Assembly (NCBI RefSeq): GCF_003815775.1
Contig: NZ_CP033926.1
Coordinates: forward strand, 1,364,001 to 1,428,000
Length of the DNA: 64,000 nt
Reading direction: 5' to 3'
DNA from: Chryseobacterium joostei
GTDB lineage: Bacteria > Bacteroidota > Bacteroidia > Flavobacteriales > Weeksellaceae
Made by a program: the position numbers and the translations under genes. A model generated the notes under the pieces. The model saw only the letters and a list, made by a program, of their open reading frames with translations, had not been told where the DNA came from and ran no database searches. Below, piece after piece: positions 1 through 64,000 of this stretch; position 1 is the first letter of the stretch, and every line of letters begins with the position of its first letter.

Positions 1-1
1 C

Positions 2-2026
2 ATCCTTGCTTGTTCTACCAACAATCAAGCTGTCACAAATATAATTGATAGTTTTTCCCGCTCTAATACAAGAGAAGGAGAATTACAAGGCAGATGGCTT
101 CCTGATGTTGATGGTTATGCTACTTATTTACCTTCTACTCTTAAAAGTGAAGAAGAGCTAAAAGGAACAAATTATAAAAAATTGAGTGGAAGCGGCATCT
201 TTGGAAAAATTGAAAATCAAGAATATCTTAGCAGAGCTAAGGAATATTTTCTAGAAAAAAGTAAAACTTATTTTAATAAACCTGTTCTTACTCTTATCAA
301 TACAGCACATAGCCTTCGAAACGAGATTATTCTTATTGAAGAAATCTTAAAAAAAGCAAGTGCATTATGGAAAGATTATTTGAAATCTGAAAAAGAATTT
401 ACATCTGAATATTTATCTTCATCATCAGATCGCTATTATAAAGAGGGTATTTTAAATGAGTCTGTATTAATAACCGACATTCAGAATTTAATTTTAATTG
501 AGCGACAAATAATTTCTTATTTTAAAGAAGAACCTTTTTTCAGAAAAATATTTTGTTTTTTGGGGTTTAAGTCAGCTTTAAAAAACAGAGCGAGTGAAGT
601 TAAAATCATTCTTAGAGATTCTTTGATTGTAATTACTAATGATTTTGTTTTTAAAAAAGCAGAGATTCTGCATAAAATTGATTTTAAAATAAGCCTTGCT
701 AAAAAAATAGTCGATGTCATAGAAAGATGGAAAGCTTGGAAAAAAGATAATCAAATAAATGGTAACCCACCATCTTCAGAAGAAGAATACTGGGATTTTG
801 AGTTAACAAAGATTAGTGAGAAAATTCCAGCTAATTGTTTCTATGATGAATTGGATATATCACTGCGACATAAGGCATTTCAGTTGGCCTTACATTACTG
901 GGAAGCCCGATATCTTATAGAACTAGAAAGCAGTCTCTATGAATCTAATTTTGATGGAAAAGGAGAAGACCCGATGATGATGAGATGGCAGAGACACGCG
1001 ATGCTTACTCCATGTTTTGTAAGTACGTTCTTTATGGCTCCGAAATTCTTTAGCTTTTATAAATTCTTTAAAAAAGCTGAAGATGGTAAGAACTTATATG
1101 ATACTCCCCCACTTTTAGATTTTATTGATCTGCTTATTGTTGACGAAGCCGGACAGGTTTCACCTGAAGTAGGAATTGCAACTTTTGCGTTGGCAAAACA
1201 AGCTGTTGTTGTGGGAGATGTTAAGCAAATCGAGCCTGTTTGGAATATTACAAATAAAATTGATATCGGAAATCTTAAAAAATGTCAGATTATTAAAGAT
1301 TATAATGATACTATCTATGAAAAGGAATTTGACCAAAAAGGGTTTCTTTCCTCTACAGGAAGTATTATGAAAATGGCTCAGAATGCTTCTGGATTTAAAG
1401 AGAAAGAACTTCATGAAAAGGGAGTTCTACTTACTGAGCACAGAAGATGTTATGATGAAATTATTAATTACTGTAATGTTTTAGCTTATGATGGTCAGTT
1501 GGTTCCACTAAGAGGAAAAGCTACATCAGATCTTCTTTTTGATCCAATGTACTGTATACATGTTGAAGGGCAATCGACAAAAAATAATAATGGAAGCAGA
1601 TTCAATCAAAATGAGGCAAAGGAAATTGTTGAATGGTTAACAAAAAACAGAATTTCGATTGAGAAAAAATATGGACAGATAGAAAAGGCTGTTGGAATTA
1701 TTACCCCGTTCACGGGACAAAAACACCTTTTAAAAAATACATTAAAAAATGCAGGATTTAAAGTTGATGATCTTAAAATAGGAACTGTTCATGCACTTCA
1801 GGGTGCAGAACGAGCTATCGTTTTATTTTCAATGGTATATGGTGATGAAGATAAAGGCACATTATTTTTCGACAGGGATAACAAACCTAATATGCTAAAT
1901 GTGGCAGTATCCAGAGCAAAAGATAATTTCATTGTTTTCGCCAATACCAAGATTCTTAATAAAAATGCAAAAACACCTTCCGGAGTGCTGGCCAATTTTT
2001 TACAATATGAAATTACCAAAAGCTAA
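2..2026 (+). CDS. Superfamily 1 (UPF1/DNA2-like) helicase, 5' end outside the window
   Basis: The C-terminal part of an SF1 DNA/RNA helicase. The reading frame is open from base 2, so the start and Walker A motif lie upstream. Visible motifs in order: STNQAVTNI (motif Ia) near the left edge, DEAGQVSPE (motif II), VVVGDVKQIEPVW (motif III), GIITPFTGQ (motif IV region), GTVHALQGAE (motif V) and NVAVSRAKDNF (motif VI). This layout is that of COG1112/UPF1-type helicases. A long insertion of about 280 residues, rich in Lys, Glu and Phe, separates motifs Ia and II. It starts a plus-strand cassette with an HTH-like protein, a nuclease-like protein and another HTH-like protein; such helicases are common in defence islands. 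The family call is firm, the biological role is inferred. Confidence 0.85.
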   Translation: MLACSTNNQAVTNIIDSFSRSNTREGELQGRWLPDVDGYATYLPSTLKSEEELKGTNYKKLSGSGIFGKIENQEYLSRAKEYFLEKSKTYFNKPVLTLINTAHSLRNEIILIEEILKKASALWKDYLKSEKEFTSEYLSSSSDRYYKEGILNESVLITDIQNLILIERQIISYFKEEPFFRKIFCFLGFKSALKNRASEVKIILRDSLIVITNDFVFKKAEILHKIDFKISLAKKIVDVIERWKAWKKDNQINGNPPSSEEEYWDFELTKISEKIPANCFYDELDISLRHKAFQLALHYWEARYLIELESSLYESNFDGKGEDPMMMRWQRHAMLTPCFVSTFFMAPKFFSFYKFFKKAEDGKNLYDTPPLLDFIDLLIVDEAGQVSPEVGIATFALAKQAVVVGDVKQIEPVWNITNKIDIGNLKKCQIIKDYNDTIYEKEFDQKGFLSSTGSIMKMAQNASGFKEKELHEKGVLLTEHRRCYDEIINYCNVLAYDGQLVPLRGKATSDLLFDPMYCIHVEGQSTKNNNGSRFNQNEAKEIVEWLTKNRISIEKKYGQIEKAVGIITPFTGQKHLLKNTLKNAGFKVDDLKIGTVHALQGAERAIVLFSMVYGDEDKGTLFFDRDNKPNMLNVAVSRAKDNFIVFANTKILNKNAKTPSGVLANFLQYEITKS

Positions 2027-2061
2027 TACAATAATTACAACGCTACAATAACTTAAAAAAT

Positions 2062-2721
2062 ATGAACTCAGAACCTCTTACTCCTAAACAAATTAAAACC
2101 AGATGGACAGATATTAAGAGACAAATTAATGCCAGACAATTATTAGCTTATAGAGTATCTATCCCAGTCGAAAAATGGGATGAATATATGCACTCAACTC
2201 CGTCTGAAGATGAGATTAACAGGATATATGAGGCCATACAACAAGATAGAATAAATAAAACGGTAAGAGTTAAGGAAGCTTTATCAAAAATTGTAGGATA
2301 CAGAGAATCTGTTGTGTATAGCAAAAAAATAGGGATTTCAGATAGTTATATCCGTGAAATACTTGAAGGAAAAAAAGAGAAAGCAGGTTATGAAATAATC
2401 GATAAAATAGAGCTGTTTTTAAATACAATTTTACCGGATTTTGAAATGTCTATAGAAAATACATTGACCTTAAAAAGTTTCACGCAAGATTATACCACTA
2501 CTATTACAAATGATATCAATAAAGTTGTTGAGAATCTAAAAGATTATCGTTTTAATCTTGCACAAATGATTACAAAAAGAGAAACTTCAACAGATTGGAA
2601 GGGTGATAAAATTTCGGTCACAAGATCAATTGAATATTCTATAGAGAGACTTGCGGAAATCAAGGAAGAAATAGATTTGTTCTGGAGTTTATATATTGAA
2701 AAACAAAACAACGTTAAATAA
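2062..2721 (+). CDS. Hypothetical protein with possible helix-turn-helix
   Basis: A 219-residue soluble protein that I do not recognise as a named family. Residues about 70-120 (KKIGISDSYIREILEGKKE followed by a hydrophobic helix) resemble an XRE-like helix-turn-helix, in the form IS..YI..I..G. The C-terminal half is predicted helical and charged. It begins 35 bases after the helicase. Its TAA stop overlaps the ATG of the next gene by one base (TAATG), which suggests translational coupling and a joint function with the nuclease-like protein. It could be a specificity subunit or a regulator of the cassette; the sequence does not decide. Confidence 0.6.
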   Translation: MNSEPLTPKQIKTRWTDIKRQINARQLLAYRVSIPVEKWDEYMHSTPSEDEINRIYEAIQQDRINKTVRVKEALSKIVGYRESVVYSKKIGISDSYIREILEGKKEKAGYEIIDKIELFLNTILPDFEMSIENTLTLKSFTQDYTTTITNDINKVVENLKDYRFNLAQMITKRETSTDWKGDKISVTRSIEYSIERLAEIKEEIDLFWSLYIEKQNNVK

Positions 2722-3998
2722 TGGCAGTTGACAGCAAAATAAAAGGAGACGAAGGAGAAAATTTTGTCAATGAGATCGCTTACAAATCATTTTTCAAGTA
2801 TTGGTGCTATCCAGGACCCAAATATGAAAATGGTGACAAAAAAGAAATCTGTGACTTACTCATTGTTTTTAATGACATATGCATTATATTTTCTGTAAAA
2901 AACTACGAATTTAAAGGAAATCACCTTCGTTATTTTAACAATACGATTGAAAAAGCTGTAAGACAATTAAATGGTGCTTACAAAACTTTATTTAAAAAAG
3001 ATAAAGTAGAGATAAAACATCCTGACAGAGATATTGAAGAGTTCCCTAAAAATCAGATTACAAAAATTTTTAAAATAATAATTAACCTTGGAGAAGGAGT
3101 TGATTTTTATGATATTACAAGAACTCAAAATCATTCAGATTTTATAACAATATTTGATAAAGAGACATTCCAAACCGTCGCTGAAGAACTAAATACAGTT
3201 CCAGATTTTATTGACTATTTGGAGAAAAGAGAGTTACTCTTTAAAAACAAAGTTGTTCAAGTCATCTCACCCGATTTACCAAAAGATTTGAATGAGAATG
3301 ACTTAAGACACCTTAATGAAAACATTGAAAATTCAATTAAGATAATTGGTACCGAGAAAGATTTACTTGCATATTTTTTCACAAATGTCCGTAGTTTTCC
3401 AAAGGCGATTACAGATAATAGTGAGAAGGATTACATGGTTATTGATATAGAAGGTGCCTGGGAAATATTCAAAAACTCACCCAATGCTATAAAAAAAGAG
3501 TTTGCAGATTCATCAAGTTATTTTGTTGATAATCTCGTAATGAATGAAATTTTATGCCGGGAGGAACCAAACATGGAGGAAATAGCAAAGGAATTACTTT
3601 CTTTAAATAGATTAAAGCGTCGAGCTGTGGGTATTAGCTTTGAAGAATTCTTCGATGATATTCGAAATGCTTCGGAAGGAATGATTAAAAGACGTTTTAC
3701 AGAACATGGTAATTTAGCTCTTGTCTTTTTTAATTTTTTTCCACAATGGGGTGAAGATTCCTTACTAAGAATGTTTGATTTAATTTTTGAAACATTTGCA
3801 TTTCATTATCAATACAAACATCAAACTTTTATACTTTTAGGAGTGAGCTCAGATCCTTACTTTACTTTTCAAATGCATAAAAATTATGGAAAATTTGATA
3901 TTGAAGATGAAGAAATAATAAAAGCAAACATTAAAGAACTTGGTTGGTTTACTGAATACCAGGAAAAGGTTAATAATGTTAATGAATTTCCTGAGTAA
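2721..3998 (+). CDS. PD-(D/E)XK nuclease-like protein
   Basis: A 425-residue protein whose first 80 residues fit a restriction-endonuclease-like fold. It has GDEGENFVNEIA (helix with the acidic residue), then EICDLLIVFND (the D of PD) and IIFSVKNYEF (the xxK strand, with Ser in place of the usual D/E). This spacing is that of PD-(D/E)XK nucleases, including Mrr/NERD-like ones; the rest of the protein is unrecognised. It overlaps the preceding gene by one base. With the helicase upstream it fits a nuclease-helicase pair such as those in defence or conjugative-element cargo. Nuclease activity is inferred, and the Ser at the second catalytic position is a caution. Confidence 0.6.
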   Translation: MAVDSKIKGDEGENFVNEIAYKSFFKYWCYPGPKYENGDKKEICDLLIVFNDICIIFSVKNYEFKGNHLRYFNNTIEKAVRQLNGAYKTLFKKDKVEIKHPDRDIEEFPKNQITKIFKIIINLGEGVDFYDITRTQNHSDFITIFDKETFQTVAEELNTVPDFIDYLEKRELLFKNKVVQVISPDLPKDLNENDLRHLNENIENSIKIIGTEKDLLAYFFTNVRSFPKAITDNSEKDYMVIDIEGAWEIFKNSPNAIKKEFADSSSYFVDNLVMNEILCREEPNMEEIAKELLSLNRLKRRAVGISFEEFFDDIRNASEGMIKRRFTEHGNLALVFFNFFPQWGEDSLLRMFDLIFETFAFHYQYKHQTFILLGVSSDPYFTFQMHKNYGKFDIEDEEIIKANIKELGWFTEYQEKVNNVNEFPE

Positions 3999-4073
3999 TG
4001 AATTATATTTAAAATACATATTTTCTTATAATGCTAAACTTCAAAAATTAATACAATCTATTTAGATACTATA

Positions 4074-5192
4074 ATGAATAATGTCGTTAAACTTACACGT
4101 ACAGAACTCTATGATAAAGTATGGGCTACACCTCTAACTACACTATCTAAAGAATTTAATTTGTCTGATAACGGACTAAGAAAAATCTGTATAAAATTTG
4201 ATATCCCATTGCCACCAATGGGATACTGGCAAAAATTACAGTTTGGAAAAAAAGTGGTACAGATACCATTACCTCAGCAAGAAAACGAGGAGGAAGTAAA
4301 AATTTATGTAGATCAAAATAAAAATGAGCCTAATCCTATAAATTCACTCAGACAGATTGTTACAGAAAAGATTAAAAAAAATTCAGCACTAATTTTAAAG
4401 GTCTCAGAACGATTAAGTAAACCTGACGAAATCACCAGTAAAGTGCAAGAAAACCTTAGCAAGAAAAAAGTTAATGATTATGCAAAGATAAAAGGAACCA
4501 TTGATACTGATGGAGGCTTACCCAATATTGTTGTTTCCCCAAAAAATGTTTCTCGCGCATTAAGAATATTAGATAATCTAATAAAGAATTTTAAAATTTT
4601 AGGATATAAAATGAACATAGATTCTGAAGGATTAAAATTCGCCGCATATGAAGATAAAATTACATTATACATTAAAGAAAAAAGCAATATTAAAGATACA
4701 ACGAATGAAAGAGGATGGAAAAGCAGAGATTTAATAGCAAATGGTATGCTAGCAGTTAAGATCGTGCAATACGGGACAACTGAATTTGCAGACACAGATA
4801 AATTACTTGTTGAAGATCAAATTGAAAAAATTTTGATAAAAGTTGAAACTGAGTTTCAAAGAATGGCTGAAAACAGAAGAAAATGGAAGATTGAAAGTGA
4901 AAAAAGAGAAGAGCTCAGGAAAATTGAAGAAGCAAAACAAAAAATGAAGGATGAAGAGCTTGCAAAATTTATTGCTTTTTATAATGATGCCCATCGATGG
5001 AAGAAGTTTATTATTCTAAAGGAGTACTTTGAATATATGAAATCCCATAATACCACAAACAAAGAATGGATTGAATGGGCTGAAAAAAAACTCGATTGGT
5101 ACGATCCCGCGAAAAATACAGAAGACGGTTTAATGGATAATGTTGATAAAAATACTTTAGAAGCTAAAGAAAAAAAGAGATGGGATTGGTAA
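4074..5192 (+). CDS. Hypothetical protein with N-terminal HTH-like domain
   Basis: A 372-residue protein. The first 60 residues (LTRTELYDKVWATPLTTL, then the block with SDNGLRK and PPMGYWQKL) match an N-terminal module seen in many uncharacterised bacterial proteins. That module has the pattern LY..VW..P...L...Y.VSD..L.K.C....IP.P..GYW and is helix-turn-helix-like. Residues about 250-300 form a Lys/Glu-rich coiled coil, followed by a short helical C-terminus. It has a 75-base gap from the nuclease-like gene and the same strand and base composition, so it probably belongs to the same cassette. No enzymatic motif was seen. Confidence 0.65.
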   Translation: MNNVVKLTRTELYDKVWATPLTTLSKEFNLSDNGLRKICIKFDIPLPPMGYWQKLQFGKKVVQIPLPQQENEEEVKIYVDQNKNEPNPINSLRQIVTEKIKKNSALILKVSERLSKPDEITSKVQENLSKKKVNDYAKIKGTIDTDGGLPNIVVSPKNVSRALRILDNLIKNFKILGYKMNIDSEGLKFAAYEDKITLYIKEKSNIKDTTNERGWKSRDLIANGMLAVKIVQYGTTEFADTDKLLVEDQIEKILIKVETEFQRMAENRRKWKIESEKREELRKIEEAKQKMKDEELAKFIAFYNDAHRWKKFIILKEYFEYMKSHNTTNKEWIEWAEKKLDWYDPAKNTEDGLMDNVDKNTLEAKEKKRWDW

Positions 5193-5243
5193 AATATGTA
5201 AAAATAAATTAATTTTTTTAACAACGTATTCCATATCTTAAAA

Positions 5244-5273
5244 GTCCATTTCCGTATATTATAGGAAATGGAC
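5244..5273. terminator. Perfect 10-bp inverted repeat between convergent genes
   Basis: GTCCATTTCC and its exact complement GGAAATGGAC are separated by a 10-base AT loop. It lies between the end of the plus-strand cassette and the end of topB on the minus strand, the usual place for a two-way terminator. There is no clear T-run, so termination is only probable. Confidence 0.5.
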
Positions 5274-5319
5274 ATATAACCTCATATTGAGCCATAATCT
5301 ATACTACAATTGTATCTAT

Positions 5320-7407
5320 TTAAATATTTTTTCTAAACTCAAATCCTGTATTGAAATCTTCTTTTAAAACTATATAAGCATCAAAATTTCTACCATTTTT
5401 ACTTTTCATGTTTTTGATTAATAATGTTTTATTTTGAGTTAATAGTAAAGTTATATCTCTAATACTTAGTTGTATTCCACATATAGTTCTAAAGAAAATC
5501 CAACTGCATTGTTCATCTGGGCATTTGACAATTTTATCTTTGATGATAAGAGTATGCTGTTGACATTTAGGGCATTTCAACTGTGGGGTGTTTTCTTGGG
5601 GAATATGGAGTGATAAAAGTTCGCTGGTGATTTCAGTTGTGTAGGTTTGGATGTCGTTCATGAATTGGTCTTTGTTGAGTTCACCTTTTTCAATTCTATC
5701 CAGTGCTATTTCCCATTCCGCAGTCATTTGAACATTGGCTATTTTTTTGTCTTTAACAAGGTTGTAAACCTGCAAGCCTTTGTCGGTCGGATGCAGAGTT
5801 TTGCTCTTTCTGATGATATAGTTTCTGCTAAGTAGGGTTTCGATAATAGAAGCTCGGGTGGCTGGGGTTCCGATGCCGATATTAGAGAGTGCTTTTTGTT
5901 CTTCTTTATTTTCAATAGATCGACCTGCATTTTCCATGGCTGATAAAAGATCCGCTTCTGTGAAAAGTTTAGGAGGTTGCGTTACTTTTTCCAATAATTC
6001 TGTTTTTGATATTTTCAGCTCATCTCCTATTTTGAATTCCGGAAGTTCAGTAAGGACTTCATTTTTATTATTGGAATTTTCATTGTCAGATAGAATTCCT
6101 TTGATGGCTCGCCAGCCTTTCTCCAAGATTATAGATCCTTTGATCTGGAATTCATAATGATGTACTTTTGCTATAATGTGACTGACTTGTTTTGTACAGG
6201 CATGGGATAGAGATTCCAACAAACGATAAGCAATCATCTCATAAATGGCTTTTTCGGTAGCGCTAATTGCGGATGGAACTTTCGTAGTGATGAGTAAACC
6301 GTGATGATCCGTTACTTTTACATCATTAACAATTCTCTTGTTGAAATTTCCGAACTTTAAAGTAGATATGGCTGATTTAAATTGATCGTTTGTATTAAGG
6401 ATTCTGACCAGTTCAGGAATCTCTGCCCATAAATCTTCAGGAATATACTTGCTGCCGGTTCTGGGATAGGTAATGAATTTCTTTTCATATAAGCTTTGGG
6501 CAATCTGTAAAACCTCATCTGCAGAAAGTCCTAATTTTCGGTTGGCTTCTTTCTGTAATTCTGTGAGATCGAAAAGTAAGGGAGATTGTTCCTGTACTGT
6601 TGTAATGGATACATCTTCTACAACAGCTCTTCCCTCCCGTTCTATGGATTTTTGGATTTGTTCTGCCTGCTTCTTTTCTTCCCACTGCAATAATGAAAGA
6701 CTGGTAAAGTCTGTATATTCTTTTCTGTGACTCAGCAGGATTTGAAAGTACTTTTGCTTGGTAAAGTTTTGATGCTGAAGAAACCGTTGGCAGATTAAAG
6801 CAAGGGTTGGTGTTTGCACTCTGCCCAATGAATAAACATCTTGATTTCCTGCGATGGTTAATGCCTGGGTGGCATTGATTCCCACCAGCCAGTCTGCTTC
6901 GCTTCTGGCTTTAGCAGCTTGATATAAACCGTCAAAGGTATCACCTGGTCGAAGATTCTTAAAACCTTCCTGTATTGCCTTTTCGGTAAGGGAACTGATC
7001 CATAGTCTTTCGAAGGGTTTGTTGCATTGTAGGTAGTGATAGATATAGCGGAAGATCAACTCCCCTTCCCTTCCTGCATCTGTGGCGACAATAATACTGC
7101 TGCATTGACTGATGACTTGCTTTATTGCATTGAGTTGTTTTAAAGCCGAAGGATCGGGCTCATAGCCGTTTGCTTTCTTTAGTTTTTTGGGAGTTAGAAT
7201 AAAAGGGTTCGGAAAGATAGGCAAAGAGGCTTTATTAAAGCCTCTTATACCATAATCCTCTGGCATTCCTAATGCGATCAGATGTCCTAATGCCCAGGTT
7301 ACACAATATCCGTTACCGGATAAATAACCATCATTCTTTTCATGGGTTCCTAACAATTGTGCGATTTCTCTTGCTACACTCGGTTTTTCTGCGATGATTG
7401 CTTTCAT
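5320..7407 (-). CDS. topB: DNA topoisomerase III (type IA)
   Basis: Type IA topoisomerase, 695 residues. The Toprim domain is at the N-terminus (MKAIIAEKPSVAREIA; the acidic cluster in VATDAGREGELIFRY). The active-site tyrosine is in KFITYPRTGSKYIPE. The C-terminus has a four-cysteine zinc-ribbon pattern (CPKCQQHT, then KCPDEQC). It relaxes negatively supercoiled DNA by cutting and rejoining one strand. In Bacteroidota, plasmid- and ICE-borne topB copies typically sit next to a DUF3945 gene and an excisionase-like HTH gene, as here, so this is probably the mobile-element copy rather than the housekeeping enzyme. The start MKAIIAEKPSV is the canonical N-terminus. Confidence 0.93.
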   Translation of the reverse strand: MKAIIAEKPSVAREIAQLLGTHEKNDGYLSGNGYCVTWALGHLIALGMPEDYGIRGFNKASLPIFPNPFILTPKKLKKANGYEPDPSALKQLNAIKQVISQCSSIIVATDAGREGELIFRYIYHYLQCNKPFERLWISSLTEKAIQEGFKNLRPGDTFDGLYQAAKARSEADWLVGINATQALTIAGNQDVYSLGRVQTPTLALICQRFLQHQNFTKQKYFQILLSHRKEYTDFTSLSLLQWEEKKQAEQIQKSIEREGRAVVEDVSITTVQEQSPLLFDLTELQKEANRKLGLSADEVLQIAQSLYEKKFITYPRTGSKYIPEDLWAEIPELVRILNTNDQFKSAISTLKFGNFNKRIVNDVKVTDHHGLLITTKVPSAISATEKAIYEMIAYRLLESLSHACTKQVSHIIAKVHHYEFQIKGSIILEKGWRAIKGILSDNENSNNKNEVLTELPEFKIGDELKISKTELLEKVTQPPKLFTEADLLSAMENAGRSIENKEEQKALSNIGIGTPATRASIIETLLSRNYIIRKSKTLHPTDKGLQVYNLVKDKKIANVQMTAEWEIALDRIEKGELNKDQFMNDIQTYTTEITSELLSLHIPQENTPQLKCPKCQQHTLIIKDKIVKCPDEQCSWIFFRTICGIQLSIRDITLLLTQNKTLLIKNMKSKNGRNFDAYIVLKEDFNTGFEFRKNI

Positions 7408-7427
7408 ATGATGGTTTTAAATGTTGA

Positions 7428-8882
7428 TTATAGTTTTTGTCTTCTTGGTTTTCTAACCTTTTTTTGCTGATCCTCCTGCTGTTTATTGGCAGGGTGCTGC
7501 TGTTTTGATTCTAAAGGCTCATTTACATTTTTAGTAGCTTCATTGGTTTTACCATGGGTGTTAACCGCAGTTTGGGTCTTATGATCTTCTGTAGGTTTTG
7601 CTTCTTCTTTAAGTTTATTAGGATGATTGAAGGAGAAATCGGTTTTAAAGGTTTCTTTATTGAAGGTAATATAGCCTTGATAGGCTTTACCTTTAGTATC
7701 GGTAAGGCCATCAACGTACACGGTTTGCCCGGCTTTGAACTTTTCATATTGTGAATCGTCCAGCTCTTTTCCTCTGAATACTTTGGGGGCTTCTTTATCC
7801 ATAGGTTGAGTTTGCTGTTGGTTATGATTGTGCTGTTGACTTTGTTGTTGATTCTGATTATTGCTGAACAAAAATTCCACATATCGCTTATCCGCATTGA
7901 ACTGTACAGTGGCATCGAAAAGTTCACCTTTTTTAGAGTTCATGCCTTCAAGATACAATGGACCTCCTTCCAGTAGGGTTTGTTTCTGATGTTCATCAAG
8001 CCTAATTCCTTTGATTTCATCAGGAATTTTCATGTATTCTGCCCGATAGGCAACCAATTCATTGGTTAAACGGTCACGGCTGATCACTGATGGAATGATT
8101 TCATCAGTTTTAGGATTGACAAGATCTACTACCCGACCCATATTCCCGCTTTCTTTCAGGTTCTTCTTGTCTTCATCCGTGAACTGGTGACCTAAAAATT
8201 TATTATTGAGGCTGGGCTCCTTTCGGATACCATGCAGATGAACGGCAACCTGCCCTGTATCTCCTGTCTGAAGGGATAATCGAACATCCATCTTACTGAC
8301 CGCTGTTCCTAAATTAATGGTGATGGGAATTAATGTATTGGTTTTAAAGCCTCTGAGTAATGAATCCATGGCATTCATTTTTTCAAGCTTCTCCTGATTA
8401 AGTCCGAACTTTTCCATCGTTTTCCAGTCGATCTGTTCAGGCTGAAAACGATATTCCTGATTGTCTGTGTTGTTGTCCATTGTATTTTGATTTTTTGGAT
8501 TGTTATTGTGTTGAGGTAAAACTTCGTAGCCTTTCAGCTTTTCTTTTTCTTCAGGAGATGCCTGATCGACATATTTTTGAAGATCCTGGGCGGTATTAAC
8601 TGCATCGTATTCTGAAACTTTGAAAAAGTTGAAATGCGTGGGATTTTTAAGCTGCCGGTAAAAGTTGGAAAAGAAGTTGGAGAATATATCGCCGTGTTTA
8701 TCTACTCTGATCAGCTGCTCATTATCCTTTTTTTCTTGTGGAGTAACCTTTTGCAGATTCCCATCTTGATCAATTCCTTTGACCATTTCAACCTGGTTAG
8801 TATGAATGTTCAGGACAAGGAGTGTGTCTGTTACCGGTTTGAGTTCATTGGGTTCCTGAGGGTTTATCAATTCATTTTCCAT
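7428..8882 (-). CDS. DUF3945/DUF4099-type conjugative-element protein
   Basis: A 484-residue soluble protein, rich in Gln, Asn and Lys at its C-terminus. Two related repeats are visible, each with a KGIRLDEHQKQTLLEGGPLYL-like or FRGKELDDSQYEKFKAGQTVYV-like segment followed by a strand ending in RYVEFLF or FKTDFSF. This is the DUF3945 arrangement found in Bacteroidota conjugative transposons. The N-terminal region (LVLNIHTNQVEMVKGID) fits DUF4099. The function is unknown; the family usually neighbours topoisomerase III, as here with 20 bases between them. A low-complexity Gln/His stretch lies before the second repeat. Confidence 0.8.
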   Translation of the reverse strand: MENELINPQEPNELKPVTDTLLVLNIHTNQVEMVKGIDQDGNLQKVTPQEKKDNEQLIRVDKHGDIFSNFFSNFYRQLKNPTHFNFFKVSEYDAVNTAQDLQKYVDQASPEEKEKLKGYEVLPQHNNNPKNQNTMDNNTDNQEYRFQPEQIDWKTMEKFGLNQEKLEKMNAMDSLLRGFKTNTLIPITINLGTAVSKMDVRLSLQTGDTGQVAVHLHGIRKEPSLNNKFLGHQFTDEDKKNLKESGNMGRVVDLVNPKTDEIIPSVISRDRLTNELVAYRAEYMKIPDEIKGIRLDEHQKQTLLEGGPLYLEGMNSKKGELFDATVQFNADKRYVEFLFSNNQNQQQSQQHNHNQQQTQPMDKEAPKVFRGKELDDSQYEKFKAGQTVYVDGLTDTKGKAYQGYITFNKETFKTDFSFNHPNKLKEEAKPTEDHKTQTAVNTHGKTNEATKNVNEPLESKQQHPANKQQEDQQKKVRKPRRQKL

Positions 8883-8980
8883 TGTATTTCATTTAATGGA
8901 ACCAAGATATAGGCTCAATTAAGAGAATCCTAAAGGTTGGAATGGTGGTGAATGATTTGGCTGTGGATGTCTTGTTATTA

Positions 8981-9262
8981 TCAAGAGTTTAAACATTCTC
9001 TGATCAATTGATGGACATCAGAAAGCTTATAGTACAGCTTTCCGCTAATGGTATAATAAGGCAGCTTTTTATCAGTCCGGTACCGCTGTAATGATCGGGA
9101 ACTTATTTTTAAAAGCTGTAAAACATCCTGGTTATCCAGAAGCTGCTCTCCGTCCACTTCTATAAATCTGGATTGGTTCTTAAGCATTTGCTCTTTCAGT
9201 AGGTCAAATCTTTCCATAATTCTCTCCATCCAGGCTATAAATTCTGTTCTTTCAATATTCAT
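8981..9262 (-). CDS. Excisionase-like helix-turn-helix protein
   Basis: A small DNA-binding protein of about 93 residues. The core LLDNQDVLQLLKISSRSLQR then YRTDKKLPYYTISGKLYY is a MerR/excisionase-type winged HTH (HTH_17). I prefer the start MNIERTEF at 9262 over the longer frame from 9304, because the upstream residues look like untranslated leader. Such proteins are encoded near topB in Bacteroidota integrative elements and act in excision or in regulating transfer genes. No integrase is present in the window. Confidence 0.75.
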   Translation of the reverse strand: MNIERTEFIAWMERIMERFDLLKEQMLKNQSRFIEVDGEQLLDNQDVLQLLKISSRSLQRYRTDKKLPYYTISGKLYYKLSDVHQLIRECLNS

Positions 9263-9591
9263 AATTGTGATTTTTATGATTGTTGGTGATGTAAAATTGG
9301 GCAACAGAAATCATATAAAATCACTAGTTTTTCGTAGTAACGAAAAGATTTTTACTGATTTTTTTAAATTGGTTTTAAGAATAATCGATATGTTGATCCA
9401 CGAGATAATAATGGAAGAAATAAAATTATTTTAATTGAAAATTCAATTCTAAGTATCTGTTCAGATATTTTTTATTTTGAAACAAAAGCCATAATTTTAT
9501 TAATGATTTAAATACATCAGCTCATATAGGGAATCTATCTGTTTTATGTATTGAAGTAATTTTATTGTTCTCTTATTAATCTCCATCATTA
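9263..9591. other. Intergenic boundary between mobile and chromosomal blocks
   Basis: About 330 bases without a supported gene. It separates the divergent excisionase-like gene from the CDF transporter. It holds one palindrome at 9329-9346 (TTTTCGT, loop AGTA, ACGAAAA), about 65 bases before the HTH gene, which could be an operator. No convincing attachment-site repeat was found by eye. Confidence 0.5.
9329..9346. promoter_or_regulatory. Palindrome upstream of the excisionase-like gene
   Basis: A 7-bp inverted repeat (TTTTCGT/ACGAAAA) with a 4-base centre lies upstream of the HTH gene on the minus strand. Its position suits an operator or a recombination-directionality site, but no second copy was found to support either. 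Confidence 0.3.
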
Positions 9592-10485
9592 ATGGCCAAT
9601 AATCGCAAATCAATTTACAGTGCTCTTGCCGCTAACCTACTGATTGCTCTTACAAAGTTTATTGCAGGGGCATTTACCAATAGTTCTTCCATGATATCCG
9701 AAGGAATTCATTCAACAGTTGATACCGCGAATCAGCTGCTGCTTTTATATGGAATCAAAAGGAGCAGGAAGCCCGCAGATGAGTCTCATCCATTTGGGTA
9801 CGGCAAGGAGCTTTATTTCTGGTCCTTCGTGGTTTCAATTCTTATATTTGGTTTAGGGGGTGCTTTATCCATCTATCAGGGAATCTTACACATTATTGAA
9901 CCCGAGGTGATGAAAGATCCATTCTGGAATTATATTGTATTGATACTTTCCCTTATTTTCGAGGGTACCTCTTTGTTTATCGCTGTAAAAGAATTTAACA
10001 AGACCCGTAACGGGTTGAGATGGTGGGATGCGATCATCAAAAGCAAAGATCCGGGAAGCTTTCTTGTAGTTTTTGAAGATGGTGCCGCGGTGGCCGGTCT
10101 GCTTGTTGTTATGATATTAATGGGGATCAGTCATTGGTTACAAATTCCGGAATTGGATGGGCTGGCATCGGTAATCGTAGGGTTAATACTGGTTTTTGTC
10201 TCGCTTATTCTGGCCAGGGAAAGCAGGAGCCTGCTGATGGGTGAAGGCATAGCACCTGAAACAAGAGAAAAGATTGCTAAACTGGCTGAAAAAGATACTG
10301 CTGTCGTCAGAACAAAAAGTATACTCTCTACGTACCATTCACCTGAAGAAGTTGTACTGATGCTGATCATCGATTTCGAAGATCATCTTGATACAGAAGA
10401 GATCACAGAGGCCATACACCGTATTCGTGAACATATTAAAAATGAATTTCCATTCGTAAGGTTTGTTATTATTCAACCGGAATAA
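9592..10485 (+). CDS. Cation diffusion facilitator (CDF) family metal exporter
   Basis: A 297-residue inner-membrane protein with the CDF layout: several membrane helices in the first 200 residues, then a soluble C-terminal domain. Diagnostic motifs are SMISEGIHSTVDTANQLLLL in helix 2 (HxxxD metal site) and HPFGYGKELYFWSF between helices 2 and 3. These transporters export Zn, Fe or Mn using the proton gradient. The helix-5 metal site appears as DGAAVAGLLVV (D with A, not the usual HxxxD), a pattern found in a CDF subgroup sometimes annotated YdfM-like. It is monocistronic, with a palindrome downstream. Confidence 0.88.
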   Translation: MANNRKSIYSALAANLLIALTKFIAGAFTNSSSMISEGIHSTVDTANQLLLLYGIKRSRKPADESHPFGYGKELYFWSFVVSILIFGLGGALSIYQGILHIIEPEVMKDPFWNYIVLILSLIFEGTSLFIAVKEFNKTRNGLRWWDAIIKSKDPGSFLVVFEDGAAVAGLLVVMILMGISHWLQIPELDGLASVIVGLILVFVSLILARESRSLLMGEGIAPETREKIAKLAEKDTAVVRTKSILSTYHSPEEVVLMLIIDFEDHLDTEEITEAIHRIREHIKNEFPFVRFVIIQPE

Positions 10486-10518
10486 CTCATTATAGTGTAG
10501 GATCTTGAGAATTTTTAA

Positions 10519-10540
10519 TTTTTACGGAATTCCGTAAAAA
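10519..10540. promoter_or_regulatory. 22-bp perfect palindrome
   Basis: TTTTTACGG, centre AATT, CCGTAAAAA. It lies 33 bases after the CDF gene stop and 46 bases before the broken YebY-like gene. It could fold as a 9-bp stem terminator, but no T-run follows outside the repeat. It could equally be an operator for the downstream gene. Confidence 0.4.
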
Positions 10541-10586
10541 TCTGAATGCTGACATTTCTACATTTGTCAGAAATATACACTGTTCT

Positions 10587-10928
10587 ATGAAAAATCTTAT
10601 TCTATTTTCAATCTTTCTTTTGATCTTCTCCTGCAATTCACCTCAGGCAGGAAACACCATTACATTTACCAAACAGAACTATATAGGAGAATGACCTTTT
10701 TCCGTTAATGAATTAGAGGTCTACTGTTCAGGTTACAAAGAGATCTATGGCAGGGCGAAGAATGGTAAGGTCTATGCGCTAAATGGTTCTGCAAAAGGCG
10801 CTTCACATAATGATCCGTCTATCAGTAAGATTGAGGAGATCTGGTTGGATGCCCCCAATTGGAAAGGGTTAAAAATTTCTTACGGAGATTTTATAACGCA
10901 GGGACTTACACTCTGTGCGAATAAATAA
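10587..10928 (+). pseudogene. DUF2511 (YebY-like) lipoprotein gene with one in-frame stop
   Basis: A continuous 113-codon frame broken only by TGA at 10692-10694 (codon 36). Before the stop is a lipoprotein signal peptide (MKNLILFSIFLLIFSCNS). After it the frame continues PFSVNELEVYCSGYKEIYG, a VYALNG segment and a C-terminal LTLC, to TAA at 10926. The region around the stop aligns with the W-[AP]-F of YebY/DUF2511 proteins, so the original codon was most likely TGG (Trp). The two Cys typical of the family are kept. The lack of other damage points to a very recent mutation or a sequencing error. Codons after the stop remain gene-like. Confidence 0.75.
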
Positions 10929-11014
10929 TAATGACAATCCGTCATTATCTATGTATTCATTAAGAGGTTACCCGATCACTCAGCTTAGGTAAAAAGTGCA
11001 TATTCCTATTTCTT

Positions 11015-12358
11015 TTAAAGAATTTTTGCAAGCATAAAACCAATAACCAGTGCCAATAAAAATGCGATGATAATTTTAACGTAATCATTTTTACTGCTAT
11101 GAACTTCTTGATTCAATCTGGCATTTTCCTGTCTCAACGTTTCCACTGTGGTATTTAAAGACGCCGTTCTTTCATTGATTGAAGATTGAACATTCTTTTC
11201 GTACAAAACTGCCATCTCTTTTTTGTAGTTTTCCATTTCTTGCTGTCGCTGTTTCTGCTGCTCCTGGAAACTCTTTTGCATACCTTCCAGCTGTTCAGTA
11301 GAAGATTTTTGAAGCTTTTGAAATTCTTCATTTCTGACCTTTAGATGATCCGCAAAAGTTTTGTTATGGGTTTCTATCTGTTCTTTATAGGTTTTTTGAG
11401 CCTCTGTAAATTCCTCATTTTTCTTTTTCAATTGTTTTTCCAGAGTCTCCACCTGTTCCGAAAACTGTTTTGTTACATCTTTTTTGACCTCATCGATTAA
11501 TAATGCCCTAGAATTGGATTTCTCATGCGATAACTTTTCGGCGATGGAATGCAGTCCGGCACCATAATCGTGGGGAAGGTGAAATCTTTTATCGGCAAGT
11601 TTATCGAGTAATGTTTCATCGACACTATGGCCGATTGCTGTTACGGTTATAGGAGCCATCGTAATGAAGACCTCTGAGAGACTGATGTCATTGAAAGTTT
11701 CCATACTTTGTCGATCACCACCTCCCCTTACCAAGGCAACAATATCATAATCCAAAGCTGAAATTTCTTTTAGTTTTGAGATAATGGCTGTTGAGGAAGT
11801 AATATTGCAGCTATCATCTGAAATATCGAAGTACTTTACTGAAACATCCAGCCCTTCGTAAAAATCCTTTTGGACAATGGCATTGTTACCATAAATATTG
11901 ATAATTCTGATTTTTTCATCTTTTAGCATTTTATTTCTGACCAATGTCTCCAGGTTCTTTGATCCCTGCTCCAACTTTTTCTGGATCAGACCGTATCGTT
12001 CCAGTTCATCTTCCGATATCGATTTTTCCTCCTGCTTCACGATCTCATCGACCACAAAACGGAGCTCAATAGATGAATTCTTAATACTTTTCTCAATAAA
12101 TCCTCTTAAGGTATAGATTTCATTGTTTATGATCTGGCTTCTAAGCAGCGAAGGCATACGGATTCCAATAGATACATTATCGCCTTCCGAGAAAAGCTGA
12201 TCATAGTAATAATTCCCATAAGCCTTACCTGCGCCATAAGAATATCTTCCTTTGAGATAAATGAGGTTTACCATCGCATTAAGCTTTAGCGCATTGCTGA
12301 AAATCCCTATTACCGACGCCGGAGAATAAACTGGGTAACTCACTTCATTGCCTTCCAT
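11015..12358 (-). CDS. ExoVII large-subunit-like protein with coiled coil and C-terminal membrane anchor
   Basis: A 447-residue protein whose first 270 residues follow exonuclease VII large subunit (XseA): an N-terminal OB-like region (about 1-110), then the catalytic core with DYDIVALVRGGGDRQSMETF and APITVTAIGHSVDETLLDKL. These correspond to RGGG and the GHxxD of XseA. Unlike XseA, residues about 275-420 are a long Lys/Glu/Gln-rich coiled coil, and the protein ends in one membrane helix (about 427-445, IIIAFLLALVIGFMLAKIL). No XseB gene is adjacent. XseA proteins are cytosolic and degrade single-stranded DNA. The membrane anchor suggests a different job, perhaps against incoming DNA or at the cell envelope. 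Confidence 0.75.
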   Translation of the reverse strand: MEGNEVSYPVYSPASVIGIFSNALKLNAMVNLIYLKGRYSYGAGKAYGNYYYDQLFSEGDNVSIGIRMPSLLRSQIINNEIYTLRGFIEKSIKNSSIELRFVVDEIVKQEEKSISEDELERYGLIQKKLEQGSKNLETLVRNKMLKDEKIRIINIYGNNAIVQKDFYEGLDVSVKYFDISDDSCNITSSTAIISKLKEISALDYDIVALVRGGGDRQSMETFNDISLSEVFITMAPITVTAIGHSVDETLLDKLADKRFHLPHDYGAGLHSIAEKLSHEKSNSRALLIDEVKKDVTKQFSEQVETLEKQLKKKNEEFTEAQKTYKEQIETHNKTFADHLKVRNEEFQKLQKSSTEQLEGMQKSFQEQQKQRQQEMENYKKEMAVLYEKNVQSSINERTASLNTTVETLRQENARLNQEVHSSKNDYVKIIIAFLLALVIGFMLAKIL

Positions 12359-12494
12359 GGATAATCATATTTTAAATCAAAATTCACACAAAGATAATGC
12401 TATTGAAGAACTGAAAGTGTATCGGACCATAAAGGATTTCATTAAATAACAGTCAATAACAAGTCAAGGGCATCATGTTTGTTTCTTCATTTAA

Positions 12495-12980
12495 ATGATC
12501 AGCGACAAACCAACTTACCTCAATTTCGATAAGGACAACTATGCCTGGAAGTCCGATATAGACTACCGTCTGTATCCCGAGAAATATAAAGTTGGTAAAG
12601 GTGAACAGGGCGTTTTGATCTGTGAACCTTATAAGTCAGAAATAGGAAAACACTGGCGTTTCAAAAATACAGAAATTGCCAAAGTAAGCTCAGAAATGAT
12701 CTTTTCTATATTTTTGGATTATCTGGAACAGGATGACTTTGTCGGAGCAGATATGGCAAGAAAATATCTTCAAATGGGCTTTACAAGGGCGAGGCGGTAC
12801 TTTAATTTTAAAGGAGGCAAAAAATACAATGCTGAAAAAGGATATCAGCAGTTGGAAAAAGGAACGGGTGATCCAGAGAAAGCTAAAGCTGCGGATATTT
12901 TTTATAAAAAATGGAAAGAGGTAGAGAAAAACCCAAAATACACCCGATTAAAAAAAATATGGAAAGAGAAGTATGGATAA
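12495..12980 (+). CDS. DUF4385 family protein
   Basis: A 161-residue soluble protein of the DUF4385 family. It has the conserved N-terminus (YLNFDKDNYAWKSDIDYRLY), CEPYKSEIGKHWRFK in the middle, and FVGADMARKYLQMGFTRARR followed by a GGKKY loop. The function is unknown; the basic ARKYLQMGFTRARRY helix suggests nucleic-acid contact. It is divergent from the ExoVII-like gene with a 136-base shared upstream region. Confidence 0.85.
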   Translation: MISDKPTYLNFDKDNYAWKSDIDYRLYPEKYKVGKGEQGVLICEPYKSEIGKHWRFKNTEIAKVSSEMIFSIFLDYLEQDDFVGADMARKYLQMGFTRARRYFNFKGGKKYNAEKGYQQLEKGTGDPEKAKAADIFYKKWKEVEKNPKYTRLKKIWKEKYG

Positions 12981-13065
12981 ATTGTTTTGACAACTTTATT
13001 ATATTCTCTTTTTTGAAACAGCAGGACTTTAACTGGGCTATAACTATTGCAATAATTTATAGATG

Positions 13066-13284
13066 CTATTTTTCATACGCTGCGTTGTTCTGAAATACAT
13101 TTAAACCTTCTATCTTCTCATTGGTAACATTATAAACAATTTCAACTGAAAAGGATGATACTTTATAAAGCACAAACTTTAGTTTATCCTTATAAGTTTC
13201 ACTGATTATAACACCGTCTGCGCTAACGAGTTTATACTGAGATTCCTTTGATAGATTTTTAAAATCGTAGTAGGTAATGGACAT
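13066..13284 (-). CDS. Small hypothetical protein
   Basis: A 72-residue protein with alternating hydrophobic strands (FVLYKVSSFSVEIVYNV) and no signal peptide or membrane helix. It is short, but codon use looks normal and it fills an otherwise empty slot between the convergent DUF4385 gene and alkB. I do not recognise the family. Confidence 0.5.
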   Translation of the reverse strand: MSITYYDFKNLSKESQYKLVSADGVIISETYKDKLKFVLYKVSSFSVEIVYNVTNEKIEGLNVFQNNAAYEK

Positions 13285-13375
13285 AGAGTTAGTTTTTAAT
13301 TTTATATCTGCCTGAGAACAAGAATTTTATTTTTGCAAACAATACGTTAAGTTGGAAGTTAATATATTTTAATTA

Positions 13376-13990
13376 TTATTGACCCGACATTAGGATGAAC
13401 CGAAATGTGAGATTAATCCTTTCTTTCATTGGAACAGTAGACTTAGCGATCCGATGCTCCCAACTTTCCTGAAGATCGCCTTTCATGATAAGTAAGGAAC
13501 CATGAGGCAATGGTAAACTGTATTTGCTCTGATGATGGTCTTTTTTTCTGAAATCAAAGTTTCTGGTTTGTCCAAGGCTGATGGATGCAATGACAGGTCG
13601 TTTTCCATATCGGCTTTCCTTATCCCGATGCCAGGCAACGGAATCATTATGATCACGGTATAGGTTTAACAGAACGCCATTGAACTGACAGCCAAATTCC
13701 TTCTCAATTCTTTGTTTTAATGAAAACAATTCAGGAGTCCATGGATTGGTTGGCTTTTTATTTTCCTCTGAATCATTATACTTTGAATCACCATACCACG
13801 CTGTTAATCTTGGTGTCAAAACCATTTTATCATACATTTTTTGGGTACGCTGTTCCCAGGGAACAGTTTCCAACAATTTGTTTTTAAGCAGATCGGCTTC
13901 TTCCCTGCTCAGGAAATTCTCCTTGTATTCCAAAAGGTCTTTTGGAAACTCATAGAATTCTTCGGCATCAAATAAACTAAGCTGACTCAT
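13376..13990 (-). CDS. alkB: AlkB-like 2-oxoglutarate/Fe(II) dioxygenase
   Basis: A 204-residue oxidative DNA-demethylase homologue. It has the iron ligands HRD in SVAWHRDKESRYGKRPVIAS (HxD) and the distal His in QESWEHRIAKS, and the 2-oxoglutarate-binding RINLTFR at the C-terminus. The substrate-side motif LNLYRDHNDSVAWH is that of the ALKBH2/3-like subgroup. It removes 1-methyladenine and 3-methylcytosine lesions. It sits next to the repressor and translesion polymerase genes, making a small DNA-repair neighbourhood. Confidence 0.92.
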   Translation of the reverse strand: MSQLSLFDAEEFYEFPKDLLEYKENFLSREEADLLKNKLLETVPWEQRTQKMYDKMVLTPRLTAWYGDSKYNDSEENKKPTNPWTPELFSLKQRIEKEFGCQFNGVLLNLYRDHNDSVAWHRDKESRYGKRPVIASISLGQTRNFDFRKKDHHQSKYSLPLPHGSLLIMKGDLQESWEHRIAKSTVPMKERINLTFRFILMSGQ

Positions 13991-14023
13991 TGTAATTTTT
14001 CTTTAAATCATTTAAACTTTGTC

Positions 14024-14053
14024 TTATTCCGTTTCTACGGAATAATTTTTTTT
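14024..14053 (+). terminator. Intrinsic terminator, plus orientation
   Basis: TTATTCCG, loop TTTCTA, CGGAATAA, then eight T on the plus strand. The hairpin and T-run are convincing, but both flanking genes are on the minus strand (see findings). Confidence 0.6.
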
Positions 14054-14069
14054 CATCATTTGTGTTTTT

Positions 14070-14092
14070 ACTTCCCTTCGGGGAAGTTTTTT
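14070..14092 (+). terminator. Second intrinsic terminator with TTCG tetraloop, plus orientation
   Basis: ACTTCCC, TTCG tetraloop, GGGAAGT, then a run of T. This is an unusually stable C(UUCG)G hairpin. It lies 25 bases after the first terminator in the same orientation. Confidence 0.65.
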
Positions 14093-14118
14093 GATTATGC
14101 CATGTACTCAAAATAAAT

Positions 14119-14895
14119 TCAATTCTTATCTCCCATTTTTTCTTTGATCTGTCTGATATCAGTTTTAATTTCTGTGATAAAATTTTGAATATGGTGTTCT
14201 GCAAATTCATCAGGCTCATATTCTTTGGTATTAATACTACAGGCAAACTCCCAGATCTCTTTAATTTCAGGCAATGGAATTTTATAAGGCTCATAAAATT
14301 GATTGTCAGCCTTTACCCATATACCATCTGCTTCATGAAACTGAAATCTTTTGTAGCTGATACCATCATTGGTGGTAATGAAAACATACGTTCTGTCCGT
14401 TTTAAGGTCAGATAGATTTTCTACGTATTTTCCCACGATATAGGTTCCGTTCTTATAGGGGGGCATTGAATCTCCGTCAGCTGGAAATGCCCTGAACTTA
14501 CCCCCTTTTAAAAAAGGTAATGATATGGTCTCCAGACTTTCTATGTATTCCGGATCTCCATAGCCATTCAGGTAGCCCATAGAAGCTTTTTGGGGGATAA
14601 TCTCAATCTGATTATTCCCATCTTGATCAACCTTTATAGGCAGAACAATCCTATTCTCAGGAAGCTCCATGAGTTCCTCGATAGAAAATTTTCTGACATC
14701 TACAGTCAACAATAAATCGATGCTTATGTTATAGAATTTTGAAATTCTAAGCAATATTTCAATAGGAGGTTCTGTTCTGCCGTATTCATAGGCGACATAT
14801 CTGGATCGGGTAAGAATTAATAGATCTGCCAGTTCTTGCTGAGTCATATTTTTCTTTCCTCTCAAAAACACGATGTTATCAGAGAATTTTGACAT
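14119..14895 (-). CDS. XRE-HTH/S24 peptidase repressor (LexA/CI-like)
   Basis: A repressor of about 258 residues. An N-terminal XRE helix-turn-helix (MTQQELADLLILTRSRYVAYEYG) is joined to a C-terminal S24 peptidase with catalytic Ser in FPADGDSMPPYKNGTYIVGK and Lys in GISYKRFQF. Such proteins cleave themselves when RecA filaments form, as LexA and phage CI do. The start MSKFSDN at 14895 is chosen over the frame start at 14916, because it begins the HTH cleanly. The gene is divergent from dinB with 61 bases between the starts, packed with palindromes, so it most likely represses both itself and the dinB-dnaE operon until DNA damage. Confidence 0.88.
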   Translation of the reverse strand: MSKFSDNIVFLRGKKNMTQQELADLLILTRSRYVAYEYGRTEPPIEILLRISKFYNISIDLLLTVDVRKFSIEELMELPENRIVLPIKVDQDGNNQIEIIPQKASMGYLNGYGDPEYIESLETISLPFLKGGKFRAFPADGDSMPPYKNGTYIVGKYVENLSDLKTDRTYVFITTNDGISYKRFQFHEADGIWVKADNQFYEPYKIPLPEIKEIWEFACSINTKEYEPDEFAEHHIQNFITEIKTDIRQIKEKMGDKN

Positions 14896-14956
14896 TGTTA
14901 CAATTTTAGACAACAAAAATACAAAATTTGTTTCAAAACGTGACTAATTTTGTCAC
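14895..14956. promoter_or_regulatory. Divergent promoter/operator region for the S24 repressor and dinB
   Basis: Palindromes are packed into 62 bases: TTGT-T-ACAA (14895-14903), ACAAA-A-TTTGT (14921-14931) and GTGAC-N7-GTCAC (14940-14956). The last spans TAATTTTG (14945-14952), a TAnnTTTG -7 element directed at dinB. It ends only four bases before the ATG, so the dinB transcript may be leaderless. On the minus strand, TATTTTTG is a -7 candidate for the repressor. Repressor binding to any of these would block both promoters. Confidence 0.55.
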
Positions 14957-16099
14957 ATGGAAAGAGCAATTGTACATATGGATTTGGATACGTTCTTTGT
15001 TTCCTGTGAAAGGCTGAAAAACTCCGAACTGGAGAAAAAGCCTGTCATCATAGGAGGTGGAGACCGTGGTGTAGTGGCGTCCTGCTCTTATGAAACCCGT
15101 TTTTTCGGAGTCAGAAGCGCCATGCCGATTAAAATGGCTTTACGGCTGTGTCCAGAAGCTAAAGTAATTAAGGGAGATATGGAAATGTATTCCAATATGT
15201 CCCATATGGTAACGGAAATTATCCAGGAAAAAGTTCCTGTTGTGGAAAAGGCAAGTATTGATGAATTTTATTTGGATTTATCCGGAATGGATAAGTTTTT
15301 CGGATGCTATAAGTGGACATATGAAATAGCGGAAAGCGTGCAGAAAAATACAGGTTTACCGATAAGTTTTGCGTTGTCTGCCAATAAAACCGTATCCAAA
15401 ATCGGAACCGGAGAATCAAAGCCTACCGGAAGATTGGAAGTAAAACAGTCTGACATACAGCCGTTTTTAAATCCGCTTTCAGTAAAGAAGATTCCTATGG
15501 TGGGCGATGTTACTTTTCAGCTGCTCTCAAGACTGGGGATCAGAACCATACAGACCCTTTCAGAAATGCCTGTTGATGTACTAGGGCAATTGATTGGTAA
15601 AAACGGAAATGAACTCTGGAAAAAAGCACACGGAATTGATGAGACCCCAGTAGTTCCCTATTCGGAAAGAAAATCCATCTCTACTGAAGATACTTTTGCC
15701 CAGGATACTATAGATATTCAGGGAATCAAAAGCATTCTTTCCGGAATGGTTGAAAAGCTTTGCTATCAGCTCCGTGCAGAGAAGTGGCTGGTTTCTGTAG
15801 TAGTTGTGAAACTCAGATACTCTAATTTTGATACGGAAACCAAACAATGCAGGATTCCTTATACTTCCGCTGACCACACCCTGCTCAGGTATGTTTTGGA
15901 ACTCTTTAAAAAGGTATATACCAGACGGATGAGAATAAGACTGGTAGGGGTAAAGTTTACCGGACTGGTTCACGGATGCCATCAGATGGATCTTTTTGAA
16001 GATACGGAAGAATTAATATCACTCTATCAGACAATGGATAAAATCAAGAACAGGTTTGGAACTTCAAGTGTAGGAAGAGCCTCAGGTTTATTAAAATAA
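14957..16099 (+). CDS. dinB: Y-family DNA polymerase (Pol IV-like)
   Basis: A 380-residue translesion polymerase. It has the N-terminal catalytic Asp in HMDLDTFFVSCERL and the catalytic pair in ASIDEFYLDLSGM. A helix-hairpin-helix region (VKKIPMVGDVTFQLLSRLGI) and a little-finger domain follow. Because the acidic residues are intact, this is an active polymerase and not the inactive ImuB of proteobacterial mutasomes. No clear C-terminal clamp-binding peptide was noted. Seven bases separate it from dnaE, so the two form an operon under the divergent S24 repressor. Confidence 0.93.
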   Translation: MERAIVHMDLDTFFVSCERLKNSELEKKPVIIGGGDRGVVASCSYETRFFGVRSAMPIKMALRLCPEAKVIKGDMEMYSNMSHMVTEIIQEKVPVVEKASIDEFYLDLSGMDKFFGCYKWTYEIAESVQKNTGLPISFALSANKTVSKIGTGESKPTGRLEVKQSDIQPFLNPLSVKKIPMVGDVTFQLLSRLGIRTIQTLSEMPVDVLGQLIGKNGNELWKKAHGIDETPVVPYSERKSISTEDTFAQDTIDIQGIKSILSGMVEKLCYQLRAEKWLVSVVVVKLRYSNFDTETKQCRIPYTSADHTLLRYVLELFKKVYTRRMRIRLVGVKFTGLVHGCHQMDLFEDTEELISLYQTMDKIKNRFGTSSVGRASGLLK

Positions 16100-16106
16100 A
16101 TACAAG

Positions 16107-19100
16107 ATGTTTCTGAATTGTCATTCTTATCATAGCCTTCGGTATGGAACCATTTCTATTAAAGAACTGGTTGAGCAGGCTGTACATTTTAATATTAAAA
16201 CCTTGGCTCTTACAGATATCAATACCATTACCGGGATCTATGATTTCTACAAACTTTGTCAAGATCACCATATCAAACCGATCGTCGGAGTGGAAATAAG
16301 GCTTCAGGATGAACTGTATTATATCTGCCTGGCCAAAAATCAAAAAAGCATTGCAGAAGTCAACAGGCTTTTAACCGCATATAACTGTGAAGGCATAGAA
16401 ATTCCTAAAACAAATCCTGATTTTACAGATACTTTTGTTATTTACCCACTGGAGAATATTCCTGAGAAATTAGCAGATCATGAATTTATAGGTATCAGAC
16501 AGAACCAGTTAAATCTTTTGATTAAACCGGAATTTAAACAGTTCATTCATAAAATGGTTATTCTTCATCCGGTTACCTTTACCACCCCTGAAGAATATGA
16601 GCTTCATAAAATAGTAAGGGCTATTGATCACAATACATTGATCAGTAAGCTTACAGAAGCTGATTACTGTAAAGACAACGAAATGTTTACTGATAAAAAA
16701 GAGCTTCTGGCTCAATTTTACCATGAGCCACAGATTATTGAAAACACAAAGTATATTGTCAATGGCTGTCATTTTGATTTTGATTTTTCAACACCTAAAA
16801 ACAAAAAGCATTTCACAGACAGCAAAGAAAATGATTCTAAGCTTTTAAAAAAGTTAGCATATCAGGGACTTTCTAAGAGATATTCCGAGGATAATCTACA
16901 GGCGAAAGCAAGAGTGGATAAAGAATTGGGGGTTATTGACCAGCTTAATTTCTGTGCTTATTTTCTCATCACCTGGGATATTATCCAATACAGCAACCGA
17001 ATGGGGTTTATGCACGTAGGAAGAGGCAGCGGTGCTAATTCCATTGTCAGTTACTGCATCGGAATTACGGATATATGTCCTCTGGAGCTGGATCTGTATT
17101 TTGAACGGTTTCTAAACCTCAACCGCAAAACGCCTCCGGATTTTGACATAGACTGGAGCTGGCAGACCAGGGATATTATCCTTGAATATATTTTTGATAA
17201 ATATGGTAAGAACCATGTTGCCTTCTGTGGAACCAATGTTGAATTTAAATACCGTTCTATTTTCCGGGAAGTAGGAAAAGTATTTGGTCTTCCAAAAGAG
17301 GAATTGGACATGCTGGCAACCAAGCCCATCCAGGAACATGATAATAATTCGGTATCCAGACAGGTTCATTACTACGGAAAACTTTTAGAAAAGTTTCCTA
17401 ACCAGAGAAGCATGCACTCCTGTGGAATTCTGATATCAGAAGAACCTATCACCAATTATTCCGCATTGGAAATGCCTCCCAAAGGTTTTCCGATTGTACA
17501 GTTCGATATGTACACTGCTGAAGAGATTGGCCTTGAAAAATTTGATATTCTCTCACAAAGTGGTTTAGGTACCATTAACGACACAATAAAGCTGGTGAAG
17601 GAAAAAAGAGGAATTGATATTAATATCCGGGACACTTCCCTTTCAAAAGACGAAGCCCGATGCAATGAATTCTTAAGCTCCGGCAAAACCATCGGTTGTT
17701 TTTATATTGAATCTCCCGCTATGCGGGGGTTACTCAGAAGACTGAAATGTGACAATTACAAAGTGCTGGTTGCAGCCTCTTCCATTATTAGACCCGGCGT
17801 AGCCCAAAGCGGGATGATGCGGGAGTATATTTTCAGGCATAATAATCCCACAAAATTTGAGTACTTCCATGGGGTTTTTGAAAAAGAACTAGGAGAAACC
17901 TACGGTATTATGGTATACCAGGAAGATGTTATTAAAATTGCACTGCACTTCGGAGGATTATCCGCCCCTGATGGTGACGTCCTGAGACGGGCCATGAGCG
18001 GTAAGGGACGGTCTTTATCTGCTTTACAGAAAGTAAAAGATAACTTCTTTGAATCCTGTAAAAAGCTGGGACACCCTGAACAGCTATCTATGGAAGTATA
18101 CCGGCAGATAGAATCATTTGCAGGATACTCATTCTGTAAAGCTCATTCTGCTTCTTATGCCGTTGAAAGCTATCAGAGTTTATACCTTAAGGTCTACTAT
18201 CCTATCGAATTTATGGTTTCTGCGATCAATAACGGCGGAGGTTTCTACAGGACTGAAGTCTACATTCATGAGGCCAGAATGTCGGGAGCTGCAATTCATA
18301 ATCCCTGTGTCAATCTGAGTGAATATCAGACAACGGTCTATGGTTCGGACGTTTATTTGGGATTGATGCATATTGAAAGGTTGGAACTTAAATTAGCGAA
18401 ACTTATTCCTGAAGAAAGAAATCAGAATGGAGAGTATACTTCCCTGGAAAATTTTGTTAAGAGAATTCCTATTGGCATCGAAACACTACAAATTTTAATC
18501 TTTATCGGAGCATTCCGCTTTACCGGAAAACAGAAACATGAACTGCTGATTGAATCAAGGTTTCTTTTGGGAAATAATAAAATAACTTTCAGGCATCCGA
18601 CTTTATTAGAAGAACCACAGAAAAATTATCAGCTTCCTTCTATAGAAAGAAACCCATTTGAGGATGCTTTTGATGAAATAGAAATATTAGGTTTCACCGT
18701 TTCATTCAGCCCTTTTGATTTATTACAAACCCGATACAGAGGTTCTGTTCTGGTAAAGAATTTATTGAAGTTTCATAAACATCAAGTTAAAATGCTGGCC
18801 TATCTGATTTCAAGAAAGCATGTTCCTACCAAAAAAGGGACGATGTACTTCGGAACCTGGATTGATGCTGTAGGAGAATATTTTGATACTGCTCATTTTC
18901 CAAATTGCCTAAAAGAATATCCTTTTCAAGGTGGTGGTTGCTATCTTTTATTGGGAACAGTAGAGGTCGATTTCCACTTCCCCACTGTTACCATTCATAA
19001 AATGGCGAAAATGCCTTTTATTCCAGATCCAAGATATTCTATGGATAAAGAAAAAGCATTGGAAGCCCAGCGCAATCTTCATGAAGATATCAGTATGACT

Positions 19101-19157
19101 TGGCGCAAGCCATATCCGCAGGAACATGAAATTGGATTGCCAAGACAAAAGATGTAG
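16107..19157 (+). CDS. DnaE-type DNA polymerase III alpha, short error-prone form
   Basis: A 1016-residue C-family polymerase. An N-terminal PHP domain (NCHSYHSLRYG) is followed by the palm with HVGRGSGANSIVSYCIG and the catalytic acidic cluster in TPPDFDIDWSW. Further motifs are MHSCGILIS and SFCKAHSASYAVESYQSLYL. It is shorter than the replicative alpha subunit and matches the DnaE2/ImuC length class. Its place directly after a Y-family polymerase, under an S24 repressor, supports a role in damage-induced mutagenesis. No ImuA-like gene is present. The PHP metal ligands look partly changed (CHSYH for LHVHS). Confidence 0.9.
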   Translation: MFLNCHSYHSLRYGTISIKELVEQAVHFNIKTLALTDINTITGIYDFYKLCQDHHIKPIVGVEIRLQDELYYICLAKNQKSIAEVNRLLTAYNCEGIEIPKTNPDFTDTFVIYPLENIPEKLADHEFIGIRQNQLNLLIKPEFKQFIHKMVILHPVTFTTPEEYELHKIVRAIDHNTLISKLTEADYCKDNEMFTDKKELLAQFYHEPQIIENTKYIVNGCHFDFDFSTPKNKKHFTDSKENDSKLLKKLAYQGLSKRYSEDNLQAKARVDKELGVIDQLNFCAYFLITWDIIQYSNRMGFMHVGRGSGANSIVSYCIGITDICPLELDLYFERFLNLNRKTPPDFDIDWSWQTRDIILEYIFDKYGKNHVAFCGTNVEFKYRSIFREVGKVFGLPKEELDMLATKPIQEHDNNSVSRQVHYYGKLLEKFPNQRSMHSCGILISEEPITNYSALEMPPKGFPIVQFDMYTAEEIGLEKFDILSQSGLGTINDTIKLVKEKRGIDINIRDTSLSKDEARCNEFLSSGKTIGCFYIESPAMRGLLRRLKCDNYKVLVAASSIIRPGVAQSGMMREYIFRHNNPTKFEYFHGVFEKELGETYGIMVYQEDVIKIALHFGGLSAPDGDVLRRAMSGKGRSLSALQKVKDNFFESCKKLGHPEQLSMEVYRQIESFAGYSFCKAHSASYAVESYQSLYLKVYYPIEFMVSAINNGGGFYRTEVYIHEARMSGAAIHNPCVNLSEYQTTVYGSDVYLGLMHIERLELKLAKLIPEERNQNGEYTSLENFVKRIPIGIETLQILIFIGAFRFTGKQKHELLIESRFLLGNNKITFRHPTLLEEPQKNYQLPSIERNPFEDAFDEIEILGFTVSFSPFDLLQTRYRGSVLVKNLLKFHKHQVKMLAYLISRKHVPTKKGTMYFGTWIDAVGEYFDTAHFPNCLKEYPFQGGGCYLLLGTVEVDFHFPTVTIHKMAKMPFIPDPRYSMDKEKALEAQRNLHEDISMTWRKPYPQEHEIGLPRQKM

Positions 19158-19298
19158 CATCCGAAATTTCTTTTCTTAAAAAAGATATCTTTAATTGCTT
19201 TTCAGTATTTATCTAGAATTCTGAATAAGAGTTTAGTTTGATATCTGGTACATTTAAGTATATTATTACCTTAAAACTTCAGTATTCTTACTACTCAA

Positions 19299-19337
19299 CA
19301 GTAAAATGTTTCGTTTTTACAGTTGAACGTTTCATTT
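19299..19337. promoter_or_regulatory. AraC-type operator upstream of the regulator gene
   Basis: The 25-base element CAGTAAAATGTTTCGTTTTT...AGT (19299-19323) recurs with 23 of 25 identities at 20227-20251, downstream of the regulator gene. A second half-site, ACGTTTCATTT (19327-19337), lies 21 bases after ATGTTTCGTTT (19306-19316). That is two helical turns, as expected for a direct-repeat AraC site. Confidence 0.7.
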
Positions 19338-19355
19338 ATAGCTACATCATTTTTT

Positions 19356-19363
19356 TAACTTTG
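19356..19363 (+). promoter_or_regulatory. -7 element for the AraC-family gene
   Basis: TAACTTTG matches the Bacteroidota TAnnTTTG -7 box and lies 23 bases before the ATG at 19387. It starts 50 bases after the beginning of the strong operator half-site. Confidence 0.6.
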
Positions 19364-19386
19364 CAGGATAAACATTTTTTGTAGAA

Positions 19387-20232
19387 ATGGCAAAATCATA
19401 CAACATACCAGCGTTCTTAAAGTACATTAACATAAATGGTAAAAACGACGATGGTGTTCAGGTAATTCATTACGATGAGCATAAAAATATATTGTTGAAA
19501 TCGCCCCCTGTACAACTGGAATTTTACCTGATGGCTATCAAAAGTAATATAGATGTGTTTCCCCCAGTGGAAGAAATGTCAAGTTCTTATCTCTTTCTTG
19601 ATAAACCGGGAAATATTATGGAATGGGATTTGTCCGGTCCATTTATCGGTTATGGTATTTTTGTGAATGCAAAATTATTGGATAAGTTTGCAAAAGATTA
19701 TACTTTCACAGGCTATACCCGCCATGAAGCACTTTTTTTGACTGACAGGGAAAGTAAAATTTTATATGATCTTTTTATAAAGGCTCACGAAGAATATCAA
19801 CGAGAAAGCTTTTCACAGGATGTGCTTATCTCCTATGCAACTTTAATTCTTTCTTACACACAAACTTTCTATGAACGTCAGTTTGAAGCCCGAAGTAAAG
19901 TTTACAATAAGGTTGTGGCTGATTTTTATAAACAATTAGATCAATACTTTGAAAATGACAATAAAGAGGAATTCCCCACAGTCAATTATTTTGCATCAAA
20001 AGCCAATCTTTCCGTCAATTATTTTGGCGATGTTATCAAGCATTTTACGGGACAATCACCCATAGAACACATTCATCAATATATCATTCAAGTAGCTAAG
20101 AAAAAATTACGGGAAACCAAACTTACTATTAATGAGATTGCATATAGTCTAGGCTTTGAATATCCCACTTATTTTACCCGTTTCTTCCGCAAAAAAACGG
20201 GTATCTCCCCTAAAGTTTTTAGAAATCAGTAA
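19387..20232 (+). CDS. AraC-family transcriptional regulator
   Basis: A 281-residue activator. The N-terminal ligand-binding, cupin-like half (HYDEHKNILLKSPPVQLEFY) is followed by a C-terminal double HTH. The second HTH carries the family signature in IAYSLGFEYPTYFTRFFRKK then TGISPKVFRNQ. It binds tandem half-sites. Near-identical operator copies lie before this gene and right after it, ahead of the hydrolase operon, so it very likely regulates both itself and the operon. The inducer is unknown; the redox and detoxification enzymes downstream suggest an electrophile or quinone-like compound. Confidence 0.92.
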   Translation: MAKSYNIPAFLKYININGKNDDGVQVIHYDEHKNILLKSPPVQLEFYLMAIKSNIDVFPPVEEMSSSYLFLDKPGNIMEWDLSGPFIGYGIFVNAKLLDKFAKDYTFTGYTRHEALFLTDRESKILYDLFIKAHEEYQRESFSQDVLISYATLILSYTQTFYERQFEARSKVYNKVVADFYKQLDQYFENDNKEEFPTVNYFASKANLSVNYFGDVIKHFTGQSPIEHIHQYIIQVAKKKLRETKLTINEIAYSLGFEYPTYFTRFFRKKTGISPKVFRNQ

Positions 20233-20265
20233 AACGTTTCGTTTTTAAAGTATTTTGTTTTCAAA
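20227..20265. promoter_or_regulatory. AraC-type operator upstream of the hydrolase operon
   Basis: CAGTAAAACGTTTCGTTTTT...AGT (20227-20251) differs from the copy before araC at only two of 25 positions. A weaker half-site (TTGTTTTCAAA, 20255-20265) lies 21 bases downstream of ACGTTTCGTTT (20234-20244). The copy overlaps the last codons of the regulator gene. Confidence 0.7.
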
Positions 20266-20284
20266 TCTAACCTAAAGGTCTGTT

Positions 20285-20292
20285 TACCTTTG
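20285..20292 (+). promoter_or_regulatory. -7 element for the hydrolase operon
   Basis: TACCTTTG matches TAnnTTTG. It starts 51 bases after the strong operator half-site, against 50 at the araC promoter. No good -33 box is seen and the operator ends where one would start, which fits an activator-dependent promoter. Confidence 0.6.
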
Positions 20293-20348
20293 TTCTATCA
20301 AAGAGATTGAATGTTTGACATTCAATTTAAAAGAAAAAGAACAAGACG

Positions 20349-21254
20349 ATGAAACAGTCAATAAAATTCAAAAATGGAGAAATCGACATGGCCGGAAATA
20401 TTTTCCTTCCTAAAGATTTCAATCAAACAAATAAGTACCCTGCAATTGTAATTGGGCACCCTGCCGGAGGCGTAAAAGAACAGACAGCCGGAATATACGC
20501 TGAAAAAATGGCAGAGAAAGGATTCGTGACGCTTGCTTTTGATGCCAGTTATCAAGGTGAAAGTGGCGGCCTTCCAAGGAACACCGAAAAGCCATCAGCC
20601 AGAGTTGGTGATATTAGTGCTGCTGTTGATTTTCTGACAACATTACCCTACGTTGATGTAGAACATATCGGTGGAATTGGTATCTGTGCCAGTGGAGGAT
20701 ATTTTGTTGCCGCCACAAAAGAAGATAAACGTATCAAAGCCCTGACAACAGTAAGCGGTGTTGATATCGGAAAGATGTACCATGAGGGATGGAACGGAAA
20801 AGGAGGAACAGTTAATATAGAGGAAACATTAAAAACTGTAGCAAATCAACGTACAGCTGAAGCTGGAGGAGCAGAGCCTATATTCCTGAATTGGTTGGGT
20901 GATCGCAATCCTGAATATGGTAAAGAAGCAACAGACGGCTATGATTACTATCGTACTGAAAGAGCACAGCATCCTAATTCTACAGGAGCATTTCTATTAA
21001 CCGATTTAAACAGACTTATTAATTTCAGAGCATTTGACAGGATTGAAACTTTATTAACACAACCCTTACTTGTGATTGCAGGCAGTGAAGCCAATTCCAA
21101 ATGGAACAGTGATTTCCTCTACGCTAACGCAGGAAGCAAGATTAAGGAGTATTTCATTGTGGATGGAGCCAATCATTTCGATTTGTATGATATTCCACAA
21201 TATGTAGATCAGGGTATTGAAAGAATGACCCAATTTTTCAGAGACAACCTTTAA
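20349..21254 (+). CDS. Alpha/beta hydrolase, dienelactone-hydrolase-like (first copy)
   Basis: A 301-residue cytosolic alpha/beta hydrolase. It has the HPAGGVKEQTAGIYAEKMA oxyanion region and the nucleophile elbow HIGGIGICASGGYFVAAT. The C-terminal acid and His are in GSEANSKWNSD and DGANHFDLYDIP. It is about 45% similar by eye to the following gene; both share the H-P-[AI]-G start, DASFQGESGG-like strand and NHFDLYD end. Between them only Cys, not Ser, is kept in the elbow. It is the first gene of the AraC-controlled operon. The substrate is unknown. Confidence 0.85.
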   Translation: MKQSIKFKNGEIDMAGNIFLPKDFNQTNKYPAIVIGHPAGGVKEQTAGIYAEKMAEKGFVTLAFDASYQGESGGLPRNTEKPSARVGDISAAVDFLTTLPYVDVEHIGGIGICASGGYFVAATKEDKRIKALTTVSGVDIGKMYHEGWNGKGGTVNIEETLKTVANQRTAEAGGAEPIFLNWLGDRNPEYGKEATDGYDYYRTERAQHPNSTGAFLLTDLNRLINFRAFDRIETLLTQPLLVIAGSEANSKWNSDFLYANAGSKIKEYFIVDGANHFDLYDIPQYVDQGIERMTQFFRDNL

Positions 21255-21290
21255 ACAACAAATACATATTAATTTCTAAAATTTAATACA

Positions 21291-22202
21291 ATGAAAAAAT
21301 CAGTGAAATTTAAGGCACTTTATTGGGATATTGCAGCAGACCTTCTTTTCCCTCCAAATTTTGACGAAAACAAAAAATATCCTGTTATCATCAGTACGCA
21401 TCCAATTGGAAGTTGTAAAGAGCAAACTTCAGGAAACGTTTACGGACAGGCATTTGCAGATGCAGGTTTTGTAGTATTGGTTCCCGATGCTTCTTTTCAA
21501 GGTGAAAGCGGTGGAGAACCAAGGTTTTTGGAAGATCCTTCGTTCCGTGTAGAAGATTACAGCTATGCGTGTGACTATCTTGTAACGCTTCCTTTTGTTG
21601 ATGAAAACCGTATCGGTGCATTAGGGATGTGTGGTGCAGGTGGTTATGTTATCAGCGCAACGATGAAAGAACGCCGTATTAAGGCAGTTGCAACTCTTAC
21701 CGGGGCAAACTATGGTCGTGTAATGCGTGAGTTTGGAGATCCTATTGCCAACCTTGAAGCAATTGCAGCACAAAGAACCGCTGAGGCAAGAGGTGCAGCT
21801 CTTAGAGTTGACCAGGGGCTTTATCCAACCTATGAAATGGCACAAGAAGCAGGTGCGGACATCGACCTTTTAGAAGCAACAGAATATTACCGTACTTCAC
21901 GTGGCGAAAAACCAAATGGGGTAAACAAAACCTTATTCTCTCATAATGCATCAGCATTGACCTGGGATGCATACAATTTAGCTGAGAAATTATTAACGCA
22001 ACCATTATTGGTCATCGTAGGTCGCAAACCGGGGGCTTTTGGTGCGTATAGAGATGGTTTTGAAATCATTCGTCGTTCAGCTTCTATTAAAAAAGAATTG
22101 GTCGTTGTTGATGGATGGTCACACTATGATCTTTATGATAAACCGGAACCGGTGAAAACTGCATTAGATAAATTGATCCCTTTCTATCAAGAGAACCTTT
22201 AA
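21291..22202 (+). CDS. Alpha/beta hydrolase, dienelactone-hydrolase-like (second copy)
   Basis: A 303-residue paralogue of the preceding hydrolase, 36 bases downstream. It has STHPIGSCKEQTSG, the strand VPDASFQGESGGEP, the elbow IGALGMCGAGGYVISA and DGWSHYDLYDKP with the catalytic His. The elbow has Ala where the first copy has Ser, so the shared Cys is the likely nucleophile, as in dienelactone hydrolase. A hairpin terminator follows immediately. Confidence 0.85.
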   Translation: MKKSVKFKALYWDIAADLLFPPNFDENKKYPVIISTHPIGSCKEQTSGNVYGQAFADAGFVVLVPDASFQGESGGEPRFLEDPSFRVEDYSYACDYLVTLPFVDENRIGALGMCGAGGYVISATMKERRIKAVATLTGANYGRVMREFGDPIANLEAIAAQRTAEARGAALRVDQGLYPTYEMAQEAGADIDLLEATEYYRTSRGEKPNGVNKTLFSHNASALTWDAYNLAEKLLTQPLLVIVGRKPGAFGAYRDGFEIIRRSASIKKELVVVDGWSHYDLYDKPEPVKTALDKLIPFYQENL

Positions 22203-22220
22203 TCATTAACTGTAAATAAT

Positions 22221-22258
22221 GCCAATGGCTTTATCTATGGTAAGGTCATTGGCTTTTT
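22221..22258 (+). terminator. Terminator after the hydrolase pair
   Basis: GCCAATG, a 19-base loop with weak inner pairing, CATTGGC, then five T. It ends 17 bases before the cupin start, so it may partly terminate transcription and lower expression of the downstream genes. Confidence 0.65.
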
Positions 22259-22274
22259 CCATTCAACTAAAAAA

Positions 22275-22676
22275 ATGTACACAGAAAAAGAAATAACGGC
22301 AATGGGTTATAACCCTGCTCCGGAAAGTTATTTTACAGGAAGAGCTTTGCTAAAAACATATGTAAATCCGGATGAAAGAACCAATGCCTATATCGGTGAG
22401 GTCTTATTCGAAGCAGGAACCCGTACCAAGTGGCATACTCATGAAAGTAACCAAATTTTATTGGTACGCGAAGGTATTTGCTTATATCAGGAAGAAGGAA
22501 AGCCAATACAAAAAATAAAAGCAGGGGATTTTGTGAACGTTATGCCCGGTATAAAGCACTGGCACGGCGCATCACCTGATGGTATTATGATTCATACGGC
22601 AATAGGACTTAATACTGAAAAAGGACTCGTAAACTGGATGGAACCAGTGTCTGATGAAGAGTACAATCAATACTAA
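22275..22676 (+). CDS. Small cupin-domain protein
   Basis: A 133-residue single-cupin protein. Motif 1 has the metal ligands in RTKWHTHESNQILLVREG (HxH, then Gln where Glu is usual). Motif 2 is PGIKHWHGASPDG. It resembles the small cupins annotated as mandelonitrile-lyase-like or as partners of carboxymuconolactone decarboxylases. It lies downstream of the hydrolases and upstream of two NAD(P)H enzymes. The reaction is unknown; the metal site looks complete. Confidence 0.82.
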   Translation: MYTEKEITAMGYNPAPESYFTGRALLKTYVNPDERTNAYIGEVLFEAGTRTKWHTHESNQILLVREGICLYQEEGKPIQKIKAGDFVNVMPGIKHWHGASPDGIMIHTAIGLNTEKGLVNWMEPVSDEEYNQY

Positions 22677-22689
22677 ATACAAATTAAAT

Positions 22690-23325
22690 ATGAAAACAAA
22701 AGTTTTAGTGTTAGGCGCTGGAGGAGCTATTGCACATCATGTTATATCATTTCTTCAGAAAAATGAAAATATAGAGCTGACTTTATTTGCAAGAAACAGT
22801 GAACACCTGGACAATTTTAAATCAACAGCGAGCATTATCGAAGGGGATGTATTGAGCAAAGAAGATATAAACAATGTTATTAAAGGACAAGATATTGTTT
22901 ATGCCAATCTTTCCGGAGCAGTTGATCAAATGGCGAAAATAATTATAGAGGCAATGTATGTTAATGGAGTCAATAGGTTGATTTTCGTAACTGCTTTGGG
23001 TATTTACAATGAAGTTGCCGGAAAATTTGGGGAGTGGAACAACCGCATGATAGGTTCTGAATTAGTAAGATACCGAAAAGCGGCTGATGCTATTGAAAAA
23101 TCAACACTTAACTATACTATAGTACGCCCATCTTGGTTGACTGATAAGGATGAAACAGATTATGAAACAACACAAAAAGGCGAAAAGTTTACCGGAACAG
23201 AAGTCGCAAGAAAAGCCGTTGGAGCATATATCGTTTCTGTTATAGAAGAGCCATCAAAAGATGCGAAAGCAAGCGTAGGTGTACAAAAACCGGGTTCCGA
23301 AGGTGACAAACCTGCTTTTTATTAA
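22690..23325 (+). CDS. NAD(P)-binding oxidoreductase, NmrA/atypical SDR type
   Basis: About 211 residues. The Rossmann motif is KVLVLGAGGAIAHHV (GxGGxxxxxV), followed by EGDVLSKEDI and VRPSWLTD. These place it with atypical SDRs of the NmrA/YwnB type. The start at 22690 gives the Rossmann strand directly; the longer frame from 22654 overlaps the cupin gene end and is unlikely. It is probably a quinone or aldehyde reductase, or an NAD(P)-sensing protein, in the AraC-linked operon. Confidence 0.82.
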   Translation: MKTKVLVLGAGGAIAHHVISFLQKNENIELTLFARNSEHLDNFKSTASIIEGDVLSKEDINNVIKGQDIVYANLSGAVDQMAKIIIEAMYVNGVNRLIFVTALGIYNEVAGKFGEWNNRMIGSELVRYRKAADAIEKSTLNYTIVRPSWLTDKDETDYETTQKGEKFTGTEVARKAVGAYIVSVIEEPSKDAKASVGVQKPGSEGDKPAFY

Positions 23326-23348
23326 TAATAAGCCATTCATAAAATCAA

Positions 23349-23960
23349 ATGGACAATAAAACAGTATTACTAATAAATACCCATCTGACCTATCCGAATA
23401 GATCAGAAGGGAAACTTAATGCATCTTTTCAGGAAGTCGCACGCGACTTTTTTATATCTAATGGATATCATGTGCTGGAAACCAAAGTAGAAAATGGTTA
23501 CGACCCAAAGGAAGAGGTAACAAAGCATCTGAATGCAGATATTATTATCCTTCAAACTCCGATAAATTGGTTTGGCGCTCCTTGGATTTACAAAAAATAT
23601 ACGGATGAACTTTTCGAAGCTGGATATGCCAATCATGAATTTTTGGAAGGAGATGGACGCAGCAGACAAGATGTGAGCAAACAATATGGCTCCGGAGGTA
23701 AACTAACCGGGAAAAGGTTTATGGTATCTGCTACATGGAATGCACCGGCAGAAGCATTCAGTAATATTGAGCAAAGATTACTACAAGGTAAAACAACTGC
23801 TGATCTGCTGTTGAACATTACCAGTAACTACGCATTTTGCGGCAGTAGCATCCTTCCCGGATTTAATAGCTTTGATGTAGTTAAAAATGGTACACCAAAA
23901 GAAGACCTTAAAAATTACAAAATACATCTGGCAGGTATCCTTTCATTACAAAATAATTAA
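23349..23960 (+). CDS. NAD(P)H-dependent quinone oxidoreductase (MdaB-like)
   Basis: A 203-residue flavodoxin-fold enzyme close to MdaB. It has the FAD/FMN loop QTPINWFGAPWIYKKYTDEL, then the loop GDGRSRQD, KQYGSGGKLTGKRFMVSATW and NAPAEAF. MdaB reduces quinones by two electrons using NADPH, avoiding semiquinone radicals. It lies 23 bases after the SDR gene. With the hydrolases and cupin it makes the locus look like a quinone or electrophile detoxification operon. Confidence 0.88.
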   Translation: MDNKTVLLINTHLTYPNRSEGKLNASFQEVARDFFISNGYHVLETKVENGYDPKEEVTKHLNADIIILQTPINWFGAPWIYKKYTDELFEAGYANHEFLEGDGRSRQDVSKQYGSGGKLTGKRFMVSATWNAPAEAFSNIEQRLLQGKTTADLLLNITSNYAFCGSSILPGFNSFDVVKNGTPKEDLKNYKIHLAGILSLQNN

Positions 23961-23989
23961 ACAGAAATTTTGAAACTAGTAGATTTGAG

Positions 23990-24139
23990 CTGAAAGCTAT
24001 TATAGCAGGAGTTACCGGAATGCTAGGTGAAGGTATACTTAAGGAATGCATAGCTAATGCATCAGTTAAAAAATATTACTGATCAATCGCAGCCCGAGCG
24101 ATTGTTCCGACCCTAAAATTGAAGAAGTACTACATTTAA
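23990..24139 (+). pseudogene. Remnant of an NAD-dependent epimerase/SDR gene
   Basis: A frame without a start reads LKAIIAGVTGMLGEGILKEC, a clear Rossmann N-terminus (GxTGxxGxG) of the NAD-dependent epimerase family. An in-frame TGA at 24080 and a TAA at 24137 break it, and nothing of the remaining protein follows. The tail SIAARAIVPTLKLKKYYI keeps a faint similarity to the next family block. It is a decayed fragment after mdaB. Confidence 0.65.
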
Positions 24140-24159
24140 ATATATTATTACTTAATAAA

Positions 24160-24188
24160 AAAGGAGTTATCTTTCGATAAGCTCCTTT
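24160..24188. terminator. Bidirectional terminator hairpin
   Basis: AAAGGAG-TTATC, loop TTTC, GATAA-(G)-CTCCTTT, with one bulged G. A-rich sequence before it gives a T-run on the minus strand. It lies between the plus-strand detoxification operon and the minus-strand nrdJ. Confidence 0.7.
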
Positions 24189-24351
24189 AATTTAAAATAA
24201 CCATAAAGTATTAGTGAGAAGTAACATCTGATGAATCTGGTTGATTCTTATCCCAACCGCCAACAAGAACTCTATACACCATAATAAAGGTTCAGGTATA
24301 TAATTACCAAAATTGAAAGAAATAATTTCTAAATGATCATACAGTTTATAT

Positions 24352-26064
24352 TCAGCAACCTGTAACATTGCACTTCTGTAGTACCTGACCTACTCTGCTG
24401 CCATAACGATACACCGTTATCCCCTTAAGACCATATTTATAAGCAGTTTTGTAAATATCTGAAATATCCCTTAAGCTGGTCTGTTCAGGCAGGTTAATAG
24501 TTTTGGAAACAGCATTGTCGGTATATTTTTGAAATGCTTTTTGATGTAATAAGTGATATTTCCACGGAATATCTAATCCTGTTGTAAAAATATCTTTTAT
24601 CTTCCTAGGAATATTGTTGCACCCATTTAAATTCCCAGATTCTAACACGATCTTTTTTATAGGTGAATTCCATAAGTTTAACATTTTCATTTTTTTAATG
24701 AAGACCGCATTAATCTCAGTTTGGATCTTACCTTCTAAAATACCTACTCTCCTGTAAGCCAACGCAAATAAAGGTTCTATTGAATAAGAAGTATTAGCAA
24801 TAACTGAAATGGTTCCAGTAGGAGCAATACTGTTGCAGGTTGCATTTCTCATCTTTCTATTGGAAGTTCCAAATGTACTGAGTTTCCAGCTTGGAAAAGT
24901 GCCCCGTTCCAGTGCCAGTTTTTCTGAAGCATCATAACTTTCCCTTTGAAAAAACTTCATGAGCTTTTCTGCCAATAGCAAGGCTTTTTTAGATGCGTAA
25001 GGAATATTTAACAGAATGAGCAATTCCGCCCATCCCATTAATCCGAGCCCTATCCTTCGGGAATGTAAAGTACTGATCTTAATTTCGGGAAGTGGATAAT
25101 GATTGAGTGTAATGACATTATCCAGAAAACGGATTCCAATATGAATAATCCGGGATAACTCATGCCAGTCTATTTCATATTTCCCATTTTTAAATATTGT
25201 TATTCTTGAAAGATTAACCGAACCTAGATTACAGCTCTCATTATCAAATAAGGGAACTTCTCCGCAAGGATTAGTTGCCTGTATTCTACCGAGATCAGGT
25301 GTTGTATTGGAATCGTTAATGGCGTCGATAAAAATCAATCCGGGATCACCCGTTTTCCAAGCTTCCTGTACCATTAATTCCCAGAGTGATTTTGCAGAGA
25401 TGATTCGGGCTATCTTTTGGGTATGTGGATTAATGAGCTGCCAACCCGAATCATCTTCTACTGCTTTCATAAAAGCATTACTGATCCCTACCGAAAGGTT
25501 AAAATTTTCTATAGATTTCTTATCCGATTTTGACATGATGAATTCTTCGATATCCGGATGGTCAACATTTAAAATTCCCATATTGGCTCCTCTTCTTTTA
25601 CCGCCCTGTTTTACATATTCAGTGGCAGCATCGTAAATTTTCATAAAAGAAACCGGACCGGAAGATTGCCCTTTGCTAGAGTTTATCAAATCTCCTTTGG
25701 GACGGACAGCTGAAAAATTAAACCCGGTACCTCCTCCACTTTGATGAATTAATGCCGCATTTTTAAGGGTTGTAAAAATACTTTCTAAACTATCTTCAAC
25801 AGGTAATACAAAACAAGCGCTTAATTGTGCATGATCACAACCCGCATTCATAAGTGTTGGTGAATTAGGTAGAAATTTTAATTCACTCATTACTTTATAG
25901 AAAGCTTTGCTCCATTTGGCACTATCTTTTTTTTCGCAGCCGCAAATATATTCTGCAACTCGTTTGAAAAGTGCATCTGCAGTTTCTGTTACCACACCTT
26001 CGTTATTTTTCATCAGATATCGGTCTTCCAGAATTTGTATGGCGTTTTTGGTAAGAACTTCCAT
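24352..26064 (-). CDS. nrdJ: Class II (adenosylcobalamin-dependent) ribonucleotide reductase, compact form
   Basis: A 570-residue reductase that makes deoxynucleotides without oxygen, using vitamin B12. It has the first active-site Cys region LMNAGCDHAQLSACFVLPVE, the glycine-rich QSGGGTGFNFSAVRPKGD, the catalytic NPCGEVPLFDNESCNLGSVN (NxCxE) and NATCNSIAPTGTISVIANTS. It is shorter than most B12 enzymes (about 700 or more residues) and ends in CNVTGC. That pair may be the C-terminal redox cysteines, with the zinc-ribbon tail missing. It is the last gene of a minus-strand stress block. Class II enzymes suit low or fluctuating oxygen. Confidence 0.93.
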   Translation of the reverse strand: MEVLTKNAIQILEDRYLMKNNEGVVTETADALFKRVAEYICGCEKKDSAKWSKAFYKVMSELKFLPNSPTLMNAGCDHAQLSACFVLPVEDSLESIFTTLKNAALIHQSGGGTGFNFSAVRPKGDLINSSKGQSSGPVSFMKIYDAATEYVKQGGKRRGANMGILNVDHPDIEEFIMSKSDKKSIENFNLSVGISNAFMKAVEDDSGWQLINPHTQKIARIISAKSLWELMVQEAWKTGDPGLIFIDAINDSNTTPDLGRIQATNPCGEVPLFDNESCNLGSVNLSRITIFKNGKYEIDWHELSRIIHIGIRFLDNVITLNHYPLPEIKISTLHSRRIGLGLMGWAELLILLNIPYASKKALLLAEKLMKFFQRESYDASEKLALERGTFPSWKLSTFGTSNRKMRNATCNSIAPTGTISVIANTSYSIEPLFALAYRRVGILEGKIQTEINAVFIKKMKMLNLWNSPIKKIVLESGNLNGCNNIPRKIKDIFTTGLDIPWKYHLLHQKAFQKYTDNAVSKTINLPEQTSLRDISDIYKTAYKYGLKGITVYRYGSRVGQVLQKCNVTGC

Positions 26065-26105
26065 AGAGTAAATTTTAGATTGATTAACTAATTATCATCC
26101 CTAAA

Positions 26106-27473
26106 TTAGCAGACTACTTCCATATCTTTTACCAGAATTTTAACCGGTATTTTCAAATCTGTCTGAATTTTAACCCGTAATGCTTCCAATGCGGAAGGTT
26201 CACCATGTACCAGCATGATTTGTCGGGGCGGAATATTATATTTTCTTATCCATTCTATCAGTTCAGATTGATCAGCATGGGCTGATAACCCCGTTAATTC
26301 TATTATTCTTGCTTTTACCGGATAGTATTTTCCGTGAATTTTTAACTCATGAGATTCATTCAGCAATGCCCGTCCGCGAGTACTTTCTGCCTGAAATCCA
26401 ACAATCAATACTGTATTACGGCTATTTCCTATATCATGCTTTAAATATTCAAGAACACGACCTCCCGTCAGCATACCACTTCCTGCAATAATTATTTTAC
26501 TTTGCTTATCCAGAATAATTTCCGCGGTATTTGCATATTCTCTATTAATATTGACATGCTCAATAATTCCCTGCCATTTTTCTTTATCTATAGTAGTATA
26601 TTCAGCATATTCAACCATAATATCAGTAGCGGAAGCTGCCATAGGGCTATCCATTATTATTGGAAGGTTACGGGGTATTCTGTTTTGTTCCTTGAGGCGA
26701 CAAAGTATATAAATAAGCTCCTGCGCTCTGCCAACAGCAAAACTTGGAATAATTACATTGCCATGGTTTTTAACAGTATGGTTGATCCAATGCGCCAAAC
26801 TATCATACAAATCGGTACTGTCATGAAGCCTGTCTCCGTAAGTTGATTCCATCACTAAAAAATCAGCTTTAGTAAAAAAATCTGGTGAAGCGAGAATAGC
26901 ACTGTGGCTACGCCCTATATCTCCTGAAAAAATAATGGTTTTATCAAAGCATACAATTTCTACTGAACAAGCTCCAATGATATGACCACAGGACTTGAAT
27001 CTGCATTGTATGTGATTACTTAATGGTATGCTGGTATTTTCCTTCACAGTAAAAAATTGTTTAAAAGATTTTTCAGCATCATTTATCGTGTATAAGGGCT
27101 TTGCAGGATTATGCTTGGTATAGTGATGATAGTTTGCTTTTTCTGCATCCTCTTCCTGTAACTTTGCACTGTCAAGCAAGATTAATTTGGTCAGTTCCCT
27201 CGTAGGTGCAGTCATATAAATTTTACCTTTAAATCCATTTTTTACAAGAAGGGGAATATATCCGCAATGATCCAGATGAGCATGGGTAAGAATAACAAGA
27301 TCGATTTCTGCTAAATCAATACTTAGCGGCTCCCAGTTTTGTTCACGTAGTGATTTTACCCCTTGAAACAATCCGCAATCGATTAATATGGTTAATTCAG
27401 AAGTTTTTAGTAAATGCTTAGATCCGGTAACGGTCCCCGCTCCTCCAAGGGATTTTATAATCATTGTATCCAT
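26106..27473 (-). CDS. MBL-fold beta-CASP RNA metallohydrolase
   Basis: A 455-residue metallo-beta-lactamase/beta-CASP nuclease of the YSH1/CPSF73-like bacterial group. The metal motif is LTHAHLDHCGYIPLLVKNG (HxHxDH). Further ligands are in CGHIIGACSVE and IFSGDIG. Motif A is in VMESTYGDR, with later motifs GSGMLTGGRVLEYLKH and LSAHADQSELIEW. These enzymes process or degrade RNA. Copies next to Hsp20, Usp and BON genes recur in stress loci. 41 bases separate it from nrdJ, so the two are probably co-transcribed. Confidence 0.92.
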   Translation of the reverse strand: MDTMIIKSLGGAGTVTGSKHLLKTSELTILIDCGLFQGVKSLREQNWEPLSIDLAEIDLVILTHAHLDHCGYIPLLVKNGFKGKIYMTAPTRELTKLILLDSAKLQEEDAEKANYHHYTKHNPAKPLYTINDAEKSFKQFFTVKENTSIPLSNHIQCRFKSCGHIIGACSVEIVCFDKTIIFSGDIGRSHSAILASPDFFTKADFLVMESTYGDRLHDSTDLYDSLAHWINHTVKNHGNVIIPSFAVGRAQELIYILCRLKEQNRIPRNLPIIMDSPMAASATDIMVEYAEYTTIDKEKWQGIIEHVNINREYANTAEIILDKQSKIIIAGSGMLTGGRVLEYLKHDIGNSRNTVLIVGFQAESTRGRALLNESHELKIHGKYYPVKARIIELTGLSAHADQSELIEWIRKYNIPPRQIMLVHGEPSALEALRVKIQTDLKIPVKILVKDMEVVC

Positions 27474-27581
27474 TTCTTTATTGTTTTAAACTTGTTGAGC
27501 GTTTGAAAATCTATTCGAAAGTCTTATGGCCAAGACTATTCTCAAATAAACAACACGTTTTATAAATTAATAGTGAAAAAA

Positions 27582-28001
27582 TCAACGTATTTTAATCTCT
27601 TTTACTTCCCTTTTATCCAGATTAGTTTTACTGATCGTAATATTTAACAGCCCGTTTTTATAATTGGCTTTTATATGTCCCAAGGTGATGTTTTCCGGGA
27701 GACGGAAACTGCGGGAAAATGAGGAAGCAGAAAACTCTTTTCTTACAAAATTTTCCTTTTCTTCTTTTTTCTCTATCCTCTTTTCAGCGCTGATAATTAG
27801 CGATCCGTCTTCCGCCGCTACCTTAAAATCTTTTTTCTTAAAGCCCGGAGCTGATACTCTGACTTTATAGACACCATTTCTGTCAATGATATTAATGGTA
27901 GGTTCCATTTTCATTGATTCATCTAAAAATCCGTCCTTATTCCAGAAATCTTCTATTACACGAGCCATTGGAGATTGAGTGGTTTTTTCTAAAGTTTTCA
28001 T
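27582..28001 (-). CDS. Hsp20/alpha-crystallin small heat-shock protein
   Basis: A 139-residue chaperone. It has a short N-terminal arm, then an alpha-crystallin domain (YKVRVSAPGFKKKDFKVAAE) ending in the family motif YKNGLLNITISKTNL. It holds unfolding proteins in an ATP-independent way. Upstream are a -7 candidate (TACCTTTG, minus strand at 28028-28035) and an imperfect FNR-type palindrome at 28059-28070, 33.5 bp from its TTTG. That is the same geometry as the BON promoters. Confidence 0.93.
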   Translation of the reverse strand: MKTLEKTTQSPMARVIEDFWNKDGFLDESMKMEPTINIIDRNGVYKVRVSAPGFKKKDFKVAAEDGSLIISAEKRIEKKEEKENFVRKEFSASSFSRSFRLPENITLGHIKANYKNGLLNITISKTNLDKREVKEIKIR

Positions 28002-28058
28002 AATAAAATTATTTTAGATTAATACTCCAAAGGTATTATGGGAACAGCATTCCGACCA

Positions 28059-28092
28059 TGATTTCAGTTAGGGTTTCAAATGATCCTAATCA
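28059..28092. promoter_or_regulatory. FNR-type sites upstream of hsp20
   Basis: TGATTTCAGTTA (28059-28070) matches TGAY-N4-RTCA except for one base. Its centre is 33.5 bp from the TTTG of the hsp20 -7 element. A perfect match, TGATCCTAATCA (28081-28092), lies 22 bases further upstream and overlaps the end of the neighbouring gene. Confidence 0.5.
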
Positions 28093-28448
28093 CTATTTCC
28101 CCAATTATCTAAAGTTTTAATAATCAAGGAAGCGGCCACTTTCGGATCTGAGCATTTAATAATTTTGTATTGTATTCCGGAATTTGTAATAATTGGTAAA
28201 TCAATAAAAAACTCTTCCGCTGATTTTAAAATGAGGTATGGTATTCCCAATGAAATAAGTTTCAGGATAAAACTATGTGAAAGTTGATTTTCCTGATTGA
28301 TGATAATGACAGCATCTTTTGCCTCTGCAAAATGAACTGTATTTTCATCCAAAGGATCTGTTATGATGGTAATCTTGTGTATCTTACGATTAGCCAACGC
28401 AAGAAGTTCTTTTTCTTCCTGATTTATATTATAAACTATCACTTTCAT
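28086..28448 (-). CDS. Stand-alone LdhA N-terminal-like domain protein
   Basis: About 120 residues that resemble only the first, substrate-binding domain of D-2-hydroxyacid dehydrogenases (D-lactate dehydrogenase). It has MKVIVYNINQEEKELL, then AEAKDAVIIINQENQLSHSF and LISLGIPYLILKSAEEFFI. The NAD-binding Rossmann domain is absent, so it cannot be a dehydrogenase. The start MKVIVYN at 28448 is preferred over 28496. It lies between the FNR-like regulator and hsp20. It may be a small ligand-binding stress protein or a relic that kept its frame. TACATTTG (minus, 28466-28473) is a -7 candidate. Confidence 0.65.
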   Translation of the reverse strand: MKVIVYNINQEEKELLALANRKIHKITIITDPLDENTVHFAEAKDAVIIINQENQLSHSFILKLISLGIPYLILKSAEEFFIDLPIITNSGIQYKIIKCSDPKVAASLIIKTLDNWGNSD

Positions 28449-28496
28449 AATGTCTTTTGAATAATCAAATGTATAGAACCCAACAGAACTATTCAA

Positions 28497-28508
28497 TGTA
28501 TGAAATCA
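28497..28508 (-). promoter_or_regulatory. Weak FNR-type half-site upstream of the LdhA-domain gene
   Basis: On the minus strand TGATTTCATACA has one perfect half (TGAT) and one poor half. Its centre is 33.5 bp from the TTTG of TACATTTG, as in the stronger promoters. Confidence 0.3.
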
Positions 28509-28527
28509 TGATAAAAAGTGACAGATA

Positions 28528-29580
28528 TTAGTTTTTTAATTTTTGAAGACGTGAAATGTCCAATATTGTAATCCTGCCAGCATTTCTGTCTATTAAATTT
28601 TCTTCTTTAAAATCACTGAGAATTCTGCTTACCGTTTCAATAGCCATTCCAGCCATAGAAGCAAGGTTTTCTCTTGAAATTTCAAAATTTTCAGTCTGAG
28701 GATGTTTTGTGTGAAGTTTAAGTAAGACTTCTGCCATTCTTTTTCTTACTGAAAAATAGGCAAGCTGCAATAGCTGCTCCTCATGACTGATAACATTTCC
28801 GGCAAGAATCTTAATAAATTTTTCTGCTACATCAGGATATTTGTAAAACAATTGATCGATAACCTCTCTGGGAACTGAACATAGAGTGGCTTCTTCCAGA
28901 ACTTCTGCAGTTTCTTTGTATTCTTTTCCAGCGAATAATGAGGTAATGCCAAAATAATCTTCGGCTCCATATACTCCGGTCATAAATTCCTTTCCATCTT
29001 CTGTCATTTTTGTTGTTTTTACAGAACCGGATATCATTAAATATACTGTACTTGCTGCATCTCCTTCATAATATATCACCTGCTTTTTTTTAAAAGACTT
29101 AATTTTCCTCTCATTAAACGCTTTTTGCAATTCTTCAAGTCCGTGTGATGCCTGAAATAAATTGGTGATTTGAGTAAGATTGGAACTGTAAATATTTCTC
29201 TGTCGTTCCCTTTTTTTCAGACGGCTTTCTATAGCATTCAGAAGTTCTATATCATCATAAGGTTTTGTAAGATAATCATCTGCCCCCATTTCTATTCCTT
29301 TCCTTATTTCAATCCTGTCTGCTTTTGCCGTTATAAAAATAAAAGGAATAAGCGCCGTATCTTCTCTTTTATTCAGAAGGTGCAGCACACCATAGCCGTC
29401 AAGCTCCGGCATCATGATATCACAGAGTATGATATCCGGAATATGTTTTATGGCCAGATCTATGCCCTGCTTACCATTAGAAGCTTGGTATACTTGATAA
29501 TTGGCAAGTTCAAGGATCTCAGAAGTACTTTCACGAATGTCCTCATTATCCTCTATAATCAGTATCTGTATTTTTTCCAT
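28528..29580 (-). CDS. Response regulator fused to a CRP/FNR-type activator
   Basis: A 350-residue fusion. Residues 1-120 are a receiver domain with E10/D11, phosphoacceptor D54 (in ILCDIMMPELDG), T84 and K106. Residues about 150-270 are a cyclic-nucleotide-binding-type beta-barrel (KKQVIYYEGDAASTVYLMIS). Residues about 280-350 are a CRP/FNR winged HTH. The recognition helix reads MAIETVSRILSDF, with E315, S318 and R319 forming ExxSR as in FNR, which reads TTGAT halves. No FNR-type cysteine cluster is present, so sensing must come from phosphorylation. It lies 24 bases after the PAS kinase gene. It is the likely activator of the FNR-type sites in this region. Confidence 0.92.
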   Translation of the reverse strand: MEKIQILIIEDNEDIRESTSEILELANYQVYQASNGKQGIDLAIKHIPDIILCDIMMPELDGYGVLHLLNKREDTALIPFIFITAKADRIEIRKGIEMGADDYLTKPYDDIELLNAIESRLKKRERQRNIYSSNLTQITNLFQASHGLEELQKAFNERKIKSFKKKQVIYYEGDAASTVYLMISGSVKTTKMTEDGKEFMTGVYGAEDYFGITSLFAGKEYKETAEVLEEATLCSVPREVIDQLFYKYPDVAEKFIKILAGNVISHEEQLLQLAYFSVRKRMAEVLLKLHTKHPQTENFEISRENLASMAGMAIETVSRILSDFKEENLIDRNAGRITILDISRLQKLKN

Positions 29581-29604
29581 CTCAACTCAATTGGAATATT
29601 ATTA

Positions 29605-30792
29605 TCAATTTTTAGGAAATGATAAAGTAAACTCAGTTCCTTTACCGAATGTGCTTTTGAAATGTATTTTCCCATCCATAAGACTGACATAGCGCTGTAC
29701 AATATTGAGACCTAAGCCCGTTCCGGGTATGTTTCCTGTATTATGAGCGCGGAAAAATGGCTGGAAAAGAGCAGAATGATCATCTTCAGGTATTCCTATT
29801 CCATTGTCCTTTACCGAAAATACATATTGATTTTCTTTTATTTCTGTGGAAAACTCAATCAGGGTGTGTTCTCCGGAATATTTTATAGCATTACTCATCA
29901 GGTTCATCAGACAATTCTTCAATAAATTTTGATCTAAATTGATTTCACTTTCTGATCCTGTGTGCTGGTAAATTATAATTTGATCTTCTTTGGTGATAAG
30001 CTGCATTTCTTCCGTTAGTTCTTCTGAAAACCTGATGACATCAAATAGGCAGTGATTAGGATGTACAATCCCTGCTTCCAGCTTTTCCAATGAAAGAAAA
30101 TCATTGAGAATGCCGTTCAAACTCCCAATAGCGGTCTTTATTTTATGAAGGTGCTTTACAATCTGGAGACTGTCTGAAACCTGAAGGTATTTCTCTATCA
30201 AAATAACAGACAGCTGCATAGAACTTAAAGGCGTACGAAATTCATGAGATGCCATTGATACGAAACGGCTTTTCATACGGTTCAGTTCTTTTTCTTTTTC
30301 CAAAGATACATTAGCTTCTTCCTTGGCTTCTTCCAGCTCATGAAGCATTTTTTTCAGCGATTTTGTACGGTTTTCGACTAGTTCTTCCAGCTCTAACGTA
30401 TACTTTTTAAGAAATTCTTCCGCTTCTTTTTCTTTGGAAAGATCATGGATAAATCCTGTGTAAATAATTCTTTCCTGAAACTGAACTTCACTCACTGCAA
30501 GCCTGAATGGAAATTGTGTACCATCTTTTCTTAAACCTTTTACTTCTCTTCCTTTTCCGATGATTTTTTTTTCGCCGGTAGTCTGATAATTGAGTAGATA
30601 ACCATCATGCCGACTCCTGTCTGGTTCCGGCATTAAGACTGAGATATTTTTCCCGATTAATTCTTGTTCTTTGTAGCCAAATATTTTTAATGCAGAGGGA
30701 TTCAGGCTTTCTATTCTCCCCCTGTCATCAATGGTTATAATACCGTCAATAGCCGTTTCAATAATGGCTTGCAACAGTTTGGCACTTTCCAT
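29605..30792 (-). CDS. FixL-like PAS sensor histidine kinase
   Basis: A soluble kinase of about 395 residues without membrane helices. The PAS domain (about 1-125) matches the haem PAS of FixL: VLMPEPDRSRHDGYLLNY, KIIGKGREVKGLRKDGTQFP and a TGFIHDL end. His62 and Arg82 are 20 residues apart, the spacing of the haem ligand His200 and oxygen-sensing Arg220 of rhizobial FixL. A coiled coil, the phospho-His box (ASHEFRTPLSSMQ), the N box (NLMSNAIKYSGE) and G boxes (DNGIGIP, GTGLGLNIV) follow. The start MESAKLL at 30792 is preferred over 30828. It should phosphorylate the receiver-CRP protein encoded next. Haem binding is inferred. Confidence 0.9.
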   Translation of the reverse strand: MESAKLLQAIIETAIDGIITIDDRGRIESLNPSALKIFGYKEQELIGKNISVLMPEPDRSRHDGYLLNYQTTGEKKIIGKGREVKGLRKDGTQFPFRLAVSEVQFQERIIYTGFIHDLSKEKEAEEFLKKYTLELEELVENRTKSLKKMLHELEEAKEEANVSLEKEKELNRMKSRFVSMASHEFRTPLSSMQLSVILIEKYLQVSDSLQIVKHLHKIKTAIGSLNGILNDFLSLEKLEAGIVHPNHCLFDVIRFSEELTEEMQLITKEDQIIIYQHTGSESEINLDQNLLKNCLMNLMSNAIKYSGEHTLIEFSTEIKENQYVFSVKDNGIGIPEDDHSALFQPFFRAHNTGNIPGTGLGLNIVQRYVSLMDGKIHFKSTFGKGTEFTLSFPKN

Positions 30793-30923
30793 AGTTATCG
30801 TATTATGCAGCCATATAAAGTTATACATTTTAGCATAATGAACATATATGAACTATGAAAATATTTTCGTATTCAATATTATTTTTATTATAAACAATTA
30901 TATGTAATAATTAATTCAAATAT

Positions 30924-31799
30924 TCAAAAATGAACATGACCATTTTCAGGAATCGTTAATAGTGGAATTTCCAATTCTACAGCCTGTCTTGCGGCATGGC
31001 TTCCCAAAAATAGTCTTTTGAAAAAACTTTTGTCATGATGGCCCATCACTAACATATCGATGTCTTTGTATTTTAATATTTCCAAGCCATAATCTATATT
31101 TTCACTGTATATACAGTTATAGCAAACTTTACCATTCAGGTTCTTTAGAAACGTCTCTTTCTTATGTTCATAAGTGGCATCCTGGATCACATCATTATCA
31201 CTCTGAATAATATGGGTAATTAAAAGCTCAGCATCAAAGTATTTGGCAAATTCAATTAATAATTGGGCTGTTTTTATGTCTTTTTTATTCAGATCTGTAG
31301 CGAAAGCAATCTTCTTAAGCCCATTATATTTATGGTTTAATGGAACTAAAAGAAGCGGATACTTTGTGTTTTCAATCATCTGTATGCTGTTGCTTCCGAA
31401 AATAAAACGGGTAAGCATCCCTGCTCCCTGCATACCCATTACGATAAGAAGCGGCTTTTTATCGGCTGCCATATTGTTGATCACATGAACGGCATCACCT
31501 CCCTCACTTCCATAATGTATTGAAGGATGAAATGGGAAAGCTTCATCTCCCCATATAACTTTTTCTCTGTCTTCCAGTGCCCTTGCCAACTTTTTAAGCT
31601 CTTTTGTATTTTCTTCGTATAAATCTGGATATTCGTATACAGACCACGCGATCTGCCCAAGCATTGGACTTTCAATCGGTAACCCAAAGGCATGGCATAA
31701 ATCGATGTTAGCCTTCAGGGCATTGGCTAAATGCAGAGCATAAAAGGCAGCATTTCTCGCTGGCTTTGAGTAGTCTGTAGCGACTAAAATCGTTCTCAT
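30924..31799 (-). CDS. Universal stress protein, tandem UspA domains
   Basis: A 291-residue cytosolic protein with two UspA domains. The first (MRTILVATDYSKPARNAAFY) keeps the nucleotide loop MGMQGAGMLTRFIFGSNS (GxxG-N9-GS). The second (about 160-291) has MGHHDKSFFKRLFLGSHA, a weaker version. It lies 7 bases after the L,D-transpeptidase gene, so it is in its operon. Tandem UspA proteins are typical members of low-oxygen and dormancy regulons. Confidence 0.92.
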   Translation of the reverse strand: MRTILVATDYSKPARNAAFYALHLANALKANIDLCHAFGLPIESPMLGQIAWSVYEYPDLYEENTKELKKLARALEDREKVIWGDEAFPFHPSIHYGSEGGDAVHVINNMAADKKPLLIVMGMQGAGMLTRFIFGSNSIQMIENTKYPLLLVPLNHKYNGLKKIAFATDLNKKDIKTAQLLIEFAKYFDAELLITHIIQSDNDVIQDATYEHKKETFLKNLNGKVCYNCIYSENIDYGLEILKYKDIDMLVMGHHDKSFFKRLFLGSHAARQAVELEIPLLTIPENGHVHF

Positions 31800-31806
31800 A
31801 ATCGGA

Positions 31807-33177
31807 TTATTTATTTTGGTTAAACATATTTTCTAATGAATCATCTAAATGGTAAATATCTTTATATAATACAGGCTTTCCATCTATTATAAGACAGGTC
31901 AGATAGGTTATAATAATCGGAACAGGTTGCTTTAGAACGAAATCTTTTCTTTTATACTCTGACATTGCACTTTCTAAAACAGGAATCTTGCTTCCTGAGC
32001 CATCGTCTTTTAATAGGAGAGCTGCGAGCTCTTGAGCATTTTCAACACGAATGCATCCGTGACTCAAAGCTCTATCATCTTTATTGAATAATTGTTTCTG
32101 AGAAGTATCATGGAGGTATATTCCATAAGAGTTTTCAAATCTAAAAACTACCGCTCCCAATGCATTATCACAACCGGATGACTGCCTTACACTATATCGG
32201 TAAGGGTTTTGACGAATCTCTTTTAGTTTTGATGAACTTATTTCAACTTGATTTCCATTTTTATCATAAACTGAGTAATGATGGTCCTCTAAATATTGAG
32301 GGTTTTTTAAGATTTTAGGCAGCATTTCTTTTACAAAAATACTTTGAGGAACCTTCCAGTCAGGCGCTGTCGTAAAATAAGTAATACTACTCCTCAAAAC
32401 TGGTGTTTTAGTGGCTAGATTTCCTATAATAACTTTAAAATCAAATACATTACCCTCGTGATAAAGTTTCAATGTATAGGAAGGAATATTTACCAGAATA
32501 TAGGAAGTATCATTCGTATCAATCCATCGTAAGCGCTCCATATTGATCATTATTTTTTCAGATTCACTTTCCGGAGCTATACAGTCACCTTCTTCATACA
32601 GTGTATTTAAATAGTTCTGGAAGTCCGCATATTCTTTTATTTTAGGCTGAATCTCGAGGATTGTCTTAAGAAAATCTGTCTGCTGTCTTGCATTCTGTAA
32701 TATATCGTCGGATCTAAATCCATTAATATCATTGGAATCAATATATGATGATTTGTACAAAGGGTTGTATTTTCCTAAATGCAGATGATTGATGAAAGTG
32801 ATAAGAGCATCCGTCATAAGAATATCGAACTCAGCTTTCTCACTTTGATTCTCTTCAACGGGAGTATCTCGCAATTTTCTTAACTTCTGAAGAGAAATGG
32901 AATCCCAATGATAATCAGACAAAGACAGACCAAATCGATAGGAATACTCCAACAGTAACATTGCGGTTTCAGGCTGATCTGATTTTTCTGCGGTAATCCA
33001 CGCAAATTCAGAATTAATTCCGGCATAAAACCTAATAACCGATTGAGGATAATGCAGTTTTGAGAGCATACCATTGTCTTTTAGTAAAGAAGAAATCTCC
33101 TGCCCTGTTTTTATATCCTGAGCTTGCGTAATTATTGCAAAGCAAAAAATAATGGTGAATGTTAAAAAGGCTTTCAT
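31807..33177 (-). CDS. L,D-transpeptidase (YcbB-like)
   Basis: About 456 residues. A signal peptide (MKAFLTFTIIFCFAIITQAQ) is followed by an N-terminal scaffold domain and the YkuD catalytic domain with catalytic Cys in LSHGCIRVENAQELA. It makes 3-3 peptidoglycan cross-links or attaches proteins in the periplasm. The start MKAFLTF at 33177 gives a clean signal peptide, so the longer frame from 33198 is rejected. It is the first gene of the operon with Usp, kinase and regulator. A strong FNR-type palindrome lies 50 bases upstream, implying feedback by the regulator. Confidence 0.9.
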   Translation of the reverse strand: MKAFLTFTIIFCFAIITQAQDIKTGQEISSLLKDNGMLSKLHYPQSVIRFYAGINSEFAWITAEKSDQPETAMLLLEYSYRFGLSLSDYHWDSISLQKLRKLRDTPVEENQSEKAEFDILMTDALITFINHLHLGKYNPLYKSSYIDSNDINGFRSDDILQNARQQTDFLKTILEIQPKIKEYADFQNYLNTLYEEGDCIAPESESEKIMINMERLRWIDTNDTSYILVNIPSYTLKLYHEGNVFDFKVIIGNLATKTPVLRSSITYFTTAPDWKVPQSIFVKEMLPKILKNPQYLEDHHYSVYDKNGNQVEISSSKLKEIRQNPYRYSVRQSSGCDNALGAVVFRFENSYGIYLHDTSQKQLFNKDDRALSHGCIRVENAQELAALLLKDDGSGSKIPVLESAMSEYKRKDFVLKQPVPIIITYLTCLIIDGKPVLYKDIYHLDDSLENMFNQNK

Positions 33178-33226
33178 AATATGAAGTTTATACCACAAAT
33201 TTCCAAATTACCACACTATCAAATAA

Positions 33227-33238
33227 TGACTGCCATCA
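33227..33238 (-). promoter_or_regulatory. FNR-type site for the L,D-transpeptidase/Usp/kinase/regulator operon
   Basis: TGACTGCCATCA on the plus strand, TGATGGCAGTCA on the minus: a perfect TGAY-N4-RTCA. Its centre is 33.5 bp from the TTTG of GAAATTTG (minus, 33196-33203). The adjoining TCACT-A8-TGA (33236-33251) is repeated exactly next to the ppa site. Confidence 0.7.
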
Positions 33239-33376
33239 CTAAAAAAAATGATATCACTTATACTTTCATCTATTTTTTATCAAAGCTATCCAAACGCTTA
33301 TTATAAGAAATTCGATTTAAGATTTTATGCGTTTAAAAGATTGAATTGTTGAACTGATCAGCATCATTTTTCGCAG

Positions 33377-33388
33377 TGATACGTATCA
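33377..33388 (+). promoter_or_regulatory. FNR-type site for BON gene 1
   Basis: TGATACGTATCA, a perfect palindrome. Its centre is 33.5 bp upstream of the TTTG in GACCTTTG (33412-33419). Confidence 0.75.
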
Positions 33389-33577
33389 TATTATTTCTCA
33401 TGCAGGTTACTGACCTTTGGGATGAATTAACATAAAGCATAACCATGAATCTGAAGAAAAGCATATGCTAAGACAATAGAAAATCTTTTAAGTAAAAAAT
33501 AATATAAGAATTTGATACAATTATAAAATTCTTCCAATTAACAAACTTTAAACATTTATTAATCAAAAAAAATTGAA

Positions 33578-34243
33578 ATGAAAACAAATGCAAAATTACA
33601 AAGAGATGTTCAAAATGCCATTAAATGGGAACCATTACTGCATGCAGCAGAAATTGGAGTTATTGCAAAAGACGGTGTGATTTCCCTTACCGGCGTAGTT
33701 GATAACTATGCAAAAAAAGCTGAGGCCGAAAATGCTGCTAAAAAAGTTGCCGGTGTTAAGGCTTTAGTTGAAAATATTGAAGTAAAATTTCCAAGCTCAT
33801 TGAAAAAGGCAGATGCTGAAATAGCCAAGGAAGTACTGGATGCATTACGATCTAATTATTCTATTCCTGATGATAAAATAATGGTAAAAGTGGAAGATGG
33901 ATGGGTAACCTTAGAAGGGGAATTACCATGGCATTACCAAAAGGAAGAGGTGGCCAGCGTGGTAAAATATCTTACCGGTGTAAAGGGCTTGATCAATAAG
34001 ATTACAATTAAATCAGAATTAGACGATGCAATACAAAAAAAAGACATTCAAGATGCCTTGAAAAGAAGTTCAATTTATGATAATGATATTAAAGTATCCG
34101 TTTTAGGAACAACAGTAACCTTAACGGGAACTGCAAATTCATTGTATCAGAAAGAAGAAGCCGGCCGTATTGCCTGGAAAACTCCGGGTATATGGAATGT
34201 AAAAAATGAACTGGACGTTAATTATGAATATGATTTTTATTAA
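33578..34243 (+). CDS. Triple BON-domain protein 1
   Basis: A 221-residue protein of three BON domains in tandem (about 1-70, 75-145, 148-221). Each ends in a V.G....VENIEVK-like strand pair; domain 2 has VKVEDGWVTLEGELPW and domain 3 has VSVLGTTVTLTGTANS. BON domains bind phospholipid or other envelope ligands and are usually periplasmic. Here no signal peptide is present in any of the three paralogues (33578, 36794, 42861), so the protein is probably cytosolic. The C-terminus ends in an aromatic tail (NYEYDFY) shared by the paralogues. An FNR-type site precedes it. Confidence 0.92.
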   Translation: MKTNAKLQRDVQNAIKWEPLLHAAEIGVIAKDGVISLTGVVDNYAKKAEAENAAKKVAGVKALVENIEVKFPSSLKKADAEIAKEVLDALRSNYSIPDDKIMVKVEDGWVTLEGELPWHYQKEEVASVVKYLTGVKGLINKITIKSELDDAIQKKDIQDALKRSSIYDNDIKVSVLGTTVTLTGTANSLYQKEEAGRIAWKTPGIWNVKNELDVNYEYDFY

Positions 34244-34359
34244 TCCTGGATTTAATCTTTGACCTGTAGAAGATGACTATTCCGCAAGTCAATTATCGGT
34301 TCATATACATTATTATCAAAAAAATCACCAAAATCTATTCATTAAATACCGTTGAAATT

Positions 34360-35121
34360 ATGAAAAAGTTAGAAGACAAAGTTGCCATCATAACCGGTGG
34401 TTCTGGAAGCATAGGAAAAATTACAGCTAAAATATTTTTAGAAGAGGGAGCAAAAGTAATGCTGGTAGATCTTTCTGAAAATTCTCTAAAAGATGCTGTT
34501 CAAGAACTTAACAGTGAGCATATAAAATATTGTGTTGCAGATGTCTCAAATACAGCTGAAGTTGAACACTATGTTGCTGAGACCATAAAACTATTTGGAA
34601 AAATAGATGTGTTTTTCAACAATGCAGGTATTGAAGGGATTGTAAAGCCAATTGAGTATTATCCTGAGGATATTTTTGATAAAATCATATCCGTCAATGT
34701 CAAAGGTGTATGGCTGGGTAATAAATATGTTTTGCCCCAGATGAACGATGGTGGAAGCATCATTATAACTTCATCTGTGGCTGGAATATTGGGGTTTGCA
34801 GGATTAAGCGCCTATGTAACAAGCAAACATGCTGTAGTTGGCATTATGAGAACTATGGCCCTTGAAGCATCTTCGCGAAAAATCAGAGTAAATACAATTC
34901 ATCCTTCTCCTGTAAATAACAGGATGATGCGTTCTATAGAAGAGAGCTCTTCTGCTGGACACGGTGATGAAATCAGAAAACAATTTGAGGCAGCGATACC
35001 GCTGGGACGATATGCGGAACCTATTGAAATTGCAAAACTGGTTTTATTTCTTGCAAGCGAAGACAGCAAGTTCATTACAGGGACAACTCAGATTATTGAC
35101 GGCGGAATGTCCGCTGAATAG
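34360..35121 (+). CDS. Short-chain dehydrogenase/reductase
   Basis: A classical SDR of about 253 residues. It has the NAD(P) motif KVAIITGGSGSIGKITAKIF (GxxxGxG form), NNAG in FFNNAGIEGIV, catalytic Ser in IIITSSVAGI and YVTSK in LSAYVTSKHAVVG. VDLSE after strand 2 suggests NAD preference. The start MKKLEDKV at 34360 is chosen over 34273, whose extra residues do not fit the family. The substrate is unknown. It lies between BON gene 1 and dps on the same strand. Confidence 0.88.
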   Translation: MKKLEDKVAIITGGSGSIGKITAKIFLEEGAKVMLVDLSENSLKDAVQELNSEHIKYCVADVSNTAEVEHYVAETIKLFGKIDVFFNNAGIEGIVKPIEYYPEDIFDKIISVNVKGVWLGNKYVLPQMNDGGSIIITSSVAGILGFAGLSAYVTSKHAVVGIMRTMALEASSRKIRVNTIHPSPVNNRMMRSIEESSSAGHGDEIRKQFEAAIPLGRYAEPIEIAKLVLFLASEDSKFITGTTQIIDGGMSAE

Positions 35122-35166
35122 TTATATGTATTGTCTGCAGTATAAAAAACGGTAAAATCAATTAAA

Positions 35167-35643
35167 ATGAAAATACAGATAGGAATAGCAAACAATCATC
35201 GTCAGGCAATCGCTGATCAACTTATAAAAATATTGGCAGATGAAAACATTTTGTATACAAAAACTAAAAATGCCCATTGGAATGTTGAAGGAGCTGATTG
35301 TTATGGCAAACATGTTTTTTTTGAAACTCAATACAAACAATTGGATGATATCATAAACAGCATCGCAGAAAGAATACGTTCCCTCGGTCATGTTGTACCG
35401 GCAACGCTACAATCGTATTTAAGATTAACTCATTTTACTGAGCAGATTGAGGAAAGGCATAACGGCCAGGCCTTTATTACAGAATTGTTACAAGATCATG
35501 AGAGTCTAATTCTAATACTTTGTGAGTATATCATGAGTTGTAAGGATGACTTACACGATATAGCAACAGGGCATTTTATAACGCGCCTATTAGAAATACA
35601 TCAGAAAATGGCTTGGCTTTTACGTTCACATATAATAGAATAA
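35167..35643 (+). CDS. dps: Dps-family ferritin-like DNA-protection protein
   Basis: A 158-residue ferritin-like protein. Helix 1 carries the ferroxidase His in TKTKNAHWNVEGADCYGKHV; acidic ligands follow in QLDDIINSIAERI. Dps forms a 12-subunit shell that stores iron and shields DNA from peroxide. The Lys-rich N-terminal tail used by some Dps proteins to bind DNA is short here (MKIQIGIANNHRQ). It lies 45 bases after the SDR gene, in the stress block. No FNR-type site of its own was found. Confidence 0.9.
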   Translation: MKIQIGIANNHRQAIADQLIKILADENILYTKTKNAHWNVEGADCYGKHVFFETQYKQLDDIINSIAERIRSLGHVVPATLQSYLRLTHFTEQIEERHNGQAFITELLQDHESLILILCEYIMSCKDDLHDIATGHFITRLLEIHQKMAWLLRSHIIE

Positions 35644-35695
35644 ATTCTCAGACTAAAATTAGTTCTAAATGTGATATATCTTTTTTGAGTAAGAA

Positions 35696-36628
35696 TTATT
35701 TCCATATTTCATAAAATAAATGCTTTGCATTTTCCTTAGTAAAAAGTCCTGTTCCTTGGGTCATTGTAGTGGCAGATCCACAAGCAATTCCCATGGAAAG
35801 GGCTTCTTTACAATTACCCCCTTTTACCAAAACTGAAACCATTCCTGCAACCATGCTGTCTCCGGCACCAACAGTGCTTTTCACTTCGACAACCGGTGCC
35901 GCGATCTTAATTTTTTCACTTTCTGAAAATAAGACAGCTCCCTGAGAGCCCAACGACACTACCACAATCTCAGCTTTACCCTGTGAAATAATAAACCGGG
36001 CAGCATGATCTATATCAGTTTCTTCCAGTTTTTCTTTTCCCACTAAAAAGGCAAGTTCTCCAATATTAGGTTTTAATAAAAATACCCCTTCTTCTACCGC
36101 TGTTTTCAGAGCTTCTCCTGAAGTATCGATAATTACCTTAGTTCCCATTGCCTTATAGATATTAACAAGTCTTCTTAGAAAATTCGGATTTGTGTTTGTT
36201 GGCAGACTACCACTGATGACGACAAAATCCGGACAGGGATTTATGGTAGGCAAAATGCTTAGAATATCTTTTTGCTGTTCCAGCGTCAGCTCTTCTCCGG
36301 GAAATCCAAATCGATACTGTTTGTTGGTAGAGAGATCCAAAACAATGAAATTTTCCCGCGTTTCTGAAGTAATATGAAAAGGGAATACATTCAGCTCTTC
36401 GCCCTTAAGCAAGTTTTCAAGCAGTCTGCCGGTCCTCCCCCCTGAAGTAAAAAAAATATCTGAGACTACTCCCAATCTTTTTAAGGCTCTGGATACATTA
36501 ACCCCACCTCCTCCCGGTTCGTATATAGGGGAATTACAACGCAACTTCTTTTCAGGAACGATGTTTTGAACACTGCTGCTTTTGTCTACTGATGGGTTCA
36601 GTGTTATTGTTAAAATAGTTTTGTCCAT
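35696..36628 (-). CDS. PfkB-family hexose kinase (phosphofructokinase II/1-phosphofructokinase type)
   Basis: A 310-residue PfkB-fold sugar kinase. It has the substrate loop in PGGGGVNVSRALKRLG and the ATP/catalytic signature in VKSTVGAGDSMVAGMVSVL, with the catalytic Asp. The overall pattern fits 6-phosphofructokinase II or 1-phosphofructokinase. Dormancy regulons often carry such a kinase. The upstream FNR-type site at 36708-36719 faces this gene, with GAAATTTG (minus, 36667-36674) as -7 candidate. The spacing is 43.5 bp, one helical turn longer than at the BON genes. Confidence 0.9.
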   Translation of the reverse strand: MDKTILTITLNPSVDKSSSVQNIVPEKKLRCNSPIYEPGGGGVNVSRALKRLGVVSDIFFTSGGRTGRLLENLLKGEELNVFPFHITSETRENFIVLDLSTNKQYRFGFPGEELTLEQQKDILSILPTINPCPDFVVISGSLPTNTNPNFLRRLVNIYKAMGTKVIIDTSGEALKTAVEEGVFLLKPNIGELAFLVGKEKLEETDIDHAARFIISQGKAEIVVVSLGSQGAVLFSESEKIKIAAPVVEVKSTVGAGDSMVAGMVSVLVKGGNCKEALSMGIACGSATTMTQGTGLFTKENAKHLFYEIWK

Positions 36629-36707
36629 TTTTATTATTTTTTAAGCTTCACGCGTACATAGCTATCCAAATTTCAATAATAAAATACACACCACCAAACA
36701 TTTATCC

Positions 36708-36719
36708 TGATTAACATCA
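36708..36719 (-). promoter_or_regulatory. FNR-type site facing pfkB
   Basis: TGATTAACATCA, a perfect TGAY-N4-RTCA. The centre is 43.5 bp from the TTTG of GAAATTTG on the minus strand, which is 10 bp more than the other promoters. Confidence 0.55.
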
Positions 36720-36729
36720 TGATTCATTG

Positions 36730-36741
36730 TGATGTTAGTCA
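36730..36741 (+). promoter_or_regulatory. FNR-type site for BON gene 2
   Basis: TGATGTTAGTCA. The centre is 33.5 bp upstream of the TTTG in GAACTTTG (36765-36772), putting it near -41.5 from the expected start of transcription. Confidence 0.75.
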
Positions 36742-36793
36742 TCTTATATTCTGCGAAGTTGCCGGAACTTTGAAGTATAAAATCGTATAACAA

Positions 36794-37456
36794 ATGAAAA
36801 CAAATGCAGAATTACAAAAAGATGTTCAGGATGCCATTCAATGGGAACCTTTGCTGTATTCAGCAGAAATTGGTGTTGTTGTAAATAACGGAATTGTTTC
36901 CCTTACAGGTAATGTAGACAGTTATGCAAAAAAGCTGCAGGCTGAGCATGCCGCAAAAAATGTTACAGGGGTAAGGGTTTTGGTAGAAGATATTGAAGTA
37001 AAATTACCGGACCCCCGCTCAAAAACCGATGTCGAAATCGCCAGTGAAATTATAACTGCATTTAATGCAAACTCATTTATTCCACAAGAAAAAATAACAG
37101 TAAAAGTAGAAGATGGCTGGGTGGATCTGGATGGTGAAGTATCTTGGGAGTATTTAAGGGAAATTACAGAAAATGCCGTTAAGTATCTTCCCGGCGTTAC
37201 AGGTATTTACAATAATATCACCATTAACCCAGAAATCCGGGACACTGTTGAAAAGAGTGATATTGAGAGGGCACTTGACAGAAGTTCGATTGATAATAGT
37301 GAAATCAGTGTATCAGTATCCGGAACGACTGCCATATTAACGGGCACGGTACATACCTGGCATCAAAAGGAGGAAGCTGGTCGTATTGCATGGAAAACCC
37401 CTGGTATAAAGGATGTAAAAAATAAGTTAGAGGTAGATTATGAGTATAATTTATAA
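36794..37456 (+). CDS. Triple BON-domain protein 2
   Basis: A 220-residue paralogue of the proteins at 33578 and 42861, with three BON domains and no signal peptide. The N-terminus MKTNAELQKDVQDAIQWEPL and the end AGRIAWKTPGIKDVKNKLEV are almost shared. The central domain is the most changed. It has its own FNR-type promoter. The Mla-type transporter operon follows 110 bases later and may be read through. Confidence 0.92.
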   Translation: MKTNAELQKDVQDAIQWEPLLYSAEIGVVVNNGIVSLTGNVDSYAKKLQAEHAAKNVTGVRVLVEDIEVKLPDPRSKTDVEIASEIITAFNANSFIPQEKITVKVEDGWVDLDGEVSWEYLREITENAVKYLPGVTGIYNNITINPEIRDTVEKSDIERALDRSSIDNSEISVSVSGTTAILTGTVHTWHQKEEAGRIAWKTPGIKDVKNKLEVDYEYNL

Positions 37457-37566
37457 ATAATAGGCCTATACCCATTTTTTACGCACTGCATGCTATCGGT
37501 TTTGTTGATAGGCATAATCCTATAGATCATAAACAAAAGGCACTGGAATATTTTAAATGAAACATC

Positions 37567-38331
37567 GTGAAAACTTATTTTAAAAATTACCTTAGCATCG
37601 CAGGCAACATAGCTTTATTCTCCCGGCGATTTTTTAAAGAAATTTTCAAACCGGGATTTGAGTTTAAAGAGTTTATACGACAATGTTTTGTTGTTGGTTA
37701 CCAGTCGTTGCCTTTAGTAACGATAACGGCTTTTATTATGGGATTAGTCCTTACCATACAGTCACGTCCGGCTATGGCAAGGTTCGGTGCAGAATCTATG
37801 ATACCTGGTATGGTTTCACTGTCATTAATAAGGGAAATTGCACCAGTTATTACGGCTTTGATTTGTGCAGGAAGAGTTTCGTCAGGAATTGGAGCAGAAC
37901 TGGGTTCTATGAAAGTCACAGAACAAATTGACGCCATGGAGGTTTCAGCGATCAATCCTTATCGGTATCTGGTGGTAACCAGAACTCTTGCTACAACATT
38001 AATGATTCCTGTTTTAGTACTATATGCCGACTTGATTGGGATTATGGGCGGCTTTGTCGGCATCAATATGCATAGTGAAAGCAATATTGAACATTATTTC
38101 TCCCATGTATTTCAATCGTTAGAATATGAAGATATTTTACCGGCTATCATTAAGACATTCTTTTTCGGATTTTTTATTGGAATTATTGGTTGTTATGAGG
38201 GATTTAATGCTTCGGGGGGAACTAAAAGTGTAGGAAAAGCGGCAAATTCAGCCGTAGTTTCAGCATCTTTGATCATTTTTATCATTGATCTTATTGCAGT
38301 ACAGATAACCGACTTATTTTTTGAATTATAA
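37567..38331 (+). CDS. mlaE: MlaE-family ABC transporter permease
   Basis: A 254-residue inner-membrane permease of the MlaE/YrbE family. It has the conserved PLVTITAFIMGLVLTIQS region, the middle block ARFGAESMIPGMVSLSLIRE and GRVSSGIGAELGSMKVTEQI (the cytoplasmic coupling loop), plus about five membrane helices. The start is GTG at 37567: a TGA in frame lies nine bases upstream and no ATG fits, so GTG is forced. It works with the ATPase and MCE protein encoded next, probably moving phospholipids between the membranes. It overlaps mlaF by one base. Confidence 0.9.
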   Translation: MKTYFKNYLSIAGNIALFSRRFFKEIFKPGFEFKEFIRQCFVVGYQSLPLVTITAFIMGLVLTIQSRPAMARFGAESMIPGMVSLSLIREIAPVITALICAGRVSSGIGAELGSMKVTEQIDAMEVSAINPYRYLVVTRTLATTLMIPVLVLYADLIGIMGGFVGINMHSESNIEHYFSHVFQSLEYEDILPAIIKTFFFGFFIGIIGCYEGFNASGGTKSVGKAANSAVVSASLIIFIIDLIAVQITDLFFEL

Positions 38332-39110
38332 TGGAAAATAGGGAAAAATTTACAGCTGAGCATAATGAATTACAAAACTGCGAAACATTGATAGAATTTA
38401 AAAATGTTTACAAATCATATGGCAGTAATAAGGTACTCAATGGTATCAGCTTTACCGTTAAAAGAGGAGAAAATCTGGTCATTTTAGGAAAATCAGGCTC
38501 GGGGAAATCTGTTACTGTTAAATGTCTTGTAGGTCTCACCAAAGTTGATAAAGGAGAAATATTTATATCAGGAAAAGATATAACAAAATTGGATGAGGAA
38601 GGACTCAACCTGATCCGAATGAAGATTGGTTTTTTATTCCAAAATGGAGCCTTATATGATTCAATGACCGTCAGGGAGAATTTAGTTTTTACATTGCAGC
38701 ACAATAATAAAATGCTTAATGAGCAGGAAATAGAAACAGCTGTTAAAGAAGCGTTACAAAATGTAGGACTGGAGGAAGCGATTGACCTATTGCCGGCAGA
38801 GCTCTCCGGAGGAATGAGAAAGAGAATCGGGCTGGCAAGAGCATTAATAATTAAACCGGAAATTATCATTTATGATGAGCCTACCGGAGGGCTTGATACC
38901 ATTACAGCCCGTGAAATTATCGGGCTCATTCGAAATATCAAACTAAAATACAATACCTCATCCCTTATCATAACACATGATTTAACCTGTGCAAAATATA
39001 CCGGTGACAGGGTCATCGTCCTTAAAGACGGTATCATTAAAGCTGAAGGCAGCTATAAAGACATAGAAAATAATGCCGATGATTGGGTAAAATCTTTTTT
39101 TGAGAAATAA
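38331..39110 (+). CDS. mlaF: Mla-type ABC transporter ATPase
   Basis: A 259-residue ATPase. It has Walker A (VILGKSGSGKSVTVKCL), Q-loop (GFLFQNGALYDSMTV), signature (ELSGGMRKRIGLARAL), Walker B (IIIYDEPTGGLDTITA) and H-loop (IITHD). The FQNGALYDSMTV loop is typical of MlaF. Its ATG overlaps the mlaE stop (TAATG), so translation is coupled. An N-terminal extension of about 20 charged residues precedes the fold. Confidence 0.92.
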   Translation: MENREKFTAEHNELQNCETLIEFKNVYKSYGSNKVLNGISFTVKRGENLVILGKSGSGKSVTVKCLVGLTKVDKGEIFISGKDITKLDEEGLNLIRMKIGFLFQNGALYDSMTVRENLVFTLQHNNKMLNEQEIETAVKEALQNVGLEEAIDLLPAELSGGMRKRIGLARALIIKPEIIIYDEPTGGLDTITAREIIGLIRNIKLKYNTSSLIITHDLTCAKYTGDRVIVLKDGIIKAEGSYKDIENNADDWVKSFFEK

Positions 39111-39121
39111 ATAAAGTAATC

Positions 39122-40180
39122 ATGAACAACGAGTCATCAAACAACTGGAAATTGGGAATTTTTGTCACAGCTGGCATCCTTCTTTTCATAGCAACCATCT
39201 ACTTTATTGGGGTCAACAGAAATTTGTTTGGCTCTAACTTCGTTCTTCGTTCTGAGTTTAAAAACGTCAGCGGATTAAAGCAAGGCAGTAATGTCCGCCT
39301 TTCCGGAATTAACATTGGAACAGTCAGCAAAATAAATTTTATTTCAGATTCATTGGTTTTGGTAAAGCTATTAATAAGAAAGGATGTTCAAAAATATATC
39401 AAAACTGATGCAGTTGCCAGCATTGCATCTGACGGATTAATGGGTGATAAAATACTTATTATTACCCCCGGCCCCCAATCTAACACTATAGTGAAGGATA
39501 ATGACTTCATTACTTCTTATAAAACTATCGAGATAGATGATATACTCTCGAGTGTAAAACAAAGTACTGACAATGCCGAAGCAATTACTGATGAGCTTGT
39601 GGAGTTCAGCAGTAAAATGAATAACAAGAATAGTTTATTGACAAAAATAATGACCAATAAAGATTTTGCTTCGAGAATTGACAAGACCATAGAAAACCTG
39701 CAACTAAGCTCCCGAGAACTGGCAAAATTCACCTCCCTTATGAATAATAAAAATGGATTTGCATCAAAAATATTTACCGATAAGAAATGGTCAGATAATA
39801 TTGAAAGCAGTATTTCTAATTTGAGGAACAGTTCTCAAGAAATCAGTAGGTTTACAACAAAACTAAACGACAAAAACAATGTATTTTCTCAACTATCTTC
39901 CAACGATTCTTTAGCTCTTTCAATAGAAAAGACATTGCACAATCTTGAAAAAAGCTCTGATGATCTTATTCAATTTACGTCGAAAATAAATAATGATGAG
40001 AATGTATTATCGAAACTTACCAACAATCCTAAATTAGGGAAGTCTGTAGATTCCACTATCATTAATATTGAAAAAGGTGTCGGTGAATTGAGAGAAATAG
40101 AAGCCGCCGCTAAGAACAATTTTTTGCTAAGGGGTTATTTTAATAAAAAGAGAAAAGAAAACGAAAAACAAAAAAGATGA
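39122..40180 (+). CDS. mlaD: MCE-family (MlaD-like) lipid-transfer protein with four 41-residue repeats
   Basis: A 352-residue protein. It has one N-terminal membrane helix (GIFVTAGILLFIATIYFIGV), one MCE domain (about 38-120, SEFKNVSGLKQGSNVRLSGI) and a long helical tail. The tail holds four tandem repeats of exactly 41 residues, each starting F-[ST]-[ST]-x-[MLI]-N-[ND] and containing NN or ND about five residues later. They end before NFLLRGYFNKKRKE, the usual MCE C-terminus. The repeats may form a coiled tube or needle that carries lipids to the outer membrane. No MlaB or MlaC gene is in the window. Confidence 0.88.
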   Translation: MNNESSNNWKLGIFVTAGILLFIATIYFIGVNRNLFGSNFVLRSEFKNVSGLKQGSNVRLSGINIGTVSKINFISDSLVLVKLLIRKDVQKYIKTDAVASIASDGLMGDKILIITPGPQSNTIVKDNDFITSYKTIEIDDILSSVKQSTDNAEAITDELVEFSSKMNNKNSLLTKIMTNKDFASRIDKTIENLQLSSRELAKFTSLMNNKNGFASKIFTDKKWSDNIESSISNLRNSSQEISRFTTKLNDKNNVFSQLSSNDSLALSIEKTLHNLEKSSDDLIQFTSKINNDENVLSKLTNNPKLGKSVDSTIINIEKGVGELREIEAAAKNNFLLRGYFNKKRKENEKQKR

Positions 40181-40250
40181 TTGCTGCCTAATCATTCAAA
40201 ATTATAATTCATTTATCCTTACATAATGCCAACGTACTATTAAGATAGGC

Positions 40251-40287
40251 AAAAAAGAACCCAATTAAATATTTTTTATTTTGGGTT
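40251..40287 (-). terminator. Terminator after ppa
   Basis: On the minus strand AACCCAA, a 16-base AT loop and TTGGGTT are followed by CTTTTTT. The stem uses the last codons of ppa. It lies between convergent mlaD and ppa. Confidence 0.65.
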
Positions 40288-40822
40288 TAATTTCTTTGAT
40301 ATACATCATTAAACTTTCTTCAATACAAGTGAAAGCTTCTTTCCTATTTTTGAAACCAAATACCTGTACTATTTTCTCTTCTAATTTTTTATATTCTTCA
40401 AAAAAATTCTGAATCTCATTAATGGTATAAGCCGGCAGATCTTCAATATCATGAATGTGCAGCATAGAAGAATCATTTTCAGCCACCGCTATTATTTTAT
40501 GATCTTTTTTATCTTCGTCCGTCATCTCCATTATTCCTATTACCCTTGCATTAACCAGAGTAAGGGGAACGAGGTTTTCCGAACATAGCACAAGAATATC
40601 TAACGGATCTCCGTCACTGTAATAGGTCTGTGGTATGATCCCGTAATTGGCAGGATAATACATGGAAGATAAAAGAATCCTATCCAATCTGATTAACCCT
40701 GAGTGTTTGTCTATTTCATATTTTGTCCGGCTACCGGTGGGAATCTCAATAACTGCTGTAACTATTTGAGGCAGATGTTCTCCCGGAGAAACATCATGCC
40801 ATGGGTGTTGATTTCCTATCAT
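40265..40822 (-). CDS. ppa: Soluble inorganic pyrophosphatase (family I)
   Basis: A 185-residue family I pyrophosphatase. It has the signature DGDPLDILVL (three metal-binding Asp), with YYPANYGIIPQTYYSDGDP before it and KIIAV after. It splits pyrophosphate to drive biosynthesis. It has an unusual setting, inside a stress locus with an FNR-type palindrome 157 bases upstream and a long leader that can fold. That suggests a special, regulated copy. Confidence 0.93.
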   Translation of the reverse strand: MIGNQHPWHDVSPGEHLPQIVTAVIEIPTGSRTKYEIDKHSGLIRLDRILLSSMYYPANYGIIPQTYYSDGDPLDILVLCSENLVPLTLVNARVIGIMEMTDEDKKDHKIIAVAENDSSMLHIHDIEDLPAYTINEIQNFFEEYKKLEEKIVQVFGFKNRKEAFTCIEESLMMYIKEIKPKIKNI

Positions 40823-40848
40823 AATCTTAAAATTGTTTTTTTTAAACT

Positions 40849-40886
40849 AAAAGGAGGACCACTCCTTAATGAATACTCCTCCTTTT
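40849..40886 (-). promoter_or_regulatory. 9-bp inverted repeat in the ppa leader
   Basis: AAAAGGAGG and CCTCCTTTT, separated by 20 bases, lie 27 bases upstream of the ppa start. A structure here could hinder transcription or translation of ppa. There is no proof of a switch. Confidence 0.45.
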
Positions 40887-40978
40887 GTCAGAATTTTCCA
40901 ACAAACCACATGTTGCACGAATCTTCTTGGTTATTAATTTGCTTGTGTAAAATTCATCAAATTAGTAATGTTAAGAAA

Positions 40979-40990
40979 TGACATCAGTCA
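40979..40990 (-). promoter_or_regulatory. FNR-type site upstream of ppa
   Basis: TGACATCAGTCA fits TGAY-N4-RTCA. The adjoining 16 bases TCACT-A8-TGA (40988-41003) are identical to those next to the L,D-transpeptidase site. No TTTG is found at 33.5 bp; the nearest is at 23.5 bp. Confidence 0.5.
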
Positions 40991-41056
40991 CTAAAAAAAA
41001 TGACCTTGCCAGATGAAGAGACGGACTTAAATACTCTGCTTTTTTAAAGGTAATTA

Positions 41057-42715
41057 TTACCCTTGCTCATACATATTATCATATTTTCTTTTGGCATATT
41101 TATAAACCTCAAACCATAAAACAGAAAACGCTGCGATGAAAACAGTGAATCCCAATTCACCTATATTAAGTGCTGTTACCTTAAAGAATAGAGAGACAGG
41201 CTTTACATATAATATTGCAAAAAGAAACCCCAGAACTAAGGCAGAAATACCAATAAGCAAGGGATTACGGTTTCTGAAACTTTCCAACACACTATAAAAG
41301 AATGATCTGTTAACAAAACTCAGTAATATATTGGCAAAGATCAATGTACTGAATACCATTGCCCTTGTCTTGGTTTCATCACCTCAATTTTGAACTGTAA
41401 ACTGATATACAAAAAAACTCCGAGGGTTATTACGCCCCCTGAATAAAGCTGATTCCCAACTTACTCAAACTTAAAAAAGTATCTCCGATGGCTCTTGGCG
41501 GCTGTTTCATTGCGTTTTTTTCCATGGGCTCATTCTCATAAACAATAGCTTGCCTTCAAGCGGATATTCATGAAACATCTTATATTCTTTCCTTGCATCA
41601 TTTTTTTGAGTCCGCCGATAGGTGTTATGCAGAGTGATTTCCATAGGATTAAAAGGGACAGGTTCGCTACTCCACATTGCATAATCAATAAGTTTTTTCA
41701 AATTTTCAACACTAAATTCTTTTTCTCCATAAGTCCCTCCTGATTGGTAATCGTACAAATGTTTCAAGTGCATTGAATTTTCTGTAATGGTTCCTGTTTT
41801 ATCAGTGTATATAACGGTAGTACTTCCTAAAGTTTCTACAATACTGCTTCGCTTAATAATAATTCCCTGATGCATAAGCTTCCATGTTCCCAACGCCATA
41901 AAGGTTGTAAATGCTACAGGAATTTCCTAAGGTAATAAAGACATTGCCAGGGTTAATCCACTAAGAAGACTTGTTATGAGGTCTCCGGTTTTAATTTAAC
42001 TGAAGATACAAATCATAAGAAAAATAATGATCTCAATAACAGCCATCCATTTTACAAACTTTCGGATCTGGATCTGTAACGGTGATATTTCTTCTTTTAT
42101 ATTCAATAGAGATTCCCCAATTTTTCCTACACGGGTTTCTGAGCCTATTTTTTTAACTTTAAAAACTACCAAACCTGAAACTGTAACTGTACCGCTATAC
42201 ACAAGATTGTCCTCGGATTTACTATCCTTAAAAACTGAAAACGTTCACCCGTAAGAGATGATTCATTCACAGAGAAATCATTGCTGTGCACAATCATTCC
42301 ATCAGCATTTATATTTTTTCCTTCTTTAGTAACACTTAAATCACCTACAACAATTTCATGGGGTTGGAATTTCCATTATTTGCGAGTTTCTGATGACCTT
42401 ACTTAAAGGTTCGTTCAGCTTCTCAAGTTCCTCCAAAGCTTTTTTACTAAGATTATCCTGATAAAAAGAAATAGCAGTTACCGCAACAATAGCCACAAAC
42501 ATAAAAGCAGCCTCACCATAATTCCCTACTATCAAATAAATGACAGAAATAATGATAAGCAATATCAGCATAGGTTCTTTTAAAATATCAATGACCAGAT
42601 CAAACCATGTATTTTTATGGACCCCCTCCAAACGATTATATCCATTTCGTTGCCGGAAAGCTACCACTTCATCATGTGTAAGACCTGTAAGACATTAGGG
42701 TATATTGTAAGACAT
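41057..42715 (-). pseudogene. Decayed P-type cation ATPase gene
   Basis: A damaged close relative of the intact ATPase at 47979-50474. The start region reads MSYNIP then TAA at codon 7 (42695-42697). Frame shifts occur near 42360 and 42241. Stops replace residues after VICIFS-like and in the PEEIP motif (LLP then TAG). About 300 residues are deleted between EYPLEGK and IVYENEPMEK, removing the nucleotide-binding domain and the GDGVNDGP motif. DKTGTITENSM is still readable. The last 100 residues (41057-41359) remain open. It is clearly non-functional. It lies divergent from BON gene 3. Confidence 0.92.
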
Positions 42716-42798
42716 AACAAATAAATAGGTTATCTAAAAATAAGCAATTATTATATACAAATTAAATTTCCCTTCTTGACCAGTATCAGGTTTCAATG

Positions 42799-42810
42799 TG
42801 ATGTATATCA
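42799..42810 (+). promoter_or_regulatory. FNR-type site for BON gene 3
   Basis: TGATGTATATCA, a perfect match. The centre is 33.5 bp upstream of the TTTG in GAATTTTG (42834-42841). The region from site to -7 is also similar in sequence to that before BON gene 2. Confidence 0.75.
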
Positions 42811-42860
42811 TAGTGTTTTTTGCAAAGTTTCTGGAATTTTGATTGATAAATTACGTTATC

Positions 42861-43541
42861 ATGAAGACAAATACAGAATTACAAAAAAATGTTCAGGATG
42901 CCATTAAAAGAGAGCCATTATTGCATGCAGCAGAAATAGGGGTAACTGCAAAAGACGGTGTCGTTGCCCTTACTGGAGTAGTTGATCATTATGCAAAAAA
43001 AATAGAAGCCGAGAATGCTGCAAAAAAAGTTATTGGAGTAAAAGTTTTAGTAGAGAACATTATCGTTAAATCTCAAGATTCCTTATCTATAACTGATGAT
43101 GAAATTGCTGCAGAGATTTTAAAAACTTTTAAATCCAATGCATTGATTCCAGAGAACAAAATCAAAGTGATTGTAGAAAATGGTCAGGTGACTTTGGAAG
43201 GTGAATTACAATGGGATTATCAACGGGAAATTACTCAAAATGCAATCCGGTATCTTTCAGGTGTAAAAGGGGTAATCAATCATATAAAAATCAGATCAGA
43301 CATAATGAATGATATTAAACAAAAAGATATTGAGCACGCAATGAACATGACCTGGGCACTTTATAATAATGATATTCACATTCAAGTATCCGGCACTACA
43401 GTGATTTTAACAGGAACAGTAAATTCATGGCATCAAAAAGAAGAAGCCGGCCGCATTGCATGGAAAACTCCAGGGGTAAGATGTGTAGATAACAGGTTAT
43501 TTGTGGATTATGAATATTCAAAAAATAGTTTATCATCGTAG
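42861..43541 (+). CDS. Triple BON-domain protein 3
   Basis: About 226 residues with the same three-BON layout as the paralogues at 33578 and 36794. It is nearer to copy 1 in the first domain (PLLHAAEIGVTAKDGVVALTG). The ATG at 42861 matches the paralogues (MKTNTELQKNVQDAIKREPL), so the upstream start at 42843 is not used. No signal peptide. It ends with a short Ser-rich tail not found in the others. It has its own FNR-type promoter. Confidence 0.92.
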   Translation: MKTNTELQKNVQDAIKREPLLHAAEIGVTAKDGVVALTGVVDHYAKKIEAENAAKKVIGVKVLVENIIVKSQDSLSITDDEIAAEILKTFKSNALIPENKIKVIVENGQVTLEGELQWDYQREITQNAIRYLSGVKGVINHIKIRSDIMNDIKQKDIEHAMNMTWALYNNDIHIQVSGTTVILTGTVNSWHQKEEAGRIAWKTPGVRCVDNRLFVDYEYSKNSLSS

Positions 43542-43679
43542 ATCTGACTCTTTTATTCAAGCTGTATAGCAGCGAACTGTTAAATTACAGCAGACTTTGT
43601 TTTAATAATAATGAATAGCAATTAAGTTTAACACTATTCTGTAAAAAATTCACAAAAACAACCTCTAAATCCCATTCAA

Positions 43680-44354
43680 ATGTGTTTTTCAGCAATTTCA
43701 AGTTTTTCAGCAGGTATAGCACTCACGGCTGTTGGTATAGCATGTATAAAAAAAACACGGCATTCTTCACAGCATCTTTTTGCATGTATTCCATTTATTT
43801 TTGGAGTCCAACAGCTAACAGAAGGAATACTTTGGCTAACCCTTCCCCAGCCAGATCATATCATTATGCAACAGGCTACAACCTTTATATTTCTATTTTT
43901 TGCAGAGATTCTGTGGCCCGTTTGGGTACCTATTTCTCTTTTAATGTTTGAGGACAATGAGCCACGAAAAAAAGTACAGAAGATATTATTAGGTGTAGGA
44001 ATCATCGTGAGTATTTATTTGGCTTATTGTCTTTTATCATATCATGTGGAAGCAAAGATTATTGGTCATCATATTACTTACATCCAAAACTATCCTGCTT
44101 CATGGAGAAATTACAGTATTATCTTATACGGTGTGGCAACAATTGCTCCTCCGTTTTTTTCCCACCTTAAAAGAATGCACTTTTTTGGTATAGCCATTTT
44201 GATCTCTTATATAGTTTCAGAGATCTTTTACGATCATTACATACTCTCTGTTTGGTGTTTTTTCGCGGCGATCATAAGCATGTCTGTTTATATAATTGTG
44301 AGTGAAAAAACAGATAAAAAGCAAAGAGAGTATCCTGAAATTTATGTCAAATAA
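43680..44354 (+). CDS. DUF6629 family membrane protein
   Basis: A 224-residue protein with about seven membrane helices. The N-terminus MCFSAISSFSAGIALTAVG and the block FACIPFIFGVQQLTEGILWL are the DUF6629 signature. The conserved Cys at position 2 and the E in the QQLTEG helix are present. The function is unknown. It is monocistronic and is followed by a strong terminator 200 bases later. Confidence 0.8.
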   Translation: MCFSAISSFSAGIALTAVGIACIKKTRHSSQHLFACIPFIFGVQQLTEGILWLTLPQPDHIIMQQATTFIFLFFAEILWPVWVPISLLMFEDNEPRKKVQKILLGVGIIVSIYLAYCLLSYHVEAKIIGHHITYIQNYPASWRNYSIILYGVATIAPPFFSHLKRMHFFGIAILISYIVSEIFYDHYILSVWCFFAAIISMSVYIIVSEKTDKKQREYPEIYVK

Positions 44355-44561
44355 AAATAATTTAGCTATAGTAGAAAAGATGAAGAAATACAAACTCGGA
44401 AGATTAGGCATGGTATTTTGAATTTATTAAAAATGGATTTCCCCAACTTTTCAAGAGATCACTATATTTCTTGAACTGAATACTTACAGATGTCTTTTTC
44501 ATTTCCATTTATTTTGCTCAATCTCATTCTTTTCATGATCAGCAGCTATTCAAACAGAGCC

Positions 44562-44598
44562 AAATAGCGCCACTTGAAGCCAAGTAGCGCTATTTTTT
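44562..44598 (+). terminator. Strong intrinsic terminator
   Basis: AAATAGCGC then an inner ACTTG, loop AAGC, CAAGT, then GCGCTATTT and a further TTT. It ends the DUF6629 transcript, with weaker potential on the other strand for DUF3570. Confidence 0.8.
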
Positions 44599-44648
44599 AA
44601 TAAATATTGATAAAAGTTTAATCTTGAAATCCTAACAAGAAAAAGATG

Positions 44649-45839
44649 TTATTTAAATCTTAAATTCAGGGAAATAATATCAGATTTCATCCCAACAGAT
44701 TTCGTGTAATGTCCGTATCTGATTTCAAGCATATTCAGCCTTTCTATACCAAATAAACCGTTTTTCGGACTGATTCTGATACCTGCACCATAAAAATGAC
44801 TGTCAAATTTTGAAAGGTCATAATTACTGGTATAAAAATCATCAAAAGCCGTATGCTCTTGATAAGGGGCAAAATATTTAGCCGCAGTCTGAGAATAATA
44901 CCTGTAAAAAGGACTTACCGAAACAAAAGGCGAGATTTTCACCGGTGTTTCCAGGCTGAAAGTATTGGATCTTAAGCCCCAATCATCGGTATAATAACGG
45001 TAATATGCTCTCAAAATAACTTTGTCTCCAAGAAAATAATTCGCTCTTACGCCCAAAGGAATTTTAAACCGTTTATCCGGCAGAGCTTCCTGATGAACTG
45101 AATTATCATTGAAATAAACTCTGTGGAAAGGCAGGCTCAAATATCCTGTCTGCTGAACACCATCCGCCAAAAATTCAACCTGAAAGTTCTGGTTGATGAT
45201 TTGCGAATATGATAAAGACAAAGCATACGTATTTCTTCCGCTTGTTCCGTAGTTCTCGTGTTCTCCTCCTGCACTTCCATTGGTTCTCAATTCAATCGGC
45301 GCAATCAGTTTTACCTGATCCAGATAAGCCTGGAATTTCGCCGTAAACTCTCCCATTCTGTTCTTTGTCTTTTGTGAAATTCCAATGTTTGCTCCATACG
45401 ATGTATAATCGAACTCGAAGGACGTGGAAACACCTGCCATTAAAGTGGTTCCATTATTCGTATTTTCACGGCTCCAGCTTAACGCAGGATAAATTCTATT
45501 GTCTGCGTGGGAAGCGGATGAATTGGCTTTCAGATCAATCATATCCGACGAAGCAGAAGTATAATGATCAATCCCGACACTGAAATCGAATTTATTTTTC
45601 CTGTCTTTCTTATCATATTTTACCATAGTTACGTCAATGGTATTAGAAATATCAGTCAGCTTTTCTGTGCCAATTCCTCCCGTCACTGCGGAGTTGTTTC
45701 CGTTTTGTTTATAATAGCTTGAAACTAAGTTAGCTTCATCAAAAGTCAGTTTTTTAGGCTGCTCATTGTTTGTATTTTCCTGTGCTTTTGCATTGAAAAT
45801 TCCAAAAAGAGCAATAACACTTACGATTAGTTTTTTCAT
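44649..45839 (-). CDS. DUF3570 outer-membrane beta-barrel-like protein
   Basis: A 396-residue protein with a signal peptide (MKKLIVSVIALFGIFNAKAQ). Many amphipathic strands of alternating aromatic residues follow (VILRAYYRYYTDDWGLRS, ISPFVSVSPFYRYYSQT). It ends in LNLRFK with Phe near the C-terminus, as outer-membrane barrels do. It matches DUF3570, found with DUF4266 and ApbE in Bacteroidota and other Gram-negatives. It is the last gene of the flavinylation cluster, 35 bases after DUF4266. Confidence 0.85.
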   Translation of the reverse strand: MKKLIVSVIALFGIFNAKAQENTNNEQPKKLTFDEANLVSSYYKQNGNNSAVTGGIGTEKLTDISNTIDVTMVKYDKKDRKNKFDFSVGIDHYTSASSDMIDLKANSSASHADNRIYPALSWSRENTNNGTTLMAGVSTSFEFDYTSYGANIGISQKTKNRMGEFTAKFQAYLDQVKLIAPIELRTNGSAGGEHENYGTSGRNTYALSLSYSQIINQNFQVEFLADGVQQTGYLSLPFHRVYFNDNSVHQEALPDKRFKIPLGVRANYFLGDKVILRAYYRYYTDDWGLRSNTFSLETPVKISPFVSVSPFYRYYSQTAAKYFAPYQEHTAFDDFYTSNYDLSKFDSHFYGAGIRISPKNGLFGIERLNMLEIRYGHYTKSVGMKSDIISLNLRFK

Positions 45840-45874
45840 TCTTGAATCACAATTACATTTTACGATTACTCTTT

Positions 45875-46096
45875 TTAGTTACACCCGCAACCACCACCTA
45901 CTTTTCCTGCATTCGCACCCGAAGATCCTTCTCTGTACGATTGAAAGCTCAGTTCAGTTTTTTCAATTTTTCTGTTTCCAAGAGCCATTTCGGCGTCATT
46001 TAATTTGTTTTTTTCGTACTCTTTTACCGTTGTGCAGGACTGTACTGAAGCAACTGTGATAAGGAAGAAGCTGAATATTTTTATCAGGTTTTTCAT
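45875..46096 (-). CDS. DUF4266 small lipoprotein
   Basis: A 73-residue protein with a lipoprotein signal (FFLITVASVQSCTTV, Cys at 21). A short conserved body ends in REGSSGANAGKVGGGCGCN. The glycine-rich tail with CxC-N is the DUF4266 hallmark. REGSSGAN resembles the D-x-x-[ST]-G-A-[ST] acceptor site of covalently bound FMN but has N where FMN would attach. Its ATG overlaps the apbE stop by four bases (ATGA), so the two are translationally coupled. Confidence 0.85.
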   Translation of the reverse strand: MKNLIKIFSFFLITVASVQSCTTVKEYEKNKLNDAEMALGNRKIEKTELSFQSYREGSSGANAGKVGGGCGCN

Positions 46097-47019
46097 TTTA
46101 AATTAATGTTTTGAGATGAATAAATCTTGTCCTGATCATCAATAATGATGCATTCCAGATGATTGATCTGGTTGATCATATTGAGTGCCATATCAATTCC
46201 CATAATACTTACGGGAGTTGCCATTGCATCGGCAATTTCTGCGTTGGGACAAAAGATCGTAACACTTTTTACGCCCGAAACAGGCAGTCCTGTTTTGGGA
46301 TTAATGGTATGAGAATACTTTTTACCGTTGATAACAACGAATTTTTCATAATTTCCCGAAGTTGCAACCGCCATATTGGTGATATTCATATAAGAAAAAG
46401 GCTGTTTTGCATTATCGGGATCAGCAATTCCGACAGTCCAGGGTTTTCCGTCTGCCTGATTTCCCCAGGTCGTTAAATCTCCTGAAGCATTTACAATTCC
46501 GGCAGTGACACCTCTGTTTTGAAGCATTTGTTTTGCCATTTCTGCAGCATACCCCTTCCCGATTCCCCCAAAACCGATCCGCATTCCTTTTTCTTTGAGG
46601 AAAACGGTTTGCTTTTCGCGATCAAGAATAATATTCTGATAATTAACCAATTTAAGATGATCTTTAATCACTTCAGGATTGGGAAGCTCTTTCATTTCTT
46701 TGTCGAAATTCCAGAAACTTTTATCGATTCCGCCATAGGAAATATCGAAATAACCGTCCGTTATTCTGCTGATTCTAAGACTTCTTTCAATCAGATCAAA
46801 AATCTCCCAATCCACTTTTATGGGTTCGATTCCTGCATTTCTGTTGATGAGATTCGTCTGGCTTTCCTCACTGAATGTCGTCAGAAGTTTTTCAATTCTC
46901 CGGATTTCGTCAATCGCTTTGTCGATGTGCTCATATGCAGAATTTTCATCATCACTTACAACAGTAATTTCAAAAGCGTTCCCCATTAGTTTCTGAGGTC
47001 TTTTGAATTCTCTTAACAT
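46093..47019 (-). CDS. apbE: FAD:protein FMN transferase
   Basis: A 308-residue ApbE-family enzyme that moves FMN from FAD onto Ser or Thr of a carrier protein outside the cytosol. Motifs are RIGFGGIGKGYAAEMAK, GIVNASGDLTTWG, KKYSHTINPKTGLPVSGVKS and the metal-binding DAMATPVSIMG. No signal peptide or lipobox is visible at the start (MLREFKRPQKLMGNAF), unlike many ApbE proteins, so export is unclear. It is coupled to DUF4266 downstream and preceded by a thioredoxin gene five bases upstream. Confidence 0.93.
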   Translation of the reverse strand: MLREFKRPQKLMGNAFEITVVSDDENSAYEHIDKAIDEIRRIEKLLTTFSEESQTNLINRNAGIEPIKVDWEIFDLIERSLRISRITDGYFDISYGGIDKSFWNFDKEMKELPNPEVIKDHLKLVNYQNIILDREKQTVFLKEKGMRIGFGGIGKGYAAEMAKQMLQNRGVTAGIVNASGDLTTWGNQADGKPWTVGIADPDNAKQPFSYMNITNMAVATSGNYEKFVVINGKKYSHTINPKTGLPVSGVKSVTIFCPNAEIADAMATPVSIMGIDMALNMINQINHLECIIIDDQDKIYSSQNINLK

Positions 47020-47024
47020 ACCTT

Positions 47025-47468
47025 TTATTTTTGATGTTCTTTGATATCTCTGATCTCTTTGCTGAAAGCCAGTGCATTTTCTGAAGGTAAACCTTCCCAG
47101 CTTTTCAGGACTTTTCCTTCTGAATTCAGCAACAATGTATAAGGAAATAATCCTTTTTGATTGTACTGCTCAGCAAGCGAAGCGTTTTCTTTTTTCAGTT
47201 CAGAGGACAACTGATTCTTTTTATTTCTTGGAAAATCTGCATTGATATAAACGATGAAATTTTCCGTCTCCAACTTTTTAAATTCATCGGTTTCGATGAT
47301 ATTCTTATGAAGCTTAATGCACGGAATACACCAGTCTGAACCTGAAAAGTTCAATAAGATAAGCTGTTTATTTTGTGAGGCTTGTTTTTTGGCATTATCC
47401 AAACGGCTTTGCGCATGAATGCCAACAGCGAGTGCAGCCATTAATATGGCTGAAAATAGTGTTTTCAT
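47025..47468 (-). CDS. Periplasmic thioredoxin-like protein
   Basis: A 147-residue thioredoxin-fold protein with a signal peptide (MKTLFSAILMAALAVGIHAQ). The redox site is CIPC in LLNFSGSDWCIPCIKLHKNI. The family is the periplasmic disulfide reductase type, with SDW before the CxxC. It is the first gene of the cluster with apbE, DUF4266 and DUF3570. It could keep Cys residues of the DUF4266 tail or other partners reduced. Confidence 0.9.
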   Translation of the reverse strand: MKTLFSAILMAALAVGIHAQSRLDNAKKQASQNKQLILLNFSGSDWCIPCIKLHKNIIETDEFKKLETENFIVYINADFPRNKKNQLSSELKKENASLAEQYNQKGLFPYTLLLNSEGKVLKSWEGLPSENALAFSKEIRDIKEHQK

Positions 47469-47538
47469 TATTCTGAAATTAATAATATAAAATAACTAAT
47501 GATCTTGATCTGTGAATACAAATCAAATTAGGACTGAA

Positions 47539-47928
47539 TTATGAAAAAGAAAGCCTTGGCGGTTCCCATACGGAGTTCAAAAATCCTTTATAACAAAGAT
47601 CTTCGTCTTTTGAAGGGATTTTATGAAATTCTAAAGCATCAAAATGATATGGTTCCGTTTCAAAACTGAATTCCGGATTAATGGTAAAAACCAGAGACAA
47701 AGGGGTGGAATGAATAATAAACGGAAGTTTCTGATCTTTTCCATAGTCTCCGTCTTTCACAGGATGATCATAGTGTGTTTTTAGAAATGCAGTAAGTGTC
47801 ATATCCGGATTCAATTCTTTGTGTTCGAAATAATGTTCGACAAGTTCCGGGATTTTCAAAAGCTGATATAATTCGGTTGTGGAAACCAAATATAAAAATA
47901 GCAACAATATGGAAATCAACTTTTTCAA
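47539..47928 (-). CDS. Small conserved protein, paralogue of 56695, TTG start
   Basis: 129 residues with a signal-anchor helix (KKLISILLLFLYLVSTTELY). The conserved block LTAFLKTHYDHPVKDGDYGK follows, then a C-terminal WEPPRLSFS. A paralogue at 56695-57081 shares these (LTAFLKTHYDHPVKDSDHDQ, WQPPRF). Both lack an ATG: a TGA two codons upstream forces TTG here. The His/Asp motif could bind a metal. It sits next to the P-type ATPase, while the paralogue is next to czcA, which supports a link to metal export. The family is unknown to me. Confidence 0.75.
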   Translation of the reverse strand: MKKLISILLLFLYLVSTTELYQLLKIPELVEHYFEHKELNPDMTLTAFLKTHYDHPVKDGDYGKDQKLPFIIHSTPLSLVFTINPEFSFETEPYHFDALEFHKIPSKDEDLCYKGFLNSVWEPPRLSFS

Positions 47929-47978
47929 TATTCAAAATTATGAAATATTTTATTACAAATATTTTTTTATTTTCTTCC

Positions 47979-50474
47979 TCAATGTCTTTTCATCAACTTA
48001 TAAACTTCGAACCACAAAACCGAAATAGTAGCTACAATCAACGTCATTCCCAATTCTTTTGCTTCAAGCGGACTTACACTAAAGAATCCTGATACCGGCT
48101 TCATATAAAGAATGCAAAGCAGTAATACAAGAACCAACGCGGAAATTCCCGTCAATAAAAAGTTACGATTTTTAAAACTTTCAAAAATACTGTAATAGAA
48201 AGACCGGTTTACCAGACTAAGTAATATATTAGCAAATATCAAAGTACTAAATACCAAAGATCTGGTTTTGGATTCATCATTCCCCAGACTAACAGAATGT
48301 TGATACATCCATAGTATTCCTGCGGTAATGACTAATCCCTGAATAATACTTATCATAAGTTCTCTCCAGTTCAGAAATGTATCTGAAAGCGCTCTCGGAG
48401 GTCTGTGCATTGCATCTTTTTCCATAGGCTCATTTTCATATACAATGGAACAGGTGGGTCCCATAACGAGTTCAAGAAAAATAACATGCACAGGAGTGAA
48501 AATATGAGGAAATACCCAGCCCAGAAACAAAGGCAGAGAAACTGTGAGTATAATAGGAATATGAATGGAAATAATATACTGGACCGCTTTTTTTATGTTC
48601 GCATAAATTCTTCTTCCTGCTGCGACCCCAATTACGAGCTTATCCAGATCATCATTGGTAATGACCAGTGCTGCTGCTGATTTGGCAATTTCAGTGCCCT
48701 TATTTCCCATTGCCACACCAATATGAGCGGCCTTTAAAGCTGGTCCGTCATTCACACCGTCACCCAGCATTGCGACTACGTGCCCCTGAGCTTTCAAGGC
48801 AGAAACCACTTCCAGCTTTGCTTCCGGAAACATCCTTGTAAACAAAGTGGTCTCTTCGGAAAGCTTTATAAGTTCTTCCTCTGAGCATTCTGCAATTTCA
48901 CTTCCATTAACGGGCGAAGTACTACTCTCTATTCCTGCCTGCAATGCAATGGCTCTGGTGGTATCCGCATTATCTCCGGTAATAACCTTTACCTGAATAC
49001 CGGCATCGTAGATATGTTTAAATACCTCTTTTATTCCTTTTTTAGGAGGATCATAAAACACAGTTAATCCTAAAAATTCAAATTTAAAATCCTGCTGTTT
49101 ATCCGGGAAATCATTTCCTTCAAAATGAGATCTGGCAACACCAAGAACCCTGAATCCCTGTTCTCCGAAGTTCTTTATTAACTTTCTTATTTTGTTTTTT
49201 TCTTCTTCTGAAAGATCGGAAACACTGATGATAGCTTCCGGAGCTCCTTTAGCAGCAATAATCCGGTTTTTGTGTTCATTTTCAAAAAGATGGGTCATCA
49301 TTGGTGGTTTACCTTCCAGCGGATATTCATGAAACATTTGATAGTCTTTCCTGTGATCAGGCTTTCGGTTCTGCTCATAGATTTTATGCAGTGTGATTTC
49401 CATGGGGTCAAAAGGTACAGGCTCACTACTCCACATCGCATAATCAATAAGGTCATTGAGCGCTGTTGTATTGAAATCTGCTTCTTCATAAATTCTGTCA
49501 GAACGGAAATCATAAAGATGTTTCAGCTGCATGGAGTTTTCTGTAATCGTACCTGTTTTATCTGTGCAAATTACGGAAACGCTTCCCAGGGTCTCCACAA
49601 TACTGCTTCGCTTAATAATAATTCCTTCCCGCATCAGCTTCCAGGCCCCCAAAGCCATAAATGTTGTGAAGGCTACAGGAATTTCTTCAGGAAGCACAGA
49701 CATTGCCAAGGTAAGTCCACTGAGTAAACTGGTCACAAAATCTCCCGTTTTAACAAAACTGAAAATGCATACTGCAAGAAAAATAATGACTCCAATAACA
49801 GCCATCCCCTTTACAAAATTCCGGATCTGAAGCTGTAAAGGAGATATTTCTGTTTTTATACCCAATATAGACTGTCCTATTTTTCCTACTTTGGTTTCTT
49901 TTCCTATATTTTCGACCTCAAAAACGGCAAGCCCGGAAACAGTGATTGTTCCGCTGTATACTTTATGATCTTCAGATCTGCTGTCCTTGAAAACAGAAAA
50001 ACTTTCGCCCGTAAGGGAAGACTCATTGACAGAAAAATCGTTGCTGTGAACAATTCTTCCATCTGCATTGATGAGGCTCCCTTCTTCGGTAATGCACAAG
50101 TCTCCGACTGCTATTTCAAAAGTGGGAATATCTATGATCTTTGAATCCCTGATTACTTTACTCAAAGGTTCATTCAGTTTTTCAAGTTCTTCCAGCGCCT
50201 TTTTGCTTCGGTTATCCTGGTAAAAAGAAATGGCAGTAACTCCAACAATAGCTGCAAACATAAATAAGGCCTCACCATAATCTGCTGTAAGCACATAAAT
50301 AAAGGAAACACAGATAAGAAGAATCAGCATCGGTTCTTTAAGGATATTGAGAAGAAGATCTGCCCATGATTCTTTCTTAACTGCTTCGAGGCGGTTATAT
50401 CCGTACTTTTTTCTTGAATCGGCTACTTCAGCGTCTGTAAGTCCTTTTAAGTCTTCCGGTATATTGTAATTCAT
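47979..50474 (-). CDS. P2-type cation-transporting ATPase
   Basis: An 831-residue P-type ATPase with an N-terminal cation-ATPase domain (PEDLKGLTDAEVADSRKKYG), the actuator (NESSLTGES), the helix-4 motif LAMSVLPEEIPVAF, phosphorylation site CTDKTGTITENS, nucleotide domain AAKGAPEA and hinge LGDGVNDGPALKAAHIGVAM. About ten membrane helices. The layout is that of Ca2+-type pumps, but helix 4 has PEEIP instead of PEGLP. Helix 6 has VMGPTCSIVYENEP with no matching Asp, so the ion is uncertain. A decayed duplicate is at 41057-42715. The C-terminus is intact. Confidence 0.92.
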   Translation of the reverse strand: MNYNIPEDLKGLTDAEVADSRKKYGYNRLEAVKKESWADLLLNILKEPMLILLICVSFIYVLTADYGEALFMFAAIVGVTAISFYQDNRSKKALEELEKLNEPLSKVIRDSKIIDIPTFEIAVGDLCITEEGSLINADGRIVHSNDFSVNESSLTGESFSVFKDSRSEDHKVYSGTITVSGLAVFEVENIGKETKVGKIGQSILGIKTEISPLQLQIRNFVKGMAVIGVIIFLAVCIFSFVKTGDFVTSLLSGLTLAMSVLPEEIPVAFTTFMALGAWKLMREGIIIKRSSIVETLGSVSVICTDKTGTITENSMQLKHLYDFRSDRIYEEADFNTTALNDLIDYAMWSSEPVPFDPMEITLHKIYEQNRKPDHRKDYQMFHEYPLEGKPPMMTHLFENEHKNRIIAAKGAPEAIISVSDLSEEEKNKIRKLIKNFGEQGFRVLGVARSHFEGNDFPDKQQDFKFEFLGLTVFYDPPKKGIKEVFKHIYDAGIQVKVITGDNADTTRAIALQAGIESSTSPVNGSEIAECSEEELIKLSEETTLFTRMFPEAKLEVVSALKAQGHVVAMLGDGVNDGPALKAAHIGVAMGNKGTEIAKSAAALVITNDDLDKLVIGVAAGRRIYANIKKAVQYIISIHIPIILTVSLPLFLGWVFPHIFTPVHVIFLELVMGPTCSIVYENEPMEKDAMHRPPRALSDTFLNWRELMISIIQGLVITAGILWMYQHSVSLGNDESKTRSLVFSTLIFANILLSLVNRSFYYSIFESFKNRNFLLTGISALVLVLLLCILYMKPVSGFFSVSPLEAKELGMTLIVATISVLWFEVYKLMKRH

Positions 50475-50542
50475 AGGAAATGGATATTATATTAAATTTA
50501 CTGATTGTTTTTATTATATCAGAGTAATATTTTCTGTTTTTT

Positions 50543-51007
50543 CTATTCAATCTGTTTTTTCACCTCTTTTACCCATTGTTCTATTTCTGACTTTTGGATG
50601 TCAGACAACTTTGCATTCTGATGAACAACAGTATAAGATGTAAGCGGCATTTCACCTTCTCTGATGGTTTCTGCCACTTCATCAAGTTTCTTTAATTTTT
50701 TTTCTTTTGAGTAGCTGTTAAATTCATCAAAATTAAAATGCCGTTTTCCTGAGTTCACATGATCTGCCAGCCACCATTTTACAGGCTGTATGTTATTGTA
50801 CCACGGATAAGACGTCGTGTTGGAATGACAGTCATAACAGCTCGTTTTCAATAATCCCTGTACATGTCCGGGTACCACATAATGTTTTTCAATCGCATTT
50901 TCCGAAGGAACTGTTGCAATATTTTTATCAGTATCAAAAAACTGAATTACAATCAGAAACAGAACTATAAAACCTGTTCCTATTTTCATTAAAGATGATG
51001 TTTTCAT
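50543..51007 (-). CDS. Periplasmic haem-binding domain protein
   Basis: A 154-residue protein with an N-terminal signal-anchor (SLMKIGTGFIVLFLIVIQFF) and a single c-type haem motif CYDCH. YPWYNNIQPVKWWLADHVNS follows and marks the haem-binding domain family of Bacteroidota. A Met or His as second ligand is plausible in EGEMPLTSYTVVH. It lies between the ATPase and the Czc operon and is probably involved in periplasmic redox or in metal resistance. Confidence 0.88.
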   Translation of the reverse strand: MKTSSLMKIGTGFIVLFLIVIQFFDTDKNIATVPSENAIEKHYVVPGHVQGLLKTSCYDCHSNTTSYPWYNNIQPVKWWLADHVNSGKRHFNFDEFNSYSKEKKLKKLDEVAETIREGEMPLTSYTVVHQNAKLSDIQKSEIEQWVKEVKKQIE

Positions 51008-51049
51008 AATTTGTATTTATTTATAAGTTCTTTTATTTTACTATAATTT

Positions 51050-52204
51050 TTATTCATCTGCAGTGTTCTTAAGTTTCATAAGAAGTGTATATGCATTCCT
51101 GATGACTATTTTTTTATTTTTAAAATCATCAGCATTTATGATCTGTACAAATCCGTTTTCTGCTTCACCTAATGTTACAGGAGTCAATCGGTAGGTCTGC
51201 TTTTTTTCTTCTATGAAGACAAAATCTTTTCCTTCAAAATTGACAATACTCTCTTCAGGAACTGCATTGGAAAAAGAAGTACTGGTCTCGATCTCGGCAT
51301 TCATATACATTCCCGGTACAAGGCTCTGATCATATTTTTCAAAATGACAGTGTACTTCAGCCCATCCGCCTGGATTAACATCCTTGCTGATCAGCAGAAT
51401 TTCACCATAGTATTTTTTATCAGGTTCAGCATTGGTATAGGCGGAAAACCTCTGCCCTTTCTTCAGATTTGCCAGATCTTTTTCATATACTTTAAGATTA
51501 AGATGAATATCATCCGGATTGATAAGTTCAAAAAGAACATCGGAAGGATTCACATATTTCCCGATATTCACGTTGACCTTACTTACAAAACCATTGATAC
51601 TGCTGTAAACAGGTACACTTTTCTGAATATTCCCCGAATTCAGAGATTCAGGTTTGATATTGATAAGACGGAGCTGCTGTGCCAGAGAATTCATCAGGAT
51701 TTTCTGGCTGTTCATTTCAGACTGGGCCTGCTGCATTACCTTATCACTGGTGGCCTGACTTTGATTAAGAGTTTTCTGACGGTTATAATCCAATTGGGCA
51801 AAATGCATTTTAGATTTTGCCATTAAATAATCCTGCTGAAGCTGAATAAACTGCGGATTTTCTATCACAGCAATCACCTGCCCTTTTGACACCGGCTTTC
51901 CCGGAAGCAGGCTGCTCGACTTTAAATATCCACCTAAAGGTATACTGACAGAAACCAGATTTTGTGGTGGTACATCTATCATTCCGTTAAGTTTTAAGAC
52001 GGAAGAGATTTTCTGCAGAGAAAGTACTGTTGTTACTACAGTTGCATTTTTCAGTTGAGCATCGGTAAGAGTTACAACGTTTTCATCTTTGGAAGATACC
52101 GCTGCGGGTGCCGGCTCCGTTTTTCCATGATCTTTACACTCATAAAACATGAGCAATCCTATTATTGACAGGGAATATAATATAATTTTAAATTGACGTT
52201 TCAT
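51050..52204 (-). CDS. czcB: RND efflux periplasmic adaptor (CzcB/CusB type)
   Basis: 384 residues of membrane-fusion protein. A likely lipoprotein signal leads to Cys23 (in LMFYECKDHG). The lipoyl-like halves are at VSVSIPLGGYLKSSSLLPGK and SSINGFVSKVNVNIGKYVN, flanking a helical hairpin (QSQATSDKVMQQAQSEM), followed by beta-barrel and membrane-proximal domains. It links the inner-membrane pump to the TolC-like pore. It lies two bases after czcC. No His-rich N-terminal metal chaperone domain is seen. Confidence 0.9.
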   Translation of the reverse strand: MKRQFKIILYSLSIIGLLMFYECKDHGKTEPAPAAVSSKDENVVTLTDAQLKNATVVTTVLSLQKISSVLKLNGMIDVPPQNLVSVSIPLGGYLKSSSLLPGKPVSKGQVIAVIENPQFIQLQQDYLMAKSKMHFAQLDYNRQKTLNQSQATSDKVMQQAQSEMNSQKILMNSLAQQLRLINIKPESLNSGNIQKSVPVYSSINGFVSKVNVNIGKYVNPSDVLFELINPDDIHLNLKVYEKDLANLKKGQRFSAYTNAEPDKKYYGEILLISKDVNPGGWAEVHCHFEKYDQSLVPGMYMNAEIETSTSFSNAVPEESIVNFEGKDFVFIEEKKQTYRLTPVTLGEAENGFVQIINADDFKNKKIVIRNAYTLLMKLKNTADE

Positions 52205-52206
52205 TG

Positions 52207-53457
52207 TTATGGATTTAAAGTAAGATATTCCAGCTCTATAGCACTCTGATTCAGTTTCCAGATTGCATCGGTGTAGCTGTTTTTTAAAGTAACCGCCTGA
52301 TTGATCAAGATGACAAATTCCAGATAATTGATCTCACCGGCAAGAAACTGTTTTTTAGCTGTTTCAGTAATAATATTGGCATTTTTCAATTCTGAACTTT
52401 CATATTGCGAAACAATATCAAGGTTAGCATGATAAATCCCGGATGTCTTTCTGTACTGATTCTGCAGATTGAATTCCATGTTAGCAATATCACTTTCCAC
52501 AACAGATTCTGCAATTTTTGCAGCCTGAATTCTGGCTTTCTGCCCACCTGAAAAAACAGGAACCGAAACCCCAAGCTGTACAGAATGAAACTGTGGTGTC
52601 CCATTGTACACTTTATCATCCGCGCCCATTCCTCTGAAGCTGTTGAGGTTATAGGCCAGCTGAAGTCCGGGAAGCATCTTTGCCTTTTCAAGGGCGATCT
52701 GCTGTTCAGAAATATTTTTCTGCTGTTGCAATACTTTAATAGCCGGATGTAAACTAAGCTCTTCTTTAAGGCCTCCATGATAAATTTTCTGATCTTCCGG
52801 AAGAAAATCTGTCTCTGCATTTAAAAGCCACTGAAGCTGATACCCCAGCACTGAAAGCTCCTGGTGTAATTGCTTTAACTGAATTTCAATAGAAGATTTC
52901 TGATTGGAAGCTGTAGTTTTTTCCAGGATATTACTTTCTCCAGCTTTCAGACGGATGTTCGCCTTATCCAGAAAATCAGTGTAAAGCTTCAACGTTTCCT
53001 GAAGAAGTTTCTCCTTTTCTTTTCCGTAGAGAATATTATAAAAGGTAAGACTTACGGCTTTCTTCAGCTCATATTCTTTAAGAGAAACGTTTAGCAGAGA
53101 TTTTTTCCATTCTTCGGTGTATACGTTCTTCTGCTTTTTATATACGGTAGGAAATGCGATGTTCTGGGATATTCCGAATTTCATATCCGTCAAAGCACTG
53201 TTGATCTGCCCATAATCTACTGTGACTCCTGTCTGAGGAATATCAGATGATGATCTGATAAGGGCCTTTGTATATTCTGATTTTAATTTTTCATTTTTAA
53301 GATTTCTGTTATTTTTCAAAGCAATATCAACAGCATCCTGCAATGTAACAGGGGTCTGGGAACTGAAAAGCCCTGCAAAACCGAAGCAGACAAAAAAAGC
53401 CAGAGCGGAAATCTGTTTTTTATTTTTTATTTCTTTCATTTTTAAATCCTTTTTCAA
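52207..53457 (-). CDS. czcC: TolC-family outer-membrane efflux protein (CzcC type)
   Basis: 416 residues. The signal sequence (QISALAFFVCFGFAGLFSSQ) is followed by two outer-membrane efflux repeats of long helices, starting VTLQDAVDIALKNNRNLKN and then EEKLLQETLKLYTDFLDKAN-like segments. The start at 53457 overlaps the end of czcA by 38 bases; the internal ATG (MKEIKNKK, 53439) is an equally good start with less overlap. It forms the exit duct of the CzcCBA pump. Confidence 0.9.
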   Translation of the reverse strand: MKKDLKMKEIKNKKQISALAFFVCFGFAGLFSSQTPVTLQDAVDIALKNNRNLKNEKLKSEYTKALIRSSSDIPQTGVTVDYGQINSALTDMKFGISQNIAFPTVYKKQKNVYTEEWKKSLLNVSLKEYELKKAVSLTFYNILYGKEKEKLLQETLKLYTDFLDKANIRLKAGESNILEKTTASNQKSSIEIQLKQLHQELSVLGYQLQWLLNAETDFLPEDQKIYHGGLKEELSLHPAIKVLQQQKNISEQQIALEKAKMLPGLQLAYNLNSFRGMGADDKVYNGTPQFHSVQLGVSVPVFSGGQKARIQAAKIAESVVESDIANMEFNLQNQYRKTSGIYHANLDIVSQYESSELKNANIITETAKKQFLAGEINYLEFVILINQAVTLKNSYTDAIWKLNQSAIELEYLTLNP

Positions 53458-56400
53458 TAGTTACATACAATAATGGTAAGACAAACAGGGTCAGAAAAGT
53501 TGCAACCATCAGTCCTCCAATAACCACCGTTGCAAGAGGTCGTTGTACTTCAGCTCCTGCTCCATTGCTGACGGCCATCGGAATAAACCCCAGTGAAGCA
53601 ACAAATGCTGTCATCAGCACTGGCCGAAGCCTTGATTCTCCACCATCTATGATGATTCTTACAATATTTTTAATTCCTTTCTTGTGAAGACGGTTAAACT
53701 CTGAAATCAACACAATACCATTTAGCACTGCCACTCCGAAGAGCGCAATAAATCCCACTCCTGCACTGATGCTGAAAGGCATTCCTCTTAGCGCCATCAG
53801 AAATACACCACCAATAATCGAAAGTGGAATCGCGGTGTAAATCAGCAAGCTTTCTTTAACAGAATTAAAGGCCAGGAACAGCATGACGAAAATAAGAGCC
53901 AGAGCAATGGGAACTGCTATCATGAGGCGTTGTTTGGCGTTATTGAGATTTTCAAACGAACCTCCATACGTCATATAATATCCCGTAGGGAGTTTCATAT
54001 TTTGATCTACCTTATGCTGAAGTTCTTCCACAATACTCTGAACATCCCGGTCTTTTATATTAAAGCCTACTACAATTCTTCGTTGAGCATTTTCTCTCTG
54101 AATCTGGTTGGGGCCGTTTTTCACCTCCACTTTGGCAAGCTGAGACAGCGGAATCTGACTTCCGAAAGGTGTAGGGACTAAAAGATTTTTAATATCAGTA
54201 ACATTTTTCCGGTCTTTGGTATCCAGACGTACAACCATATCAAAGCGTTTTTCTCCTTCAAAAACCAATCCGGTACTTTGCCCTGCAAATGCAGTATTAA
54301 CCACGCGATTGATATCTGAAACAGATAAATGATACTGGGCAATCAGAGGACGGTTGTATTCGATAATTACCTGCGGCATTCCCGAAACTGGTTCTATATA
54401 GAGATTCTGGGTTCCTTCCACTGTTTCTATTATTTTCCCGAGCTTTTGTGCATTTTGGGAAAGTACATCAAGGTCTTCTCCAAAAATCTTGATTACAACG
54501 TCCTGTCTTGCCCCAGTCATCAATTCATTAAAACGCATCTGAACAGGATATTGAAAACTGGCCGTAATTCCCGGTACATCTTGCAGCTGTTTACCCATCT
54601 TATTGGCCAGCTCCGGAAAAGTAGACGCTGAGGTCCATTCTTTTTTATCCTTTAAAATAACCATCATATCGGACGCATCCATAGGCATCGGATCGGTAGG
54701 AACCTCACCGCTTCCAATTTTTGTAACCACCTTTTCCACTTCGGGAAATCTGGATTTGAGAATGTGTGCTGCTTTCTGGGTACTTTCAATCGTTGTTGTC
54801 AGATTGCTTCCGGGTAAAACCCTTGTATCTACGGCAAAATCACCCTCTTCAAGGGAAGGAATAAATTCACCCCCCATTTTGGATAAAATGAAGACAGCAG
54901 TTATAAACAAGATTGCCACTACCCCAAAAACTATTTTGGGTACTCTGAGAAGTTTAAGTAAAACTGTAAGATATATTTTCTCCACCTTTTTCATCATTCT
55001 GTCTGATAAAGTAGGTTTATCACTTCTTTTTCTCAGCAATACCGCACTCATCATCGGAATATAAGTCAGTGAAAGCAAAAATGCTCCAAGCAGTGCAAAA
55101 GCTACGGTTTGGGCCATAGGCTTGAACATTTTCCCTTCGATTCCCTGTAGGGTAAGGATCGGAAGATAGACAATCAGAATGATAATCTGTCCGAAAACGG
55201 CGCTGTTCATCATTTTTCCTGCAGATTCAATAACGACAGTATCCATTTCCGATTTTCCGACAGAAAAAATCTTTTTAAACTTTGAATTATGACTGAACTG
55301 ATGTAAGACAGATTCTACAATAATCACTGCTCCATCAATAATCAACCCGAAATCTAAGGCTCCAAGACTCATCAGATTTCCACTGACTCCAAAGAGGTTC
55401 ATCATACATATTGCAAAAAGCATAGCCAAAGGAATAACAGAGGCGACCAGCAAACCCGCTCTTATATTACCCAGAAATAAAACCAGTACAAAGACTACAA
55501 TCAGGGCTCCTTCTGTAAGATTTTTTTCTACTGTTCCGATGGCATTGTTTACCATTTTGGTTCTGTCCAGAAAAGGCTCTATCACCACTCCTTTCGGAAG
55601 TGCTTTCTGAACCTGGGCAATTTTTTCCTTTACATTTTTTATGACCTGATTGCTGTTCTCACCTTTGAGCATCATTACTACAGCTCCCGACACTTCTCCC
55701 TGGTCATTAAAGGTCATGGCTCCATAACGGGTGGCAAACCCAGGCTTTACCTCAGCAATATCTCTTATAAACAAAGGAACATCATTTGTTTTTGTTGCAA
55801 TAGAGATATTATTGATTTCTTCAATACTTCCAACCAGCCCTTCACTCCTGATATATAGAACAGTGGGCCCTTTCTCAATATAAGCACCTCCGGTATTCTG
55901 ATTATTCGCTTGAAGCGCATCAAATACGTCATTGATTGTTATTCCATAAGAATTAAGTCTGTCCGGATTTACAGCAATTTCATATTGTTTCAGCTTACCT
56001 CCGAAGCTACTCACTTCCGCAACTCCTTTTACTCCCAAAAGCTGTCTTCTTACAATCCAGTCCTGAATGGTACGAAGTTCTGTGATATTATATTTTTTCT
56101 CATATCCTTTTTCTGGCCTTACCACATACTGAAAAATTTCGCCAAGCCCTGTGGAAATAGGTCCAAGTTGTGGATTTCCTATTCCCTGTGGGATAATCGC
56201 CTGTATCTGCTGAAGCCTTTCGGCAACCTGCTGTCTCGCCCAGTAGATGTCAACATCATCTTCAAAGACAATGGTCACTAAAGAGAGTCCAAACCTGGAG
56301 AAACTTCTGATCTCCTTTAATCCTGAAATATTATTGTTAGCCTGTTCTATAGGAAAAGTAACAAGGCGTTCTATATCTGTTGCGCCAAAAGAAGGCGCGG

Positions 56401-56554
56401 TGGTAATAACCTGTACCTGATTGTTGGTAATATCAGGTACCGCATCTATCGGCAGCTTGGTAACCTGATAAGATCCCACACCAATAAGTCCCAGTACCAA
56501 CAATGCGATAATGAGTTTATTCTTTACAGAAAACTCAATGATTTTTGTAAGCAT
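53420..56554 (-). CDS. czcA: Heavy-metal RND efflux pump (CzcA type)
   Basis: A 1044-residue RND transporter with twelve membrane helices and two large periplasmic loops. Helix 4 has ALDFGLIIDGAVIIVESVLH, the DFG...DGA pattern of the Zn/Co/Cd/Ni subgroup and not that of Cu/Ag pumps. It exports divalent metals from the periplasm using protons. It is the first gene of the czcABC operon on the minus strand. A small paralogous protein with a GTG start lies directly upstream. Confidence 0.93.
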   Translation of the reverse strand: MLTKIIEFSVKNKLIIALLVLGLIGVGSYQVTKLPIDAVPDITNNQVQVITTAPSFGATDIERLVTFPIEQANNNISGLKEIRSFSRFGLSLVTIVFEDDVDIYWARQQVAERLQQIQAIIPQGIGNPQLGPISTGLGEIFQYVVRPEKGYEKKYNITELRTIQDWIVRRQLLGVKGVAEVSSFGGKLKQYEIAVNPDRLNSYGITINDVFDALQANNQNTGGAYIEKGPTVLYIRSEGLVGSIEEINNISIATKTNDVPLFIRDIAEVKPGFATRYGAMTFNDQGEVSGAVVMMLKGENSNQVIKNVKEKIAQVQKALPKGVVIEPFLDRTKMVNNAIGTVEKNLTEGALIVVFVLVLFLGNIRAGLLVASVIPLAMLFAICMMNLFGVSGNLMSLGALDFGLIIDGAVIIVESVLHQFSHNSKFKKIFSVGKSEMDTVVIESAGKMMNSAVFGQIIILIVYLPILTLQGIEGKMFKPMAQTVAFALLGAFLLSLTYIPMMSAVLLRKRSDKPTLSDRMMKKVEKIYLTVLLKLLRVPKIVFGVVAILFITAVFILSKMGGEFIPSLEEGDFAVDTRVLPGSNLTTTIESTQKAAHILKSRFPEVEKVVTKIGSGEVPTDPMPMDASDMMVILKDKKEWTSASTFPELANKMGKQLQDVPGITASFQYPVQMRFNELMTGARQDVVIKIFGEDLDVLSQNAQKLGKIIETVEGTQNLYIEPVSGMPQVIIEYNRPLIAQYHLSVSDINRVVNTAFAGQSTGLVFEGEKRFDMVVRLDTKDRKNVTDIKNLLVPTPFGSQIPLSQLAKVEVKNGPNQIQRENAQRRIVVGFNIKDRDVQSIVEELQHKVDQNMKLPTGYYMTYGGSFENLNNAKQRLMIAVPIALALIFVMLFLAFNSVKESLLIYTAIPLSIIGGVFLMALRGMPFSISAGVGFIALFGVAVLNGIVLISEFNRLHKKGIKNIVRIIIDGGESRLRPVLMTAFVASLGFIPMAVSNGAGAEVQRPLATVVIGGLMVATFLTLFVLPLLYVTIEKGFKNERNKK

Positions 56555-56694
56555 ATAATGATTGATTAATCTTAATTATCGTAATAAAATTCTGGTATTC
56601 TGATACATAGACTCAATGCTTCTGTATTACATACAGGCACTTTTATTAAATACAGAATACCTTCTCAGTCAAAAAAATGCCTGAGAAAAATAGA

Positions 56695-57081
56695 TTAAGA
56701 TTGAAGAAATCTTGGTGGTTGCCAAATAGAATTGAGTATTTCTTTATTGTAAAGAACACTTTTATAAAGGGGTTTCTTAACCTCACGGGCATTGTAGACC
56801 TTCTCTGTAGAATAAAAATCTAAATATGAATTAATGGTGAAAACAACAGACAGCAGGCTTGCATGTGAAACAAAAGGCAATCTTTGGTCCTGATCATGGT
56901 CGCTGTCTTTTACAGGATGATCGTAATGGGTTTTCAGAAATGCAGTGAGAGACATCTCTGGGTTAAGATTTTTATGTTGTATATAATGCTCTATAAGGAG
57001 CGGCATTTTCAAAAGCTGATACAATTCGGTCGTAGAAACCAAATATAATGACAACAACAATATGGAAATCAGCTTTTTCAC
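56695..57081 (-). CDS. Small conserved protein, paralogue of 47539, GTG start
   Basis: About 128 residues with the same plan as the protein at 47539: signal-anchor KKLISILLLSLYLVSTTELY, then SLTAFLKTHYDHPVKDSDHD, then a C-terminal WQPPRF. The paralogue alignment supports GTG at 57081 as start, and the longer ATG frame from 57117 adds 12 residues without counterpart. It lies upstream of czcA on the same strand. Its His/Asp-rich segment HYDHPVKDSDHDQDQ suits metal binding. Confidence 0.72.
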   Translation of the reverse strand: MKKLISILLLSLYLVSTTELYQLLKMPLLIEHYIQHKNLNPEMSLTAFLKTHYDHPVKDSDHDQDQRLPFVSHASLLSVVFTINSYLDFYSTEKVYNAREVKKPLYKSVLYNKEILNSIWQPPRFLQS

Positions 57082-57721
57082 TGTATCAAAATTACAACTT
57101 TTTTCATTAAGAATCATTTTAAAAAATCAAATACTGCTTATTAAGTATTAGAACAAATAAACACTTGTTGGTTCTGCCGAATAAATTTAATTCAAAACTA
57201 CACTTTACTGATATGCTGCTTATTGTTTGATATTATAAAAAAACTTGATAGAGAATACCAAGGTTCAGCAAACTAATTATAATTGGTTAAAACCAAAAAA
57301 AAATTCAACGTATTATTCCTTTCTTGATTAACTTAAAATTAACATAAACCTCCGGTTCTTTCTGCAGATGCACTTCTGGAAGTCCCTGTATTTGTTATTT
57401 TTGTCTGCCGAAATATCAGCATAACATCAGCTGGTGGGTGCTACAATACCATTCACCGGAGATCTCACTGCATTAGTTAATATCTATCGGGGAAATATCA
57501 TTTTCCATGCAAAGGAAGACTAATCCTCCAAATAAATATTGCAATTGATAATATATAAGGAATTCAGAAGGTAAAATATGAATAGAATTACTCTTTTTTC
57601 TAAATTCTGTATTTAAAAACTCCTGCTTCTGTTCTCTGGATAGAGTAAAGTTGCAGGAGTTCCTGGGAATAGTTTTTCTTTATTTTTGTTTTTAGAATCT
57701 TGAAGTGTGATTTTAGCCCAT
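57082..57721. other. 640-bp gap without supported gene
   Basis: Only short frames. A -7-like TATTTTTG lies at 57396-57403 on the plus strand with no gene after it. The terminator at 57614-57661 belongs to the minus-strand gene beginning at 58633. Confidence 0.5.
57614..57661 (-). terminator. Terminator of the secreted-protein gene pair
   Basis: On the minus strand AACTCCTGC, a 26-base loop, GCAGGAGTT, then further T. It lies about 60 bases after the stop of the 57722-58633 gene. Confidence 0.7.
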
Positions 57722-58633
57722 CTAAAGTTTGGTGACAATTAAGTAACCATAATTATCACTTCCATTTGGAATATTCATTTGACACGTTTGGGTATTATAG
57801 CTGTCTCCTCCAGCATAATTAACAAACAACGCCACTTTTTCATTTACTGCCGTACTTTGATAAGCAACAATAAGCTTCTGTGGATTAGCATACGCATAAC
57901 TGCTAACATGAATTCCTCCTGTCGCATTTCTTCGTGCAATCGCATAATCTCTGAAAATTGTGTTGGTAGAATAAACAGAACTTCCATTACTGGCTGTAGC
58001 AAATATGGTATTGATAGCAATTTGGCCGGTATTAGATGATGTTGTTGGCAGTCCGGTACAAAATGCTGTCTGATACATCTCAAAAAGATATACACCAGGT
58101 TCGGGAATCGTTAGATAACTTATATTGCTGACAGATTGTGAATTGACAGTTCCCGAAACATCTGTTCCGAATCCAAAACCTGTTGTATTACCTTGAACAT
58201 CTCCTCCTGCAGGAAAAGGAATATTGGTATACATATTTGTATTATAAAGCGAAAAGTTACCAAAGGATGAACTGCGTTTAAAGTAAAAATACTGAATTGT
58301 TGCAGGCTTAACCTTAGCAGCACCACTAGCATCAACAGCAAGAGGACTGTAAGGAGAAGACAAAACAGGCAGATTTTCATGTTTCACCTCAGTTTTTACA
58401 TGCAGTAAATCAGTAGGTAGAGATGTACCTGTATTAATTCCTAGGTATCCATTATTTTGGAGTTTAAATAATTCTGATCCGTCTGAGTTATTAATTTCCA
58501 GAGCTTTAGCTGTCAAATCATTTCCCTTTGAAATAATATCTAATGTTGCTGAAGGATTAGTGGTATTGATACCCACTTGCCCCCAAACTTCAGCACTGAC
58601 TGAAGTTAAAATTATTAAAAATATCTTTTTCAT
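57722..58633 (-). CDS. Secreted surface protein with VGINT/NPSATLDI N-terminus (copy A)
   Basis: 303 residues with signal peptide (MKKIFLIILTSVSAEVWGQ). The motif VGINTTNPSATLDIISKGND follows, a repeat typical of secreted Chryseobacterium/Flavobacterium proteins. The C-terminal half has SYLTIPEPGVYLFEM, as in complement-C1q/TNF-like or adhesin beta-sandwiches. It ends DNYGYLIVTKL. A tandem paralogue lies directly upstream (58644). The function is unknown; it is probably exported. Confidence 0.8.
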   Translation of the reverse strand: MKKIFLIILTSVSAEVWGQVGINTTNPSATLDIISKGNDLTAKALEINNSDGSELFKLQNNGYLGINTGTSLPTDLLHVKTEVKHENLPVLSSPYSPLAVDASGAAKVKPATIQYFYFKRSSSFGNFSLYNTNMYTNIPFPAGGDVQGNTTGFGFGTDVSGTVNSQSVSNISYLTIPEPGVYLFEMYQTAFCTGLPTTSSNTGQIAINTIFATASNGSSVYSTNTIFRDYAIARRNATGGIHVSSYAYANPQKLIVAYQSTAVNEKVALFVNYAGGDSYNTQTCQMNIPNGSDNYGYLIVTKL

Positions 58634-58643
58634 AATTAGTGAA

Positions 58644-59564
58644 TCATAATTTGGAAATATTCATTGTTATTTTATTGGATAAACCAGGAGGAGTAGCAAA
58701 GGCACACACATTTGTGGGAAAGCTATCACCAAAACCATAATTTACAAAAAGGGCAATTTTTTCATTTGCTGCTGTAGTTTCAAATACTAGAAAAACAGTG
58801 TGGGGAAGTGGAAAATTATAAGGGCCTGTAATTACTGCACCAGTATCATTTCTTCTGGGTAAACCATTGTAACGGACTACGGCTAACCTATTGTAGCTCG
58901 TACTAGCTGAAGATGCTTTGAATAGAGCTGTTCCTATTCCCAACATCCCATTGGATGAATCAGTAGGACTTCCAGTGCAATTGGTATAGTAATTTAAATT
59001 TATTTTATAAACCCCAGGCTCCGGAAAAGTGATATATCTTATATTTGAGGATGAAATTACAGTACTGTTAACATTTAAAGAGGCAGAAGCATCAGTACCA
59101 AATCCTGTACTAATAGTATTGGTAACAACCTGTGCAGAAGTAAGTGGGATATTGGTATAAATACCAGTGTCTGAAAGTGGGAAACCAGAAGTAGTAACCG
59201 TTGACGCCATTGCCATATAAAGATATTTAGTAGGCTCTGGAACGTAGGTTCCAACTGTACCATCATCCTTGATAGCAAGAGGCGATAAACTTCCTGAAAC
59301 AATAGGTAGGTTTTCATACCTTACACTTCCATTGGTATGCAGTTTTGCAGTAGGAGTAGAAACATTGACCCCGACATTTCCATTATCAAGAATTGTCAGG
59401 AGTTCTGTTCCATTGGAATTACTTACTTCAAGTGCTTTAGTCGCATTTGTATTTCCCTTAGATCTAATATCTAACATGGCACTAGGAGTTACCTCATTAA
59501 TACCAACTTGTGCAAGTGTAGTAGCTGACAATAATATACTTGCAAAAAATACTGTTTTTTTCAT
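58644..59564 (-). CDS. Secreted surface protein with VGIN/TPSAMLDI N-terminus (copy B)
   Basis: 306 residues, paralogue of the gene 10 bases downstream. Signal peptide (MKKTVFFASILLSATTLAQ), then VGINEVTPSAMLDIRSKGNT, ALEVSNSNGTELLTI and IRYITFPEPGVYKINL. The arrangement suggests tandem duplication. The middle (residues 100-230) has diverged most. Confidence 0.8.
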   Translation of the reverse strand: MKKTVFFASILLSATTLAQVGINEVTPSAMLDIRSKGNTNATKALEVSNSNGTELLTILDNGNVGVNVSTPTAKLHTNGSVRYENLPIVSGSLSPLAIKDDGTVGTYVPEPTKYLYMAMASTVTTSGFPLSDTGIYTNIPLTSAQVVTNTISTGFGTDASASLNVNSTVISSSNIRYITFPEPGVYKINLNYYTNCTGSPTDSSNGMLGIGTALFKASSASTSYNRLAVVRYNGLPRRNDTGAVITGPYNFPLPHTVFLVFETTAANEKIALFVNYGFGDSFPTNVCAFATPPGLSNKITMNISKL

Positions 59565-60084
59565 ATATGCTGTTTTAGAGTTTGTAAAATATGGGATATA
59601 AAAAAGTAAATCTATCTTGGTCTATTTATATAAAAATAGTATAGAATAGATATGGAAAAGGGAACCTAATGACATATTTACATTTTCTTGTCAAATGTAT
59701 TGTAATATCACAAAAAGATCTGCACTGCATTTGTACTGCAACAAATAAACAACTGAATACGTGTAATTTACATTTAAACCAATGAATACTTTCTTTTCAA
59801 ACTATAAGGATTAATTCAATAGAAGAAAAACCCCAAACCACATAATTGCAGCAGTAAGGTTACAAATTAATACATTGTATGATCGAAATATAGCTTCTAC
59901 AAAATATGAAATAGATAAGTATATACTGAATATTTTATGAAGCAATATAATCTATCTCAGTCTGAGTAGACCAAAAGTAATGTGGGAAGCATCGGTAAAA
60001 CGTTTTCTCAAAAACTGATCTTGCCTAAGATACAATTCGTCATACAGTTTTACACCTGAGACATGAACCGTTGCATTGATAAAA
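59565..60084. other. 520-bp gap without supported gene
   Basis: Low-complexity AT-rich sequence. No promoter or hairpin of confidence. The only frame here (59952-60134, minus) overlaps the regulator gene and looks like a shadow. Confidence 0.5.
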
Positions 60085-61530
60085 TTAATGCTCCAAAATC
60101 CATTTATTAAAATCGATCTCCTTTGGTAACTCAAGTTTCTTTCTTAGCCTGTATTTTTTAGATTCAACAGTCCTTAGTGATATATGGTCATAATCAGCAA
60201 TTTGCTTATTGGAAAAGTTTAGTTTGATAAAAGCACATAATCTTAAATCATTTAAAGTAAGATGATTATACTTCGAAGTTAGATTATTACAAAATTCTGG
60301 ATACAATTCCCTAAAACAATTCATAAAAGAAGGATCAGAATTTTTTACAAGTTGAATCAGTTCATCATGGACATTGCTAAGCTTTTTTCTGAGTTCTTGA
60401 GATTCCTGCACTTTTTGATCTATTAAAAAATCTTTTAGCTTTACTCGTTTTTTTAACTCATCACGAATCAAATAAATAGCTACGATACTCATGATTAAAA
60501 TACTTATAATAATATAGTAAAAATAATATTTATTACCTTTTTCTTTTTTCAACTCCTCATCAAGAATTTTTTCAATTACAATGTTGGTAACATTTTCTTC
60601 CTCTGTTCTTAGACTATCACGTAGCTGAGAGTACTTCAATACAAATTCTTGTTCTTTTTCCTTATCATTAAGTCCCTTATAAGCTTCAGAAATTAATTCA
60701 TATGATTCCAAATTTCTTTTTCGTAGATTGGCTTTACTAGTAATTTTTAATGAATTAAATAGATAACTCAACGCTTTATCATAATGTTTTTTTTTGATGT
60801 TGAGTTTGCCGAAGGCCCGCAAGACATTAGCCTTTCCTTCGATGGGAATCTCCTTTACCAACAATAAGTCATTAGCTTTATTAATAAAAAATTCAGCTGA
60901 ATCAATATTTTGCTTTTGAAAATGTCTGTTGGCAATAGTTATAAACAGCATGGGCATTGGAGACTGCATGCACTTTTTTTCATTACTATATACTGAATCC
61001 ATCATCCCTAACACCTGAAAGCTATTTCTTTTCCAATCATAGATATTATATAATCTCTTCTCCCTCGTCTTTTTATCTTCGATTCTTTGTGCATATTCAA
61101 ATGCAACATCAAAACTTCTTATTGCTTGTGAATGCATATGAAGTGAATTATAATTGACTCCATAGACAAAATATAGGTACTCTAAAAGATTATTATCTTG
61201 ATCTTTGTCGAGCTCTTTTTTAGCAATTTCTAAAAAATCTAGACTCGTTTTGTTTTTCTTAAATACAGTCAGAGCATAAGCAATATTAATGTTCCCTCTT
61301 ATTTTTCCTTTTTTATAGTTCTGTTTCCTAGCTACTTCAAGGTACTTTCTTTCTTGCAAAATTATTTTTTTAAAATCACCATTTCTCAAAAGTCTGCCAA
61401 AAGCCTCTGTCTGCAAACTATCAATATCATGTATCTTGGATTGTGACTTATACTCTAAAAAAGAAAAAATGATCAATAAAAAAAGTACTTTTCTAAAATA
61501 AATCATACCAATAAATAAATTTGAATTCAT
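60085..61530 (-). CDS. TPR sensor with LuxR-like C-terminal DNA-binding domain
   Basis: 481 residues. A signal-anchor (VLFLLIIFSFLEY) leads to TPR-like repeats (about 60-300, for example KKHYDKALSYLFNSLKITSK). One membrane helix follows (YYFYYIIISILIMSIVAIYL), then a coiled coil, and a C-terminal LuxR-like HTH (FSNKQIADYDHISLRTVESK, then KYRLRKKLEL). This is the Bacteroidota membrane-spanning TPR/HTH regulator type. A start at MIYFRK (61506) is also possible. Targets are unknown; the secreted protein pair is a neighbour on the same strand. Confidence 0.87.
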   Translation of the reverse strand: MNSNLFIGMIYFRKVLFLLIIFSFLEYKSQSKIHDIDSLQTEAFGRLLRNGDFKKIILQERKYLEVARKQNYKKGKIRGNINIAYALTVFKKNKTSLDFLEIAKKELDKDQDNNLLEYLYFVYGVNYNSLHMHSQAIRSFDVAFEYAQRIEDKKTREKRLYNIYDWKRNSFQVLGMMDSVYSNEKKCMQSPMPMLFITIANRHFQKQNIDSAEFFINKANDLLLVKEIPIEGKANVLRAFGKLNIKKKHYDKALSYLFNSLKITSKANLRKRNLESYELISEAYKGLNDKEKEQEFVLKYSQLRDSLRTEEENVTNIVIEKILDEELKKEKGNKYYFYYIIISILIMSIVAIYLIRDELKKRVKLKDFLIDQKVQESQELRKKLSNVHDELIQLVKNSDPSFMNCFRELYPEFCNNLTSKYNHLTLNDLRLCAFIKLNFSNKQIADYDHISLRTVESKKYRLRKKLELPKEIDFNKWILEH

Positions 61531-62378
61531 ACTTTACAAAGTTGTTTTTACTCCATTTATTGATAAGGAATGTTTATCCAGTACTGTTGATTCTGAACAA
61601 TATTTATAGTTACTAAAAGAAGATAGTATTATTTTTTTCATACACTTTTTGACCTTAAATATATAATGTTTTACTTTGTTTTCAATTCATATTATTTTAT
61701 TCATTAAAAAAATATTATAAATTAATTTTATTCTAAATAATGGTGATTTTAAATTATTTTTTTAATAAAAAAAATTAACAAATCACAAGTATATTGGGGT
61801 ATACATAAAATGTTAAAAAGTAAATTCCATCAATTCTTCTTATTAAGGATATATAGCAGCATCCTTTATACATTATCTTATGTGTGAGCTGTGATTTTAA
61901 AATGCAGTATCAACAATATATATCCAAGTTCTTTTGCTCTATGATGTAAACAATATAATCTTCAATAGGTAATAATTTAGAAAGGGTACAGCATAAGATT
62001 CGCATGGACACTTGATACATAACATTCCACAGACTAAATATTATTGAATAAAAAGCAAAGTTTTACTTCTGGAACATCATTATATGTTTTTAGAATCAAC
62101 TATTCTGTCTGATAAATGTCTGCAGAGAAAATATCATTCCTATACAGAAGCTGTTCAATCTGAGACGCGGCTATTTCAATTACCATACATGAAAAATTCT
62201 TTCTTTGAAAAATTTACCACAGAGATCAAATAAAAAGATTGTTATGGACGTCGGGAAGGTTTTCTCAACTATGAAAGAGCTATTTTACTATATAAAATTA
62301 AGAACTGCGATTTGCTATAAAAAATATACCAATTAATTCTCTTTAATAGTATATTGTATCCCTAAAAACTATTTAATT
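61531..62378. other. 850-bp gap without supported gene
   Basis: Very AT-rich. A 49-codon frame at 62084-62233 (plus) is open but has no recognisable feature. No palindrome or -7 element of confidence before the Nramp-like gene. Confidence 0.5.
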
Positions 62379-63674
62379 ATGTCCGTTAAGCATAATTTTC
62401 AAAACCAAAGCAAAAAAATCAAAAAATTTTTCGGACTACTAGGTCCTGGACTGACAACAGGGGCTGCTGATGATGACCCTTCGGGAATTGCTACATACTC
62501 CCAGACCGGGGCTCAATTCGGTTATGGGCAGCTATGGACCGCACTCTATATGCTCCCATTTATGACTGCAGTACAGGAAGCCTGTGCAAGAATAGGAATG
62601 GTTACCGGTAAAGGATTAACAGGAGTTATCAAAGAACATTATAGCAAAAAAATACTCTATAGTTCTGTAGGATTGGTTGTCATTGCTAATACAATTAATA
62701 TAGGAGCGGATATCGGAGCCATGGCGGCGGCGGCACAATTAATTATTCCTGCTGATATTGTTGTACTAATGTTGTTTTTTACTGTTAGCATACTTACTTT
62801 GGAGGTTTTCACAAGTTATCGCGTATATTCAAAAGTTCTCAAATGGCTGGCATTATCACTCCTTGCCTACCCTCTTACAGCTTTCATCATTGATCAGCCG
62901 TGGAAAGAAATATTAAAAGCCTCTATGGTTCCTCATTTTGAATTTTCTTTCAATTTTCTGTTCATAATCACTGGTGTATTTGGGACGACGATTACGCCCT
63001 ATATGTTCTTTTGGCAAGCATCTCAAGAAGTGGAAGAAGAAAATAAAAGAGGTCTGATTCAAGATGGAAAACCCAGAATCGGGTGGCGTCATATTCATGC
63101 GATGAGAAAAGATAATAATATAGGCATGATTATCTCTGAATTTACTACATGGTGTATTATTTTGGTCGGAGGAACCGTTTTACACAGCGCTCATATAACA
63201 GATATTAATACTGCCGCTGATGCAGCAAAGGCTTTAGAACCTTTAGTTCAATCATTTCCAAATTCCGGATTGATATCAAAAATTATATTTGCAATTGGTA
63301 TCATTGGCTTGGGACTTCTTGCTGTTCCAGTTCTATCAGGATCAGCATCTTATGCAGTTTCGGAAGCTCTCAACTGGAATGCAAGTTTAGATCTTAAATT
63401 TACAAAAGCAAAAGGCTTTTATATGGTCATTATTATCTCTACACTTATTGGCCTGTGCATGAATTTTATTGGAATTAATCCAGTGAAAGCCCTTGTTTAC
63501 ACAGCAGTTCTCAATGGTGTAGCTGCCGTTCCCCTCTTATTTCTGATTATCCGGATATCTGCAAGTGAACATATTATGGGAGAATTCAAAAGCAGGTGGC
63601 TGTCAAAAAGTTTATTATGGGCAACATTTTTCTTCATGGCTGCAGCATCAATTGCTATGTTTTTTACTATCTAA
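62379..63674 (+). CDS. Nramp-family divalent metal transporter, non-canonical metal site
   Basis: A 431-residue membrane protein with about eleven helices and the Nramp fold. Helix 1 reads LLGPGLTTGAADDDPSGIAT, with DPSG instead of the canonical DPGN. Helix 6 reads GVFGTTITPYMFFWQAS, where canonical Nramps have a Met (MPH) as metal ligand. These changes are those of the Nramp-related group that may move Mg or other ions rather than Mn/Fe. It lies alone. The first 18 residues are basic and unstructured. Confidence 0.88.
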   Translation: MSVKHNFQNQSKKIKKFFGLLGPGLTTGAADDDPSGIATYSQTGAQFGYGQLWTALYMLPFMTAVQEACARIGMVTGKGLTGVIKEHYSKKILYSSVGLVVIANTINIGADIGAMAAAAQLIIPADIVVLMLFFTVSILTLEVFTSYRVYSKVLKWLALSLLAYPLTAFIIDQPWKEILKASMVPHFEFSFNFLFIITGVFGTTITPYMFFWQASQEVEEENKRGLIQDGKPRIGWRHIHAMRKDNNIGMIISEFTTWCIILVGGTVLHSAHITDINTAADAAKALEPLVQSFPNSGLISKIIFAIGIIGLGLLAVPVLSGSASYAVSEALNWNASLDLKFTKAKGFYMVIIISTLIGLCMNFIGINPVKALVYTAVLNGVAAVPLLFLIIRISASEHIMGEFKSRWLSKSLLWATFFFMAAASIAMFFTI

Positions 63675-63776
63675 ATAAATCAGTAAATACTTCAGCAAAT
63701 GCTAAAGAATGAAACAGCTAATATTGACCATTTTTGTATAATTTGATACTAAATTTACATCTGCAAGATCTGAGTA

Positions 63777-64000
63777 TCATATTGAGTTATATCTTTTTTG
63801 AGATTTGATTAATTGAGAAACTGTTAGAATTCCAAATAACATAACTACAATGTAAGCAGCATAGGAAACAATTTCGCCTTGTCTACCATTTTCTTTAGAA
63901 ACTACTTCAACAAATAATCCTGTGTTATCCTTATAACCCAGCATCCAATGTAATGAGTTCCATGCAAAATGTAACCCTGTAGACAAGGCTATATTTCCAG
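63777..64000 (-). CDS. CPBP-family intramembrane protease, 3' end only
   Basis: The last 74 residues of a gene whose start lies right of the window; the frame is open to base 64000. It contains GNIALSTGLHFAWNSLHWML, the third CPBP motif (H..WN), then a final membrane helix (YAAYIVVMLFGILTVSQLI). These Abi/CaaX-type proteases sit in the inner membrane. Confidence 0.75.
   Translation of the reverse strand, partial: GNIALSTGLHFAWNSLHWMLGYKDNTGLFVEVVSKENGRQGEIVSYAAYIVVMLFGILTVSQLIKSQKRYNSI

Follow-up and report, generated by a model that had tools for sequence, protein, structure and literature searches.

A candidate low-oxygen regulon with paired FNR-type operators in Chryseobacterium joostei

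The locus studied here raises the question of which regulator reads a set of FNR-type palindromes standing at a fixed distance from their promoters, and to which signal it might respond. Our analysis relied on the window, a 64,000-nt stretch of the Chryseobacterium joostei genome (GCF_003815775.1, contig NZ_CP033926.1, positions 1,364,001-1,428,000 of the forward strand); coordinates are positions within it unless marked otherwise. We consider it probable that this island amounts to a regulon for survival at low oxygen, encoded locally and controlled by a shortened form of the FixL-FixJ-FixK oxygen circuit.

Operators and promoters of the island

The genes concerned are the following.

24352-26064, B12-dependent ribonucleotide reductase, same direction as and after hsp20 and the beta-CASP gene
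26106-27473, beta-CASP metallo-hydrolase, same direction as and after hsp20
27582..28001, minus, hsp20
28086..28451, minus, short LdhA-domain gene, directly 3' of the regulator gene
30924-31799, universal stress protein gene, after the L,D-transpeptidase gene
31807..33198, minus, L,D-transpeptidase gene (YkuD + Scaffold)
33578..34243, plus, BON1 gene (three BON domains)
35696..36628, minus, pfkB-family sugar kinase gene (PF00294)
36794..37456, plus, BON2 gene, then mlaE/mlaF/mlaD-like genes (37567-40180)
38331-39110, mlaF, named by eye
40265..40822, minus, inorganic pyrophosphatase gene ppa (PF00719)

A ferritin-family protein is also encoded in the cluster.

TGAY-N4-RTCA palindromes at 33377 (BON1), 36730 (BON2), 42799 (BON3) and, on the minus strand, 33227 (L,D-transpeptidase) have their centres exactly 33.5 bp from the TTTG of GANNTTTG, just as the earlier note had described; these four composites of palindrome and box compare with a mean of 0.0067, and a maximum of 1, in 300 dinucleotide shuffles of the window. 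The same distance, likewise correctly noted before, separates the one-mismatch site of hsp20 at 28059 (TAACTGAAATCA) from its box TACCTTTG, and the half-site of the LdhA-domain gene at 28497 (TGATTTCATACA) from TACATTTG. BON1 (33355), BON2 (36708), BON3 (42777) and hsp20 (28081, perfect) each have another palindrome, upstream of the first by exactly 22 bp; at the L,D-transpeptidase gene this is a part-match (33249, 6/8). In this layout the -7 box is preceded at 33.5 and 55.5 bp by paired sites, 22 bp, about two helix turns, apart.

All four main promoters contain the TGAY-N4-RTCA core of the FNR-type anaerobox, and the outer T/A of TTGAT-N4-ATCAA is dispensable here, as judged from the logo. 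The -7 box reads KANNTTTG (T or G first) and is found close before the genes, as is TAnnTTTG in Bacteroidota sigma-A promoters. In Flavobacterium this box spans -12 to -5, according to an excerpt of PMC9723704. Applying that position, the centres are predicted at -41.5 and -63.5; relative to the starts so predicted in C. joostei, the proximal sites would occupy the class II position.

33355..33366, plus, BON1 upstream palindrome TGATCAGCATCA, centre 55.5 bp from TTTG, -63.5
33377..33388, plus, BON1 proximal palindrome TGATACGTATCA, 33.5 bp from TTTG, -41.5
33412..33419, plus, BON1 -7 box GACCTTTG, predicted start about 33424 by the box rule of the PMC9723704 excerpt
36708..36719, plus, BON2 upstream palindrome TGATTAACATCA, common to the divergent pfkB
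36730..36741, plus, BON2 proximal palindrome TGATGTTAGTCA
36765..36772, plus, BON2 -7 box GAACTTTG, predicted start about 36777
42777..42788, plus, BON3 upstream palindrome TGACCAGTATCA
42799..42810, plus, BON3 proximal palindrome TGATGTATATCA
42834..42841, plus, BON3 -7 box GAATTTTG, predicted start about 42846
33249..33260, minus, L,D-transpeptidase upstream site TAAGTGATATCA, degenerate, 6/8
33227..33238, minus, L,D-transpeptidase proximal palindrome TGATGGCAGTCA
33196..33203, minus, L,D-transpeptidase -7 box GAAATTTG, predicted start about 33191
28081..28092, minus, hsp20 upstream palindrome TGATTAGGATCA, perfect
28059..28070, minus, hsp20 proximal palindrome, one mismatch, 33.5 bp to the box
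28028..28035, minus, hsp20 -7 box, predicted start about 28023
28466..28530, minus, degenerate tandem promoter of the LdhA-domain gene (sites 28519-28530 and 28497-28508, box 28466-28473)
40948..41012, minus, ppa promoter (half-site 41001-41012, palindrome 40979-40990, box 40948-40955), predicted start about 40943
36667..36674, minus, pfkB -7 box GAAATTTG, 43.5 bp from the shared 36708 palindrome

Contrary to the earlier note, which had left ppa outside the spacing rule, its palindrome at 40979 (TGACTGATGTCA) stands 33.5 bp from the box GAATTTTA, and a half-site in register precedes it by 22 bp. The 43.5-bp spacing claimed for pfkB is present, also in the close relatives L046, L047 and L049, but it is a weak exception, since a tally over 80 loci gives three cases at 43.5 bp versus 126 at 55.5 bp and 39 at 33.5 bp. 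The LdhA-domain promoter, with three mismatches, overlaps the stop codon of the regulator gene. The LdhA-domain ORF has no match in Pfam or NCBIfam; by blastp it is related to 43 of the 137 promoter-linked ORFs, and the catalytic domain of D-2-hydroxyacid dehydrogenase is matched by 42 of the 137.

Specificity in the genome and recurrence in relatives

In the 4.89-Mb genome, TGAYN4RTCA-N23-KANNTTTG occurs exactly at five places, four of them inside the window. The spacer to GANNTTTG is N23 and not the N27-28 of the earlier note, N27 being the distance to TTTG. With one mismatch allowed there are 37 matches versus 17 for the reversed control, so that the single-site motif, once loosened, is unspecific by itself. 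Exact 22-bp tandems number three genome-wide, namely those of BON1-3; allowing two mismatches yields a modest excess, 19 places versus 12 in the control (38 versus 24 strand matches), and the full composite with up to three mismatches gives 11 matches versus 0. A promoter model, R1, was built from 90 promoters of relatives with the window excluded. In the own genome, the nine matches that it scores highest (E up to 0.02) lie without exception within the window, where ppa ranks sixth in the genome (E 1.2e-5) and the LdhA-domain promoter reaches a whole-genome E of 0.003, 150 of 3272 first-look candidates having been scored.

We compared 80 loci of relatives, whose counts are not independent because the loci were selected for the REC-CRP/FNR fusion and are clumped (mostly Chryseobacterium, Pedobacter and Mucilaginibacter, several genomes contributing more than one locus). 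Palindromes number 512 in them versus 49 and 56 for two control words. The distance between palindromes is 22 in 43 cases, the next commonest distance accounting for four; from centre to the TTTG of KANNTTTG it is 55.5 in 126 and 33.5 in 39 cases, with adjacent spacings rarer (56.5 in 20, 54.5 in 11) and controls at most 2. At least one promoter with the paired 33.5/55.5 layout is found in 72 of the 80 loci; the exact composite is absent from the other eight. The proximal half is conserved even where it was not selected for: in 82 promoters chosen by distal site and box only, with 40 that span the end of the regulator's coding sequence set aside, the frequencies are T.96, C.85, A.95 and T.87, and.73/.67/.79 for TGA. 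The start codon picked by our script lies 20-41 bp past TTTG in 99 of the 137 promoter-linked ORFs. Among the targets in relatives are a cbb3 CcoN-FixO fusion, acetate kinase, phosphoketolase and D-2-hydroxyacid (lactate) dehydrogenase. In character these targets appear to be low-oxygen rather than general-stress genes.

Enrichment over shuffled sequence, whose absence the earlier note had named as grounds for giving up the regulon, and clustering, which it had proposed to look for, were checked and did not refute it, and the comparative evidence supports an FNR-type regulon with predicted class II geometry, -41.5 following from the box position in the PMC9723704 excerpt. That picture was nevertheless incomplete, as it missed the -63.5 site, the membership of ppa, the likely regulator and sensor in the window and the low-oxygen character of the targets in relatives.

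Candidate regulator and candidate sensor

28528..29580, minus, candidate regulator, a REC-CRP/FNR fusion (PF00072 receiver, PF00027 cNMP-binding fold, PF13545 CRP/FNR helix-turn-helix)
29605..30828, minus, candidate sensor, a PAS histidine kinase with a FixL-type heme PAS signature

The candidate regulator unites a receiver and a CRP/FNR module in one 350-aa protein. The receiver Asp54 and a recognition helix of the form xE[TS]VSR, an E-x-x-S-R signature within the CRP/FNR fold, are kept in 80 of 80 relatives; FNR recognition helices make their DNA contacts in this E-x-x-S-R manner. The window protein has no FNR-type N-terminal [4Fe-4S] cysteine cluster, its cysteines being Cys53 and Cys234 only.

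Motif and regulator go together in 296 genomes surveyed across the phylum (28 with both, 16 with the regulator only, 10 with the motif only, 242 with neither; p 8e-20), and they do so within the class (28/15/7/23; p 7e-4). The full motif has 73 matches in these 296 genomes versus 0 for the control, and 29 of the 56 matches in regulator-bearing genomes lie at most 30 kb from the regulator. The exact motif is missing in 16 of the 44 regulator-bearing genomes, 12 of these being among the 16 in the same order. In the genus, 13 of 78 genomes carry the regulator, and R1 matches at E <= 1e-4 occur in all 13 and in 0 of the 65 others, a comparison that is partly one of presence or absence of the whole island, used the top first-look candidates per genome, and includes at least five positive genomes that supplied sequences to R1 (contig coordinates match L046-L049 and L052). 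All 66 R1 matches (E <= 0.001) of those 13 genomes lie at most 35 kb from the regulator. The fusion protein is not alone in going with this operator, since ten of the 296 genomes have the motif without a fusion protein at E <= 1e-40, and the four of them examined (G017, G194, G271 and G273) have stand-alone FNRs of the Fe-S type, with N-terminal cysteines and a TExxIR helix.

For the PAS domain of the kinase, FixL heme PAS chains give the best PDB sequence matches (E about 1e-30), and DosP is also matched. Both the heme histidine (RHD-type motif) and the distal arginine (IIGxGR) of the FixL heme PAS are present at the sequence level, and they are kept in 73 of 73 loci with the kinase beside the regulator. 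This adjacency suggests that the two proteins may be partners.

Proposed circuit, alternatives and known systems

To the computed operator architecture, its recurrence in relatives, its concentration on the island, its co-occurrence with the regulator and the homologies of sensor and regulator, we add a mechanism in which heme and oxygen binding, phosphotransfer, DNA binding, activation over repression and the sites needed per dimer are inferred. When oxygen is scarce, the FixL-type kinase would give up its oxygen and phosphorylate the receiver domain of its neighbor. Two regulator dimers would then occupy the paired sites on one face of the DNA, the proximal one serving, next to RNA polymerase, as class II activator of sigma-A promoters, and the distal one providing extra affinity or a further polymerase contact. 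Genes switched on in this way would comprise those for BON-domain proteins, Hsp20, the L,D-transpeptidase and universal stress protein, pyrophosphatase, the lactate-dehydrogenase domain and perhaps pfkB.

It is unlikely, though deserving of attention, that the operator is genuine while the signal is not oxygen, the PAS domain binding another ligand in a general stress or stationary-phase switch. PAS ligands vary widely, and the cluster holds general stress and envelope genes (Hsp20, BON, universal stress protein, ferritin-family protein, L,D-transpeptidase); against this stand the similarity of the PAS domain to two heme oxygen sensors with its invariant His and Arg, the oxygen-linked targets in relatives (cbb3 oxidase, lactate dehydrogenase, acetate kinase), and the B12-dependent, oxygen-independent ribonucleotide reductase that comes after hsp20. 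We find it improbable that another CRP/FNR protein binds the paired sites and that the fusion is a mere neighbor. The 241-aa protein at G000:C1:2929250-2929960 or the CRP protein at 145151, whose gene has a three-mismatch tandem upstream, might serve, given nine CRP-type HTH matches in the own genome, five above the Pfam cut-off, and given that the helix TESAIR of the rival regulator L138 resembles that of stand-alone FNRs in genomes with the motif but without the fusion. Yet L138 occurs in 78 of 78 same-genus genomes, whereas strong operator matches are found in the 13 fusion carriers; in 19 of the 28 genomes having both, operator and fusion gene are no more than 30 kb apart, in 59 of 80 loci the stop codon of the fusion gene itself forms the beginning of a palindrome, and of the five proteins above the cut-off the fusion is the one whose E-x-x-S-R helix lacks the CRP-type Arg in front of it.

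A repressor pair that blocks the promoter in air and releases it under stress appears quite improbable to us. Activation is deduced from homology and position, and in rhizobial fnrN the proximal of two anaeroboxes represses, according to the excerpt of PMC7888657; the sites here, however, end a good distance before the -7 box, where a class II activator would sit, and no TTG-type upstream box shows among the conserved columns, as expected for activator-dependent promoters. That frequent TTTG and AT-rich DNA produced look-alike spacings by chance is scarcely conceivable: TTTG is common, loosened motifs abound genome-wide and TGAY-N4-RTCA alone has 15 copies in the window versus 6 expected, with shuffles reaching 13, but the strict-pattern controls contradict it (0.007 composites expected in the window, none in the genome and phylum controls).

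The low-oxygen regulon thus preferred would matter in several respects. In the open papers that we searched, oxygen control in aerobic Bacteroidota is little described, and here promoter code, named candidate regulator and candidate heme sensor come together in one block. R1 can be scanned over the phylum, and bacterial survival of oxygen loss becomes a question for knock-outs and reporters. By a small degree, we incline to regard the system as a one-step circuit from FixL to FNR, with heme kinase, receiver-FNR fusion and all targets on one accessory island, and with a strict dimer-of-dimers operator common to the Fe-S FNR of other Bacteroidota. If this is true, one oxygen-sensing front end took the place of another over an unchanged operator code.

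Clustered universal stress, stress and metabolic genes tied to anoxic persistence are also those of the mycobacterial DosR dormancy regulon, whose regulator differs from that of C. joostei. The low-oxygen-activated (lxa) locus of Burkholderia cenocepacia, in the excerpt of PMC9104464, likewise joins clustered universal stress proteins with stress and metabolic genes and is linked to anoxic persistence. The island resembles both in this grouping of genes (universal stress protein, Hsp20 and metabolic genes), whose induction by low oxygen is here a prediction, and differs in belonging to another phylum and in itself encoding promoter code and candidate sensor. Like FixL-FixJ-FixK, and hFixL-FxkR-FixK, of rhizobia, it would link a kinase bearing the heme PAS signature through a receiver to DNA binding of the FNR type, with anaerobox targets that in relatives include cbb3 oxidase, as do those of the rhizobial anaerobox TTGAT-N4-ATCAA in the PMC7888657 excerpt. 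There is here no FixJ-type regulator activating a separate fixK gene; with the receiver and the FNR-type output fused in a single protein, transcription of fixK under FixJ drops out as a step. Unlike the rhizobial circuit, the island has 22-bp tandem operators, a Bacteroidota sigma-A box and stress rather than nitrogen-fixation targets. The window regulator is akin to E. coli-type FNR and FnrN in the kind of helix, the TGAT-N4-ATCA core and the predicted class II position of -41.5, but lacks their N-terminal cysteine cluster and would receive its input through the receiver domain. Stand-alone FNRs of other Bacteroidota go with the same tandem operator, two copies of which lie directly 3' of two FNR-like genes in G273; the four examined differ from the fusion in having no receiver domain, N-terminal cysteines and a TExxIR helix. 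They offer a natural comparison between a phospho-receiver and an Fe-S cluster as inputs that apparently read the same paired operator.

Island genes and paired sites in their promoters

The window spans G000:C1:1364001-1428000 in a genome of 4.89 Mb; the island takes up about 24-43 kb of it, with genes on both strands. Its regulator shares 72-87% identity with its ten nearest named relatives, which all belong to Chryseobacterium, Epilithonimonas or Kaistella.

Features of the island (window coordinates)
about 24-43 kb, both strands: the island
minus strand: B12-dependent ribonucleotide reductase, beta-CASP metallo-hydrolase, hsp20, LdhA-domain gene
28528-29580, minus strand: response regulator with CRP/FNR output (the fusion regulator)
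29605-30828, minus strand: PAS histidine kinase
minus strand, further genes: universal stress protein, L,D-transpeptidase, pfkB (sugar kinase), ppa (inorganic pyrophosphatase)
plus strand: three BON-domain proteins (BON1 to BON3), SDR (named by eye), ferritin-family (Dps-like) protein, mlaE/F/D-like genes
41057-42667, between ppa and BON3: short ORFs that look, by eye, like broken pieces of a cation P-type ATPase; an intact relative is located at 47979-50474

The four TGAY-N4-RTCA palindromes that the earlier note had placed 33.5 bp from the TTTG of GANNTTTG, before the BON genes and the L,D-transpeptidase gene, were all confirmed. It had overlooked a second palindrome, 22 bp upstream, in BON1, BON2, BON3 and hsp20; in hsp20 this upstream copy is the perfect one. 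At the same position the L,D-transpeptidase promoter has a part-match and ppa a half-site. The exclusion of ppa for its spacing has to be withdrawn, as this gene fits 33.5 bp with GAATTTTA.

Chance is ruled out as the source of these arrangements by the shuffles together with the reversed controls of the strict patterns. The composite of palindrome and box occurs four times in the window and the exact 22-bp tandem three times, each vs a mean of 0.0067 in 300 dinucleotide shuffles, the comparison that had been proposed beforehand for the composite. Genome-wide there are five exact composites, four of them inside the window, and exact tandems at three places, all in the window. When up to three mismatches were allowed, tandem and box together gave 11 matches vs 0 in the reversed control; eight lie in the window, two of these being the BON2 and BON3 pairs on the opposite strand. 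With loosened patterns the reversed controls come closer to the real counts (37 matches vs 17 for the one-mismatch composite; 38 strand matches vs 24 for the tandem with two mismatches).

The fifth exact composite, at G000:C1:2927132 in the same genome (G000), precedes a small ORF resembling ThiS (named by eye). As 0.0067 per 64 kb amounts to about 0.5 per genome, it may be due to chance, and we left it out of the regulon. Another CRP/FNR gene, on the minus strand at L131:777-1463, has a three-mismatch tandem site a short way upstream, at G000:C1:145854-145918 (L131:1501-1565); this site reflects perhaps cross-regulation, perhaps chance.

A promoter model was built from 90 promoters of relatives, to which this genome contributed none and close relatives did contribute. 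With the best 150 of 3272 first-look candidates scored in the genome, each of the nine top matches falls inside the window, at E values from 1.6e-9 to 0.02. Seven of them belong to BON1, BON2, BON3, the L,D-transpeptidase gene, hsp20, ppa and the LdhA-domain gene, and the other two echo paired sites on the opposite strand. The tenth-ranked match, outside the window, has E 0.08. Hence, this genome's regulon appears largely or entirely confined to the island. Unlike here, the regulon is dispersed in G099, a genome from another family of the class, with seven strict matches over six contigs. On the strand of pfkB, which the earlier note had fitted at 43.5 bp, the model matches the shared palindromes only (17.5 bits, positions 3-58 of 75) and this spacing is rare among relatives, so that pfkB is only a possible full member.

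Operator architecture and target genes in relatives

The palindrome occurs 512 times in 80 loci around regulator homologs, where two control words reach 49 and 56. Two palindromes are most often 22 bp apart (43 pairs; next commonest, 4), and from palindrome to the TTTG of a KANNTTTG box 55.5 bp was found 126 times, 33.5 bp 39 times, 56.5 bp 20 times and 54.5 bp 11 times. At least one exact composite stands in 72 of the 80 loci, in its distal-site form (55.5 bp) in 72 and in its proximal-site form (33.5 bp) in 31; the distal site is usually perfect and the proximal one looser. Of the 142 composite promoters, the perfect site is the distal one only in 103 and the proximal one only in 16, and both sites are perfect in 23. 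When 82 promoters (40 with the regulator's coding end excluded) were picked by distal site and box alone, the unselected proximal columns of the 82 proved strongly conserved, chiefly in the polymerase-side half (TCAT,.96/.85/.95/.87). An A-tract flanking the upstream site was rejected as a feature because many promoters 3' of the regulator have its coding end there (ATGAAAAAC-TGA stop); without these promoters the tract was weaker, yet still seen.

In the passages of PMC9723704 that deal with start-site mapping in Flavobacterium psychrophilum, TAnnTTTG is placed at -12 to -5, and on this basis the two sites are predicted to be centred at -41.5 and -63.5. Start codons, picked by script, follow TTTG by 20-41 bp in 99 of 137 promoter-linked ORFs, with 22 nearer and 16 farther; BON1 and ppa of the window are of the far kind.

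In 59 of the 80 loci a perfect palindrome has the regulator's own TGA stop as its first half, and in 42 of these a KANNTTTG box follows at 55.5 bp. In the relative's locus L068, for instance, the regulator match ends at 11041 and the operator TGA is 11042-11044. Through this double use of the stop codon, the 3' end of the regulator gene incorporates an operator. The window regulator ends in TAA, and the half-site there is correspondingly degenerate (TAATATCTGTCA). Behind the same promoter, the gene 3' of the regulator has full dehydrogenase length in some relatives and is a short catalytic-domain piece in others (examples: L057:11141-11608 and L068:11124-12128); the window copy (28086-28451) is short, with no family-model match.

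Several of the promoter-linked targets in relatives belong to low-oxygen metabolism. Counted over the best 25 of 72 families, the 137 ORFs include D-2-hydroxyacid dehydrogenase (catalytic domain 42, NAD domain 22), histidine-kinase domains (12), BON (10), HSP20 (9), the L,D-transpeptidase Scaffold domain (8), pyridoxamine-phosphate-oxidase-like protein (7), YceI (7), alcohol dehydrogenase (5) and OmpW (3); by blastp, 12 ORFs are relatives of the window kinase. Targets checked singly included a cbb3-oxidase CcoN-FixO fusion, phosphoketolase, acetate kinase and acetyl-CoA hydrolase.

Candidate readers of the operator

The strict pattern was found in 38 of 296 genomes of the phylum (73 matches; reversed control 0), and the regulator in 44 (E <= 1e-40; seven first-look candidates scored per listed genome). 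Both occur in 28 genomes, the regulator only in 16, the motif only in 10 and neither in 242 (p 8e-20); within the class the numbers are 28, 15, 7 and 23 (p 7e-4). In regulator-bearing genomes, our own included, 29 of 56 motif matches lie within 30 kb of the regulator gene, in 19 of 28 genomes. Of 78 same-genus genomes, 13 carry the regulator, and these are exactly the ones with model matches at E <= 1e-4 (p 4.5e-15), a test that partly reflects the island being present or absent as a unit and in which at least five of the 13 positive genomes had fed the model. Their 66 matches at E <= 0.001 all fall within 35 kb of the regulator, and in five other genus genomes the model has six weak matches, with E between 1.9e-4 and 9.6e-4. 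In the same-genus genome G337 the regulator match is limited to residues 100-349 (G337:C1:3547753-3548502; open frame 260 aa), so that most of the receiver seems to be missing; eight promoter matches persist nearby.

Another FNR-like protein of this genome, L138, might read the paired sites in place of the fusion, but it is present in 78 of 78 genus genomes and therefore does not track the operator. One result is adverse to the fusion as sole reader. Ten genomes have the motif and no fusion protein at the cut-off (E <= 1e-40). The FNR sequence was read in four of them (G017, G194, G271, G273); each time the protein stands alone, carries N-terminal cysteines and has TExxIR as its helix. Two copies of the motif in G273 lie directly 3' of stand-alone FNR-like genes (G273:C12:309249-309979; G273:C23:12888-13581), the latter gene, read in L201, having N-terminal cysteines; a different kind of regulator probably reads the operator there. 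The operator thus seems common to Fe-S-type FNRs and the fusion, and the fusion is likely one of at least two readers.

Candidate sensor and regulator, and a proposed circuit

In the PDB, the kinase PAS domain is closest in sequence to FixL heme PAS domains (E about 1e-30; 1dp6 among others), with DosP lower in the list. The His of MPEPDRSRHD and the Arg of IIGKGR, which we take to be His200 and Arg220 of Bradyrhizobium FixL, are kept in all 73 loci with the kinase directly 5' of the regulator; of the other loci, two matched unrelated kinases and five were without coverage. Receiver Asp54 and the recognition helix xE[TS]VSR, presumably the FNR pattern, are each kept in 80 of 80 regulator loci. 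The window regulator has no cysteine cluster, and with this its membership in the Fe-S FNR family was rejected. We found no report of the fusion regulator or the tandem operator in Bacteroidota among open-licence PMC papers.

These features suggest a circuit in which low oxygen would switch on the heme PAS kinase, the active kinase would phosphorylate the receiver, and two FNR-type dimers on the paired sites would bring about class II activation. The fusion of receiver and FNR excludes membership in a FixJ-FixK cascade; the proposed circuit would resemble FixL-FixJ-FixK minus its middle transcription step.
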